From the NCBI GenBank assembly GCA_002189035.1, contig NEEC01000136.1:25330-89329 (forward strand): a stretch of 64,000 bases of DNA, written 5' to 3'. Position numbers and translations under genes: made by a program. Positions 1 through 64,000 of this stretch are shown here, piece by piece. Numbering within the stretch: position 1 is the first letter of the stretch; each line of letters begins with the position of its first letter. The notes below the pieces were generated by a model. That model searched no databases and was not told the DNA's origin. It worked only from the letters and a program-made list of their open reading frames with translations. This DNA is from Utricularia gibba (taxonomy: Eukaryota > Streptophyta > Magnoliopsida > Lamiales > Lentibulariaceae).

Positions 1-290
1 GTTGTCGGCGGCTGCCCACATGGTTTTTCAAGCAACAGCTTGCCGTTTTAAGGCGGGTGCTGTCGTTGACAGCTTTGTAAGGGCCCAAGGTTTGGTCTGG
101 CTCCTGAGCCCAATCGGGTCCTACTCGATGAAAATCGTGATGCATTTAATGAAGTTAGGATGTCATGAGCGCCCCAAATGGTTTTCTCAAAACCTGATTT
201 ATATTTGACGAGGTGCTCTAGGCTGGCACTAGTATCGAGCAATGGTCGAGTCGCGCTCTGGCCATAGTCATTTGTAGCCTGGTCAAAAAA
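1..290 (+). repeat. Partial D monomer at window edge
   Basis: The window opens inside a D monomer, about 24 bp after the expected monomer start. It carries the D marker GTTGACAGC, the C-type GGTTTGGTCTGG and the D-specific CCTGGTC ending. The array therefore continues to the left of the window. Confidence 0.9.
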
Positions 291-604
291 GCGATGCATT
301 TATTAACGTTGGGTTTTCGGCGGCTGCCTACATGCTTTTTGAAGCAAAAGTTGTCGTTTTTTGGCGGGTGCTGTTGTTGGGAACTTCGTCCGGACCCAAG
401 GTTCGGTCTGACTTCACAGCACAATAAGGTCCCATTCGACGAAAATCGTGATACCTTTATTGAAGTTAGGATCTCATGACCGCCCAAATGCTTTTTTCAA
501 CAGCATGCTTTAAACTTGAGAAGGCGCTTTTGTGGGTCACCGAGATCGGGCCGGAATTCAGGTCGGGCTTGGGGGACAAAGTCAGCTGTAGCCCGTCAAA
601 AGAA
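291..604 (+). repeat. A monomer (subtype preceding B)
   Basis: The first half has the distinctive TACATGCTTTTTGAAGC, TCCGGACCC and a CACAGCACAATAAGG segment absent from other types. The second half begins GTGATACC rather than GTGATGC and carries the AGCATGCT palindrome followed by TTAAACTTGAG, an EcoRI-type GAATTC, CTTGGGGGACAAAG and CCCGTCAAAAG. This set of second-half variants tends to occur when a B monomer follows. Confidence 0.9.
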
Positions 605-918
605 GTGATGCATTTATTAACGTTGGCTTGTCGGCGGCTGCCCACATGGTTTTTAAAGCAACAGCTTGCCGTTTTAAGGCGGGTGCTGTCGTTGGCAGCT
701 TTGTAAGGGCCCAAGGTTCGGTCTGGCTCCTGAGCCCAATCGGGTCCTACTCGATGAAAATCGTGATGCATTTGCTTTTGTTAGGATGTCATGAGAACCC
801 AATGGGTTTTCTCCACACTCTACTTTATATTTGAGAAGGCGCTCTCGGGGGGTTTAGGGATTGGGCCAGAGGTCGGGTCGGGCTCACGCCCATAGTCAGT
901 TGTAGCCCGGAAAATAAG
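605..918 (+). repeat. B monomer
   Basis: The first half reads GGCTTGTCGG and GCCCACATGG and carries GGTTCGGTCTGG. The second half is recognised by GCATTTGCTTTTGTTAGG, GAGAACCC, CACACTCTAC and GGCGCTCTCGGGGGG. It ends with GGAAAATAAGTC, which leads into C. In this region the second half contains one TTTAGGG. Confidence 0.9.
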
Positions 919-1232
919 TCATGCATTTATCAACGTTGGGTTTTCGGCGGCTGCCTAAATGGTTTTTCAAGCAACAGCTTGCCGTTTTAAGGCGGGTGCT
1001 GTCGTTGGCAGCTTTGTACGGGCCCAAGGTTTGGTCTGGCTCCTGAGCCCAATCGGGTCCTACTCGATGAAAATCGTGATGCATTTAATGAAGTTAGGAT
1101 GTCATGAGCGCCCCAAATGGTTTTCTCAACAACCTGATTTATATTTGACGAGGTGCTCTAGGCTGGCACTAGTATCGAGCAAATGGTCGAGTCGCGCTCT
1201 GGCCCATAGTCATTTGTAGCCCGGCCAAAAAA
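919..1232 (+). repeat. C monomer
   Basis: It begins with ATTTATCAACG (T to C relative to A and B), then GCCTAAATGG. The first half has GTACGGGCCC and GGTTTGGTCTGG. The second half is the type shared with D and E: TTTAATGAAGTTAGG, GAGCGCCCC, TTGACGAGGTGC, the ACTAGT palindrome, GTCGAGTCGCGC and TAGCCCGGCC. Confidence 0.9.
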
Positions 1233-1546
1233 GTGATGCATTTATTAACGTTGGGTTTTCGGCGGCTGCCTACATGCTTTTTGAAGCAAAAGTTGTCGTT
1301 TTTTGGCGGGTGCTGTTGTTGGGAACTTCGTCCGGACCCAAGGTTCGGTCTGACTTCACAGCACAATAAGGTCCCATTCGACGAAAATCGTGATACCTTT
1401 ATTGCTGTTAGGATCTCATGATTACCCCAAATGCTTTTTTCAACAGCATGCTATACACTTGAGAAGGCGCTTTTGTGGGTCACCGAGATCGGCCCGGAAT
1501 TCGGGTCGAGCTCGGGCCCAAAGTCAGCTGTAGCCCGATAAAAGAA
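1233..1546 (+). repeat. A' monomer (subtype preceding D/E)
   Basis: The first half is as in A. The second half differs at linked sites: TTGCTGTTAGG, ATGATTACCCC, CTATACACTTGAG, GTCGAGCTCGGGCCC and CCCGATAAAAG. In later regions the equivalent subtype has CCCGACAAAAG. These variants mark the A copy that starts a dimer. Confidence 0.88.
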
Positions 1547-1860
1547 GTGATGCATTTATTAACGTTGGGTTGTCGGCGGCTGCCCACATGGTTTTTCAAG
1601 CAACAGCTTGCCGTTTTAAGGCGGGTGCTGTCGTTGACAGCTTTGTAAGGGCCCAAGGTTTGGTCTGGCTCCTGAGCCCAATCGGGTCCTACTCGATGAA
1701 AATCGTGATGCATTTAATGAAGTTAGGATGTCATGAGCGCCCAAATGGTTTTCTCAACAACCTGATTTATATTTGACGAGGTGCTCTAGGCTGGCACTAG
1801 TATCGAGCAAATGGTCGAGTCGCGCTCTGGCCCATAGTCATTTGTAGCCTGGTCAAAAAA
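1547..1860 (+). repeat. D monomer (B-like 5' end, C-like remainder)
   Basis: The first 75 bp follow B (GTTGTCGGCGG, GCCCACATGG). From GGTTTGG onward the sequence follows C, including the whole C second half. D has a private GTTGACAGC and a private CCTGGTC ending. The structure is that of a crossover between the first halves of B and C, with loss of one 314-bp register. Confidence 0.88.
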
Positions 1861-3422
1861 GCGATGCATTTATTAACGTTGGGTTTTCGGCGGCTGCCTA
1901 CATGCTTTTTGAAGCAAAAGTTGTCGTTTTTTGGCGGGTGCTGTTGTTGGAACTTCGTCCGGACCCAAGGTTCGGTCTGACTTCACAGCACAATAAGGTC
2001 CCATTCGACGAAAATCGTGATACCTTTATTGAAGTTAGGATCTCATGACCGCCCCAAATGCTTTTTTCAACAGCATGCTTTAAACTTGAGAAGGCGCTTT
2101 TGTGGGTCACCGAGATCGGCCGGAATTCAGGTCGGGCTTGGGGACAAAGTCAGCTGTAGCCCGTCAAAAGAAGTGATGCATTTATTAACGTTGGCTTGTC
2201 GGCGGCCCCACATGGTTTTAAAGCACAGCTTGCCGTTTTAGGCGGTGCTGTCGTTGGCAGCTTTGTAAGGGCCCAAGGTTCGGTCTGGCTCCTGAGCCCA
2301 ATCGGGTCCTACTCGATGAAAATCGTGATGCATTTGCTTTTGTTAGGATGTCATGAGAACCCCAATGGGTTTTCTCCACACTCTACTTTATATTTGAGAA
2401 GGCGCTCTCGGGGGTTTAGGGATTGGGCCAGAGGTCGGGTCGGGCTCACGCCCATAGTCAGTTGTAGCCCGGAAAATAAGTCATGCATTTATCAACGTTG
2501 GGTTTTCGGCGGCTGCCTAAATGGTTTTTCAAGCAACAGCTTGCCGTTTTAAGGCGGGTGCTGTCGTTGGCAGCTTTGTACGGGCCCAAGGTTTGGTCTG
2601 GCTCCTGAGCCCAATCGGGTCCTACTCGATGAAAATCGTGATGCATTTAATGAAGTTAGGATGTCATGAGCGCCCCAAATGGTTTTCTCAACAACCTGAT
2701 TTATATTTGACGAGGTGCTCTAGGCTGGCACTAGTATCGAGCAAATGGTCGAGTCGCGCTCTGGCCCATAGTCATTTGTAGCCCGGCCAAAAAAGTGATG
2801 CATTTATTAACGTTGGTTTTCGGCGGCTGCCTACATGCTTTTTGAGGCAAAAGTTGTCGTTTTTTGGCGGGTGCTGTTGTTGGGAACTTCGTCCGGACCC
2901 AAGGTTCGGTCTGACTTCACAGCACAATAAGGTCCCATTCGACGAAAATCGTGATACCTTTATTGCTGTTAGGATCTCATGATTACCCCAAATGCTTTTT
3001 TCAACAGCATGCTATACACTTGAGAAGGCGCTTTTTGTGGTCACCGAGATCGGCCCGGAATTCGGGTCGAGCTCGGGCCCAAAGTCAGCTGTAGCCCGAT
3101 AAAAGAAGTGATGCATTTATTAACGTTGGGTTGTCGGCGGCTGCCCACATGGTTTTTCAAGCAACAGCTTGCCGTTTTAAGGCGGGTGCTGTCGTTGACA
3201 GCTTTGTAAGGGCCCAAGGTTTGGTCTGGCTCCTGAGCCCAATCGGGTCCTACTCGATGAAAATCGTGATGCATTTAATGAAGTTAGGATGTCATGAGCG
3301 CCCCAAATGGTTTTCTCAACAACCTGATTTATATTTGACGAGGTGCTCTAGGCTGGCACTAGTATCGAGCAAATGGTCGAGTCGCGCTCTGGCCCATAGT
3401 CATTTGTAGCCTGGTCAAAAAA
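1861..3422 (+). repeat. Region 1 five-mer HOR, copy 2
   Basis: Same A-B-C-A'-D order, 1,562 bp. The B first half near 2,200-2,245 has several 1-3 bp deletions (for example GGCGGCCCCACATGG). The A' starts at 2,795. Confidence 0.9.
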
Positions 3423-4967
3423 GCGATGCATTTAACGTTGGGTTTTCGGCGGCTGCCTACATGCTTTTTGAAGCAAAAGTTGTCGTTTTTTGGCGGTGCT
3501 GTTGTTGGAAACTTCGTCCGGACCCAAGGTTCGGTCTGACTTCACAGCACAATAAGGTCCCATTCGACGAAAATCGTGATACTTTAGGATCTCATGACCG
3601 CCCAAATGCTTTTTTCAACAGCATGCTTTAAACTTGAGAAGGCGCTTTTGTGGGTCACCGAGATCGGGCCGGAATTCAGGTCGGGCTTGGGGGACAAAGT
3701 CAGCTGTAGCCCGTCAAAAGAAGTGATGCATTTATTAACGTTGGCTGTCGGCGGCTGCCCACATGGTTTTTAAAGCAACAGCTTGCCGTTTTAAGGCGGG
3801 TGCTGTCGTTGGCAGCTTTGTAAGGGCCCAAGGTTCGGTCTGGCTCCTGAGCCCAATCGGGTCCTACTCGATGAAAATCGTGATGCATTTGCTTTTGTTA
3901 GGATGTCATGAGAACCCCAATGGGTTTTCTCCACACACTCTACTTTATATTTGAGAAGGCGCTCTCGGGGGTTTAGGGATTGGGCCAGAGGTCGGGTCGG
4001 GCTCACGCCCATAGTCAGTTGTAGCCCGAAAATAAGTCATGCATTTATCAACGTTGGGTTTTCGGCGGCTGCCTAAATGGTTTTTCAAGCAACAGCTTGC
4101 CGTTTTAAGCGGGTGCTGTGTTGGCAGCTTTGTACGGGCCCAAGGTTTGGTCTGGCTCCTGAGCCCAATCGGGTCCTACTCGATGAAAATCGTGATGCAT
4201 TTAATGAAGTTAGGATGTCATGAGCGCCCCAAATGGTTTTCTCAACAACCTGATTTATATTGACGAGGTGCTCTAGGCTGGCACTAGTATCGAGCAATGG
4301 TCGAGTCGCGCTCTGGCCATAGTCATTAGCCGGCCAAAAAAGTGATGCATTTATTAACGTTGGGTTTTCGGCGGCTGCCTACATGCTTTTTGAGGCAAAA
4401 GTTGTCGTTTTTTGGCGGGTGCTGTTGTTGGGAACTTCGTCCGGACCCAAGGTTCGGTCTGACTTCACACAAATAAGGTCCCATTCGACGAAAATCGTGA
4501 TACCTTTATTGCTGTTAGGATCTCATGATTACCCAAATGCTTTTTTCAACAGCATGCTATACACTTGAGAAGGCGCTTTTGTGGGTCACCGAGATCGGCC
4601 CGGAATTCGGGTCGAGCTCGGGCCCAAAGTCAGCTGTAGCCCGATAAAAGAAGTGATGCATTTATTAACGTTGGGTTGTCGGCGGCTGCCCACATGGTTT
4701 TTCAAGCAACAGCTTGCCGTTTTAAGGCGGGTGCTGTCGTTGACAGCTTTGTAAGGGCCCAAGGTTTGGTCTGGCTCCTGAGCCCAATCGGGTCCTACTC
4801 GATGAAAATCGTGATGCATTTAATGAAGTTAGGATGTCATGAGCGCCCCAAATGGTTTTCTCAACAACCTGATTTATATTTGACGAGGTGCTCTAGGCTG
4901 GCACTAGTATCGAGCAAATGGTCGAGTCGCGCTCTGGCCCATAGTCATTTGTAGCCTGGTCAAAAAA
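3423..4967 (+). repeat. Region 1 five-mer HOR, copy 3
   Basis: 1,545 bp. The A second half is shortened near 3,583 (GATACTTTAGG lacks the usual TTATTGAAG segment) and the start of A also lacks TTAT. The A' starts at 4,342, after a C end with small deletions (CATTAGCCGGCC). Confidence 0.9.
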
Positions 4968-6527
4968 GCGATGCATTTATTAACGTTGGGTTTTCGGCGG
5001 CTGCCTACATGCTTTTTGAAGCAAAAGTTGTCGTTTTTTGGCGGGTGCTGTTGTTGGGAACTTCGTCCGGACCCAAGGTTCGGTCTGACTTCACAGCACA
5101 ATAAGGTCCCATTCGACGAAAATCGTGATACCTTTATTGAAGTTAGGATCTCATGACCGCCCAAATGCTTTTTTCAACAGCATGCTTTAAACTTGAGAAG
5201 GCGCTTTTGTGGGTCACCGAGATCGGGCCGGAATTCAGGTCGGGCTTGGGGACAAAGTCAGCTGTAGCCCGTCAAAAGAAGTGATGCATTTATTAACGTT
5301 GGCTTGTCGGCGGCTGCCCACATGGTTTTTAAAGCAACAGCTTGCCGTTTTAAGGCGGGTGCTGTCGTTGGCAGCTTTGTAAGGGCCCAAGGTTCGGTCT
5401 GGCTCCTGAGCCCAATCGGGTCCTACTCGATGAAAATCGTGATGCATTTGCTTTTGTTAGGATGTCATGAGAACCCCAATGGGTTTTTCTCACACTCTAC
5501 TTATATTTGAGAAGGCGCTCTCGGGGGGTTTAGGGATTGGGCCACGGGTCGGGCTCACGCCCATCAGTTGTAGCCCGGAAATAAGTCATGCATTTATCAA
5601 CGTTGGGTTTCGGCGGCTGCCTAAATGGTTTTTCAAGCAACAGCTTGCCGTTTTAAGGCGGGTGCTGTCGTTGGCAGCTTTGTACGGGCCCAAGGTTTGG
5701 TCTGGCTCCTGAGCCCAATCGGGTCCTACTCGATGAAAATCGTGATGCATTTAATGAAGTTAGGATGTCATGAGCGCCCCAAATGGTTTTCTCAACAACC
5801 TGATTTATATTTGACGAGGTGCTCTAGGCTGGCACTAGTATCGAGCAAATGGTCGAGTCGCGCTCTGGCCCATAGTCATTTGTAGCCCGGCCAAAAAAGT
5901 GATGCATTTATTAACGTTGGGTTTTCGGCGGCTGCCTACATGCTTTTTGAGGCAAAAGTTGTCGTTTTTTGGCGGGTGCTGTTGTTGGGAACTTCGTCCG
6001 GACCCAAGGTTCGGTCTGACTTCACAGCACAATAAGGTCCCATTCGACGAAAATCGTGATACCTTTATTGCTGTTAGGATCTCATGATTACCCCAAATGC
6101 TTTTTTCAACAGCATGCTATACACTTGAGAAGGCGCTTTTGTGGGTCACCGAGATCGGCCCGGAATTCGGGTCGAGCTCGGGCCCAAAGTCAGCTGTAGC
6201 CCGATAAAAGAAGTGATGCATTTATTAACGTTGGGTTGTCGGCGGCTGCCCACATGGTTTTTCAAGCAACAGCTTGCCGTTTTAAGGCGGGTGCTGTCGT
6301 TGACAGCTTTGTAAGGGCCCAAGGTTTGGTCTGGCTCCTGAGCCCAATCGGGTCCTACTCGATGAAAATCGTGATGCATTTAATGAAGTTAGGATGTCAT
6401 GAGCGCCCCAAATGGTTTTCTCAACAACCTGATTTATATTTGACGAGGTGCTCTAGGCTGGCACTAGTATCGAGCAAATGGTCGAGTCGCGCTCTGGCCC
6501 ATAGTCATTTGTAGCCTGGTCAAAAAA
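4968..6527 (+). repeat. Region 1 five-mer HOR, copy 4
   Basis: 1,560 bp. Deletions are concentrated in the B second half at about 5,480-5,585 (GGGCCACGGGTCGG, CCCATCAGTTG). The A' starts at 5,899 and carries GAGGC. Confidence 0.9.
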
Positions 6528-8067
6528 GCGATGCATTTATTAACGTTGGGTTTTCGGCGGCTGCCTACATGCTTTTTGAAGCAAAAGTTGTCGTTTTTTG
6601 GCGGGTGCTGTTGTTGGGAACTTCGTCCGGACCCAAGGTTCGGTCTGACTTCACAGCACAATAAGTCCCATTCGACGAAATCGTGATACCTTTATTGAAG
6701 TTAGATCTCATGACCGCCCAAATGCTTTTTTCAACAGCATGCTTTAAACTTGAGAAGGCGCTTTTGTGGGTCACCGAGATCGGCCGGAATTCAGGTCGGG
6801 CTTGGGACAAAGTCAGCTGTAGCCCGTCAAAAGAAGTGATGCATTTATTAACGTTGGCTTGTCGGCGGCTGCCCACATGGTTTTTAAAAGCAACAGCTTG
6901 CCGTTTTAAGGCGGGTGCTGTCGTTGGCAGCTTTGTAAGGGCCCAAGGTTCGGTCTGGCTCCTGAGCCAATCGGGTCCTACTCGATGAAAATCGTGATGC
7001 ATTTGCTTTTGTTAGGATGTCATGAGAACCCAATGGTTTTCTCCACACTCTACTTTATTTAGAAGGCGCTCTCGGGGGGAGGGCCAGAGGTCGGGTCGGG
7101 CTCACGCCCATAGTCATTGTAGCCCGGAAAATAAGTCATGCATTTATCAACGTTGGGTTTTCGGCGGCTGCCTAAATGGTTTTTCAAGCAACAGCTTGCC
7201 GTTTTAAGGCGGGTGCTGTCGTTGGCAGCTTTGTACGGGCCCAAGGTTTGGTCTGGCTCCTGAGCCAATCGGGTCCTACTCGATGAAAATCGTGATGCAT
7301 TTAATGAAGTTAGGATGTCATGAGCGCCCCAAATGGTTTTCTCAACAACCTGATTTATATTTGACGAGGTGCTCTAGGCTGGCACTAGTATCGAGCAAAT
7401 GGTCGAGTCGCGCTCTGGCCCATAGTCATTTGTAGCCCGGCCAAAAAAGTGATGCATTTATTAACGTTGGGTTTTCGGCGGCTGCCTACATGCTTTTTGA
7501 GGCAAAAGTTGTCGTTTTTTGGCGGGCTGTTGTTGGGAACTTCGTCCGGACCCAAGGTTCGGTCTGACTTCACAGCACAATAAGGTCCCATTCGACGAAA
7601 ATCGTGATACCTTTATTGCTTAGGATCTCATGATTACCCAAATGCTTTTTCAACAGCATGCTATACACTTGAGAAGGCGCTTTTGTGGGTCACCGAGATC
7701 GGCCCGGGAATTCGGGTCGAGGCCCAAAGTCAGCTGTAGCCCGATAAAAGAAGTGATGCATTTATTAACGTTGGGTTGTCGGCGGCTGCCCACATGGTTT
7801 TTCAAGCAACAGCTTGCCGTTTTAAGGCGGGTGCTGTCGTTGACAGCTTTGTAAGGGCCCAAGGTTTGGTCTGGCTCCTGAGCCCAATCGGGTCCTACTC
7901 GATGAAAATCGTGATGCATTTAATGAAGTTAGGATGTCATGAGCGCCCCAAATGGTTTTCTCAACAACCTGATTTATATTTGACGAGGTGCTCTAGGCTG
8001 GCACTAGTATCGAGCAAATGGTCGAGTCGCGCTCTGGCCCATAGTCATTTGTAGCCTGGTCAAAAAA
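6528..8067 (+). repeat. Region 1 five-mer HOR, copy 5 (most deleted)
   Basis: 1,540 bp. Many 1-10 bp deletions lie in the B second half (7,030-7,125) and in A' and D (7,520-7,735), for example GGGTCGAGGCCC where others have GGGTCGAGCTCGGGCCC. Order and diagnostic variants are unchanged. Confidence 0.88.
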
Positions 8068-9636
8068 GCGATGCATTTATTAACGTTGGGTTTTCGGCGG
8101 CTGCCTACATGCTTTTTGAAGCAAAAGTTGTCGTTTTTTGGCGGGCTGTTGTTGGGAACTTCGTCCGGACCCAAGGTTCGGTCTGACTTCACAGCACAAT
8201 AAGGTCCCATTCGACGAAAATCGTGATACCTTTATTGAAGTTAGGATCTCATGACCGCCCCAAATGCTTTTTTCAACAGCATGCTTTAAACTTGAGAAGG
8301 CGCTTTTGTGGGTCACCGAGATCGGGCCGGAATTCAGGTCGGGCTTGGGGACAAAGTCAGCTGTAGCCCGTCAAAAGAAGTGATGCATTTATTAACGTTG
8401 GCTTGTCGGCGGCTGCCCACATGGTTTTTAAAGCAACAGCTTGCCGTTTTAAGGCGGGTGCTGTCGTTGGCAGCTTTGTAAGGGCCCAAGGTTCGGTCTG
8501 GCTCCTGAGCCCAATCGGGTCCTACTCGATGAAAATCGTGATGCATTTGCTTTTGTTAGGATGTCATGAGAACCCCAATGGGTTTTCTCCACACTCTACT
8601 TTATATTTGAGAAGGCGCTCTCGGGGGGTTTAGGGATTGGGCCAGAGGTCGGGTCGGGCTCACGCCCATAGTCAGTTGTAGCCCGGAAAATAAGTCATGC
8701 ATTTATCAACGTTGGGTTTTCGGCGGCTGCCTAAATGGTTTTTCAAGCAACAGCTTGCCGTTTTAAGGCGGGTGCTGTCGTTGGCAGCTTTGTACGGGCC
8801 CAAGGTTTGGTCTGGCTCCTGAGCCCAATCGGGTCCTACTCGATGAAAATCGTGATGCATTTAATGAAGTTAGGATGTCATGAGCGCCCCAAATGGTTTT
8901 CTCAACAACCTGATTTATATTTGACGAGGTGCTCTAGGCTGGCACTAGTATCGAGCAAATGGTCGAGTCGCGCTCTGGCCATAGTCATTTGTAGCCCGGC
9001 CAAAAAAGTGATGCATTTATTAACGTTGGGTTTTCGGCGGCTGCCTACATGCTTTTTGAAGCAAAAGTTGTCGTTTTTTGGCGGGTGCTGTTGTTGGGAA
9101 CTTCGTCCGGACCCAAGGTTCGGTCTGACTTCACAGCACAATAAGGTCCCATTCGACGAAAATCGTGATACCTTTATTGCTGTTAGGATCTCATGATTAC
9201 CCCAAATGCTTTTTTCAACAGCATGCTATACACTTGAGAAGGCGCTTTTGTGGGTCACCGAGATCGGCCCGGAATTCGGGTCGAGCTCGGGCCCAAAGTC
9301 AGCTGTAGCCCGATAAAAGAAGTGATGCATTTATTAACGTTGGGTTGTCGGCGGCTGCCCACATGGTTTTTCAAGCAACAGCTTGCCGTTTTAAGGCGGG
9401 TGCTGTCGTTGACAGCTTTGTAAGGGCCCAAGGTTTGGTCTGGCTCCTGAGCCCAATCGGGTCCTACTCGATGAAAATCGTGATGCATTTAATGAAGTTA
9501 GGATGTCATGAGCGCCCCAAATGGTTTTCTCAACAACCTGATTTATATTTGACGAGGTGCTCTAGGCTGGCACTAGTATCGAGCAAATGGTCGAGTCGCG
9601 CTCTGGCCCATAGTCATTTGTAGCCTGGTCAAAAAA
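8068..9636 (+). repeat. Region 1 five-mer HOR, copy 6
   Basis: 1,569 bp, close to the reference copy. The A' at 9,008 carries GAAGC rather than the GAGGC of most A' monomers here, as does the A' at 1,233. That suggests exchange or conversion between the A and A' first halves. Confidence 0.9.
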
Positions 9637-10891
9637 GCGATGCATTTATTAACGTTGGGTTTTCGGCGGCTGCCTACATGCTTTTTGAAGCAAAAGTTGT
9701 CGTTTTTTGGCGGGTGCTGTTGTTGGGAACTTCGTCCGGACCCAAGGTTCGGTCTGACTTCACAGCACAATAAGGTCCCATTCGACGAAAATCGTGATAC
9801 CTTTATTGAAGTTAGGATCTCATGACCGCCCCAAATGCTTTTTTCAACAGCATGCTTTAAACTTGAGAAGGCGCTTTTGTGGGTCACCGAGATCGGGCCG
9901 GAATTCAGGTCGGGCTTGGGGGACAAAGTCAGCTGTAGCCCGTCAAAAGAAGTGATGCATTTATTAACGTTGGCTTGTCGGCGGCTGCCCACATGGTTTT
10001 TAAAGCAACAGCTTGCCGTTTTAAGGCGGGTGCTGTCGTTGGCAGCTTTGTAAGGCCCAAGGTTCGGTCTGGCTCCTGAGCCCAATCGGGTCCTACTCGA
10101 TGAAAATCGTGATGCATTTGCTTTTGTTAGGATGTCATGAGAACCCCAATGGGTTTTCTCCACACTCTACTTTATATTTGAGAAGGCGCTCTCGGGGGGT
10201 TTAGGGATTGGGCCAGAGGTCGGGTCGGGCTCACGCCCATAGTCAGTTGTAGCCCGGAAAATAAGTCATGCATTTATCAACGTTGGGTTTTCGGCGGCTG
10301 CCTAAATGGTTTTTCAAGCAACAGCTTGCCGTTTTAAGGCGGGTGCTGTCGTTGGCAGCTTTGTACGGGCCCAAGGTTTGGTCTGGCTCCTGAGCCCAAT
10401 CGGGTCCTACTCGATGAAAATCGTGATGCATTTAATGAAGTTAGGATGTCATGAGCGCCCCAAATGGTTTTCTCAACAACCTGATTTATATTTGACGAGG
10501 TGCTCTAGGCTGGCACTAGTATCGAGCAAATGGTCGAGTCGCGCTCTGGCCCATAGTCATTTGTAGCCCGGCCAAAAAAGTGATGCATTTATTAACGTTG
10601 GGTTTTCGGCGGCTGCCTACATGCTTTTTGAGGCAAAAGTTGTCGTTTTTTGGCGGGTGCTGTTGTTGGGATTCGTCCGGACCCAAGGTTCGGTCTGACT
10701 TCACAGCACAATAAGGTCCCATTCGACGAAAATCGTGATACCTTTATTGCTGTTAGGATCTCATGATTACCCCAAATGCTTTTTTCAACAGCATGCTATA
10801 CACTTGAGAAGGCGCTTTTGTGGGTCACCGAGATCGGCCCGGAATTCGGGTCGAGCTCGGGCCCAAAGTCAGCTGTAGCCCGATAAAAGAA
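9637..10891 (+). repeat. Region 1 five-mer HOR, copy 7 (A-B-C-A' part)
   Basis: A, B, C and A' are present in the normal order, with A' starting at 10,580. The expected D monomer is replaced by a D/B recombinant, so this is the last Region 1 unit. Confidence 0.88.
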
Positions 10892-11202
10892 GTGATGCAT
10901 TTATTAACGTTGGGTTGTCGGCGGCTGCCCACATGGTTTTTCAAGCAACAGCTTGCCGTTTTAAGGCGGGTGCTGTCGTTGACAGCTTTGTAAGGGCCCA
11001 AGGTTTGGTCTGGCTCCTGAGCCCAATCGGGTCCTACTCGATGAAAATCGTGATGCATTTAATGAAGTTAGGATGTCATGAGAACCCCAATGGGTTTTCT
11101 CACACTCTACTTTATATTTGAGAAGGCGCTCTCGGGGGTTTGGGAGTGGGCCAGAGGTCGGGTCGGGCTCACGCCCATAGTCAGTTGTAGCCCGGAAAAT
11201 AA
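10892..11202 (+). repeat. D/B recombinant monomer at Region 1-2 boundary
   Basis: The first half carries the D marker GTTGACAGC and GGTTTGG, and the second half starts as D (TTTAATGAAG). It then switches to B (GAACCCCAATGGG, CACTCTAC, GGCGCTCTCGGGGG). The switch lies within the shared GTTAGGATGTCATGAG at about 11,067-11,083. Confidence 0.85.
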
Positions 11203-11496
11203 GTGATGCATTTATCAACGTTGGGTTTTCGGCGGCTGCCAAATGGTTTTTCAAGCAACAGCTTGCCGTTTTAAGGCGGGTGCTGTCGTTGGCATTTGTA
11301 AGGGCCCAAGGTTCGGTCTGGCTCCTGAGCCCAATCGGGTCCTACTCGATGAAAATCGTGATGCATTTGCTTTTGTTAGGATCATGAGAACCCCAATGGT
11401 TTTTCCACACTCTACTTTATATTGAGAAGGCGCTCTCGATTGGGCCAGAGGTCGGTCGGGCTCACGCCCATAGTCAGTTGTAGCCCGGAAAATAAG
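11203..11496 (+). repeat. C/B recombinant monomer, the reciprocal of D/E
   Basis: It begins as C (TTTATCAACG, GGTTTTCGGCGG) and continues as B from GGTTCGG through the whole B second half (GCATTTGCTTTTGTTAGG). This is the mirror image of D/E, which are B then C. It is 294 bp, with small deletions. Confidence 0.83.
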
Positions 11497-11808
11497 TGAT
11501 GCATTTATCAACGTTGGGTTTTCGGCGGCTGCCTAAATGGTTTTTCAAGAACAGCTTGCCGTTTTAAGGCGGGTGGTGTCGTTGGCAGCTTTGTAAGGGC
11601 CCAAGGTTTGGTCTGGCTCCTGAGCCCAATCGGGTCCTACTCGATGAAAATCGTGATGCATTTAATGAAGTTAGGATGTCATGAGCGCCCCAAATGGTTT
11701 TCTCAACAACCTGATTTATATTTGACGAGGTGCTCTAGGCTGGCACTAGTATCGAGCAAATGGTCGAGTCGCGCTCTGGCCCATAGTCATTGTAGCCCGG
11801 CCAAAAAA
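11497..11808 (+). repeat. C monomer closing the boundary
   Basis: A complete C monomer of 312 bp. It already carries the Region 2 GTAAGGGCCC in place of the Region 1 GTACGGGCCC, so the change in homogenisation group lies between about 10.6 and 11.6 kb. Confidence 0.85.
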
Positions 11809-12748
11809 GTGATGCATTTATTAACGTTGGGTTTTCGGCGGCTGCCTACATGCTTTTTCAAGGAAAAGTTGTCGTTTTTTGGCGGGTGCTGTTGTTGGGA
11901 ACTTCGTCCGGACCCAAGGTTCGGTCTGACTTCACAGCACAATAAGGTCCCATTCGACGAAAATCGTGATACCTTTATTGAAGTTAGGATCTCGTGACCA
12001 CCCCAAATGCTTTTTTCAACAGCATGCTATACACTGAGAGGGCGCTTTTGTGGGTCACCGAGATCGGGCCGGAATTCGGGTCGAGCTCGGGCCCAAAGTC
12101 AGCTGTAGCCCGACAAAAGAAGTGATGCATTTATTAACGTTGGGTTGTCGGCGGCTGCCCACATGGTTTTTCAAGCAACAGCTTGCCGTTTTAAGGCGGG
12201 TGCTGTCGTTGGCAGCTTTGTAAGGGCCCAAGGTTCGGTCAGGCTCCTGAGCCAATCGGGTCCTACTCGATGAAAATCGTGATGCATTTGCTTTTGTTAG
12301 GATGTCATGAGAACCCCAATGGGTTTTCTCCACACTCTACTTTATATTTGAGAAGGCGCTCTCGGGGGGTTTTGGGATTGGGCCTGAGGTCGGGTCGGGC
12401 TCACGCCCATAGTCAGTTGTAGCCCGGAAAATAAGTGATGCATTTATCAACGTTGGGTTTTCGGCGGCTGCCTAAATGGTTTTTCAAGCAACAGCTTGCC
12501 GTTTTAAGGCGGGTGCTGTCGTTGGCAGCTTTGTAAGGGCCCAAGGTTTGGTCTGGCTCCTGAGCCCAATCGGGTCCTACTCGATGAAAATCGTGATGCA
12601 TTTAATGAGTTAGGATGTCATGAGCGCCCCAAATGGTTTTCTCAACAACCTGATTTATATTTGACGAGGTGCTCTAGGCTGGCACTAGTATCGAGCAAAT
12701 GGTCGAGTCGCGCTCTGGCCCATAGTCATTTGTAGCCCGGCCAAAAAA
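11809..12748 (+). repeat. A-B-C trimer 1
   Basis: 940 bp. The A second half has CTATACACTGAG, GAGCTCGGGCCC and CCCGAC (the dimer-associated subtype), yet it is followed by B. This is also the only A second half read here as CTCGTGACC rather than CTCATGACC. Confidence 0.88.
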
Positions 12749-13684
12749 GTGATGCATTTATTAACGTTGGGTTTTCGGCGGCTGCCTACATGCTTTTTCA
12801 AGGAAAAGTTGTCGTTTTTTGGCGGGTGCTGTTGTTGGGAACTTCGTCCGGACCCAAGGTTCGGTCTGACTTCACAGCACAATAAGGTCCCATTCGACGA
12901 AAATCGTGATACCTTTATTGAAGTTAGGATCTCATGACCACCCCAAATGCTTTTTTCAACAGCATGCTTTAACTTGAGAAGGCGCTTTTGTGGGTCACCA
13001 GATCGGGCCGGAATTCGGGTCGGGCTTGGGACAAAGTCAGCTGTAGCCCGTCAAAAGAAGTGATGCATTTATTAACGTTGGGTTGTCGGCGGCTGCCCAC
13101 ATGGTTTTTCAAGCAACAGCTTGCCGTTTTAAGGCGGGTGCTGTCGTTGGCAGCTTTGTAAGGCCCAAGGTTCGGTCAGGCTCCTGAGCCCAATCGGGTC
13201 CTACTCGATGAAAATCGTGATGCATTTGCTTTGTTAGGATGTCATGAGAACCCCAATGGGTTTTCTCCACACTCTACTTTATATTTGAGAAGGCGCTCTC
13301 GGGGTTTTGGGATTGGGCCAGAGGTCGGGTCGGGCTCACGCCCATAGTCAGTTGTAGCCCGGAAAATAAGTGATGCATTTATCAACGTTGGGTTTTCGGC
13401 GGCTGCCTAAATGGTTTTTCAAGCAACAGCTTGCCGTTTTAAGGCGGGTGCTGTCGTTGGCAGCTTTGTAAGGGCCCAAGGTTTGGTCTGGCTCCTGAGC
13501 CCAATCGGGTCCTACTCGATGAAAATCGTGATGCATTTAATGAAGTTAGGATGTCATGAGCGCCCCAAATGGTTTTCTCAACAACCTGATTTATATTTGA
13601 CGAGGTGCTCTAGGCTGGCACTAGTATCGAGCAAATGGTCGAGTCGCGCTCTGGCCCATAGTCATTTGTAGCCCGGCCAAAAAA
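12749..13684 (+). repeat. A-B-C trimer 2
   Basis: 936 bp. The A second half is of the B-preceding subtype (TTTAACTTGAG, CTTGGGACAAAG, CCCGTC). Confidence 0.88.
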
Positions 13685-14620
13685 GTGATGCATTTATTAA
13701 CGTTGGGTTTTCGGCGGCTGCCTACATGCTTTTTCAAGGAAAAGTTGTCGTTTTTTGGCGGGTGCTGTTGTTGGGAACTTCGTCCGGACCCAAGGTTCGG
13801 TCTGACTTCACAGCACAATAAGGTCCCATTCGACGAAAATCGTGATACCTTTATTGAAGTTAGGATCTCATGACCACCCAAATGCTTTTTCAACAGCATG
13901 CTTTAAACTTGAGAAGGCGCTTTTGTGGGTCACCCAGATCGGGCCGGAATTCGGGTCGGCTCTGGGGACAAAGTCAGCTGTAGCCGTCAAAAGAAGTGAT
14001 GCATTTATTAACGTTGGGTTGTCGGCGGCTGCCCACATGGTTTTTCAAGCAACAGCTTGCCGTTTTAAGGCGGGTGCTGTCGTTGGCAGCTTTGTAAGGG
14101 CCCAAGGTTCGGTCAGGCTCCTGAGCCAATCGGGTCCTACTCGATGAAAATCGTGATGCATTTGCTTTTGTTAGGATGTCATGAGACCCCAATGGGTTTT
14201 CTCCACACTCTACTTTATATTTGAGAAGGCGCTCTCGGGGGTTTTGGATTGGGCCAGAGGTCGGGTCGGGCTCACGCCCATAGTCAGTTGTAGCCCGGAA
14301 AATAAGTGATGCATTTATCAACGTTGGGTTTTCGGCGGCTGCCTAAATGGTTTTTCAAGCAACAGCTTGCCGTTTTAAGGCGGGTGCTGTCGTTGGCAGC
14401 TTTGTAAGGGCCCAAGGTTTGGTCTGGCTCCTGAGCCCAATCGGGTCCTACTCGATGAAAATCGTGATGCATTTAATGAAGTTAGGATGTCATGAGCGCC
14501 CCAAATGGTTTTCTCAACAACCTGATTTATATTTGACGAGGTGCTCTAGGCTGGCACTAGTATCGAGCAAATGGTCGAGTCGCGCTCTGGCCCATAGTCA
14601 TTTGTAGCCCGGCCAAAAAA
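13685..14620 (+). repeat. A-B-C trimer 3
   Basis: 936 bp. A carries the substitution CACCCAGATC in place of CACCGAGATC, shared with the trimers at 16,669 and 20,411. These three copies therefore form a sublineage within Region 2. Confidence 0.88.
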
Positions 14621-15731
14621 GTGATGCATTTATTAACGTTGGGTTTTCGGCGGCTGCCTACATGCTTTTTCAAGGAAAAGTTGTCGTTTTTTGGCGGGTG
14701 CTGTTGTTGGGAACTTCGTCCGGACCCAAGGTTCGGTCTGACTTCACAGCACAATAAGGTCCCATTCGACGAAAATCGTGATACCTTTATTGAAGTTAGG
14801 ATCTCATGACCACCCCAAATGCTTTTTTCAACAGCATGCTATACACTGAGAAGGCGCTTTTGTGGGTCACCGAGATCGGGCCGGAATTCGGGTCGGCTCG
14901 GGCCCAAAGTCAGCTGTAGCCCGACAAAAGAAGTGATGCATTTATTAACGTTGGGTTGTCGGCGCTGCCCACATGGTTTTTCAAGCAACAGCTTGCCGTT
15001 TTAAGGCGGGTGCTGTCGTTGGCAGCTTTGTAAGGCCCAAGGTTCGGTCAGGCTCCTGAGCCCAATCGGGTCCTACTCGATGAAAATCGTGATGCATTTG
15101 CTTTTGTTAGGATGTCATGAGAACCCCAATGGGTTTTCTCAACACTCTACTTTATATTTGAGAAGGCGCTCTCGGGCCTCGGGTCGGGCTTTAGTCAGTG
15201 TAGCCCGGAAAATAAGTGATGCATTTATCAACGTTGGGTTTTCGGCGGCTGCCGTTTTTCAAGCAACATTAAGGCGGGTGCTGTCGTTGGCCCCAATGAG
15301 CCCAATCGGGTCCTACTCGATGAAAATCGTGATGCATAGGATGTCATGAGAACCCAATGGGTTGAGAAGGCGCTCTCGATTGTCGGGCTCATGCCCATAG
15401 TCAGTTGTACCGGAAAATAAGTGATGCATTTATCAACGTTGGGTTTTCGGCGGCTGCCTAAATGGTTTTTCAAGCAACAGCTTGCCGTTTTAAGGCGGGT
15501 GCTGTCGTTGGCAGCTTTGTAAGGGCCCAAGGTTTGGTCTGGCTCCTGAGCCCAATCGGGTCCTACTCGATGAAAATCGTGATGCATTTAATGAGTTAGG
15601 ATGTCATGCGCCCAAATGGTTTTCTCAACAACCTGATTTATATTTGACGAGGTGCTCTAGGCTGGCACTAGTATCGAGCAAATGGTCGAGTCGCGCTCTG
15701 GCCCATAGTCATTTGTAGCCCGGCCAAAAAA
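14621..15731 (+). repeat. Expanded unit A-B-(C/B)-C, 1,111 bp
   Basis: Monomer starts are A 14,621, B 14,933, C/B hybrid 15,217 and C 15,421. It is the only four-monomer unit inside Region 2 and contains two B second halves and two C first halves. Confidence 0.85.
15217..15420 (+). repeat. C/B recombinant monomer with internal deletions
   Basis: It opens as C (TTTATCAACGTTGGG, GGTTTTCGGCGG) and closes as B (GAGAACCCAATGGG, GGCGCTCTCG). Only 204 of about 314 bp remain. All missing stretches are internal and the surviving fragments are in the correct order, with essentially no substitutions. This is the same class of hybrid as 11,203-11,496. Confidence 0.8.
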
Positions 15732-16668
15732 GTGATGCATTTATTAACGTTGGGTTTTCGGCGGCTGCCTACATGCTTTTTCAAGGAAAAGTTGTCGTTT
15801 TTTGGCGGGTGCTGTTGTTGGGAACTTCGTCCGGACCCAAGGTTCGGTCTGACTTCACAGCACAATAAGGTCCCATTCGACGAAAATCGTGATACCTTTA
15901 TTGAAGTTAGGATCTCATGACCACCCAAATGCTTTTTTCAACAGCATGCTATACACTGAGAAGGCGCTTTTGTGGGTCACCGAGATCGGGCCGGAATTCG
16001 GGTCGAGCTCGGGCCCAAAGTCAGCTGTAGCCCGACAAAAGAAGTGATGCATTTATTAACGTTGGGTTGCGGCGGCTGCCCACATGGTTTTTCAAGCAAC
16101 AGCTTGCCGTTTTAAGGCGGGTGCTGTCGTTGGCAGCTTTGTAAGGCCCAAGGTTCGGTCAGGCTCCTGAGCCTAATCGGGTCCTACTCGATGAAAATCG
16201 TGATGCATTTGCTTTTGTTAGGATGTCATGAGAACCCCAATGGGTTTTCTCCACACTCTACTTTATATTTGAGAAGGCGCTCTCGGGGGGTTTGGGATTG
16301 GGCCTGAGGTCGGGTCGGGCTCACGCCCATAGTCAGTTGTAGCCCGGAAAATAAGTGATGCATTTATCAACGTTGGGTTTTCGCGGCTGCCTAAATGGTT
16401 TTTCAAGCAACAGCTTGCCGTTTTAAGGCGGGTGCTGTCGTTGGCAGCTTTGTAAGGGCCCAAGGTTTGGTCTGGCTCCTGAGCCCAATCGGGTCCTACT
16501 CGATGAAAATCGTGATGCATTTAATGATGTTAGGATGTCATGAGCGCCCCAAATGGTTTTCTCAACAACCTGATTTATATTTGACGAGGTGCTCTAGGCT
16601 GGCACTAGTATCGAGCAAATGGTCGAGTCGCGCTCTGGCCCATAGTCATTTGTAGCCCGGCCAAAAAA
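15732..16668 (+). repeat. A-B-C trimer 5
   Basis: 937 bp. A second half of the dimer-associated subtype. The B first half has GAGCCTAATCGGG, a C to T change also present in the next trimer, which suggests local copying between neighbours. Confidence 0.87.
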
Positions 16669-17609
16669 GTGATGCATTTATTAACGTTGGGTTTTCGGCG
16701 GCTGCCTACATGCTTTTTCAAGGAAAAGTTGTCGTTTTTTGGCGGGTGCTGTTGTTGGGAACTTCGTCCGGACCCAAGGTTCGGTCTGACTTCACAGCAC
16801 AATAAGGTCCCATTCGACGAAAATCGTGATACCTTTATTGAAGTTAGGATCTCATGACCACCCCAAATGCTTTTTTCAACAGCATGCTTTAAACTTGAGA
16901 AGGCGCTTTTGTGGGTCACCCAGATCGGGCCGGAATTCGGGTCGGGCTCGGGGACAAAGTCAGCTGTAGCCCGTCAAAAGAAGTGATGCATTTATTAACG
17001 TTGGGTTGTCGGCGGCTGCCCACATGGTTTTTCAAGCAACAGCTTGCCGTTTTAAGGCGGGTGCTGTCGTTGGCAGCTTTGTAAGGGCCCAAGGTTCGGT
17101 CAGGCTCCTGAGCCTAATCGGGTCCTACTCGATGAAAATCGTGATGCATTTGCTTTTGTTAGGATGTCATGAGAACCCCAATGGGTTTTCTCCACACTCT
17201 ACTTTATATTTGAGAAGGCGCTCTCGGGGGTTTGGGATTGGGCCAGAGGTCGGGTCGGGCTCACGCCCATAGTCAGTTGTAGCCCGGAAAATAAGTGATG
17301 CATTTATCAACGTTGGGTTTTCGGCGGCTGCCTAAATGGTTTTTCAAGCAACAGCTTGCCGTTTTAAGGCGGGTGCTGTCGTTGGCAGCTTTGTAAGGGC
17401 CCAAGGTTTGGTCTGGCTCCTGAGCCCAATCGGGTCCTACTCGATGAAAATCGTGATGCATTTAATGAAGTTAGGATGTCATGAGCGCCCCAAATGGTTT
17501 TCTCAACAACCTGATTTATATTTGACGAGGTGCTCTAGGCTGGCACTAGTATCGAGCAAATGGTCGAGTCGCGCTCTGGCCCATAGTCATTTGTAGCCCG
17601 GCCAAAAAA
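16669..17609 (+). repeat. A-B-C trimer 6
   Basis: 941 bp. A has CACCCAGATC, and B has GAGCCTAATCGGG as in trimer 5. Confidence 0.87.
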
Positions 17610-18545
17610 GTGATGCATTTATTAACGTTGGGTTTTCGGCGGCTGCCTACATGCTTTTTCAAGGAAAAGTTGTCGTTTTTTGGCGGGGCTGTTGTTGGGA
17701 ACTTCGTCCGGACCCAAGGTTCGTCTGACTTCACAGCACAATAAGGTCCCATTCGACGAAAATCGTGATACCTTTATTGAAGTTAGGATCTCATGACCAC
17801 CCCAAATGCTTTTTTCAACAGCATGCTATACACTTGAGAAGGCGCTTTTGTGGGTCACCGAGATCGGGCCGGAATTCGGGTCGGGCTCTGGGGACAAAGT
17901 CAGCTGTAGCCCGTCAAAAGAAGTGATGCATTTATTAACGTTGGGTTGTCGGCGCTGCCCACATGGTTTTTCAAGCAACAGCTTGCCGTTTTAAGGCGGG
18001 TGCTGTCGTTGGGCTTTGTAAGGCCCAAGGTTCGGTCAGGCTCCTGAGCCCAATCGGGTCCTACTCGATGAAAATCGTGATGCATTTGCTTTTGTTAGGA
18101 TGTCATGAGAACCCCAATGGGTTTTCTCCACACTCTACTTTATATTTGAGAAGGCGCTCTCGGGGGGTTGGGATTGGGCCAGAGGTCGGGTCGGGCTCAT
18201 GCCCATAGTCAGTTGTAGCCCGGAAAATAAGTGATGCATTTATCAACGTTGGGTTTTCGGCGGCTGCCTAAATGGTTTTTCAAGCAACAGCTTGCCGTTT
18301 TAAGGCGGGTGCTGTCGTTGGCAGCTTTGTAAGGGCCCAAGGTTTGGTCTGGCTCCTGAGCCCAATCGGGTCCTACTCGATGAAAATCGTGATGCATTTA
18401 ATGAAGTTAGGATGTCATGAGCGCCCCAAATGGTTTTCTCAACAACCTGATTTATATTTGACGAGGTGCTCTAGGCTGGCACTAGTATCGAGCAAATGGT
18501 CGAGTCGCGCTCTGGCCCATAGTCATTTGTAGCCCGGCCAAAAAA
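17610..18545 (+). repeat. A-B-C trimer 7
   Basis: 936 bp. The A second half mixes subtypes: CTATACAC of one, and CTGGGGACAAAG with CCCGTC of the other. B is missing a few bases (GGCGCTGCCC). Confidence 0.87.
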
Positions 18546-19484
18546 GTGATGCATTTATTAACGTTGGGTTTTCGGCGGCTGCCTACATGCTTTTTCAAGG
18601 AAAAGTTGTCGTTTTTTGGCGGGTGCTGTTGTTGGGAACTTCGTCCGGACCCAAGGTTCGGTCTGACTTCACAGCACAATAAGGTCCCATTCGACGAAAA
18701 TCGTGATACCTTTATTGAAGTTAGGATCTCATGACCACCCCAAATGCTTTTTTCAACAGCATGCTATACACTTGAGAGGCGCTTTTGTGGGTCACCGAGA
18801 TCGGGCCGGAATTCGGGTCGAGCTCGGGCCCAAAGTCAGCTGTAGCCCGACAAAAGAAGTGATGCATTTATTAACGTTGGGTTGTCGGCGGCTGCCCACA
18901 TGGTTTTTCAAGCAACAGCTTGCCGTTTTAAGGCGGGTGCTGTCGTTGGCAGCTTTGTAAGGGCCCAAGGTTCGGTCAGGCTCCTGAGCCAATCGGGTCC
19001 TACTCGATGAAAATCGTGATGCATTTGCTTTTGTTAGGATGTCATGAGAACCCCAATGGGTTTTCTCCACACTCTACTTTATATTTGAGAAGGCGCTCTC
19101 GGGGGGTTTTGGGATTGGGCCAGGTCGGGTCGGGCTCACGCCCATAGTCAGTTGTAGCCCGGAAAATAAGTGATGCATTTATCAACGTTGGGTTTTCGGC
19201 GGCTGCCTAAATGGTTTTTCAAGCAACAGCTTGCCGTTTTAAGGCGGGTGCTGTCGTTGGCAGCTTTGTAAGGGCCCAAGGTTTGGTCTGGCTCCTGAGC
19301 CCAATCGGGTCCTACTCGATGAAAATCGTGATGCATTTAATGAAGTTAGGATGTCATGAGCGCCCCAAATGGTTTTCTCAACAACCTGATTTATATTTGA
19401 CGAGGTGCTCTAGGCTGGCACTAGTATCGAGCAAATGGTCGAGTCGCGCTCTGGCCCATAGTCATTTGTAGCCCGGCCAAAAAA
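18546..19484 (+). repeat. A-B-C trimer 8
   Basis: 939 bp. The A second half is of the dimer-associated subtype (CTATACAC, GAGCTCGGGCCC, CCCGAC). Confidence 0.87.
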
Positions 19485-20410
19485 GTGATGCATTTATTAA
19501 CGTTGGGTTTTCGGCGGCTGCCTACATGCTTTTTCAAGGAAAAGTTGTCGTTTTTTGGCGGGTGCTGTTGTTGGGAACTTCGTCCGGACCCAAGGTTCGG
19601 TCTGACTTCACAGCACAATAAGGTCCCATTCGACGAAAATCGTGATACCTTTATTGAAGTTAGGATCTCATGACCACCCCAAATGCTTTTTTCAACAGCA
19701 TGCTTTAAACTTGAGAAGGCGCTTTTGTGGGTCACCGAGATCGGGCCGGAATTCGGGTCGGGCGGGGACAAAGTCAGCTGTAGCCCGACAAAAGAAGTGA
19801 TGCATTTATTAACGTTGGGTTGTCGGCGGCTGCCCACATGGTTTTTCAAGCAACAGCTTGCCGTTTTAAGGCGGGTGCTGTCGTTGGCAGCTTTGTAACC
19901 CAAGGTTCGGTCAGGCTCCTGAGCCCAATCGGGTCCTACTCAAATCGTGATGCATTTGCTTTTGTTAGGATGTCATGAGAACCCCAATGGGTTTTCTCCA
20001 CACTCTACTTTATTTGAGAAGGCGCTCTCGGGGTTTGGGATTGGGCCAGAGGTCGGGTCGGGCTCATGCCCATAGTCAGTTGTAGCCCGGAAAATAAGTG
20101 ATGCATTTATCAACGTTGGGTTTTCGGCGGCTGCCTAAATGGTTTTTCAAGCAACAGCTTGCCGTTTTAAGGCGGGTGCTGTCGTTGGCAGCTTTGTAAG
20201 GGCCCAAGTTTGGTCTGGCTCCTGAGCCCAATCGGGTCCTACTCGATGAAAATCGTGATGCATTTAATGAAGTTAGGATGTCATGAGCGCCCCAAATGGT
20301 TTTCTCAACAACCTGATTTATATTTGACGAGGTGCTCTAGGCTGGCACTAGTATCGAGCAAATGGTCGAGTCGCGCTCTGGCCCATAGTCATTGTAGCCC
20401 GGCCAAAAAA
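19485..20410 (+). repeat. A-B-C trimer 9
   Basis: 926 bp. Small deletions in the A second half (GTCGGGCGGGGACAAAG) and in B (TTTGTAACCCAAGG; CTACTCAAATCGTG). Confidence 0.87.
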
Positions 20411-21348
20411 GTGATGCATTTATTAACGTTGGGTTTTCGGCGGCTGCCTACATGCTTTTTCAAGGAAAAGTTGTCGTTTTTTGGCGGGTGCTGTTGTTGG
20501 GAACTTCGTCCGGACCCAAGGTTCGGTCTGACTTCACAGCACAATAAGGTCCCATTCGACGAAAATCGTGATACCTTTATTGAAGTTAGGATCTCATGAC
20601 CACCCCAAATGCTTTTTTCAACAGCATGCTTTAAACTTGAGAAGGCGCTTTTGTGGGTCACCCAGATCGGGCCGGAATTCGGGTCGGGCTTGGGGACAAA
20701 GTCAGCTGTAGCCCGTCAAAAGAAGTGATGCATTTATTAACGTTGGGTTGTCGGCGGCTGCCCACATGGTTTTTCAAGCAACAGCTTGCCGTTTTAAGGC
20801 GGGTGCTGTCGTTGGCAGCTTTGTAAGGGCCCAAGGTTCGGTCAGGCTCCTGAGCCCAATCGGTCCTACTCGATGAAAATCGTGATGCATTTGCTTTTGT
20901 TAGGATGTCATGAGAACCCCAATGGGTTTTCTCCACACTCTACTTTATATTTGAGAAGGCGCTCTCGGGGGTTGGGATTGGGCCAGAGGTCGGGTCGGGC
21001 TCATGCCCATAGTCAGTTGTAGCCCGGAAAATAAGTGATGCATTTATCAACGTTGGGTTTTCGGCGGCTGCCTAAATGGTTTTTCAAGCAACAGCTTGCC
21101 GTTTTAAGGCGGGTGCTGTCGTTGGCAGCTTTGTAAGGGCCCAAGGTTTGGTCTGGCTCCTGAGCCCAATCGGGTCCTACTCGATGAAAATCGTGATGCA
21201 TTTAATGAGTTAGGATGTCATGAGCGCCCCAAATGGTTTTCTCAACAACCTGATTTATATTTGACGAGGTGCTCTAGGCTGGCACTAGTATCGAGCAAAT
21301 GGTCGAGTCGCGCTCTGGCCCATAGTCATTTGTAGCCCGGCCAAAAAA
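20411..21348 (+). repeat. A-B-C trimer 10
   Basis: 938 bp. A has CACCCAGATC and CTTGGGGACAAAG. B has CGGTCAGG. Confidence 0.87.
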
Positions 21349-22282
21349 GTGATGCATTTATTAACGTTGGGTTTTCGGCGGCTGCCTACATGCTTTTTCA
21401 AGGAAAAGTTGTCGTTTTTTGGCGGGTGCTGTTGTTGGGAACTTCGTCCGGACCCAAGGTTCGGTCTGACTTCACAGCACAATAAGGTCCCATTCGACGA
21501 AAATCGTGATACCTTTATTGAAGTTAGGATCTCATGACCACCCCAAATGCTTTTTTCAACAGCATGCTATACACTTGAAGGGCGCTTTTGTGGGTCACCG
21601 AGATCGGGCCGGAATTCGGGTCGAGCTCGGGCCCAAAGTCAGCTGTAGCCCGTCAAAAGAAGTGATGCATTTATTAACGTTGGGTTGTCGGCGGCTGCCC
21701 ACATGGTTTTTCAAGCAACAGCTTGCCGTTTTAAGGCGGGTGCTGTCGTTGGCAGCTTTGTAAGGGCCCAAGGTTCGGTCAGGCTCCTGAGCCAATCGGG
21801 TCCTACTCGATGAAAATCGTGATGCATTTGCTTTTGTTAGGATGTCATGAGAACCCCAATGGGTTTTCTCCACACTCTACTTTATATTTGAGAAGGCGCT
21901 CTCGGGGGTTTTGGATTGGGCCTCGGGTCGGGCTCACGCCCATAGTCAGTTGTAGCCCGGAAAATAAGTGATGCATTTATCAACGTTGGGTTTTCGGCGG
22001 CTGCCTAAATGGTTTTTCAAGCAACAGCTTGCCGTTTTAAGGCGGGTGCTGTCGTTGGCAGCTTTGTAAGGGCCCAAGGTTTGGTCTGGCTCCTGAGCCC
22101 AATCGGGTCCTACTCGATGAAAATCGTGATGCATTTAATGAAGTTAGGATGTCATGAGCGCCCCAAATGGTTTTCTCAACAACCTGATTTATATTTGACG
22201 AGGTGCTCTAGGCTGGCACTAGTATCGAGCAAATGGTCGAGTCGCGCTCTGGCCCATAGTCATTTGTAGCCCGGCCAAAAAA
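21349..22282 (+). repeat. A-B-C trimer 11
   Basis: 934 bp. A mixes the dimer-associated GAGCTCGGGCCC with the trimer-associated CCCGTC. Confidence 0.87.
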
Positions 22283-23219
22283 GTGATGCATTTATTAACG
22301 TTGGGTTTTCGGCGGCTGCCTACATGCTTTTTCAAGGAAAAGTTGTCGTTTTTTGGCGGGTGCTGTTGTTGGGAACTTCGTCCGGACCCAAGGTTCGGTC
22401 TGACTTCACAGCACAATAAGGTCCCATTCGACGAAAATCGTGATACCTTTATTGAAGTTAGGATCTCATGACCACCCCAAATGCTTTTTTCAACAGCATG
22501 CTTTAAACTTGAGAAGGCGCTTTTGTGGGTCACCGAGATCGGGCCGGAATTCGGGTCGGGCTGGGACAAAGTCAGCTGTAGCCCGTCAAAAGAAGTGATG
22601 CATTTATTAACGTTGGGTTGTCGGCGGCTGCCCACATGGTTTTTCAAGCAACAGCTTGCCGTTTTAAGGCGGGTGCTGTCGTGGCAGCTTTGTAAGGCCC
22701 AAGGTTCGGTCAGGCTCCTGAGCCAATCGGGTCCTACTCGATGAAAATCGTGATGCATTTGCTTTTGTTAGGATGTCATGAGAACCCCAATGGGTTTTCT
22801 CCACACTCTACTTTATATTTGAGAAGGCGCTCTCGGGGGGTTTTTGGATTGGGCCAGAGGTCGGGTCGGGCTCACGCCCATAGTCAGTTGTAGCCCGGAA
22901 AATAAGTGATGCATTTATCAACGTTGGGTTTCGGCGGCTGCCTAAATGGTTTTTCAAGCAACAGCTTGCCGTTTTAAGGCGGGTGCTGTCGTTGGCAGCT
23001 TTGTAAGGGCCCAAGGTTTGGTCTGGCTCCTGAGCCCAATCGGGTCCTACTCGATGAAAATCGTGATGCATTTAATGAAGTTAGGATGTCATGAGCGCCC
23101 CAAATGGTTTTCTCAACAACCTGATTTATATTTGACGAGGTGCTCTAGGCTGGCACTAGTATCGAGCAAATGGTCGAGTCGCGCTCTGGCCCATAGTCAT
23201 TTGTAGCCCGGCCAAAAAA
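22283..23219 (+). repeat. A-B-C trimer 12 (last of Region 2)
   Basis: 937 bp. The B first half carries the Region 2 marker CGGTCAGG for the last time in the window. Confidence 0.87.
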
Positions 23220-23845
23220 GTGATGCATTTATTAACGTTGGGTTTTCGGCGGCTGCCTACATGCTTTTTCAAGGAAAAGTTGTCGTTTTTTGGCGGGTGC
23301 TGTTGTTGGGAACTTCGTCCGGACCCAAGGTTCGGTCTGACTTCACAGCACAATAAGGTCCCATTCGACGAAAATCGTGATACCTTTATTGAAGTTAGGA
23401 TCTCATGACCACCCCAAATGCTTTTTTCAACAGCATGCTATACACTTGAGAAGGCGCTTTTGTGGGTCACCGAGATCGGGCCGGAATTCGGGTCGAGCTC
23501 TGGCCCAAAGTCAGCTGTAGCCCGACAAAGAAGTGATGCATTTATTAACGTTGGTTGTCGGCGGCTGCCCACATGGTTTTTCAAGCAACAGCTTGCCGTT
23601 TTAAGGCGGGTGCTGTCGTTGGCAGCTTTGTAAGGGCCCAAGGTTTGGTCTGGCTCCTGAGCCCAATCGGGTCCTACTCGATGAAAATCGTGATGCATTT
23701 AATGAAGTTAGGATGTCATGAGCGCCCCAAATGGTTTTCTCAACAACCTGATTTTTATTCGACGAGGTGCTTTAAGCTGGCTCTAGTATCGAGCAAATGG
23801 TCGAGTCGCGCTCTGGCCCACAGTCATTTTGGCCCGGCCAAAAAA
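23220..23845 (+). repeat. First A-E dimer, with divergent E second half
   Basis: E starts at 23,533. From about 23,752 to 23,835 its second half has linked substitutions relative to the common E: TTTTTATTCGACG, GCTTTAAGCTGG, CTCTAGTATC, CCACAGTC and TTTTGGCCCGG. I call this variant E*. It is the only complete copy of E* I see; other copies carry subsets of these variants. Confidence 0.85.
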
Positions 23846-24470
23846 GTGATGCATTTATTAACGTTGGGTTTTCGGCGGCTGCCTACATGCTTTTTCAAGG
23901 AAAAGTTGTCGTTTTTTGGCGGGTGCTGTTGTTGGGAACTTCGTCCGGACCCAAGGTTCGGTCTGACTTCACAGCACAATAAGGTCCCATTCGACGAAAA
24001 TCGTGATACCTTTATTGAAGTTAGGATCTCATGACCACCCCAAATGCTTTTTTCAATAGCATGCTATACACTTGAGAAAGCGCTTTTCTGGGTCACCGAG
24101 ATCGGGCCAGAGGTCGGGTCGGGCTCTTGCCCATAGTCAGTTGTAGCCCGGAAAATAAGTCATGCATTTATCAATGTTGGGTTTCCGGCGGCTGCCTAAA
24201 TGGTTTTTCAAGCAATAGCTTGCCGTTCTAAGCGGGTGCTGTCGTTGGCAGCTTTGTAAGGGCCCAAGGTTTGGTCTGGCTCCTGAGCCCAATCGGTCCT
24301 ACTCGATGAAAATCGTGATGCATTTAATGAAGTTAGGATGTCATGAGCGCCCCAAATGGTTTTCTCAACAACCTGATTTATATTTGACGAGTGCTCTAGG
24401 CTGGCACTAGTATCGAACAAATGGTCGAGTCGCGCTCTGGCCCATAGTCATTTGTAGCCCGGCCAAAAAA
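23846..24470 (+). repeat. A/B recombinant plus divergent C at Region 2-3 boundary
   Basis: The A monomer runs normally until ATCGGGCC at about 24,101-24,108, then continues as the end of B (AGAGGTCGGGTCGGGCTC, GGAAAATAAGTC). The following C (24,159-24,470) has several substitutions not seen elsewhere: ATCAATGTTGG, TTTCCGGCGG, CAAGCAATAGC and CCGTTCTAAG. It also has the Region 1-style AAGTCATGC start. This unit differs by true substitutions, unlike most copies, which differ by deletions. Confidence 0.85.
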
Positions 24471-25095
24471 GTTATGCATTTATTAACGTTGGGTTTTCGG
24501 CGGCTGCCTACATGCTTTTTCAAGGAAAAGTTGTCGTTTTTTGGCGGTGCTGTTGTTGGGAACTTCGTCCGGACCCAAGGTTCGGTCTGACTTCACAGCA
24601 CAATAAGGTCCCATTCGACGAAAATCGTGATACCTTTATTGAAGTTAGGATCTCATGACCACCCCAAATGCTTTTTTCAACAGCATGCTATACACTTGAG
24701 AAGGCGCTTTTGTGGGTCACCGAGATCGGGCCGGAATTCGGGTCGAGCTCGGGCCCAAAGTCAGCTGTAGCCCGACAAAAGAAGTGATGCATTTATTAAC
24801 GTTGGTTGTCGGCGGCTGCCCACATGGTTTTTCAAGCAACAGCTTGCCGTTTTAAGGCGGGTGCTGTCGTTGGCAGCTTTGTAAGGGCCCAAGGTTTGGT
24901 CTGGCTCCTGAGCCCAATCGGGTCCTACTCGATGAAAATCGTGATGCATTTAATGAAGTTAGGATGTCATGAGCGCCCCAAATGGTTTTCTCAACAACCT
25001 GATTTATATTTGACGAGTGCTCTAGGCTGGCACTAGTATCGAACAAATGGTCGAGTCGCGCTCTGGCCCATAGTCATTTGTAGCCGGCCAAAAAA
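24471..25095 (+). repeat. A-E dimer
   Basis: 625 bp. A starts with GTTATGC instead of GTGATGC. E carries GACGAGTGC and ATCGAACAAATGG, variants shared with the C monomer just upstream (24,159), so these neighbours have exchanged sequence. Confidence 0.85.
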
Positions 25096-25951
25096 GTGAT
25101 GCATTTATTAACGTTGGGTTTTCGGCGGCTGCCTACATGCTTTTTCAAGGAAAAGTTGTCGTTTTTGGCGCGGTGCTGTTGTTGGGAACTTCGTCCGACC
25201 CAAGGTTCGGTCTGACTTCACAGCACAATAAGGTCCCATTCGACGAAAATCGTGATACCTTTATTGAAGTTAGGATCTCATGACCACCCCAAATGCTTTT
25301 TTCAACAGCATGCTATACACTTGAGAAGGCGCTTTTGTGGGTCACCGAGATCGGGCCGGATTCGGGTCGGCTCGGGCCCAAAGTCAGCTGTAGCCCGACA
25401 AAAGAAGTGATGCATTTATTAACGTTGGGTTGTCGGCGGCTGCCCACATGGTTTTTCAAGCAACAGCTTGCCGTTTTAAGGCGGGTGCTGTCGTTGGCAG
25501 CTTTGTAAGGCCCAAATGAGCCCAATCGGGTCCTACTCGATGAAAATCGTGATGCATTTGCATGTCATGATGGGCTACTTTATATTTGAGAAGGCGCTCT
25601 CGGGGGTCGGGTCGGGCTCACCCATAGTCAGTTGTAGCCCGGAAAAAAGTGATGCCAACGTTGGGTTTTCGGCGGCTGCCTAAATGGTTTTTCAAGCAAC
25701 AGCTTGCCGTTTTAAGGCGGGTGCTGTCGTTGGCAGCTTTGTAAGGGCCCAAGGTTTGGTCTGGCTCCTGAGCCAATCGGGTCCTACTCGATGAAAATCG
25801 TGATGCATTTAATGAAGTTAGGATGTCATGAGCGCCCCAAATGGTTTTCTCAACAACCTGATTTTATTGACGAGGTGCTTTAGCTGGCTCTAGTATCGAG
25901 CAAATGGTCGAGTCGCGCTCTGGCCCATAGTCATTGTAGCCCGGCAAAAAA
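25096..25951 (+). repeat. A-B-C unit, partially collapsed
   Basis: 856 bp. Monomer starts are A 25,096, B 25,407 and C 25,649. B retains only about 242 bp, and the losses lie between 25,508 and 25,660. The remaining pieces (GCCCAAATGAGCCC, GCATTTGCATGTCATG) can be derived from intact B by deletions alone. Confidence 0.83.
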
Positions 25952-26733
25952 GTGATGCATTTATTAACGTTGGGTTTTCGGCGGCTGCCTACATGCTTTT
26001 TTCAAGAAAAGTTGTCGTTTTTTGGCGGGTGCTGTTGTTGGGAACTTCGTCCGGACCCAAGGTTCGGTCTGACTTCACAGCACAATAAGGTCCCATTCGA
26101 CGAAAATCGTGATACCTTTATTGAAGTTAGGATCTCATGACCCCCCAAATGCTTTTTTCAACAGCATGCTATACACTTGAGAAGGCGCTTTTGTGGGTCA
26201 CCGAGATCGGGCCGGAATTCGGTCGAGCTCGGGCCCAAAGTCAGCTGTAGCCCGACAAAAGAAGTGATGCATTTATTAACGTTGGGTTGTCGGCGGCTGC
26301 CCACATGGTTTTTCAAGCAACAGCTTGCCGTTTTAAAGCTTTGTAAATAAATGAAAATCGTGATGCATAGGATGTCATTGGGTTGAGAAATTTCGGGTCG
26401 GGCTCACATAGTCAGTTGTAGCCCTGATGCATTTATAACGTTGGGTTTTCGGCGGCTGCCATGGTTTTTCAAGCAACAGCTTGCCGTTTTAAGGCGGTGC
26501 TGTCGTTGGCAGCTTTGTAAGGGCCCAAGGTTTGGTCTGGCTCCTGAGCCCAATCGGGTCCTACTCGATGAAAATCGTGATGCATTTAATGAAGTTAGGA
26601 TGTCATGAGCGCCCCAAATGGTTTTCTCAACAACCTGATTTATATTTGACGAGGTGCTCTAGGCTGGCACTAGTATCGAGCAAATGGTCGAGTCGCGCTC
26701 TGGCCCATAGTCATTTGTAGCCCGGCCAAAAAA
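25952..26733 (+). repeat. A-B-C unit, strongly collapsed
   Basis: 782 bp. The B monomer (26,264-26,424) keeps 161 bp. From 26,335 it reads as short ordered fragments of B (AAAGCTTTGTAA, ATGAAAATCGTGATGCATAG, TCATTGGGTTGAG) before C resumes at about 26,425. A is intact. Confidence 0.82.
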
Positions 26734-29700
26734 GTGATGCATTTATTAACGTTGGGTTTTCGGCGGCTGCCTACATGCTTTTTCAAGGAAAAGTTGTCGT
26801 TTTTTGGCGGGTGCTGTTGTTGGGAACTTCGTCCGGACCCAAGGTTCGGTCTGACTTCACAGCACAATAAGGTCCCATTCGACGAAAATCGTGATACCTT
26901 TATTGAAGTTAGGATCTCATGACCCCCAAATGCTTTTTTCAACAGCATGCTTTAAACTTGAGAAGGCGCTTTTGTGGGTCACCGAGATCGGGCCGGAATT
27001 CGGGTCGAGCTCGGGCCCAAAGTCAGCTGTAGCCCGACAAAAGAAGTGATGCATTTATTAACGTTGGGTTGTCGGCGGCTGCCCACATGGTTTTTCAAGC
27101 AACAGCTTGCCGTTTTAAGGCGGGTGCTGTCGTTGGCAGCTTTGTAAGGGCCCAAGGTTTGGTCTGGCTCCTGAGCCCAATCGGGTCCTACTCGATGAAA
27201 ATCGTGATGCATTTAATGAAGTTAGGATGTCATGAGCGCCCCAAATGGTTTTCTCAACAACCTGATTTTATTTGACGAGGTGCTCTAAGCTGGCTCTAGT
27301 ATCGAGCAAATGGTCGAGTCGCGCTCTGGCCCATAGTCATTGTAGCCCGGCCAAAAAAGTGATGCATTATTAACGTTGGGTTTTCGGCGGCTGCCTACAT
27401 GCTTTTTCAAGAAAAGTTGTCGTTTTTTGGCGGGTGCTGTTGTTGGGAACTTCGTCCGGACCCAAGGTTCGGTCTGACTTCACAGCACAATAAGGTCCCA
27501 TTCGACGAAAATCGTGATACCTTTATTGAAGTTAGGATCTCATGACCCCCAAATGCTTTTTTCAACAGCATGCTATACACTTGAGAAGGCGCTTTTGGGT
27601 CACCGAGATCGGGCCGGAATTCGGGTCGAGCTCGGGCCCAAAGTCAGCTGTAGCCCGACAAAAGAAGTGATGCATTTATTAACGTTGGGTTGTCGGCGGC
27701 TGCCCACATGGTTTTTCAAGCAACAGCTTGCCGTTTTAAGGCGGGTGCTGTCGTTGGCAGCTTTGTAAGGGCCCAAGTTTGGTCTGGCTCCTGAGCCCAA
27801 TCGGGTCCTACTCGATGAAAATCGTGATGCATTTAATGAAGTTAGGATGTCATGAGCGCCCCAAATGGTTTTCTCAACAACCTGATTTATATTTGACGAG
27901 GTGCTCTAGGCTGGCACTAGTATCGAGCAAATGGTCGAGTCGCGCTCTGGCCCATAGTCATTTGTAGCCCGGCCAAAAAAGTGATGCATTTATTAACGTT
28001 GGGTTTTCGGCGGCTGCCTACATGCTTTTTCAAGGAAAAGTTGTCGTTTTTTGGCGGGTGCTTGGGAACTTCGTCCGGACCCAAGGTTCGGTCTGACTTC
28101 ACAGCACAATAAGGTCCCATTCGACGAAAATCGTGATACCTTTATTGAAGTTAGGATCTCATGACCACCCCAAATGCTTTTTTCAACAGCATGCTATACA
28201 CTTGAGAAGGCGCTTTTGTGGGTCACCGAGATCGGGCCGGAATTCGGGTCGAGCTCGGGCCCAAAGTCAGCTGTAGCCCGACAAAAGAAGTGATGCATTT
28301 ATTAACGTTGGGTTGTCGGCGGCTGCCCACATGGTTTTTCAAGCAACAGCTTGCCGTTTTAAGGCGGGTGCTGTCGTTGGCAGCTTTGTAAGGGCCCAAG
28401 GTTTGGTCTGGCTCCTGAGCCCAATCGGGTCCTACTCGATGAAAATCGTGATGCATTTAATGAAGTTAGGATGTCATGAGCGCCCCAAATGGTTTTCTCA
28501 ACAACCTGATTTATATTTGACGAGGTGCTCTAAGCTGGCACTAGTATCGAGCAAATGGTCGAGTCGCGCTCTGGCCCATAGTCATTTGTAGCCCGGCCAA
28601 AAAAGTGATGCATTTATTAACGTTGGGTTTTCGGCGGCTGCCTACATGCTTTTTCAAGGAAAAGTTGTCGTTTTTGGCGGGTGCTGTTGTTGGGAACTTC
28701 GTCCGGACCCAAGGTTCGGTCTGACTTCACAGCACAATAAGGTCCCATTCGACGAAAATCGTGATACCTTTATTGAAGTTAGGATCTCATGACCACCCCA
28801 AATGCTTTTTTCAACAGCATGCTATACACTTGAGAAGGCGCTTTTGTGGGTCACCGAGATCGGCCGGAATTCGGGTCGGCTCGGGCCCAAAGTCAGCTGT
28901 AGCCCGACAAAAGAAGTGATGCATTTATTAACGTTGGGTTGTCGGCGGCTGCCCACATGGTTTTTCAAGCAACAGCTTGCCGTTTTAAGGCGGGTGCTGT
29001 CGTTGGCAGCTTTGTAAGGGCCCAAGGTTTGGTCTGGCTCCTGAGCCCAATCGGGTCCTACTCGATGAAAATCGTGATGCATTTAATGAAGTTAGGATGT
29101 CATGAGCGCCCCAAATGGTTTTCTCAACAACCTGATTTATATTTGACGAGGTGCTCTAGGCTGGCACTAGTATCGAGCAAATGGTCGAGTCGCGCTCTGG
29201 CCCATAGTCATTTGTAGCCCGGCCAAAAAAGTGATGCATTTATTAACGTTGGGTTTTCGGCGGCTGCCTACATGCTTTTTCAAGGAAAAGTTGTCGTTTT
29301 TTGGCGGGTGCTGTTGTTGGGAACTTCGTCCGGACCCAAGGTTCGGTCTGACTTCACAGCACAATAAGGTCCCATTCGACGAAAATCGTGATACCTTTAT
29401 TGAAGTTAGGATCTCATGACCACCCCAAATGCTTTTTTCAACAGCATGCTTTAAACTTGAGAAGGCGCTTTTGTGGGTCACCGAGATCGGGCCGGAATTC
29501 GGGTCGAGCTCGGGCCCAAAGTCAGCTGTAGCCCGACAAAAGAAGTGATGCATTTATTAACGTTGGGTTGTCGGCGGCTGCCCACATGGTTTTTCAAGCA
29601 ACAGCTTGCCGTTTTAAGGCGGGTGCTGTCGTTGGCAGCTTTGTAAGGGCCCAAGGTTTGGTCTGGCTCCTGAGCCAATCGGGTCCTACTCGATGAAAAT

Positions 29701-29858
29701 CGTGATGCATTTAATGAAGTTAGGATGTCATGAGCGCCCCAAATGGTTTTCTCAACAACCTGATTTATATTTGACGAGGTGCTCTAGGCTGGCACTAGTA
29801 TCGAGCAAATGGTCGAGTCGCGCTCTGGCCCATAGTCATTTGTAGCCCGGCCAAAAAA
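26734..29858 (+). repeat. Run of five A-E dimers
   Basis: A starts at 26,734, 27,359, 27,981, 28,605 and 29,231, with spacings of 622-628 bp. Differences are mostly 1-3 bp deletions, for example GACCCCCAAATGC at about 26,921 and 27,543. The E at about 27,263-27,300 mixes common-E and E* variants. Confidence 0.9.
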
Positions 29859-30598
29859 GTGATGCATTTATTAACGTTGGGTTTTCGGCGGCTGCCTACA
29901 TGCTTTTTCAAGGAAAAGTTGTCGTTTTTTGGCGGGTGCTGTTGTTGGGAACTTCGTCCGGACCCAAGGTTCGGTCTGACTTCACAGCACAATAAGGTCC
30001 CATTCGACGAAAATCGTGATACCTTTATTGAAGTTAGGATCTCATGACCACCCCAAATGCTTTTTTCAACAGCATGCTTTAAACTTGAGAAGGCGCTTTT
30101 GTGGGTCACCCGAGATCGGGCCGGAATTCGGGTCGGGCGAAAGTCAGCTGTAGCCCGTCAAAAGAAGTGATGCATTTATTAACGTTGGGTTGTCGGCGGC
30201 TGCCCACATGGTTTTTCAAGCAACATTAAAGCTTTGTAACAAATTCGGGGATGAAAATCGTGATGGTTAGGATGTCATAATGGGTTGAGAACCCAAAGTC
30301 AGTTGTCTGCATTTATAAGCTGCCATGGTTTTTCAAGCAACAGCTTGCCGTTTTAAGGCGGGTGCTGTCGTTGGCAGCTTTGTAAGGGCCCAAGGTTTGG
30401 TCTGGCTCCTGAGCCCAATCGGGTCCTACTCGATGAAAATCGTGATGCATTTAATGAAGTTAGGATGTCATGAGCGCCCCAAATGGTTTTCTCAACAACC
30501 TGATTTATATTTGACGAGGTGCTCTAGGCTGGCACTAGTATCGAGCAAATGGTCGAGTCGCGCTCTGGCCCATAGTCATTTGTAGCCCGGCCAAAAAA
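29859..30598 (+). repeat. A-B-C unit, strongly collapsed
   Basis: 740 bp. B starts at 30,167. Between about 30,223 and 30,325 only short ordered fragments of B and of the C first half survive (CAACATTAAAGCTTTG, GATGAAAATCGTGATGG, TCATAATGGGTTGAG, GCATTTATAAGCTGCC). C resumes fully at GCCATGG. Confidence 0.82.
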
Positions 30599-33500
30599 GT
30601 GATGCATTTATTAACGTTGGGTTTTCGGCGGCTGCCTACATGCTTTTTCAAGGAAAAGTTGTCGTTTTTTGGCGGGTGCTGTTGTTGGGAACTTCGTCCG
30701 GACCCAAGGTTCGGTCTGACTTCACAGCACAATAAGGTCCCATTCGACGAAAATCGTGATACCTTTATTGAAGTTAGGATCTCATGACCACCCCAAATGC
30801 TTTTTTCAACAGCATGCTATACACTTGAGAAGGCGCTTTTGTGGGTCACCGAGATCGGGCCGGAATTCGGGTCGAGCTCGGGCCAAAGTCAGCTGTAGCC
30901 CGACAAAAGAAGTGATGCATTTATTAACGTTGGGTTGTCGGCGGCTGCCCACATGGTTTTTCAAGCAACAGCTTGCCGTTTTAAGGCGGGTGCTGTCGTT
31001 GGCAGCTTTGTAAGGGCCCAAGGTTTGGTCTGGCTCCTGAGCCCAATCGGGTCCTACTCGATGAAAATCGTGATGCATTTAATGAAGTTAGGATGTCATG
31101 AGCGCCCCAAATGGTTTTCTCAACAACCTGATTTATTGACGAGGTGCGCTGGCACTAGTATCGAGCAAATGGTCGAGTCGCGCTCTGGCCCATAATTTGT
31201 AGCCCGGCCAAAAAAGTGATGCATTTATTAACGTTGGGTTTTCGGCGGCTGCCTACATGCTTTTTCAAGGAAAAGTTGTCGTTTTTTGGCGGGTGCTGTT
31301 GTTGGGAACTTCGTCCGGACCCAAGGTTCGGTCTGACTTCACAGCACAATAAGGTCCCATTCGACGAAAATCGTGATACCTTTATTGAAGTTAGGATCTC
31401 ATGACCACCCCAAATGCTTTTTTCAACAGCATGCTATACACTTGAGAAGGCGCTTTTGTGGGTCACCGAGATCGGGCCTCGGGTCGGGCTCGGCCCAAAG
31501 TCAGCTGTAGCCCGACAAAAGAAGTGATGCATTTATTAACGTTGGGTTGTCGGCGGCTGCCCACATGGTTTTTCAAGCAACAGCTTGCCGTTTTAAGGCG
31601 GGTGCTGTCGTTGGCAGCTTTGTAAGGGCCCAAGGTTTGGTCTGGCTCCTGAGCCAATCGGGTCCTACTCGATGAAAATCGTGATGCATTTAATGAAGTT
31701 AGGATGTCATGAGCGCCCCAAATGGTTTTCTCAACAACCTGATTTTATTTGACGAGGTGCTCTAAGCTGGCACTAGTATCGAGCAAATGGTCGAGTCGCG
31801 CTCTGGCCCATAGTCATTGTAGCCCGGCCAAAAAAGTGATGCATTTATTAACGTTGGGTTTTCGCGGCTGCCTACATGCTTTTTTCAAGAAAAGTTGTCG
31901 TTTTTTGGCGGGTGCTGTTGTTGGGAACTTCGTCCGGACCCAAGGTTCGGTCTGACTTCACAGCACAATAAGGTCCATTCGACGAAAATCGTGATACCTT
32001 TATTGAAGTTAGGATCTCATGACCACCCCAAATGCTTTTTTCAACAGCATGCTATACACTTGAGAAGGCGCTTTTGTGGGTCACCGAGATCGGGCCGGAA
32101 TTCGGGTCGAGCTCGGGCCAAAGTCAGCTGTAGCCCGACAAAAGAAGTGATGCATTTATTAACGTTGGTTGTCGGCGGCTGCCCACATGGTTTTTCAAGC
32201 AACAGCTTGCCGTTTTAAGGCGGGTGCTGTCGTTGGCAGCTTTGTAAGGGCCCAAGGTTTGGTCTGGCTCCTGAGCCCAATCGGGTCCTACTCGATGAAA
32301 ATCGTGATGCATTTAATGAAGTTAGGATGTCATGAGCGCCCCAAATGGTTTTCTCAACAACCTGATTTATATTTGACGAGGTGCTCTAGGCTGGCACTAG
32401 TATCGAGCAAATGGTCGAGTCGCGCTCTGGCCCATAGTCATTTGTAGCCCGGCCAAAAAAGTGATGCATTTATTAACGTTGGGTTTTCGGCGGCTGCCTA
32501 CATGCTTTTTCAAGGAAAAGTTGTCGTTTTTTGGCGGGTGCTGTTGTTGGGAACTTCGTCCGGACCCAAGGTTCGGTCTGACTTCACAGCACAATAAGGT
32601 CCCATTCGACGAAAATCGTGATACCTTTATTGAAGTTAGGATCTCATGACACCCCAAATGCTTTTTTCAACAGCATGCTATACACTTGAGAAGGCGCTTT
32701 TGTGGGTCACCGAGATCGGGCCGGAATTCGGGTCGAGCTCGGGCCCAAAGTCAGCTGTAGCCCGACAAAAGAAGTGATGCATTTATTAACGTTGGGTTGT
32801 CGGCGGCTGCCCACATGGTTTTTCAAGCAACAGCTTGCCGTTTTAAGGCGGGTGCTGTCGTTGGCAGCTTTGTAAGGGCCCAAGGTTTGGTCTGGCTCCT
32901 GAGCCCAATCGGGTCCTACTCGATGAAAATCGTGATGCATTTAATGAAGTTAGGATGTCATGAGCGCCCCAAATGGTTTTCTCAACAACCTGATTTATAT
33001 TGACGAGGTGCTTAGGCTGGCACTAGTATCGAGCAAATGGTCGAGTCGCGCTCTGGCCCATAGTCATTTGTAGCCCGGCCAAAAAAGTGATGCATTTATT
33101 AACGTTGGGTTTTCGGCGGCTGCCTACATGCTTTTTAAAAGTTGTCGTTTTTTGGCGGGTGCTGTTGTTGGGAACTTCGTCCGGACCCAAGGTTCGGTCT
33201 GACTTCACAGCACAATAAGGTCCCATTCGACGAAAATCGTGATACCTTTATTGAAGTTAGGATCTCATGACCACCCCAAATGCTTTTTTCAACAGCATGC
33301 TATACACTTGAAGGCGCTTTTGTGGGTCACCGAGATCGGGCCGGAATTCGGGTCGGGCTCGGGCCCAAAGTCAGCTGTAGCCCGAAAAGAAGTGATGCAT
33401 TTATTAACGTTGGGTTGTCGGCGGCTGCCCACATGGTTTTTCAAGCAACAGCTTGCCGTTTTAAGGCGGGTGCTGTCGTTGGCAGCTTTGTAAGGGCCCA

Positions 33501-34333
33501 AGGTTTGGTCTGGCTCCTGAGCCAATCGGGTCCTACTCGATGAAAATCGTGATGCATTTAATGAAGTTAGGATGTCATGAGCGCCCCAAATGGTTTTCTC
33601 AACAACCTGATTTATATTTGACGAGGTGCTCTAGGCTGGCACTAGTATCGAGCAAATGGTCGAGTCGCGCTCTGGCCCATAGTCATTTGTAGCCCGGCCA
33701 AAAAAGTGATGCATTTATTAACGTTGGGTTTTCGGCGGCTGCCTACATGCTTTTTCAAGGAAAAGTTGTCGTTTTTTGGCGGGTGCTGTTGTTGGGAACT
33801 TCGTCCGGACCCAAGGTTCGGTCTGACTTCACAGCACAATAAGGTCCCATTCGACGAAAATCGTGATACCTTTATTGAAGTTAGGATCTCATGACCACCC
33901 CAAATGCTTTTTTCAACAGCATGCTTTAAACTTGAGAAGGCGCTTTTGTGGGTCACCGAGATCGGGCCGGAATTCGGGTCGAGCTCGGGCCCAAAGTCAG
34001 CTGTAGCCCGACAAAAGAAGTGATGCATTTATTAACGTTGGTTGTCGGCGGCTGCCCACATGGTTTTTCAAGCAACAGCTTGCCGTTTTAAGGCGGGTGC
34101 TGTCGTTGGCAGCTTTGTAAGGGCCCAAGGTTTGGTCTGGCTCCTGAGCCCAATCGGGTCCTACTCGATGAAAATCGTGATGCATTTAATGAAGTTAGGA
34201 TGTCATGAGCGCCCCAAATGGTTTTCTCAACAACCTGATTTATATTTGACGAGGTGCTCTAGGCTGGCACTAGTATCGAGCAAATGGTCGAGTCGCGCTC
34301 TGGCCCATAGTCATTTGTAGCCCGGCCAAAAAA
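30599..34333 (+). repeat. Run of six A-E dimers
   Basis: A starts at 30,599, 31,216, 31,836, 32,461, 33,087 and 33,706. The copies at 31,216 and 33,087 show CCTCGGGTCGGGCTCGG and CCCGAAAAG, forms that look like merged subtypes. The A first half near 33,127 lacks CAAGG (CTTTTTAAAAG). Confidence 0.9.
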
Positions 34334-35238
34334 GTGATGCATTTATTAACGTTGGGTTTTCGGCGGCTGCCTACATGCTTTTTGAAGAAAAGTTGTCGTT
34401 TTTTGGCGGGTGCTGTTGTTGGAACTTCGTCCGGACCCAAGGTTCGGTCTGACTTCACAGCACAATAAGGTCCATTCGACGAAAATCGTGATACCTTTAT
34501 TGAAGTTAGGATCTCATGACCGCCCCAAATGCTTTTTTCAACAGCATGCTTTAAACTTGAGAAGGCGCTTTTGTGGGTCACCGAGATCGGGCCGGAATTC
34601 GGTCGGGCTGGGCCAAAGTCAGCTGTAGCCCGTCAAAAGAAGTGATGCATTTATTAACGTTGGTGTCGGCGGCTGCCCACATGGTTTTTCAAGCAACAGT
34701 TGCCGTTTTAAGGCGGGTGCTGTCGTTGGCAGCTTTGTAAGGGCCAAGGTTCGGTCTGGCTCCTGAGCCCAATCGGGTCCTACTCGATGAAAATCGTGAT
34801 GCATTTGCTTTTGTTAGGATGTCATGAGAACCCCAATGGGTTTTCTCCACACTCTACTTTATATTGAGAAGGCGCTCATTGGGCTCGGGTCGGGCTCCCC
34901 ATAGTCAGTTGTAGCCCGGAAAATAAGTGATGCATTTATCAACGTTGGGTTTTCGGCGGCTGCCTAAATGGTTTTTCAAGCAACAGCTTGCCGTTTAAGG
35001 CGGTGCTGTCGTTGGCAGCTTTGTAAGGGCCCAAGGTTTGGTCTGGCTCCTGAGCCCAATCGGTCCTACTCGATGAAAATCGTGATGCATTTAATGAAGT
35101 TAGGATGTCATGAGCGCCCCAAATGGTTTTCTCAACAACCTGATTTATATTTGACGAGGTGCTCTAGGCTGGCACTAGTATCGAGCAAATGGTCGAGTCG
35201 CGCTCTGGCCCATAGTCATTTGTAGCCCGGCCAAAAAA
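34334..35238 (+). repeat. Best-preserved A-B-C unit in Region 3, Region 1-like
   Basis: 905 bp. A 34,334, B 34,642, C 34,927. A has CTTTTTGAAGAAAAG, close to the Region 1 form GAAGC and unlike the surrounding CAAGG. It also has GACCGCCCC as in Region 1 A. B has CGGTCTGG, not the Region 2 CGGTCAGG. Confidence 0.85.
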
Positions 35239-37105
35239 GTGATGCATTTATTAACGTTGGGTTTTCGGCGGCTGCCTACATGCTTTTTCAAGGAAAAGTT
35301 GTCGTTTTTTGGCGGGTGCTGTTGTTGGGAACTTCGTCCGGACCCAAGGTTCGGTCTGACTTCACAGCACAATAAGGTCCCATTCGACGAAAATCGTGAT
35401 ACCTTTATTGAAGTTAGGATCTCATGACCACCCCAAATGCTTTTTTCAACAGCATGCTATACACTTGAGAAGGCGCTTTTGTGGGTCACCGAGATCGGGC
35501 CGGAATTCGGGTCGAGCTCGGCCCAAAGTCAGCTGTAGCCCGACAAAAGAAGTGATGCATTTATTAACGTTGGTTGTCGGCGGCTGCCCACATGGTTTTT
35601 CAAGCAACAGCTTGCCGTTTTAAGGCGGGTGCTGTCGTTGGCAGCTTTGTAAGGGCCCAAGGTTTGGTCTGGCTCCTGAGCCCAATCGGGTCCTACTCGA
35701 TGAAAATCGTGATGCATTTAATGAAGTTAGGATGTCATGAGCGCCCCAAATGGTTTTCTCAACAACCTGATTTATATTTGACGAGGTGCTCTAGGCTGGC
35801 TCTAGTATCGAGCAAATGGTCGAGTCGCGCTCTGGCCCATAGTCATTTTAGCCCGGCCAAAAAAGTGATGCATTTATTAACGTTGGGTTTTCGGCGGCTG
35901 CCTACATGCTTTTTCAAGGAAAAGTTGTCGTTTTTTGGCGGGTGCTGTTGTTGGGAACTTCGTCCGGACCCAAGGTTCGGTCTGACTTCACAGCACAATA
36001 AGGTCCCATTCGACGAAAATCGTGATACCTTTATTGAAGTTAGGATCTCATGACCACCCCAAATGCTTTTTTCAGCATGCTATACACTTGAGAAGGCGCT
36101 TTTGTGGGTCACCGAGATCGGGCCAATCGGGTCGGGCTCCCCAAAGTCAGCTGTAGCCCGAAAAAGTGATGCATTTATTAACGTTGGGTTGTCGGCGGCT
36201 GCCCAGGTTTTTCAAGCAACAGCTTGCCGTTTTAAGGCGGGTGCTGTCGTTGGCAGCTTTGTAAGGGCCCAAGGTTTGGTCTGGCTCCTGAGCCCAATCG
36301 GGTCCTACTCGATGAAAATCGTGATGCATTTAATGAAGTTAGGATGTCATGAGCGCCCCAAATGGTTTTCTCAACAACCTGATTTATATTTGACGAGGTG
36401 CTCTAGGCTGGCACTAGTATCGAGCAAATGGTCGAGTCGCGCTCTGGCCCATAGTCATTTGTAGCCCGGCCAAAAAAGTGATGCATTTATTAACGTTGGG
36501 TTTTCGGCGGCTGCCTACATGCTTTTTCAAGGAAAAGTTGTCGTTTTTTGGCGGGTGCTGTTGTTGGGAACTTCGTCCGGACCCAAGGTTCGGTCTGACT
36601 TCACAGCACAATAAGGTCCCATTCGACGAAAATCGTGATACCTTTATTGAAGTTAGGATCTCATGACCACCCCAAATGCTTTTTTCAACAGCATGCTATA
36701 CACTTGAGAAGGCGCTTTTGTGGGTCACCGAGATCGGGCCGGAATTCGGGTCGAGCTCGGGCCCAAAGTCAGCTGTAGCCCGACAAAAGAAGTGATGCAT
36801 TTATTAACGTTGGGTTGTCGGCGGCTGCCCACATGGTTTTTCAAGCAACAGCTTGCCGTTTTAAGGCGGGTGCTGTCGTTGGCAGCTTTGTAAGGGCCCA
36901 AGGTTTGGTCTGGCTCCTGAGCCCAATCGGGTCCTACTCGATGAAAATCGTGATGCATTTAATGAAGTTAGGATGTCATGAGCGCCCCAAATGGTTTTCT
37001 CAACAACCTGATTTTTATTTGACGAGGTGCTCTAGCTGGCACTAGTATCGAGCAAATGGTCGAGTCGCGCTCTGGCCCATAGTCATTTGTAGCCCGGCCA
37101 AAAAA
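35239..37105 (+). repeat. Run of three A-E dimers
   Basis: A starts at 35,239, 35,865 and 36,478. The middle dimer (613 bp) has multiple small losses at 36,074-36,208 (TTTTTTCAGCATGC, GGGCTCCCCAAAG, GCCCAGGTTTTTC). Confidence 0.88.
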
Positions 37106-37979
37106 GTGATGCATTTATTAACGTTGGGTTTTCGGCGGCTGCCTACATGCTTTTTCAAGGAAAAGTTGTCGTTTTTTGGCGGGTGCTGTTGTTGGGAACT
37201 TCGTCCGGACCAAGGTTCGGTCTGACTTCACAGCACAATAAGGTCCCATTCGACGAAAATCGTGATACCTTTATTGAAGTTAGGATCTCATGACCACCCC
37301 AAATGCTTTTTTCAACAGCATGCTTTAAACTTGAGAAGGCGCTTTTGTGGGTCACCGAGATCGGGCCGGAATTCGGGTCGGGCTTGGGGGACAAAGTCAG
37401 CTGTAGCCCGAAAAGAAGTGATGCATTTATTAACGTTGGGTTGTCGGCGGCTGCCCACATGGTTTTTCAAGCAACAGCTTGCCGTTTTAAGGCGGGTGCT
37501 GTCGTTGGCAGCTTTGTAAGGGCCCAAGGTTCGGTCTGGCTCCTGAGCCCAATCGGGTCCTACTCGATGAAAATCGTGATGCATTTAGGATGTCATGAGA
37601 TGGGTTTTGAGAAGGCGCTCTATTTCGGGTCGGGCTCCCCATAGTCAGTTGTAGCCCGGAAAATAAGTGATGCATTTATCAACGTTGGGTTTCGGCGGCT
37701 GCCTAAATGGTTTTTCAAGCAACAGCTTGCCGTTTTAAGGCGGGTGCTGTCGTTGGCAGCTTTGTAAGGGCCCAAGGTTTGGTCTGGCTCCTGAGCCCAA
37801 TCGGTCCTACTCGATGAAAATCGTGATGCATTTAATGAAGTTAGGATGTCATGAGCGCCCCAAATGTTTTTCTCAACAACCTGATTTATATTTGACGAGG
37901 TGCTCTAGGCTGGCACTAGTATCGAGCAAATGGTCGAGTCGCGCTCTGGCCCATAGTCATTTGTAGCCCGGCCAAAAAA
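37106..37979 (+). repeat. A-B-C unit, partially collapsed
   Basis: 874 bp. B 37,418-37,666 keeps about 249 bp and has lost most of its second half between 37,587 and 37,640 (GCATTTAGGATGTCATGAG, GGGTTTTGAGAAGG). A is of the B-preceding subtype (CTTGGGGGACAAAG) and B has CGGTCTGG. Confidence 0.84.
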
Positions 37980-39848
37980 GTGATGCATTTATTAACGTTG
38001 GGTTTTCGGCGGCTGCCTACATGCTTTTTCAAGGAAAAGTTGTCGTTTTTTGGCGGTGCTGTTGTTGGGAACTTCGTCCGGACCCAAGGTTCGGTCTGAC
38101 TTCACAGCACAATAAGGTCCCATTCGACGAAAATCGTGATACCTTTATTGAAGTTAGGATCTCATGACCACCCCAAATGCTTTTTTCAACAGCATGCTAT
38201 ACACTTGAGAAGGCGCTTTTGTGGGTCACCGAGATCGGGCCGGAATTCGGGTCGAGCTCGGGCCCAAAGTCAGCTGTAGCCCGACAAAAGAAGTGATGCA
38301 TTTATTAACGTTGGGTTGTCGGCGGCTGCCCACATGGTTTTTCAAGCAACAGCTTGCCGTTTTAAGGCGGGTGCTGTCGTTGGCAGCTTTGTAAGGGCCC
38401 AAGGTTTGGTCTGGCTCCTGAGCCCAATCGGGTCCTACTCGATGAAAATCGTGATGCATTTAATGAAGTTAGGATGTCATGAGCGCCCCAAATGGTTTTC
38501 TCAACAACCTGATTTATATTTGACGAGGTGCTCTAGGCTGGCACTAGTATCGAGCAAATGGTCGAGTCGCGCTCTGGCCCATAGTCATTTTAGCCCGGCC
38601 AAAAAAGTGATGCATTTATTAACGTTGGGTTTTCGGCGGCTGCCTACATGCTTTTTCAAGGAAAAGTTGTCGTTTTTTGGCGGGTGCTGTTGTTGGGAAC
38701 TTCGTCCGGACCCAAGGTTCGGTCTGACTTCACAGCACAATAAGGTCCCATTCGACGAAAATCGTGATACCTTTATTGAAGTTAGGATCTCATGACCACC
38801 CAAATGCTTTTTTCAACAGCATGCTAACTTGAGAAGGCGCTTTTGTGGGTCACCGAGATCGGGCCGGAATTCGGGTCGGCTCGGGCCAAAGTCAGCTGTA
38901 GCCCGAAAAAAGTGATGCATTTATTAACGTTGGTTGTCGGCGGCTGCCCAATGGTTTTTCAAGCAACAGCTTGCCGTTTTAAGGCGGGTGCTGTCGTTGG
39001 CAGCTTTGTAAGGGCCCAAGGTTTGGTCTGGCTCCTGAGCCCAATCGGGTCCTACTCGATGAAAATCGTGATGCATTTAATGAAGTTAGGATGTCATGAG
39101 CGCCCCAAATGGTTTTCTCAACAACCTGATTTATATTTGACGAGGTGCTCTAGGCTGGCACTAGTATCGAGCAAATGGTCGAGTCGCGCTCTGGCCCATA
39201 GTCATTTGTAGCCCGGCCAAAAAAGTGATGCATTTATTAACGTTGGGTTTTCGGCGGCTGCCTACATGCTTTTTCAAGGAAAAGTTGTCGTTTTTTGGCG
39301 GGTGCTGTTGTTGGGAACTTCGTCCGGACCCAAGGTTCGGTCTGACTTCACAGCACAATAAGGTCCCATTCGACGAAAATCGTGATACCTTTATTGAAGT
39401 TAGGATCTCATGACCACCCCAAATGCTTTTTTCAACAGCATGCTATACACTTGAGAAGGCGCTTTTGTGGGTCACCGAGATCGGGCCGGAATTCGGGTCG
39501 GCTCGGGCCCAAAGTCAGCTGTAGCCCGACAAAAGAAGTGATGCATTTATTAACGTTGGTTGTCGGCGGCTGCCCACATGGTTTTTCAAGCAACAGCTTG
39601 CCGTTTTAAGGCGGGTGCTGTCGTTGGCAGCTTTGTAAGGGCCCAAGGTTTGGTCTGGCTCCTGAGCCCAATCGGGTCCTACTCGATGAAAATCGTGATG
39701 CATTTAATGAAGTTAGGATGTCATGAGCGCCCCAAATGGTTTTCTCAACAACCTGATTTATATTTGACGAGGTGCTCTAGCTGGCACTAGTATCGAGCAA
39801 ATGGTCGAGTCGCGCTCTGGCCCATAGTCATTTGGCCCGGCCAAAAAA
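37980..39848 (+). repeat. Run of three A-E dimers
   Basis: A starts at 37,980, 38,607 and 39,225. The 38,607 copy has merged-subtype deletions (AGCATGCTAACTTGAG, GGTCGGCTCGGGCC, CCCGAAAAAAG, CGTTGGTTGTCGG). Confidence 0.88.
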
Positions 39849-40489
39849 GTGATGCATTTATTAACGTTGGGTTTTCGGCGGCTGCCTACATGCTTTTTCA
39901 AGGAAAAGTTGTCGTTTTTTGGCGGGTGCTGTTGTTGGGAACTTCGTCCGGACCCAAGGTTCGGTCTGACTTCACAGCACAATAAGGTCCCATTCGACGA
40001 AAATCGTGATACCTTTATTGAAGTTAGGATCTCATGACCACCCCAAATGCTTTTTTCAACAGCATGCTTACACTTGAGAAGGCGCTTTTGTGGGTCACCG
40101 AGATCGGGCCGGAATTCGGGTCGGCTTGGGGACAAAGTCAGCTGTAGCCCGTCAAAAGAAGTGATGCATTTATTAACGTTGGGTTGTCGGCGGCTGCCCA
40201 CATGGTTTTTCAAGCAACAGCTTGCCGTTTTAAGGCGGGTGCTGTCGTTGGCAGCTTTGTAAGGAAGCCAATCGGGTCCTACTCGATGAAAATCGTGATG
40301 CATTTCCATGAGTTTGGTCTCCTCGATAGTCCCCCCAAACAAGGAAAAATTAGGAGCATCATGAGCGCCCCAAATGGTTTTCTCAACAACCTGATTTATA
40401 TTTGACGAGGTGCTCTAGGCTGGCACTAGTATCGAGCAAATGGTCGAGTCGCGCTCTGGCCCATAGTCATTTGTAGCCCGGCCAAAAAA
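39849..40489 (+). repeat. A-B1 joined to C2 with non-satellite sequence at the join
   Basis: 641 bp. A is of the B-preceding subtype (CTTGGGGACAAAG, CCCGTC). The B first half loses about 27 bp after TTTGTAAGG at 40,264. After GATGCATTT (40,297-40,305) comes about 44 bp of unfamiliar sequence, then TTAGGAGCATCATGAGCGCC resumes the C/E second half. The B second half and C first half are absent. Confidence 0.8.
40306..40349. other. Short non-satellite insertion
   Basis: About 44 bp that I cannot match to any monomer half as a whole. It contains a CCCCCCAAAC tract and AAGGAAAAA. A small part (TTTGGTCT then CCT then CGAT) could be a contracted copy of the first-half GGTTTGGTCTGG...CTCGAT region. 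There is no obvious target-site duplication. It sits exactly where the B second half and C first half have been lost. It may be filler DNA from break repair or a consensus error. Confidence 0.55.
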
Positions 40490-43400
40490 GTGATGCATTT
40501 ATTAACGTTGGGTTTTCGGCGGCTGCCTACATGCTTTTTCAAGGAAAAGTTGTCGTTTTTTGGCGGGTGCTGTTGTTGGGAACTTCGTCCGGACCCAAGG
40601 TTCGGTCTGACTTCACAGCACAATAAGGTCCATTCGACGAAAATCGTGATACCTTTATTGAAGTTAGGATCTCATGACCACCCCAAATGCTTTTTTCAAC
40701 AGCATGCTATACACTTGAGAAGGCGCTTTTGTGGGTCACCGAGATCGGGCCGGAATTCGGGTCGAGCTCGGGCCAAAGTCAGCTGTAGCCCGACAAAAGA
40801 AGTGATGCATTTATTAACGTTGGTTGTCGGCGGCTGCCCACATGGTTTTTCAAGCAACAGCTTGCCGTTTTAAGGCGGGTGCTGTCGTTGGCAGCTTTGT
40901 AAGGGCCCAAGGTTTGGTCTGGCTCCTGAGCCCAATCGGGTCCTACTCGATGAAAATCGTGATGCATTTAATGAAGTTAGGATGTCATGAGCGCCCCAAA
41001 TGGTTTTCTCAACAACCTGATTTATATTGACGAGGTGCTCTAGGCTGGCACTAGTATCGAGCAATGGTCGAGTCGCGCTCTGGCCCATAGTCATTTGTAG
41101 CCCGGCCAAAAAAGTGATGCATTTATTAACGTTGGGTTTTCGGCGGCTGCCTACATGCTTTTTCAAGGAAAAGTTGTCGTTTTTTGGCGGGTGCTGTTGT
41201 TGGGAACTTCGTCCGGACCCAAGGTTCGGTCTGACTTCACAGCACAATAAGGTCCCATTCGACGAAAATCGTGATACCTTTATTGAAGTTAGGATCTCAT
41301 GACCACCCCAAATGCTTTTTTCAACAGCATGCTTTAAACTTGAGAAGGCGCTTTTGTGGGTCACCGATCGGGCCGGAATTCGGGTCGAGCTCGGGCCAAA
41401 GTCAGCTGTAGCCCGACAAAAGAAGTGATGCATTTATTAACGTTGGGTTGTCGGCGGCTGCCCACATGGTTTTTCAAGCAACAGCTTGCCGTTTTAAGGC
41501 GGGTGCTGTCGTTGGCAGCTTTGTAAGGGCCCAAGGTTTGGTCTGGCTCCTGAGCCCAATCGGGTCCTACTCGATGAAAATCGTGATGCATTTAATGAAG
41601 TTAGGATGTCATGAGCGCCCCAAATGGTTTTCTCAACAACCTGATTTATATTTGACGAGGTGCTCTAGGCTGGCACTAGTATCGAGCAAATGGTCGAGTC
41701 GCGCTCTGGCCCATAGTCATTTGTAGCCCGGCCAAAAAAGTGATGCATTTATTAACGTTGGGTTTTCGGCGGCTGCCTACATGCTTTTTCAAGGAAAAGT
41801 TGTCGTTTTTTGGCGGGTGCTGTTGTTGGGAACTTCGTCCGGACCCAAGGTTCGGTCTGACTTCACAGCACAATAAGGTCCCATTCGACGAAAATCGTGA
41901 TACCTTTATTGAAGTTAGGATCTCATGACCACCCCAAATGCTTTTTTCAACAGCATGCTATACACTTGAGAAGGCGCTTTTGTGGGTCACCGAGATCGGG
42001 CCGGAATTCGGGTCGGCTCGGGCCAAAGTCAGCTGTAGCCCGAAAAGAAGTGATGCATTTATTAACGTTGGGTTGTCGGCGGCTGCCCACATGGTTTTTC
42101 AAGCAACAGCTTGCCGTTTTAAGGCGGGTGCTGTCGTTGGCAGCTTTGTAAGGGCCCAAGGTTTGGTCTGGCTCCTGAGCCCAATCGGGTCCTACTCGAT
42201 GAAAATCGTGATGCATTTAATGAAGTTAGGATGTCATGAGCGCCCCAAATGGTTTTCTCAACAACCTGATTTATATTGACGAGGTGCTCTAGGCTGGCAC
42301 TAGTATCGAGCAAATGGTCGAGTCGCGCTCTGGCCCATAGTCATTTGTAGCCCGGCCAAAAAAGTGATGCATTTATTAACGTTGGGTTTTCGGCGGCTGC
42401 CTACATGCTTTTTCAAGGAAAAGTTGTCGTTTTTTGGCGGGTGCTGTTGTTGGGAACTTCGTCCGGACCCAAGGGTTCGGTCTGACTTCACAGCACAATA
42501 AGGTCCCATTCGACGAAAATCGTGATACCTTTATTGAAGTTAGGATCTCATGACCACCCCAAATGCTTTTTTCAACAGCATGCTATACACTTGAGAAGGC
42601 GCTTTTGTGGGTCACCGATCGGGCCGGAATTCGGGTCGAGCTCGGGCCCAAAGTCAGCTGTAGCCCGACAAAAGAAGTGATGCATTTATTAACGTTGGGT
42701 TGTCGGCGGCTGCCCACATGGTTTTTCAAGCAACAGCTTGCCGTTTTAAGGCGGGTGCTGTCGTTGGCAGCTTTGTAAGGGCCCAAGGTTTGGTCTGGCT
42801 CCTGAGCCCAATCGGGTCCTACTCGATGAAAATCGTGATGCATTTAATGAAGTTAGGATGTCATGAGCGCCCCAAATGGTTTTCTCAACAACCTGATTTA
42901 TATTTGACGAGGTGCTCTAGGCTGGCACTAGTATCGAGCAAATGGTCGAGTCGCGCTCTGGCCCATAGTCATTTGTAGCCCGGCCAAAAAAGTGATGCAT
43001 TTATTAACGTTGGGTTTTCGGCGGCTGCCTACATGCTTTTTCAAGGAAAAGTTGTCGTTTTTTGGCGGGTGCTGTTGTTGGGAACTTCGTCCGGACCCAA
43101 GGTTCGGTCTGACTTCACAGCACAATAAGGTCCCATTCGACGAAAATCGTGATACCTTTATTGAAGTTAGGATCTCATGACCACCCAAAATGCTTTTTTC
43201 AACAGCATGCTATACACTTGAGAAGGCGCTTTTGTGGGTCACCGATCGGGCCGGAATTCGGGTCGAGCTCGGGCCCAAAGTCAGCTGTAGCCCGACAAAA
43301 GAAGTGATGCATTTATTAACGTTGGGTTGTCGGCGGCTGCCCACATGGTTTTTCAAGCAACAGCTTGCCGTTTTAAGGCGGGTGCTGTCGTTGGCAGCTT

Positions 43401-45486
43401 TGTAAGGGCCCAAGGTTTGGTCTGGCTCCTGAGCCCAATCGGGTCCTACTCGATGAAAATCGTGATGCATTTAATGAAGTTAGGATGTCATGAGCGCCCC
43501 AAATGGTTTTCTCAACAACCTGATTTATATTTGACGAGGTGCTCTAGGCTGGCTAGTATCGAGCAAATGGTCGAGTCGCGCTCTGGCCCATAGTCATTTG
43601 TAGCCCGGCCAAAAAAGTGATGCATTTATTAACGTTGGGTTTTCGGCGGCTGCCTACATGCTTTTTCAAGGAAAAGTTGTCGTTTTTTGGCGGTGCTGTT
43701 GTTGGGAACTTCGTCCGGACCCAAGGTTCGGTCTGACTTCACAGCACAATAAGGTCCCATTCGACGAAAATCGTGATACCTTTATTGAAGTTAGGATCTC
43801 ATGACCACCCCAAATGCTTTTTTCAACAGCATGCTTTACACTTGAGAAGGCGCTTTTGTGGGTCACCGAGATCGGGCCGGAATTCGGGTCGAGCTCGGGC
43901 CCAAAGTCAGCTGTAGCCCGACAAAAGAAGTGATGCATTTATTAACGTTGGGTTGTCGGCGGCTGCCCACATGGTTTTTCAAGCAACAGCTTGCCGTTTT
44001 AAGGCGGGTGCTGTCGTTGGCAGCTTTGTAAGGGCCCAAGGTTTGTCTGGCTCCTGAGCCCAATCGGGTCCTACTCGATGAAAATCGTGATGCATTTAAT
44101 GAAGTTAGGATGTCATGAGCGCCCCAAATGGTTTTCTCAACAACCTGATTTATATTTGACGAGGTGCTCTAGGCTGGCACTAGTATCGAGCAAATGGTCG
44201 AGTCGCGCTCTGGCCCATAGTCATTTGTAGCCCGGCCAAAAAAGATGCATTTATTAACGTTGGGTTTTCGGCGGCTGCCTACATGCTTTTCAAGGAAAAG
44301 TTGTCGTTTTTTGGCGGGTGCTGTTGTTGGGAACTTCGTCCGGACCCAAGGTTCGGTCTGACTTCACAGCACAATAAGGTCCCATTCGACGAAAATCGTG
44401 ATACCTTTATTGAAGTTAGGATCTCATGACCACCCAAATGCTTTTTTCAACAGCATGCTAACACTTGAGAAGGCGCTTTTGTGGGTCACCGAGATCGGGG
44501 AATTCGGGTCGGGCTCGGGCCCAAAGTCAGCTGTAGCCCGAAAAGAAGTGATGCATTTATTAACGTTGGGTTGTCGCGGCGCTGCCCACATGGTTTTTCA
44601 AGCAACAGCTTGCCGTTTTAAGGCGGGTGCTGTCGTTGGCAGCTTTGTAAGGGCCCAAGGTTTGGTCTGGCTCCTGAGCCCAATCGGGTCCTACTCGATG
44701 AAAATCGTGATGCATTTAATGAAGTTAGGATGTCATGAGCGCCCCAAATGGTTTTCTCAACAACCTGATTTATATTTGACGAGGTGCTCTAGGCTGGCAC
44801 TAGTATCGAGCAAATGGTCGAGTCGCGCTCTGGCCCATAGTCATTTGTAGCCCGGCCAAAAAAGTGATGCATTTATTAACGTTGGGTTTTCGGCGGCTGC
44901 CTACATGCTTTTTCAAGGAAAAGTTGTCGTTTTTTGGCGGGTGCTGTTGTTGGGAACTTCGTCCGGACCCAAGGTTCGGTCTGACTTCACAGCACAATAA
45001 GGTCCCATTCGACGAAAATCGTGATACCTTTATTGAAGTTAGGATCTCATGACCCCCAAATGCTTTTTTCAACAGCATGCTATACACTTGAGAAGGCGCT
45101 TTTGTGGGTCACCGAGATCGGGCCGGAATTCGGGTCGAGCTCGGCCCAAAGTCAGCTGTAGCCCGAAAAAGAAGTGATGCATTTATTAACGTTGGGTTGT
45201 CGGCGGCTGCCCACATGGTTTTTCAAGCAACAGCTTGCCGTTTTAAGGCGGGTGCTGTCGTTGGCAGCTTTGTAAGGGCCCAAGGTTTGGTCTGGCTCCT
45301 GAGCCCAATCGGGTCCTACTCGATGAAAATCGTGATGCATTTAATGAAGTTAGGATGTCATGAGCGCCCCAAATGGTTTTCTCAACAACCTGATTTTTAT
45401 TGACGAGGTGCTCTAGCTGGCACTAGTATCGAGCAAATGGTCGAGTCGCGCTCTGGCCCATAGTCATTTGTAGCCCGGCCAAAAAA
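40490..45486 (+). repeat. Run of eight A-E dimers
   Basis: A starts at 40,490, 41,114, 41,740, 42,364, 42,992, 43,617, about 44,244 and 44,864. Several copies share CACCGATCGGG in place of CACCGAGATCGGG (near 41,363, 42,612 and 43,241), a shared 3-bp loss that marks local copying. Confidence 0.9.
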
Positions 45487-46358
45487 GTGATGCATTTATT
45501 AACGTTGGGTTTTCGGCGGCTGCCTACATGCTTTTTCAAGGAAAAGTTGTCGTTTTTTGGCGGGTGCTGTTGTTGGGAACTTCGTCCGGACCCAAGGTTC
45601 GGTCTGACTTCACAGCACAATAAGGTCCCATTCGACGAAAATCGTGATACCTTTATTGAAGTTAGGATCTCATGACCACCCCAAATGCTTTTTTCAACAG
45701 CATGCTATACACTTGAGAAGGCGCTTTTGTGGGTCACCGAGATCGGGCCGGAATTCGGGTCGAGCTCGGGCCCAAAGTCAGCTGTAGCCCGACAAAGAAG
45801 TGATGCATTTATTAACGTTGGGTTGTCGGCGGCTGCCCACATGGTTTTTCAAGCAACAGCTTGCCGTTTTAAGGCGGGTGCTGTCGTTGGCAGCTTTGTA
45901 AGGGCCCAGGTTCGGTCTGGAGCCCAATCGGGTCCTCGATGAAAATCGTGATGCATTTGGTTAGGATGTCATGAGCCCAATGGTTTTCTCACAACTTTAT
46001 ATTTGAGAAGGCGCCAAGAGCTCGCCCATAGTCAGTAGGGAAAATAAGTGATGCATTTATAACGTTGGGTTTTCGGCGGCTGCCTAAATGGTTTTCAAGC
46101 AACAGCTTGCCGTTTTAAGGCGGTGCTGTCGTTGGCAGCTTTGTAAGGGCCCAAGGTTTGGTCTGGCTCCTGAGCCCAATCGGGTCCTACTCGATGAAAA
46201 TCGTGATGCATTTAATGAAGTTAGGATGTCATGAGCGCCCCAAATGGTTTTCTCAACAACCTGATTTTTATTGACGAGGTGCTTTAGGCTGGCACTAGTA
46301 TCGAGCAAATGGTCGAGTCGCGCTCTGGCCCATAGTCATTTGTAGCCCGGCCAAAAAA
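45487..46358 (+). repeat. A-B-C unit, partially collapsed
   Basis: 872 bp. B 45,800-46,047 keeps about 248 bp, with losses spread over 45,907-46,045 (CAGGTTCGGTCTGGAGCCC, CACAACTTTATATTTG, GGCGCCAAGAGCTCGCCC). C starts at 46,048 with TTTATAACG in place of TTTATCAACG. Confidence 0.83.
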
Positions 46359-47878
46359 GTGATGCATTTATTAACGTTGGGTTTTCGGCGGCTGCCTACA
46401 TGCTTTTTCAAGGAAAAGTTGTCGTTTTTTGGCGGGTGCTGTTGTTGGGAACTTCGTCCGGACCCAAGGTTCGGTCTGACTTCACAGCACAATAAGGTCC
46501 CATTCGACGAAAATCGTGATACCTTTATTGAAGTTAGGATCTCATGACCACCCCAAATGCTTTTTTCAACAGCATGCTATACACTTGAGAAGGCGCTTTT
46601 GTGGGTCACCGAGATCGGGCCCGGAATTCGGGTCGAGCTCGGGCCCAAAGTCAGCTGTAGCCCGACAAAAGAAGTGATGCATTTATTAACGTTGGGTTGT
46701 CGGCGGCTGCCCACATGGTTTTTCAAGCAACAGCTTGCCGTTTTAAGGCGGGTGCTGTCGTTGGCAGCTTTGTAAGGGCCCAAGGTTTGGTCTGGCTCCT
46801 GAGCCCAATCGGGTCCTACTCGATGAAAATCGTGATGCATTTAATGAAGTTAGGATGTCATGAGCGCCCCAAATGGTTTTCTCAACAACCTGATTTATAT
46901 TTGACGAGGTGCTCTAGGCTGGCACTAGTATCGAGCAAATGGTCGAGTCGCGCTCTGGCCCATAGTCATTTGTAGCCCGGCCAAAAAAGTGATGCATTTA
47001 TTAACGTTGGGTTTTCGGCGGCTGCCTACATGCTTTTTCAAGGAAAAGTTGTCGTTTTTTGGCGGGTGCTGTTGTTGGGAACTTCGTCCGGACCCAAGGT
47101 TCGGTCTGACTTCACAGCACAATAAGGTCCCATTCGACGAAAATCGTGATACCTTTATTGAAGTTAGGATCTCATGACCACCCCAAATGCTTTTTTCAAC
47201 AGCATGCTTTACACTTGAGAAGGCGCTTTTGTGGGTCACCGATCGGGCCGGAATTCGGGTCGGCTCGGGCCCAAAGTCAGCTGTAGCCCGACAAAAGAAG
47301 TGATGCATTTATTAACGTTGGGTTGTCGGCGGCTGCCCACATGGTTTTTCAAGCAACAGCTTGCCGTTTTAAGGCGGGTGCTGTCGTTGGCAGCTTTGTA
47401 AGGGCCCAAGGTTTGGTCTGGCTCCTGAGCCCAATCGGGTCCTACTCGATGAAAATCGTGATGCATTTAATGAAGTTAGGATGTCATGAGCGCCCCAAAT
47501 GGTTTTCTCAACAACCTGATTTATATTTGACGAGGTGCTCTAGGCTGGCACTAGTATCGAGCAAATGGTCGAGTCGCGCTCTGGCCCATAGTCATTTGTA
47601 GCCCGGCCAAAAAAGTGATGCATTTATTAACGTTGGGTTTTCGGCGGCTGCCTACATGCTTTTTCAAGGAAAAGTTGTCGTTTTTTGGCGGGTGCTGTTG
47701 TTGGGAACTTCGTCCGGACCCAAGGTTCGGTCTGACTTCACAGCACAATAAGGTCCCATTCGACGAAAATCGTGATACCTTTATTGAAGTTAGGATCTCA
47801 TGACCACCCCAAATGCTTTTTTCAACAGCATGCTATACACTTGAGAAGGCGCTTTTGTGGGTCACCGAGATCGGGCCG

Positions 47879-47901
47879 GAATTCGGGTCGAGCTCGGGCC
47901 C
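47879..47901 (+). other. Cluster of three 6-bp palindromes in the A second half
   Basis: GAATTC, GAGCTC and GGGCCC lie within 23 bp near the end of A2. GAATTC is retained in nearly all A monomers and absent from B, C, D and E. An EcoRI digest should therefore release the higher-order repeat periods (about 628 and 940 bp) instead of the monomer. Confidence 0.7.
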
Positions 47902-48606
47902 AAAGTCAGCTGTAGCCCGACAAAAGAAGTGATGCATTTATTAACGTTGGGTTGTCGGCGGCTGCCCACATGGTTTTTCAAGCAACAGCTTGCCGTTTTA
48001 AGGCGGGTGCTGTCGTTGGCAGCTTTGTAAGGGCCCAAGGTTTGGTCTGGCTCCTGAGCCCAATCGGGTCCTACTCGATGAAAATCGTGATGCATTTAAT
48101 GAAGTTAGGATGTCATGAGCGCCCCAAATGGTTTTCTCAACAACCTGATTTATATTTGACGAGGTGCTCTAGGCTGGCACTAGTATCGAGCAAATGGTCG
48201 AGTCGCGCTCTGGCCCATAGTCATTTGTAGCCCGGCCAAAAAAGTGATGCATTTATTAACGTTGGGTTTTCGGCGGCTGCCTACATGCTTTTTCAAGGAA
48301 AAGTTGTCGTTTTTTGGCGGGTGCTGTTGTTGGGAACTTCGTCCGGACCCAAGGTTCGGTCTGACTTCACAGCACAATAAGGTCCCATTCGACGAAAATC
48401 GTGATACCTTTATTGAAGTTAGGATCTCATGACCACCCCAAATGCTTTTTTCAACAGCATGCTATACACTTGAGAAGGCGCTTTTGTGGGTCACCGAGAT
48501 CGGGCCGGAATTCGGGTCGGCTCGGGCCCAAAGTCAGCTGTAGCCCGACAAAAGAAGTGATGCATTTATTAACGTTGGGTTGTCGGCGGCTGCCCACATG
48601 GTTTTT

Positions 48607-48620
48607 CAAGCAACAGCTTG
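48607..48620 (+). other. Perfect short dyad, 5-bp stem, in first halves of B, C, D and E
   Basis: CAAGC-AACA-GCTTG can fold into a 5-bp hairpin with a 4-base loop. It is present in almost every B, C, D and E first half. The equivalent A first half (GAAGCAAAAGTTG or CAAGGAAAAGTTG) has lost it. Its role is unknown. Confidence 0.6.
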
Positions 48621-48703
48621 CCGTTTTAAGGCGGGTGCTGTCGTTGGCAGCTTTGTAAGGGCCCAAGGTTTGGTCTGGCTCCTGAGCCCAATCGGGTCCT
48701 ACT

Positions 48704-48723
48704 CGATGAAAATCGTGATGCAT
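48704..48723 (+). other. Dyad CGAT-GAAA-ATCG plus ATGCAT palindrome at the half-unit junction
   Basis: A 4-bp stem around GAAA ends at the boundary between halves and is followed within 3 bp by ATGCAT. The ATGCAT palindrome recurs at the start of most half-units except A2, where it is GATACC. In A1 the stem is imperfect (CGAC-GAAA-ATCG). This is a description of sequence symmetry only. Confidence 0.55.
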
Positions 48724-51700
48724 TTAATGAAGTTAGGATGTCATGAGCGCCCCAAATGGTTTTCTCAACAACCTGATTTATATTTGACGAGGTGCTCTAG
48801 GCTGGCACTAGTATCGAGCAAATGGTCGAGTCGCGCTCTGGCCCATAGTCATTTGTAGCCCGGCCAAAAAAGTGATGCATTTATTAACGTTGGGTTTTCG
48901 GCGGCTGCCTACATGCTTTTTCAAGGAAAAGTTGTCGTTTTTTGGCGGGTGCTGTTGTTGGGAACTTCGTCCGGACCCAAGGTTCGGTCTGACTTCACAG
49001 CACAATAAGGTCCCATTCGACGAAAATCGTGATACCTTTATTGAAGTTAGGATCTCATGACCACCCCAAATGCTTTTTTCAACAGCATGCTATACACTTG
49101 AGAAGGCGCTTTTGTGGGTCACCGAGATCGGGCCGGAATTCGGGTCGAGCTCGGGCCCAAAGTCAGCTGTAGCCCGACAAAAGAAGTGATGCATTTATTA
49201 ACGTTGGGTTGTCGGCGGCTGCCCACATGGTTTTTCAAGCAACAGCTTGCCGTTTTAAGGCGGGTGCTGTCGTTGGCAGCTTTGTAAGGGCCCAAGGTTT
49301 GGTCTGGCTCCTGAGCCCAATCGGGTCCTACTCGATGAAAATCGTGATGCATTTAATGAAGTTAGGATGTCATGAGCGCCCCAAATGGTTTTCTCAACAA
49401 CCTGATTTATATTTGACGAGGTGCTCTAGGCTGGCACTAGTATCGAGCAAATGGTCGAGTCGCGCTCTGGCCCATAGTCATTTGTAGCCCGGCCAAAAAA
49501 GTGATGCATTTATTAACGTTGGGTTTTCGGCGGCTGCCTACATGCTTTTTCAAGGAAAAGTTGTCGTTTTTTGGCGGGTGCTGTTGTTGGGAACTTCGTC
49601 CGGACCCAAGGTTCGGTCTGACTTCACAGCACAATAAGGTCCCATTCGACGAAAATCGTGATACCTTTATTGAAGTTAGGATCTCATGACCACCCCAAAT
49701 GCTTTTTTCAACAGCATGCTATACACTTGAGAAGGCGCTTTTGTGGGTCACCGAGATCGGGCCGGAATTCGGGTCGAGCTCGGGCCCAAAGTCAGCTGTA
49801 GCCCGACAAAAGAAGTGATGCATTTATTAACGTTGGGTTGTCGGCGGCTGCCCACATGGTTTTTCAAGCAACAGCTTGCCGTTTTAAGGCGGGTGCTGTC
49901 GTTGGCAGCTTTGTAAGGGCCCAAGGTTTGGTCTGGCTCCTGAGCCAATCGGGTCCTACTCGATGAAAATCGTGATGCATTTAATGAAGTTAGGATGTCA
50001 TGAGCGCCCCAAATGGTTTTCTCAACAACCTGATTTTTATTGACGAGGTGCTTTAGGCTGGCACTAGTATCGAGCAAATGGTCGAGTCGCGCTCTGGCCC
50101 ATAGTCATTTTAGCCCGGCCAAAAAAGTGATGCATTTATTAACGTTGGGTTTTCGGCGGCTGCCTACATGCTTTTTCAAGGAAAAGTTGTCGTTTTTTGG
50201 CGGGTGCTGTTGTTGGGAACTTCGTCCGGACCCAAGGTTCGGTCTGACTTCACAGCACAATAAGGTCCCATTCGACGAAAATCGTGATACCTTTATTGAA
50301 GTTAGGATCTCATGACCACCCCAAATGCTTTTTTCAACAGCATGCTTACACTTGAGAAGGCGCTTTTGTGGGTCACCGAGATCGGGCCGGAATTCGGGTC
50401 GAGCTCGGGCCCAAAGTCAGCTGTAGCCCGACAAAAGAAGTGATGCATTTATTAACGTTGGGTTGTCGGCGGCTGCCCACATGGTTTTTCAAGCAACAGC
50501 TTGCCGTTTTAAGGCGGGTGCTGTCGTTGGCAGCTTTGTAAGGGCCCAAGGTTTGGTCTGGCTCCTGAGCCCAATCGGGTCCTACTCGATGAAAATCGTG
50601 ATGCATTTAATGAAGTTAGGATGTCATGAGCGCCCCAAATGGTTTCTCAACAACCTGATTTTATTTGACGAGGTGCTCTAGGCTGGCACTAGTATCGCAA
50701 ATGGTCGAGTCGCGCTCTGGCCCATAGTCATTTGTAGCCCGGCCAAAAAAGTGATGCATTTATTAACGTTGGGTTTTCGGCGGCTGCCTACATGCTTTTT
50801 CAAGGAAAAGTTGTCGTTTTTTGGCGGGTGCTGTTGTTGGGAACTTCGTCCGGACCCAAGGTTCGGTCTGACTTCACAGCACAATAAGGTCCCATTCGAC
50901 GAAAATCGTGATACCTTTATTGAAGTTAGGATCTCATGACCACCCCAAATGCTTTTTTCAACAGCATGCTATACACTTGAGAAGGCGCTTTTGTGGTCAC
51001 CGAGATCGGGCCGGAATTCGGGTCGAGCTCGGGCCCAAAGTCAGCTGTAGCCCGACAAAAGAAGTGATGCATTTATTAACGTTGGGTTGTCGGCGGCTGC
51101 CCACATGGTTTTTCAAGCAACAGCTTGCCGTTTTAAGGCGGGTGCTGTCGTTGGCAGCTTTGTAAGGGCCCAAGGTTTGGTCTGGCTCCTGAGCCCAATC
51201 GGGTCCTACTCGATGAAAATCGTGATGCATTTAATGAAGTTAGGATGTCATGAGCGCCCCAAATGGTTTTCTCAACAACCTGATTTATATTTGACGAGGT
51301 GCTCTAGGCTGGCACTAGTATCGAGCAAATGGTCGAGTCGCGCTCTGGCCCATAGTCATTTGTAGCCCGGCCAAAAAAGTGATGCATTTATTAACGTTGG
51401 GTTTTCGGCGGCTGCCTACATGCTTTTTCAAGGAAAAGTTGTCGTTTTTTGGCGGGTGCTGTTGTTGGAACTTCGTCCGGACCCAAGGTTCGGTCTGACT
51501 TCACAGCACAATAAGGTCCCATTCGACGAAAATCGTGATACCTTTATTGAAGTTAGGATCTCATGACCACCCCAAATGCTTTTTTCAACAGCATGCTATA
51601 CACTTGAGAAGGCGCTTTTGTGGGTCACCGAGATCGGCCGGAATTCGGGTCGAGCTCGGGCCCAAAGTCAGCTGTAGCCCGACAAAAGAAGTGATGCATT

Positions 51701-54700
51701 TATTAACGTTGGGTTGTCGGCGGCTGCCCACATGGTTTTTCAAGCAACAGCTTGCCGTTTTAAGGCGGGTGCTGTCGTTGGCAGCTTTGTAAGGGCCCAA
51801 GGTTTGGTCTGGCTCCTGAGCCCAATCGGGTCCTACTCGATGAAAATCGTGATGCATTTAATGAAGTTAGGATGTCATGAGCGCCCCAAATGGTTTTCTC
51901 AACAACCTGATTTATATTTGACGAGGTGCTCTAGGCTGGCACTAGTATCGAGCAAATGGTCGAGTCGCGCTCTGGCCCATAGTCATTTGTAGCCCGGCCA
52001 AAAAAGTGATGCATTTATTAACGTTGGGTTTTCGGCGGCTGCCTACATGCTTTTTCAAGGAAAAGTTGTCGTTTTTTGGCGGGTGCTGTTGTTGGGAACT
52101 TCGTCCGGACCCAAGGTTCGGTCTGACTTCACAGCACAATAAGGTCCCATTCGACGAAAATCGTGATACCTTTATTGAAGTTAGGATCTCATGACCACCC
52201 CAAATGCTTTTTTCAACAGCATGCTATACACTTGAGAAGGCGCTTTTGTGGGTCACCGAGATCGGGCCGGAATTCGGGTCGAGCTCGGGCCAAAGTCAGC
52301 TGTAGCCCGACAAAAGAAGTGATGCATTTATTAACGTTGGGTTGTCGGCGGCTGCCCACATGGTTTTTCAAGCAACAGCTTGCCGTTTTAAGGGGTGCTG
52401 TCGTTGGCAGCTTTGTAAGGGCCCAAGGTTTGGTCTGGCTCCTGAGCCCAATCGGGTCCTACTCGATGAAAATCGTGATGCATTTAATGAAGTTAGGATG
52501 TCATGAGCGCCCCAAATGGTTTTCTCAACAACCTGATTTATATTTGACGAGGTGCTCTAGGCTGGCACTAGTATCGAGCAAATGGTCGAGTCGCGCTCTG
52601 GCCCATAGTCATTTGTAGCCCGGCCAAAAAAGTGATGCATTTATTAACGTTGGGTTTTCGGCGGCTGCCTACATGCTTTTTCAAGGAAAAGTTGTCGTTT
52701 TTTGGCGGGTGCTGTTGTTGGGAACTTCGTCCGGACCCAAGGTTCGGTCTGACTTCACAGCACAATAAGGTCCCATTCGACGAAAATCGTGATACCTTTA
52801 TTGAAGTTAGGATCTCATGACCACCCCAAATGCTTTTTTCAACAGCATGCTATACACTTGAGAAGGCGCTTTTGTGGGTCACCGAGATCGGGCCGGAATT
52901 CGGGTCGAGCTCGGGCCCAAAGTCAGCTGTAGCCCGACAAAAGAAGTGATGCATTTATTAACGTTGGGTTGTCGGCGGCTGCCCACATGGTTTTTCAAGC
53001 AACAGCTTGCCGTTTTAAGGCGGGTGCTGTCGTTGGCAGCTTTGTAAGGGCCCAAGGTTTGGTCTGGCTCCTGAGCCCAATCGGGTCCTACTCGATGAAA
53101 ATCGTGATGCATTTAATGAAGTTAGGATGTCATGAGCGCCCCAAATGGTTTTCTCAACAACCTGATTTATATTTGACGAGGTGCTCTAGGCTGGCACTAG
53201 TATCGAGCAAATGGTCGAGTCGCGCTCTGGCCCATAGTCATTTGTAGCCCGGCCAAAAAAGTGATGCATTTATTAACGTTGGGTTTTCGGCGGCTGCCTA
53301 CATGCTTTTTCAAGGAAAAGTTGTCGTTTTTTGGCGGGTGCTGTTGTTGGGAACTTCGTCCGGACCCAAGGTTCGGTCTGACTTCACAGCACAATAAGGT
53401 CCCATTCGACGAAAATCGTGATACCTTTATTGAAGTTAGGATCTCATGACCACCCCAAATGCTTTTTTCAACAGCATGCTTAACTTGAGAAGGCGCTTTT
53501 GTGGGTCACCGAGATCGGGCCGGAATTCGGGTCGAGCTCGGGCCCAAAGTCAGCTGTAGCCCGAAAAAGAAGTGATGCATTTATTAACGTTGGGTTGTCG
53601 GCGGCTGCCCACATGGTTTTTCAAGCAACAGCTTGCCGTTTTAAGGCGGGTGCTGTCGTTGGCAGCTTTGTAAGGGCCCAAGGTTTGGTCTGGCTCCTGA
53701 GCCCAATCGGGTCCTACTCGATGAAAATCGATGCATTTAATGAAGTTAGGATGTCATGAGCGCCCCAAATGGTTTTCTCAACAACCTGATTTATATTTGA
53801 CGAGGTGCTCTAGGCTGGCACTAGTATCGAGCAAATGGTCGAGTCGCGCTCTGGCCCATAGTCATTTGTAGCCCGGCCAAAAAAGTGATGCATTTATTAA
53901 CGTTGGGTTTTCGGCGGCTGCCTACATGCTTTTTCAAGGAAAAGTTGTCGTTTTTTGGCGGGTGCTGTTGTTGGGAACTTCGTCCGGACCCAAGGTTCGG
54001 TCTGACTTCACAGCACAATAAGGTCCCATTCGACGAAAATCGTGATACCTTTATTGAAGTTAGGATCTCATGACCACCCCAAATGCTTTTTTCAACAGCA
54101 TGCTATACACTTGAGAAGGCGCTTTTGTGGGTCACCGAGATCGGGCCGGAATTCGGGTCGAGCTCGGGCCCAAAGTCAGCTGTAGCCCGACAAAAGAAGT
54201 GATGCATTTATTAACGTTGGGTTGTCGGCGGCTGCCCACATGGTTTTTCAAGCAACAGCTTGCCGTTTTAAGGCGGGTGCTGTCGTTGGCAGCTTTGTAA
54301 GGGCCCAAGGTTTGGTCTGGCTCCTGAGCCCAATCGGGTCCTACTCGATGAAAATCGTGATGCATTTAATGAAGTTAGGATGTCATGAGCGCCCCAAATG
54401 GTTTTCTCAACAACCTGATTTTATTTGACGAGGTGCTCTAAGCTGGCACTAGTATCGAGCAAATGGTCGAGTCGCGCTCTGGCCCATAGTCATTTTAGCC
54501 CGGCCAAAAAAGTGATGCATTTATTAACGTTGGGTTTTCGGCGGCTGCCTACATGCTTTTTCAAGGAAAAGTTGTCGTTTTTTGGCGGGTGCTGTTGTTG
54601 GGAACTTCGTCGGACCCAAGGTTCGGTCTGACTTCACAGCACAATAAGGTCCCATTCGACGAAAATCGTGATACCTTTATTGAAGTTAGGATCTCATGAC

Positions 54701-57006
54701 CCCCAAATGCTTTTTTCAACAGCATGCTATACACTTGAGAAGGCGCTTTTGTGGGTCACCGAGATCGGCCGGAATTCGGGTCGAGCTCGGGCCCAAAGTC
54801 AGCTGTAGCCCGACAAAAGAAGTGATGCATTTATTAACGTTGGGTTGTCGGCGGCTGCCCACATGGTTTTTCAAGCAACAGCTTGCCGTTTTAAGGCGGG
54901 TGCTGTCGTTGGCAGCTTTGTAAGGGCCCAAGGTTTGGTCTGGCTCCTGAGCCCAATCGGGTCCTACTCGATGAAAATCGTGATGCATTTAATGAAGTTA
55001 GGATGTCATGAGCGCCCCAAATGGTTTTCTCAACAACCTGATTTTATTTGACGAGGTGCTCTAGGCTGGCACTAGTATCGAGCAAATGGTCGAGTCGCGC
55101 TCTGGCCCATAGTCATTTGTAGCCCGGCCAAAAAAGTGATGCATTTATTAACGTTGGGTTTTCGGCGGCTGCCTACATGCTTTTTCAAGGAAAAGTTGTC
55201 GTTTTTTGGCGGGTGCTGTTGTTGGGAACTTCGTCCGGACCCAAGGTTCGGTCTGACTTCACAGCACAATAAGGTCCCATTCGACGAAAATCGTGATACC
55301 TTTATTGAAGTTAGGATCTCATGACCACCCAAATGCTTTTTTCAACAGCATGCTATAACTTGAGAAGGCGCTTTTGTGGGTCACCGAGATCGGGCCGGAA
55401 TTCGGGTCGAGCTCGGGCCCAAAGTCAGCTGTAGCCCGACAAAAGAAGTGATGCATTTATTAACGTTGGGTTGTCGGCGGCTGCCCACATGGTTTTTCAA
55501 GCAACAGCTTGCCGTTTTAAGGCGGGTGCTGTCGTTGGCAGCTTTGTAAGGGCCCAAGGTTTGGTCTGGCTCCTGAGCCCAATCGGGTCCTACTCGATGA
55601 AAATCGTGATGCATTTAATGAAGTTAGGATGTCATGAGCGCCCCAAATGGTTTTCTCAACAACCTGATTTTATTGACGAGGTGCTCTAGCTGGCACTAGT
55701 ATCGAGCAAATGGTCGAGTCGCGCTCTGGCCCATAGTCATTTAGCCCGGCCAAAAAAGTGATGCATTTATTAACGTTGGGTTTTCGGCGGCTGCCTACAT
55801 GCTTTTTCAAGGAAAAGTTGTCGTTTTTTGGCGGGTGCTGTTGTTGGGAACTTCGTCGGACCCAAGGTTCGTCTGACTTCACAGCACAATAAGGTCCCAT
55901 TCGACGAAAATCGTGATACCTTTATTGAAGTTAGGATCTCATGACCACCCAAATGCTTTTTTCAACAGCATGCTATACACTTGAGAAGGCGCTTTTGTGG
56001 GTCACCGAGATCGGGCCGGAATTCGGGTCGAGCTCGGGCCCAAAGTCAGCTGTAGCCCGACAAAAGAAGTGATGCATTTATTAACGTTGGGTTGTCGGCG
56101 GCTGCCCACATGGTTTTTCAAGCAACAGCTTGCCGTTTTAAGGCGGGTGCTGTCGTTGGCAGCTTTGTAAGGGCCCAAGGTTTGGTCTGGCTCCTGAGCC
56201 CAATCGGGTCCTACTCGATGAAAATCGTGATGCATTTAATGAAGTTAGGATGTCATGAGCGCCCCAAATGGTTTTCTCAACAACCTGATTTATATTTGAC
56301 GAGGTGCTCTAGCTGGCACTAGTATCGAGCAAATGGTCGAGTCGCGCTCTGGCCCATAGTCATTTGTAGCCCGGCCAAAAAAGTGATGCATTTATTAACG
56401 TTGGGTTTTCGGGCTGCCTACATGCTTTTTCAAGGAAAAGTTGTCGTTTTTGGCGGGTGCTGTTGTTGGGAACTTCGTCCGGACCCAAGGTTCGTCTGAC
56501 TTCACAGCACAATAAGGTCCCATTCGACGAAAATCGTGATACCTTTATTGAAGTTAGGATCTCATGACCACCCCAAATGCTTTTTTCAACAGCATGCTAT
56601 ACACTTGAGAAGGCGCTTTTGTGGGTCACCGAGATCGGGCCGGAATTCGGGTCGGCTCGGGCCCAAAGTCAGCTGTAGCCCGACAAAAGAAGTGATGCAT
56701 TTATTAACGTTGGGTTGTCGGCGGCTGCCCACATGGTTTTTCAAGCAACAGCTTGCCGTTTTAAGGCGGGTGCTGTCGTTGGCAGCTTTGTAAGGGCCCA
56801 AGGTTTGGTCTGGCTCCTGAGCCCAATCGGGTCCTACTCGATGAAAATCGTGATGCATTTAATGAAGTTAGGATGTCATGAGCGCCCCAAATGGTTTTCT
56901 CAACAACCTGATTTATATTTGACGAGGTGCTCTAGGCTGGCACTAGTATCGAGCAAATGGTCGAGTCGCGCTCTGGCCCATAGTCATTTGTAGCCCGGCC
57001 AAAAAA

Positions 57007-57622
57007 GTGATGCATTTATTAACGTTGGGTTTTCGGCGGCTGCCTACATGCTTTTTCAAGGAAAAGTTGTCGTTTTTTGGCGGTGCTGTTGTTGGGAACG
57101 TCCGGACCCAAGGTTCGGTCTGACTTCACAGCACAATAAGGTCCCATTCGACGAAAATCGTGATACCTTTATTGAAGTTAGGATCTCATGACCACCCCAA
57201 ATGCTTTTTTCAACAGCATGCTTTAAACTTGAGAAGGCGCTTTTGTGGGTCACCGATCGGGCCGGAATTCGGGTCGGGCTCGGGAAAAGTCAGCTGTAGC
57301 CCGTCAAAAGAAGTGATGCATTTATTAACGTTGGGTTGTCGGCGGCTGCCCACATGGTTTTTCAAGCAACAGCTTGCCGTTTTAAGGCGGGTGCTGTCGT
57401 TGGCAGCTTTGTAAGGGCCCAAGGTTCGGTCTGAGCCCAATCGGGTCCTACTCGATGAAAATCGTGATGCATTTAGGATGAAGTTAGGATGTCATGAGCG
57501 CCCCAAATGGTTTTCTCAACAACCTGATTTATATTTGACGAGGTGCTCTAGGCTGGCACTAGTATCGAGCAAATGGTCGAGTCGCGCTCTGGCCCATAGT
57601 CATTTGTAGCCCGGCCAAAAAA
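57007..57622 (+). repeat. A followed by a B1/C2 chimera, module lost
   Basis: 616 bp. A is of the B-preceding subtype (TTTAAACTTGAG, CCCGTC). The monomer from 57,313 is a B first half (GGTTCGGTCTG, then a short loss). At 57,467-57,490 GCATTTAGGATG runs into AAGTTAGGATGTCATGAGCG, so B sequence joins the C/E second half with a GTTAGG/TTAGG overlap. It is an independent loss of the B2-C1 module, with a breakpoint different from E. Confidence 0.82.
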
Positions 57623-60600
57623 GTGATGCATTTATTAACGTTGGGTTTTCGGCGGCTGCCTACATGCTTTTTCAAGGAAAAGTTGTCGTTTTTTGGCGGG
57701 TGCTGTTGTTGGGAACTTCGTCCGGACCCAAGGTTCGGTCTGACTTCACAGCACAATAAGGTCCCATTCGACGAAAATCGTGATACCTTTATTGAAGTTA
57801 GGATCTCATGACCACCCCAAATGCTTTTTTCAACAGCATGCTATACACTTGAGAAGGCGCTTTTGTGGGTCACCGAGATCGGGCCGGAATTCGGGTCGGC
57901 TCGGGCCCAAAGTCAGCTGTAGCCCGACAAAAGAAGTGATGCATTTATTAACGTTGGGTTGTCGGCGGCTGCCCACATGGTTTTTCAAGCAACAGCTTGC
58001 CGTTTTAAGGCGGGTGCTGTCGTTGGCAGCTTTGTAAGGGCCCAAGGTTTGGTCTGGCTCCTGAGCCCAATCGGGTCCTACTCGATGAAAATCGTGATGC
58101 ATTTAATGAAGTTAGGATGTCATGAGCGCCCCAAATGGTTTTCTCAACAACCTGATTTATATTTGACGAGGTGCTCTAGGCTGGCACTAGTATCGAGCAA
58201 ATGGTCGAGTCGCGCTCTGGCCCATAGTCATTTGTAGCCCGGCCAAAAAAGTGATGCATTTATTAACGTTGGGTTTTCGGCGGCTGCCTACATGCTTTTT
58301 CAAGGAAAAGTTGTCGTTTTTTGGCGGTGCTGTTGTTGGGAACTTCGTCCGGACCCAAGGTTCGGTCTGACTTCACAGCACAATAAGGTCCCATTCGACG
58401 AAAATCGTGATACCTTTATTGAAGTTAGGATCTCATGACCACCCCAAATGCTTTTTTCAACAGCATGCTATACACTTGAGAAGGCGCTTTTGTGGGTCAC
58501 CGAGATCGGGCCGGAATTCGGGTCGGCTCGGGCCCAAAGTCAGCTGTAGCCCGACAAAAGAAGTGATGCATTTATTAACGTTGGGTTGTCGGCGGCTGCC
58601 CACATGGTTTTTCAAGCAACAGCTTGCCGTTTTAAGGCGGGTGCTGTCGTTGGCAGCTTTGTAAGGGCCCAAGGTTTGGTCTGGCTCCTGAGCCCAATCG
58701 GGTCCTACTCGATGAAAATCGTGATGCATTTAATGAAGTTAGGATGTCATGAGCGCCCCAAATGGTTTTCTCAACAACCTGATTTATATTTGACGAGGTG
58801 CTCTAGGCTGGCACTAGTATCGAGCAAATGGTCGAGTCGCGCTCTGGCCCATAGTCATTTGTAGCCCGGCCAAAAAAGTGATGCATTTATTAACGTTGGG
58901 TTTTCGGCGGCTGCCTACATGCTTTTTCAAGGAAAAGTTGTCGTTTTTTGGCGGGTGCTGTTGTTGGGAACTTCGTCCGGACCCAAGGTTCGGTCTGACT
59001 TCACAGCACAATAAGGTCCCATTCGACGAAAATCGTGATACCTTTATTGAAGTTAGGATCTCATGACCACCCCAAATGCTTTTTTCAACAGCATGCTATA
59101 CACTTGAGAAGGCGCTTTTGTGGTCACCGAGATCGGGCCGGAATTCGGGTCGAGCTCGGGCCCAAAGTCAGCTGTAGCCCGACAAAAGAAGTGATGCATT
59201 TATTAACGTTGGGTTGTCGGCGGCTGCCCACATGGTTTTTCAAGCAACAGCTTGCCGTTTTAAGGCGGGTGCTGTCGTTGGCAGCTTTGTAAGGGCCCAA
59301 GGTTTGGTCTGGCTCCTGAGCCCAATCGGGTCCTACTCGATGAAAATCGTGATGCATTTAATGAAGTTAGGATGTCATGAGCGCCCCAAATGGTTTTCTC
59401 AACAACCTGATTTATATTTGACGAGGTGCTCTAGGCTGGCACTAGTATCGAGCAAATGGTCGAGTCGCGCTCTGGCCCATAGTCATTTGTAGCCCGGCCA
59501 AAAAAGTGATGCATTTATTAACGTTGGGTTTTCGGCGGCTGCCTACATGCTTTTTCAAGGAAAAGTTGTCGTTTTTTGGCGGGTGCTGTTGTTGGGAACT
59601 TCGTCCGGACCCAAGGTTCGGTCTGACTTCACAGCACAATAAGGTCCCATTCGACGAAAATCGTGATACCTTTATTGAAGTTAGGATCTCATGACCACCC
59701 CAAATGCTTTTTTCAACAGCATGCTATACACTTGAGAAGGCGCTTTTGTGGGTCACCGAGATCGGGCCGGAATTCGGGTCGGCTCGGGCCAAAGTCAGCT
59801 GTAGCCCGACAAAAGAAGTGATGCATTTATTAACGTTGGTTGTCGGCGGCTGCCCACATGGTTTTTCAAGCAACAGCTTGCCGTTTTAAGGCGGGTGCTG
59901 TCGTTGGCAGCTTTGTAAGGGCCCAAGGTTTGGTCTGGCTCCTGAGCCCAATCGGGTCCTACTCGATGAAAATCGTGATGCATTTAATGAAGTTAGGATG
60001 TCATGAGCGCCCCAAATGGTTTTCTCAACAACCTGATTTATATTTGACGAGGTGCTCTAGGCTGGCACTAGTATCGAGCAAATGGTCGAGTCGCGCTCTG
60101 GCCCATAGTCATTTTAGCCCGGCCAAAAAAGTGATGCATTTATTAACGTTGGGTTTTCGGCGGCTGCCTACATGCTTTTTCAAGGAAAAGTTGTCGTTTT
60201 TTGGCGGGTGCTGTTGTTGGGAACTTCGTCCGGACCCAAGGTTCGGTCTGACTTCACAGCACAATAAGGTCCCATTCGACGAAAATCGTGATACCTTTAT
60301 TGAAGTTAGGATCTCATGACCACCCCAAATGCTTTTTTCAACAGCATGCTATACACTTGAGAAGGCGCTTTTGTGGGTCACCGAGATCGGGCCGGAATTC
60401 GGGTCGGCTCGGGCCAAAGTCAGCTGTAGCCCGTAAAAGAAGTGATGCATTTATTAACGTTGGGTTGTCGGCGGCTGCCCACATGGTTTTTCAAGCAACA
60501 GCTTGCCGTTTTAAGGCGGGTGCTGTCGTTGGCAGCTTTGTAAGGGCCCAAGGTTTGGTCTGGCTCCTGAGCCCAATCGGGTCCTACTCGATGAAAATCG

Positions 60601-61380
60601 TGATGCATTTAATGAAGTTAGGATGTCATGAGCGCCCCAAATGGTTTTCTCAACAACCTGATTTATATTTGACGAGGTGCTCTAGGCTGGCACTAGTATC
60701 GAGCAAATGGTCGAGTCGCGCTCTGGCCCATAGTCATTTGTAGCCCGGCCAAAAAAGTGATGCATTTATTAACGTTGGGTTTTCGGCGGCTGCCTACATG
60801 CTTTTTCAAGGAAAAGTTGTCGTTTTTTGGCGGGTGCTGTTGTTGGGAACTTCGTCCGGACCCAAGGTTCGGTCTGACTTCACAGCACAATAAGGTCCCA
60901 TTCGACGAAAATCGTGATACCTTTATTGAAGTTAGGATCTCATGACCACCCCAAATGCTTTTTCAACAGCATGCTATACACTTGAGAAGGCGCTTTTGTG
61001 GGTCACCGAGATCGGGCCGGAATTCGGGTCGGCTCGGGCCCAAAGTCAGCTGTAGCCCAAAAGAAGTGATGCATTTATTAACGTTGGGTTGTCGGCGGCT
61101 GCCCACATGGTTTTTCAAGCAACAGCTTGCCGTTTTAAGGCGGGTGCTGTCGTTGGCAGCTTTGTAAGGGCCCAAGGTTTGGTCTGGCTCCTGAGCCCAA
61201 TCGGGTCCTACTCGATGAAAATCGTGATGCATTTAATGAAGTTAGGATGTCATGAGCGCCCCAAATGGTTTTCTCAACAACCTGATTTATATTTGACGAG
61301 GTGCTCTAGGCTGGCACTAGTATCGAGCAAATGGTCGAGTCGCGCTCTGGCCCATAGTCATTTGTAGCCCGGCCAAAAAA
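57623..61380 (+). repeat. Run of six A-E dimers
   Basis: A starts at 57,623, 58,251, 58,878, 59,506, 60,131 and 60,757. Several A2 halves have GGTCGGCTCGGGCC(C), a shortened form intermediate between the two A subtypes. Confidence 0.9.
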
Positions 61381-62141
61381 GTGATGCATTTATTAACGTT
61401 GGGTTTTCGGCGGCTGCCTACATGCTTTTTCAAGGAAAAGTTGTCGTTTTTTGGCGGGTGCTGTTGTTGGGAACTTCGTCCGGACCCAAGGTTCGGTCTG
61501 ACTTCACAGCACAATAAGGTCCCATTCGACGAAAATCGTGATACCTTTATTGAAGTTAGGATCTCATGACCACCCCAAATGCTTTTTTCAACAGCATGCT
61601 TTAAACTTGAGAAGGCGCTTTTGTGGGTCACCGAGATCGGGCCGGAATTCGGGTCGAGCTTGGGGACAAAGTCAGCTGTAGCCCGTCAAAAGAAGTGATG
61701 CATTTATTAACGTTGGTTGTCGGCGGCTGCCCACATGGTTTTTCAAGCAACAGCTTGCCGTTTTAAGGCGGGTGCTGTCGTTGGCAGCTTTGTAAGGCCC
61801 AAGGTTCGGTCTGGCTCCTGAGCCCAATCGGTCCTACTCGATGAAAATCGTGATGCATTTGCCATTTTGGAGAACCGATAGTCAGTTGTAGCCCGCATTT
61901 GTTAAATGGTTTTTTGCCGTTTTAAAGCTTTGTAAGGGCCCAAGGTTTGGTCTGGCTCCTGAGCCAATCGGGTCCTACTCGATGAAAATCGTGATGCATT
62001 TAATGAAGTTAGGATGTCATGAGCGCCCCAAATGGTTTTCTCAACAACCTGATTTTATTGACGAGGTGCTGCTGGCACTAGTATCGAGCAAATGGTCGAG
62101 TCGCGCTCTGGCCCATAGTCATTTGTAGCCCGGCCAAAAAA
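61381..62141 (+). repeat. A-B-C unit, strongly collapsed
   Basis: 761 bp. B starts at 61,695 with CGGTCTGG. From about 61,860 to 61,930 only fragments of the B second half and C first half remain (GCCATTTTGGAGAACCGATAG, then GTTAAATGGTTTTTTGCCG), before C resumes at AAAGCTTTGTAAGGG. Confidence 0.82.
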
Positions 62142-62969
62142 GTGATGCATTTATTAACGTTGGGTTTTCGGCGGCTGCCTACATGCTTTTTCAAGGAAAA
62201 GTTGTCGTTTTTTGGCGGGTGCTGTTGTTGGGAACTTCGTCCGGACCCAAGGTTCGGTCTGACTTCACAGCACAATAAGGTCCCATTCGACGAAAATCGT
62301 GATACCTTTATTGAAGTTAGGATCTCATGACCACCCCAAATGCTTTTTTCAACAGCATGCTATACACTTGAGAAGGCGCTTTTGTGGGTCACCGAGATCG
62401 GGCCGGAATTCGGGTCGAGCTCGGGCCCAAAGTCAGCTGTAGCCCGACAAAAGAAGTGATGCATTTATTAACGTTGGGTTGTCGGCGGCTGCCCACATGG
62501 TTTTTCAAGCAACAGCTTGCCGTTTTAAGGCGGGTGCTGTCGTTGGCAGCTTTGTAAGGGCCCAAAGCCAATCGGGTCCCGAAAAATCGTGATGCATTTG
62601 GTTAGGATGTCATGAGCCCCAATGGTTTTGAGAAGGACTCAATAGTCAGGTAGCCCGGGTGATGCATTTATTAACGTTGGGTTTTCGGCGGCTGCCTAAA
62701 TGGTTTTCAAGCAACAGCTTGCCGTTTTAAGGCGGTGCTGTCGTTGGCAGCTTTGTAAGGGCCAAGGTTTGGTCTGGCTCCTGAGCCCAATCGGTCCTAC
62801 TCGATGAAAATCGTGATGCATTTAATGAAGTTAGGATGTCATGAGCGCCCCAAATGGTTTTCTCAACAACCTGATTTATATTTGACGAGGTGCTCTAGGC
62901 TGGCACTAGTATCGAGCAAATGGTCGAGTCGCGCTCTGGCCCATAGTCATTTGTAGCCCGGCCAAAAAA
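62142..62969 (+). repeat. A-B-C unit, strongly collapsed
   Basis: 828 bp. B 62,457-62,658 keeps about 202 bp, with the losses between 62,563 and 62,660 (CCCAAAGCCAATCGGG, CCCCAATGGTTTTGAG). C from 62,659 starts TTTATTAACG, so the C marker base is also lost. Confidence 0.82.
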
Positions 62970-63596
62970 GTGATGCATTTATTAACGTTGGGTTTTCGGC
63001 GGCTGCCTACATGCTTTTTCAAGGAAAAGTTGTCGTTTTTTGGCGGGTGCTGTTGTTGGGAACTTCGTCCGGACCCAAGGTTCGGTCTGACTTCACAGCA
63101 CAATAAGGTCCCATTCGACGAAAATCGTGATACCTTTATTGAAGTTAGGATCTCATGACCACCCCAAATGCTTTTTTCAACAGCATGCTTTAAACTTGAG
63201 AAGGCGCTTTTGTGGGTCACCGAGATCGGGCCGGAATTCGGGTCGAGCTCGGGCCCAAAGTCAGCTGTAGCCCGACAAAAGAAGTGATGCATTTATTAAC
63301 GTTGGGTTGTCGGCGGCTGCCCACATGGTTTTTCAAGCAACAGCTTGCCGTTTTAAGGCGGGTGCTGTCGTTGGCAGCTTTGTAAGGGCCCAAGGTTTGG
63401 TCTGGCTCCTGAGCCCAATCGGGTCCTACTCGATGAAAATCGTGATGCATTTAATGAAGTTAGGATGTCATGAGCGCCCCAAATGGTTTTCTCAACAACC
63501 TGATTTTATTCGACGAGGTGCTTTAGGCTGGCTCTAGTATCGAGCAAATGGTCGAGTCGCGCTCTGGCCCATAGTCATTGTAGCCCGGCCAAAAAA
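62970..63596 (+). repeat. A-E dimer with E*-like second half
   Basis: 627 bp. E at about 63,504-63,540 has TTTTATTCGACG, GCTTTAGGCTGG and CTCTAG, the nearest match in the window to the E* variant at 23,752. Confidence 0.87.
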
Positions 63597-64000
63597 GTGA
63601 TGCATTTATTAACGTTGGGTTTTCGGCGGCTGCCTACATGCTTTTTCAAGGAAAAGTTGTCGTTTTTTGGCGGGTGCTGTTGTTGGGAACTTCGTCCGGA
63701 CCCAAGGTTCGGTCTGACTTCACAGCACAATAAGGTCCCATTCGACGAAAATCGTGATACCTTTATTGAAGTTAGGATCTCATGACCACCCAAATGCTTT
63801 TTTCAACAGCATGCTATACACTTGAGAAGGCGCTTTTGTGGGTCACCGAGATCGGGCCGGAATTCGGGTCGAGCTCGGGCCCAAAGTCAGCTGTAGCCCG
63901 ACAAAAGAAGTGATGCATTTATTAACGTTGGGTTGTCGGCGGCTGCCCACATGGTTTTTCAAGCAACAGCTTGCCGTTTTAAGGCGGGTGCTGTCGTTGG
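63597..64000 (+). repeat. Partial unit at window edge: A plus start of E
   Basis: A complete A of the dimer-associated subtype, followed by a B/E-type first half that is cut by the window end at GTCGTTGG, before the base that would separate B from E. The array continues to the right. Confidence 0.88.

Follow-up and report, generated by a model that had tools for sequence, protein, structure and literature searches.

Organization of the satellite array

The stretch of Utricularia gibba DNA analysed here (the window) makes up the final 64,000 of the 89,329 bases of contig C456, and template and string decomposition showed it to consist entirely of satellite DNA with units of ~157 bp. Six unit types of 156–158 bases each (P, Q, R, S, T and V) account for essentially the whole window in the template decomposition, and these are organized into higher-order repeat (HOR) blocks of four units (PQRS), six units (PQRTVS) or ten units (PQRS + PQRTVS). 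Specifically, string decomposition places three arrays on the forward strand: one of mainly 10-unit blocks with a period of ~1.56 kb at positions 1–11,649 (limits approximate), one of mainly 6-unit blocks with a period of ~0.94 kb at 11,650–23,219, and one of mainly 4-unit blocks with a period of ~0.63 kb at 23,220–64,000. The last of these, which was also characterized by its deletion statistics, is referred to as region III. The 25 kb of C456 upstream of the window consist mostly of 4-unit blocks. The units have diverged from one another and the blocks they form are repeated at high identity, as is typical of HOR satellites; contig C437, for example, differs from the unit templates by 0.3 substitutions per kb. 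An intact copy of the S* subtype (E* in an earlier note on this DNA; GATTTTTATTCGACG / TGCTTTAAGCTGGCTCTA) lies on the forward strand at 23,690–23,845, and provided the second parent in the intersection test.

Block size falls stepwise along the contig, from ten units to six to four, with T-V pairs lost between 11,650–23,219 and 23,220–64,000. This shortening may represent real evolution of the array; alternatively, the boundaries could be assembly joins.

The large HOR satellite is found in small contigs, namely C456 (window positions 1–64,000), C452, C133, C437, C174, C99, C92 and C113. With up to three mismatches allowed, the assembly has 1,019 occurrences of a 33-base segment of Q, and its carrier contigs, among those whose size was seen, are small. 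A paper on U. gibba cites the absence of satellite repeats from its putative centromeres (PMC8333044), and the satellite described here may be a missing centromeric or heterochromatic satellite. The same assembly contains an intact plant rbcL, and the first exon of its cox1 encodes CC at the helix-3 site and continues into an intron frame with LAGLIDADG-like sequence. A Cys-113-Cys-114 motif has been reported in every Utricularia examined, and U. gibba and U. reniformis are reported to have a cox1 intron with a LAGLIDADG ORF (PMC9590445, PMC5516982); the reported genome size of U. gibba is about 101 Mb (PMC5516982).

Deletions at columns that distinguish subtypes

Small deletions are scattered through the array, and the earlier note had claimed for region III that they fall at the columns where unit subtypes differ (discordant columns). 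For our main test, these columns were defined solely from substitution variants outside 23,220–64,000, and one-base runs were taken separately, which excludes homopolymer slippage. At one-base runs in region III, 44/1040 discordant site-copies were deleted (4.2%) versus 19/17598 concordant ones (0.11%), a 39-fold enrichment (p=7e-41). Under a second definition, in which discordance was drawn from all intact subtypes including the S* copy at 23,690, the counts were 50/1230 (4.07%) and 13/17408 (0.07%), or ~54-fold (p=1.7e-47). When runs of every length are considered, 94 of the 201 single-base deletions in region III lie within the 33 of 431 homopolymer runs that hold a discordant column, compared with a mean of 25.8 and a maximum of 73 in 20,000 label permutations. 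With the intact-subtype definition, 105/190 single-base deletions (55%) fall in 8.1% of runs.

Enrichment at discordant columns is likewise present in the upstream 25 kb of C456 and in three other contigs (C437, C452 and C133). The tabulation of indel positions against subtype-discriminating columns that the earlier note had called for is therefore strongly positive and replicated, and the pattern is real in region III but extends well beyond it. Strings quoted in that note were recovered within 0–3 bases of its positions, except that the third CCCGAAAAG lies at 42,039 rather than 42,049; deletion strings in the array also include CGTTGGTTGTC, GATTTTATTGACG and GGTCGGCTCGGGCC.

Deletions outnumber insertions by 616 to 106 in region III, 222 to 2 in region II and 74 to 3 in C437, and between 11,650 and 23,219 there are 19.2 deleted versus 0.17 inserted bases per kb. 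Deletion rates elsewhere on C456 are comparable to those of region III. Positions 1–20000 of C437 hold a much cleaner PQRS array, with 3.7 deletions per kb, where 15/20 single-base deletions lie at discordant columns.

Discordance accounts for about half of the deletions rather than for all of them. The other ~45% of single-base deletions in region III are at concordant columns, mostly as homopolymer losses in runs of at least two bases, and concordant 3-base runs lose one base in 2.3–2.9% of cases. This fraction looks like the product of a second process, either homopolymer or ordinary long-read consensus error, or of unseen discordance.

Within single units, damage is usually partial. Random deletions would not bring damaged Q and S units as near to the second subtype as they are, yet most of these units are partial rather than complete intersections of two subtypes, and a complete pairwise intersection in every damaged unit was not found. 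In one Q unit of 148 bases (38,764–38,911, forward strand), all five of the five tested discordant sites are deleted (CTAAC, GGTCGGCTCGGGCCAA, CCCGAAA), but co-deletion of discordant sites inside one Q unit exceeds the level expected under independence only weakly (p=0.08). Certain deletion alleles are found in identical form in several units, such as GGTCGGCTCGGGCCC in six, which would also be expected of a real variant that had spread.

Dependence on locally segregating variants

We compared columns that are variable in region III, mainly through S/S* differences, and not variable in the 10-unit arrays. Such columns were deleted in 30/492 cases (6.1%) in region III versus 3/519 (0.58%) in the 10-unit arrays (p=3e-7), and at columns variable in neither array the deletion rates were equal (0.35% and 0.40%, respectively). 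Bases are thus lost at a column where its variants segregate locally, which argues against mutability of the columns as a simple explanation. For the opposite set of columns, which vary in the 10-unit arrays and not in region III, there was no clean separation (3.9% deleted in region III, 5.7% in the 10-unit arrays); this would follow if the piles of region III also took in reads of the 10-unit arrays. At P column 50 in the 10-unit arrays, part of the deletions stems from misalignment of subtype P′, and these deletions carried no weight in the analysis; region III has no single-base deletion scored at this column.

Junctions between R-S and R-T-V-S arrangements

A second form of damage is seen in nine segments of 172–440 bases in which the R-S and R-T-V-S arrangements compete, and for which a length of either 158 or 472 bases is expected. 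All are on the forward strand. The segment at 25,407–25,799 is a degraded R-T-V junction that retains 393/472 bases with 10 scattered gaps and contains all of R, and that at 26,264–26,576 has 313 bases and 15 gaps, with 313/313 bases embedded in R-T-V and 158/158 bases of R inside it. Further degraded junctions lie at 30,167–30,441 (275 bases, 17 gaps), 37,418–37,822 (405 bases, 8 gaps), 45,800–46,202 (403 bases, 18 gaps), 61,695–61,990 (296 bases, 17 gaps) and 62,456–62,812 (357 bases, 17 gaps), together with a mildly degraded one at 34,642–35,081 (440 bases, 10 gaps). The most collapsed, at 40,161–40,332, has 172 bases and fits R-S-P as well, so that its parentage is ambiguous.

All nine junctions align to R-T-V with no inserted bases, at most one mismatch and 8–18 separate gaps. 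Of the 158 R bases, 157 or more are present in eight of the nine, and every one of the nine fits inside R-T-V with no more than a single base unaccounted for. The junctions are therefore sandwiched between the short (R) and long (R-T-V) forms, with the ninth (40,161) being the ambiguous case. A biological deletion or crossover has a single breakpoint and leaves one clean gap, and the 8–18 gaps accordingly argue against real deletion. Moreover, the surviving T bases are biased toward those common to S (p=0.0002) or Q (p=0.0006), and no such bias was found toward those common to P or R.

Simulation of mixed read piles

Noisy reads with 9% insertion, 4% deletion and 1.5% substitution were simulated from two parents and combined by indel-only alignment and majority vote, a generic voter that stands in for the actual assembler. 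Unmixed piles gave full-length units of 157 bases with neither signature. Mixed piles gave units of 151–158 bases with the observed forms TTATTgac, TTTAGCTGGCT and GGGCTCTGGGG, the last being an instance in which both alleles are occasionally kept. A simulated pile of R-S and R-T-V-S reads likewise produced intermediates that fit inside the long form and contain the short form almost completely. Mixing under this generic voter is thus sufficient to generate both signatures.

Two variants of the procedure fared less well. When the junctions were modelled as a register-for-register merger of R-T-V and R-S-P, the products stayed near full length (559–592/592), unlike the observed segments; anchored merging of R-T-V with R-S gave intermediate lengths. 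With a plurality consensus that allows mismatches, units tended to come out longer instead of shorter, and the fit was worse.

Origin of the deletions

Taken together, these observations strongly support, short of proof, the reading of the deletions as a consensus artefact of merged repeats in an unresolved satellite. We consider it very probable that they are absent from the DNA of the plant. The earlier note's proposal that a consensus of mixed reads drops the discordant base is supported by the enrichment, the local-variation control, the junctions and the simulation alike. The second parent often comes from elsewhere in the array. Specifically, the partner allele GTTGGCTTG has 0 copies in region III and 6 upstream within the window, and GGTCGGGCTTGGGG(G)AC has 1 and 7 copies, respectively; this absence or rarity of some partner alleles points to another parent located outside region III.

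In the mechanism that we propose, the array is a real HOR satellite, only fragments of which are present in the assembly, and reads from different HOR copies (Q, R and S subtypes; R-S and R-T-V-S arrangements) would have been piled together. The consensus step would then have scored each mismatch as an insertion together with a deletion and retained only those bases that a majority supported, such that neither base would survive at a discordant column, and a 2-unit insertion carried by roughly half of the reads would be eroded into fragments. Later polishing would have left this damage unrepaired, presumably because satellite reads cannot be uniquely placed. HGAP pre-assembly would behave in this way, and Quiver would leave repeats of low mapping quality unpolished. 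For U. gibba, an HGAP assembly of PacBio reads at 88x has been published (PMC5793159), and the assembly used here (100.09 Mb, 516 contigs; published number 581) is probably that one. For falcon_sense, Canu's account describes Myers' O(ND) alignment followed by a DAG path. We infer both the responsible pipeline step and the skipping of the array by polishing. In a separate observation, a stretch of ~700 bases that lies upstream of the window (C456 ~11.0–11.7 kb; L010:1000-1720) contains many insertions, and P-like fragments alternate there with S, Q and R units; it looks either like sequence of raw-read quality or like the merging artefact in its opposite (union) form.

Other origins can be weighed against the same data. 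Ordinary homopolymer error in an unpolished long-read consensus, with no merging of subtypes, would draw on the commonest error class of long-read contigs, namely short indels (PMC8081667), and it agrees with the losses at concordant 3-base runs in region III; it is likely the cause of part of the concordant ~45%. Nonetheless, such error cannot act at one-base runs, where the enrichment is strongest, and it leaves the scattered erosion of T-V unexplained. The one-base-run statistics refute the view that homopolymer slippage or error alone produced the deletions, and we regard an account without merging as very improbable. Even less credence attaches to real deletion alleles that arose at intrinsically mutable columns and spread by unequal crossing-over and gene conversion. 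The identity of certain deletion alleles in many units is in keeping with such spread, but the same columns are spared where variants do not segregate, a control on which we reject this account, and real R-S / R-T-V-S junctions should show one clean gap.

Real excision of mismatched bases from heteroduplexes of recombining subtypes, which would reduce the array to the common subsequence of its variants, also predicts deletions at discordant columns that depend on local variants. However, this process would have to fragment 2-unit insertions while sparing the shorter arrangement, and a mixed-pile consensus predicts the same erosion without new biology. We know of no process that excises mismatched bases from a heteroduplex between repeat subtypes, and would place this possibility, at best, level with that of mutable columns. 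On the merged-read account, the damage signature is not new biology.

Implications and comparison with known systems

As the deletions are probably artefactual, they should be discounted as biology; unit variants, HOR phylogenies, mutation spectra and copy-number histories taken from this contig would mislead. Deletions at discordant columns, in combination with sandwiched junctions, offer a read-free test for merged repeats in any draft satellite contig.

The damage resembles the collapsed-repeat errors of noisy long-read assemblies in which pre-assembly or read correction uses indel alignment and a DAG or vote consensus, in that short indels dominate, one pile takes in several copies or haplotypes, and repeats escape polishing. 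It differs from the usual errors of this kind in its explicit intersection signature: with intact parents of both classes at hand in the sequence, the damage can be followed one base at a time. The array itself shares with the HOR satellites of plants and animals (alpha-satellite-like) the arrangement of diverged tandem units in larger, near-identical repeating blocks, and is distinguished from them by its six unit types of ~157 bp in nested 4-, 6- and 10-unit blocks.
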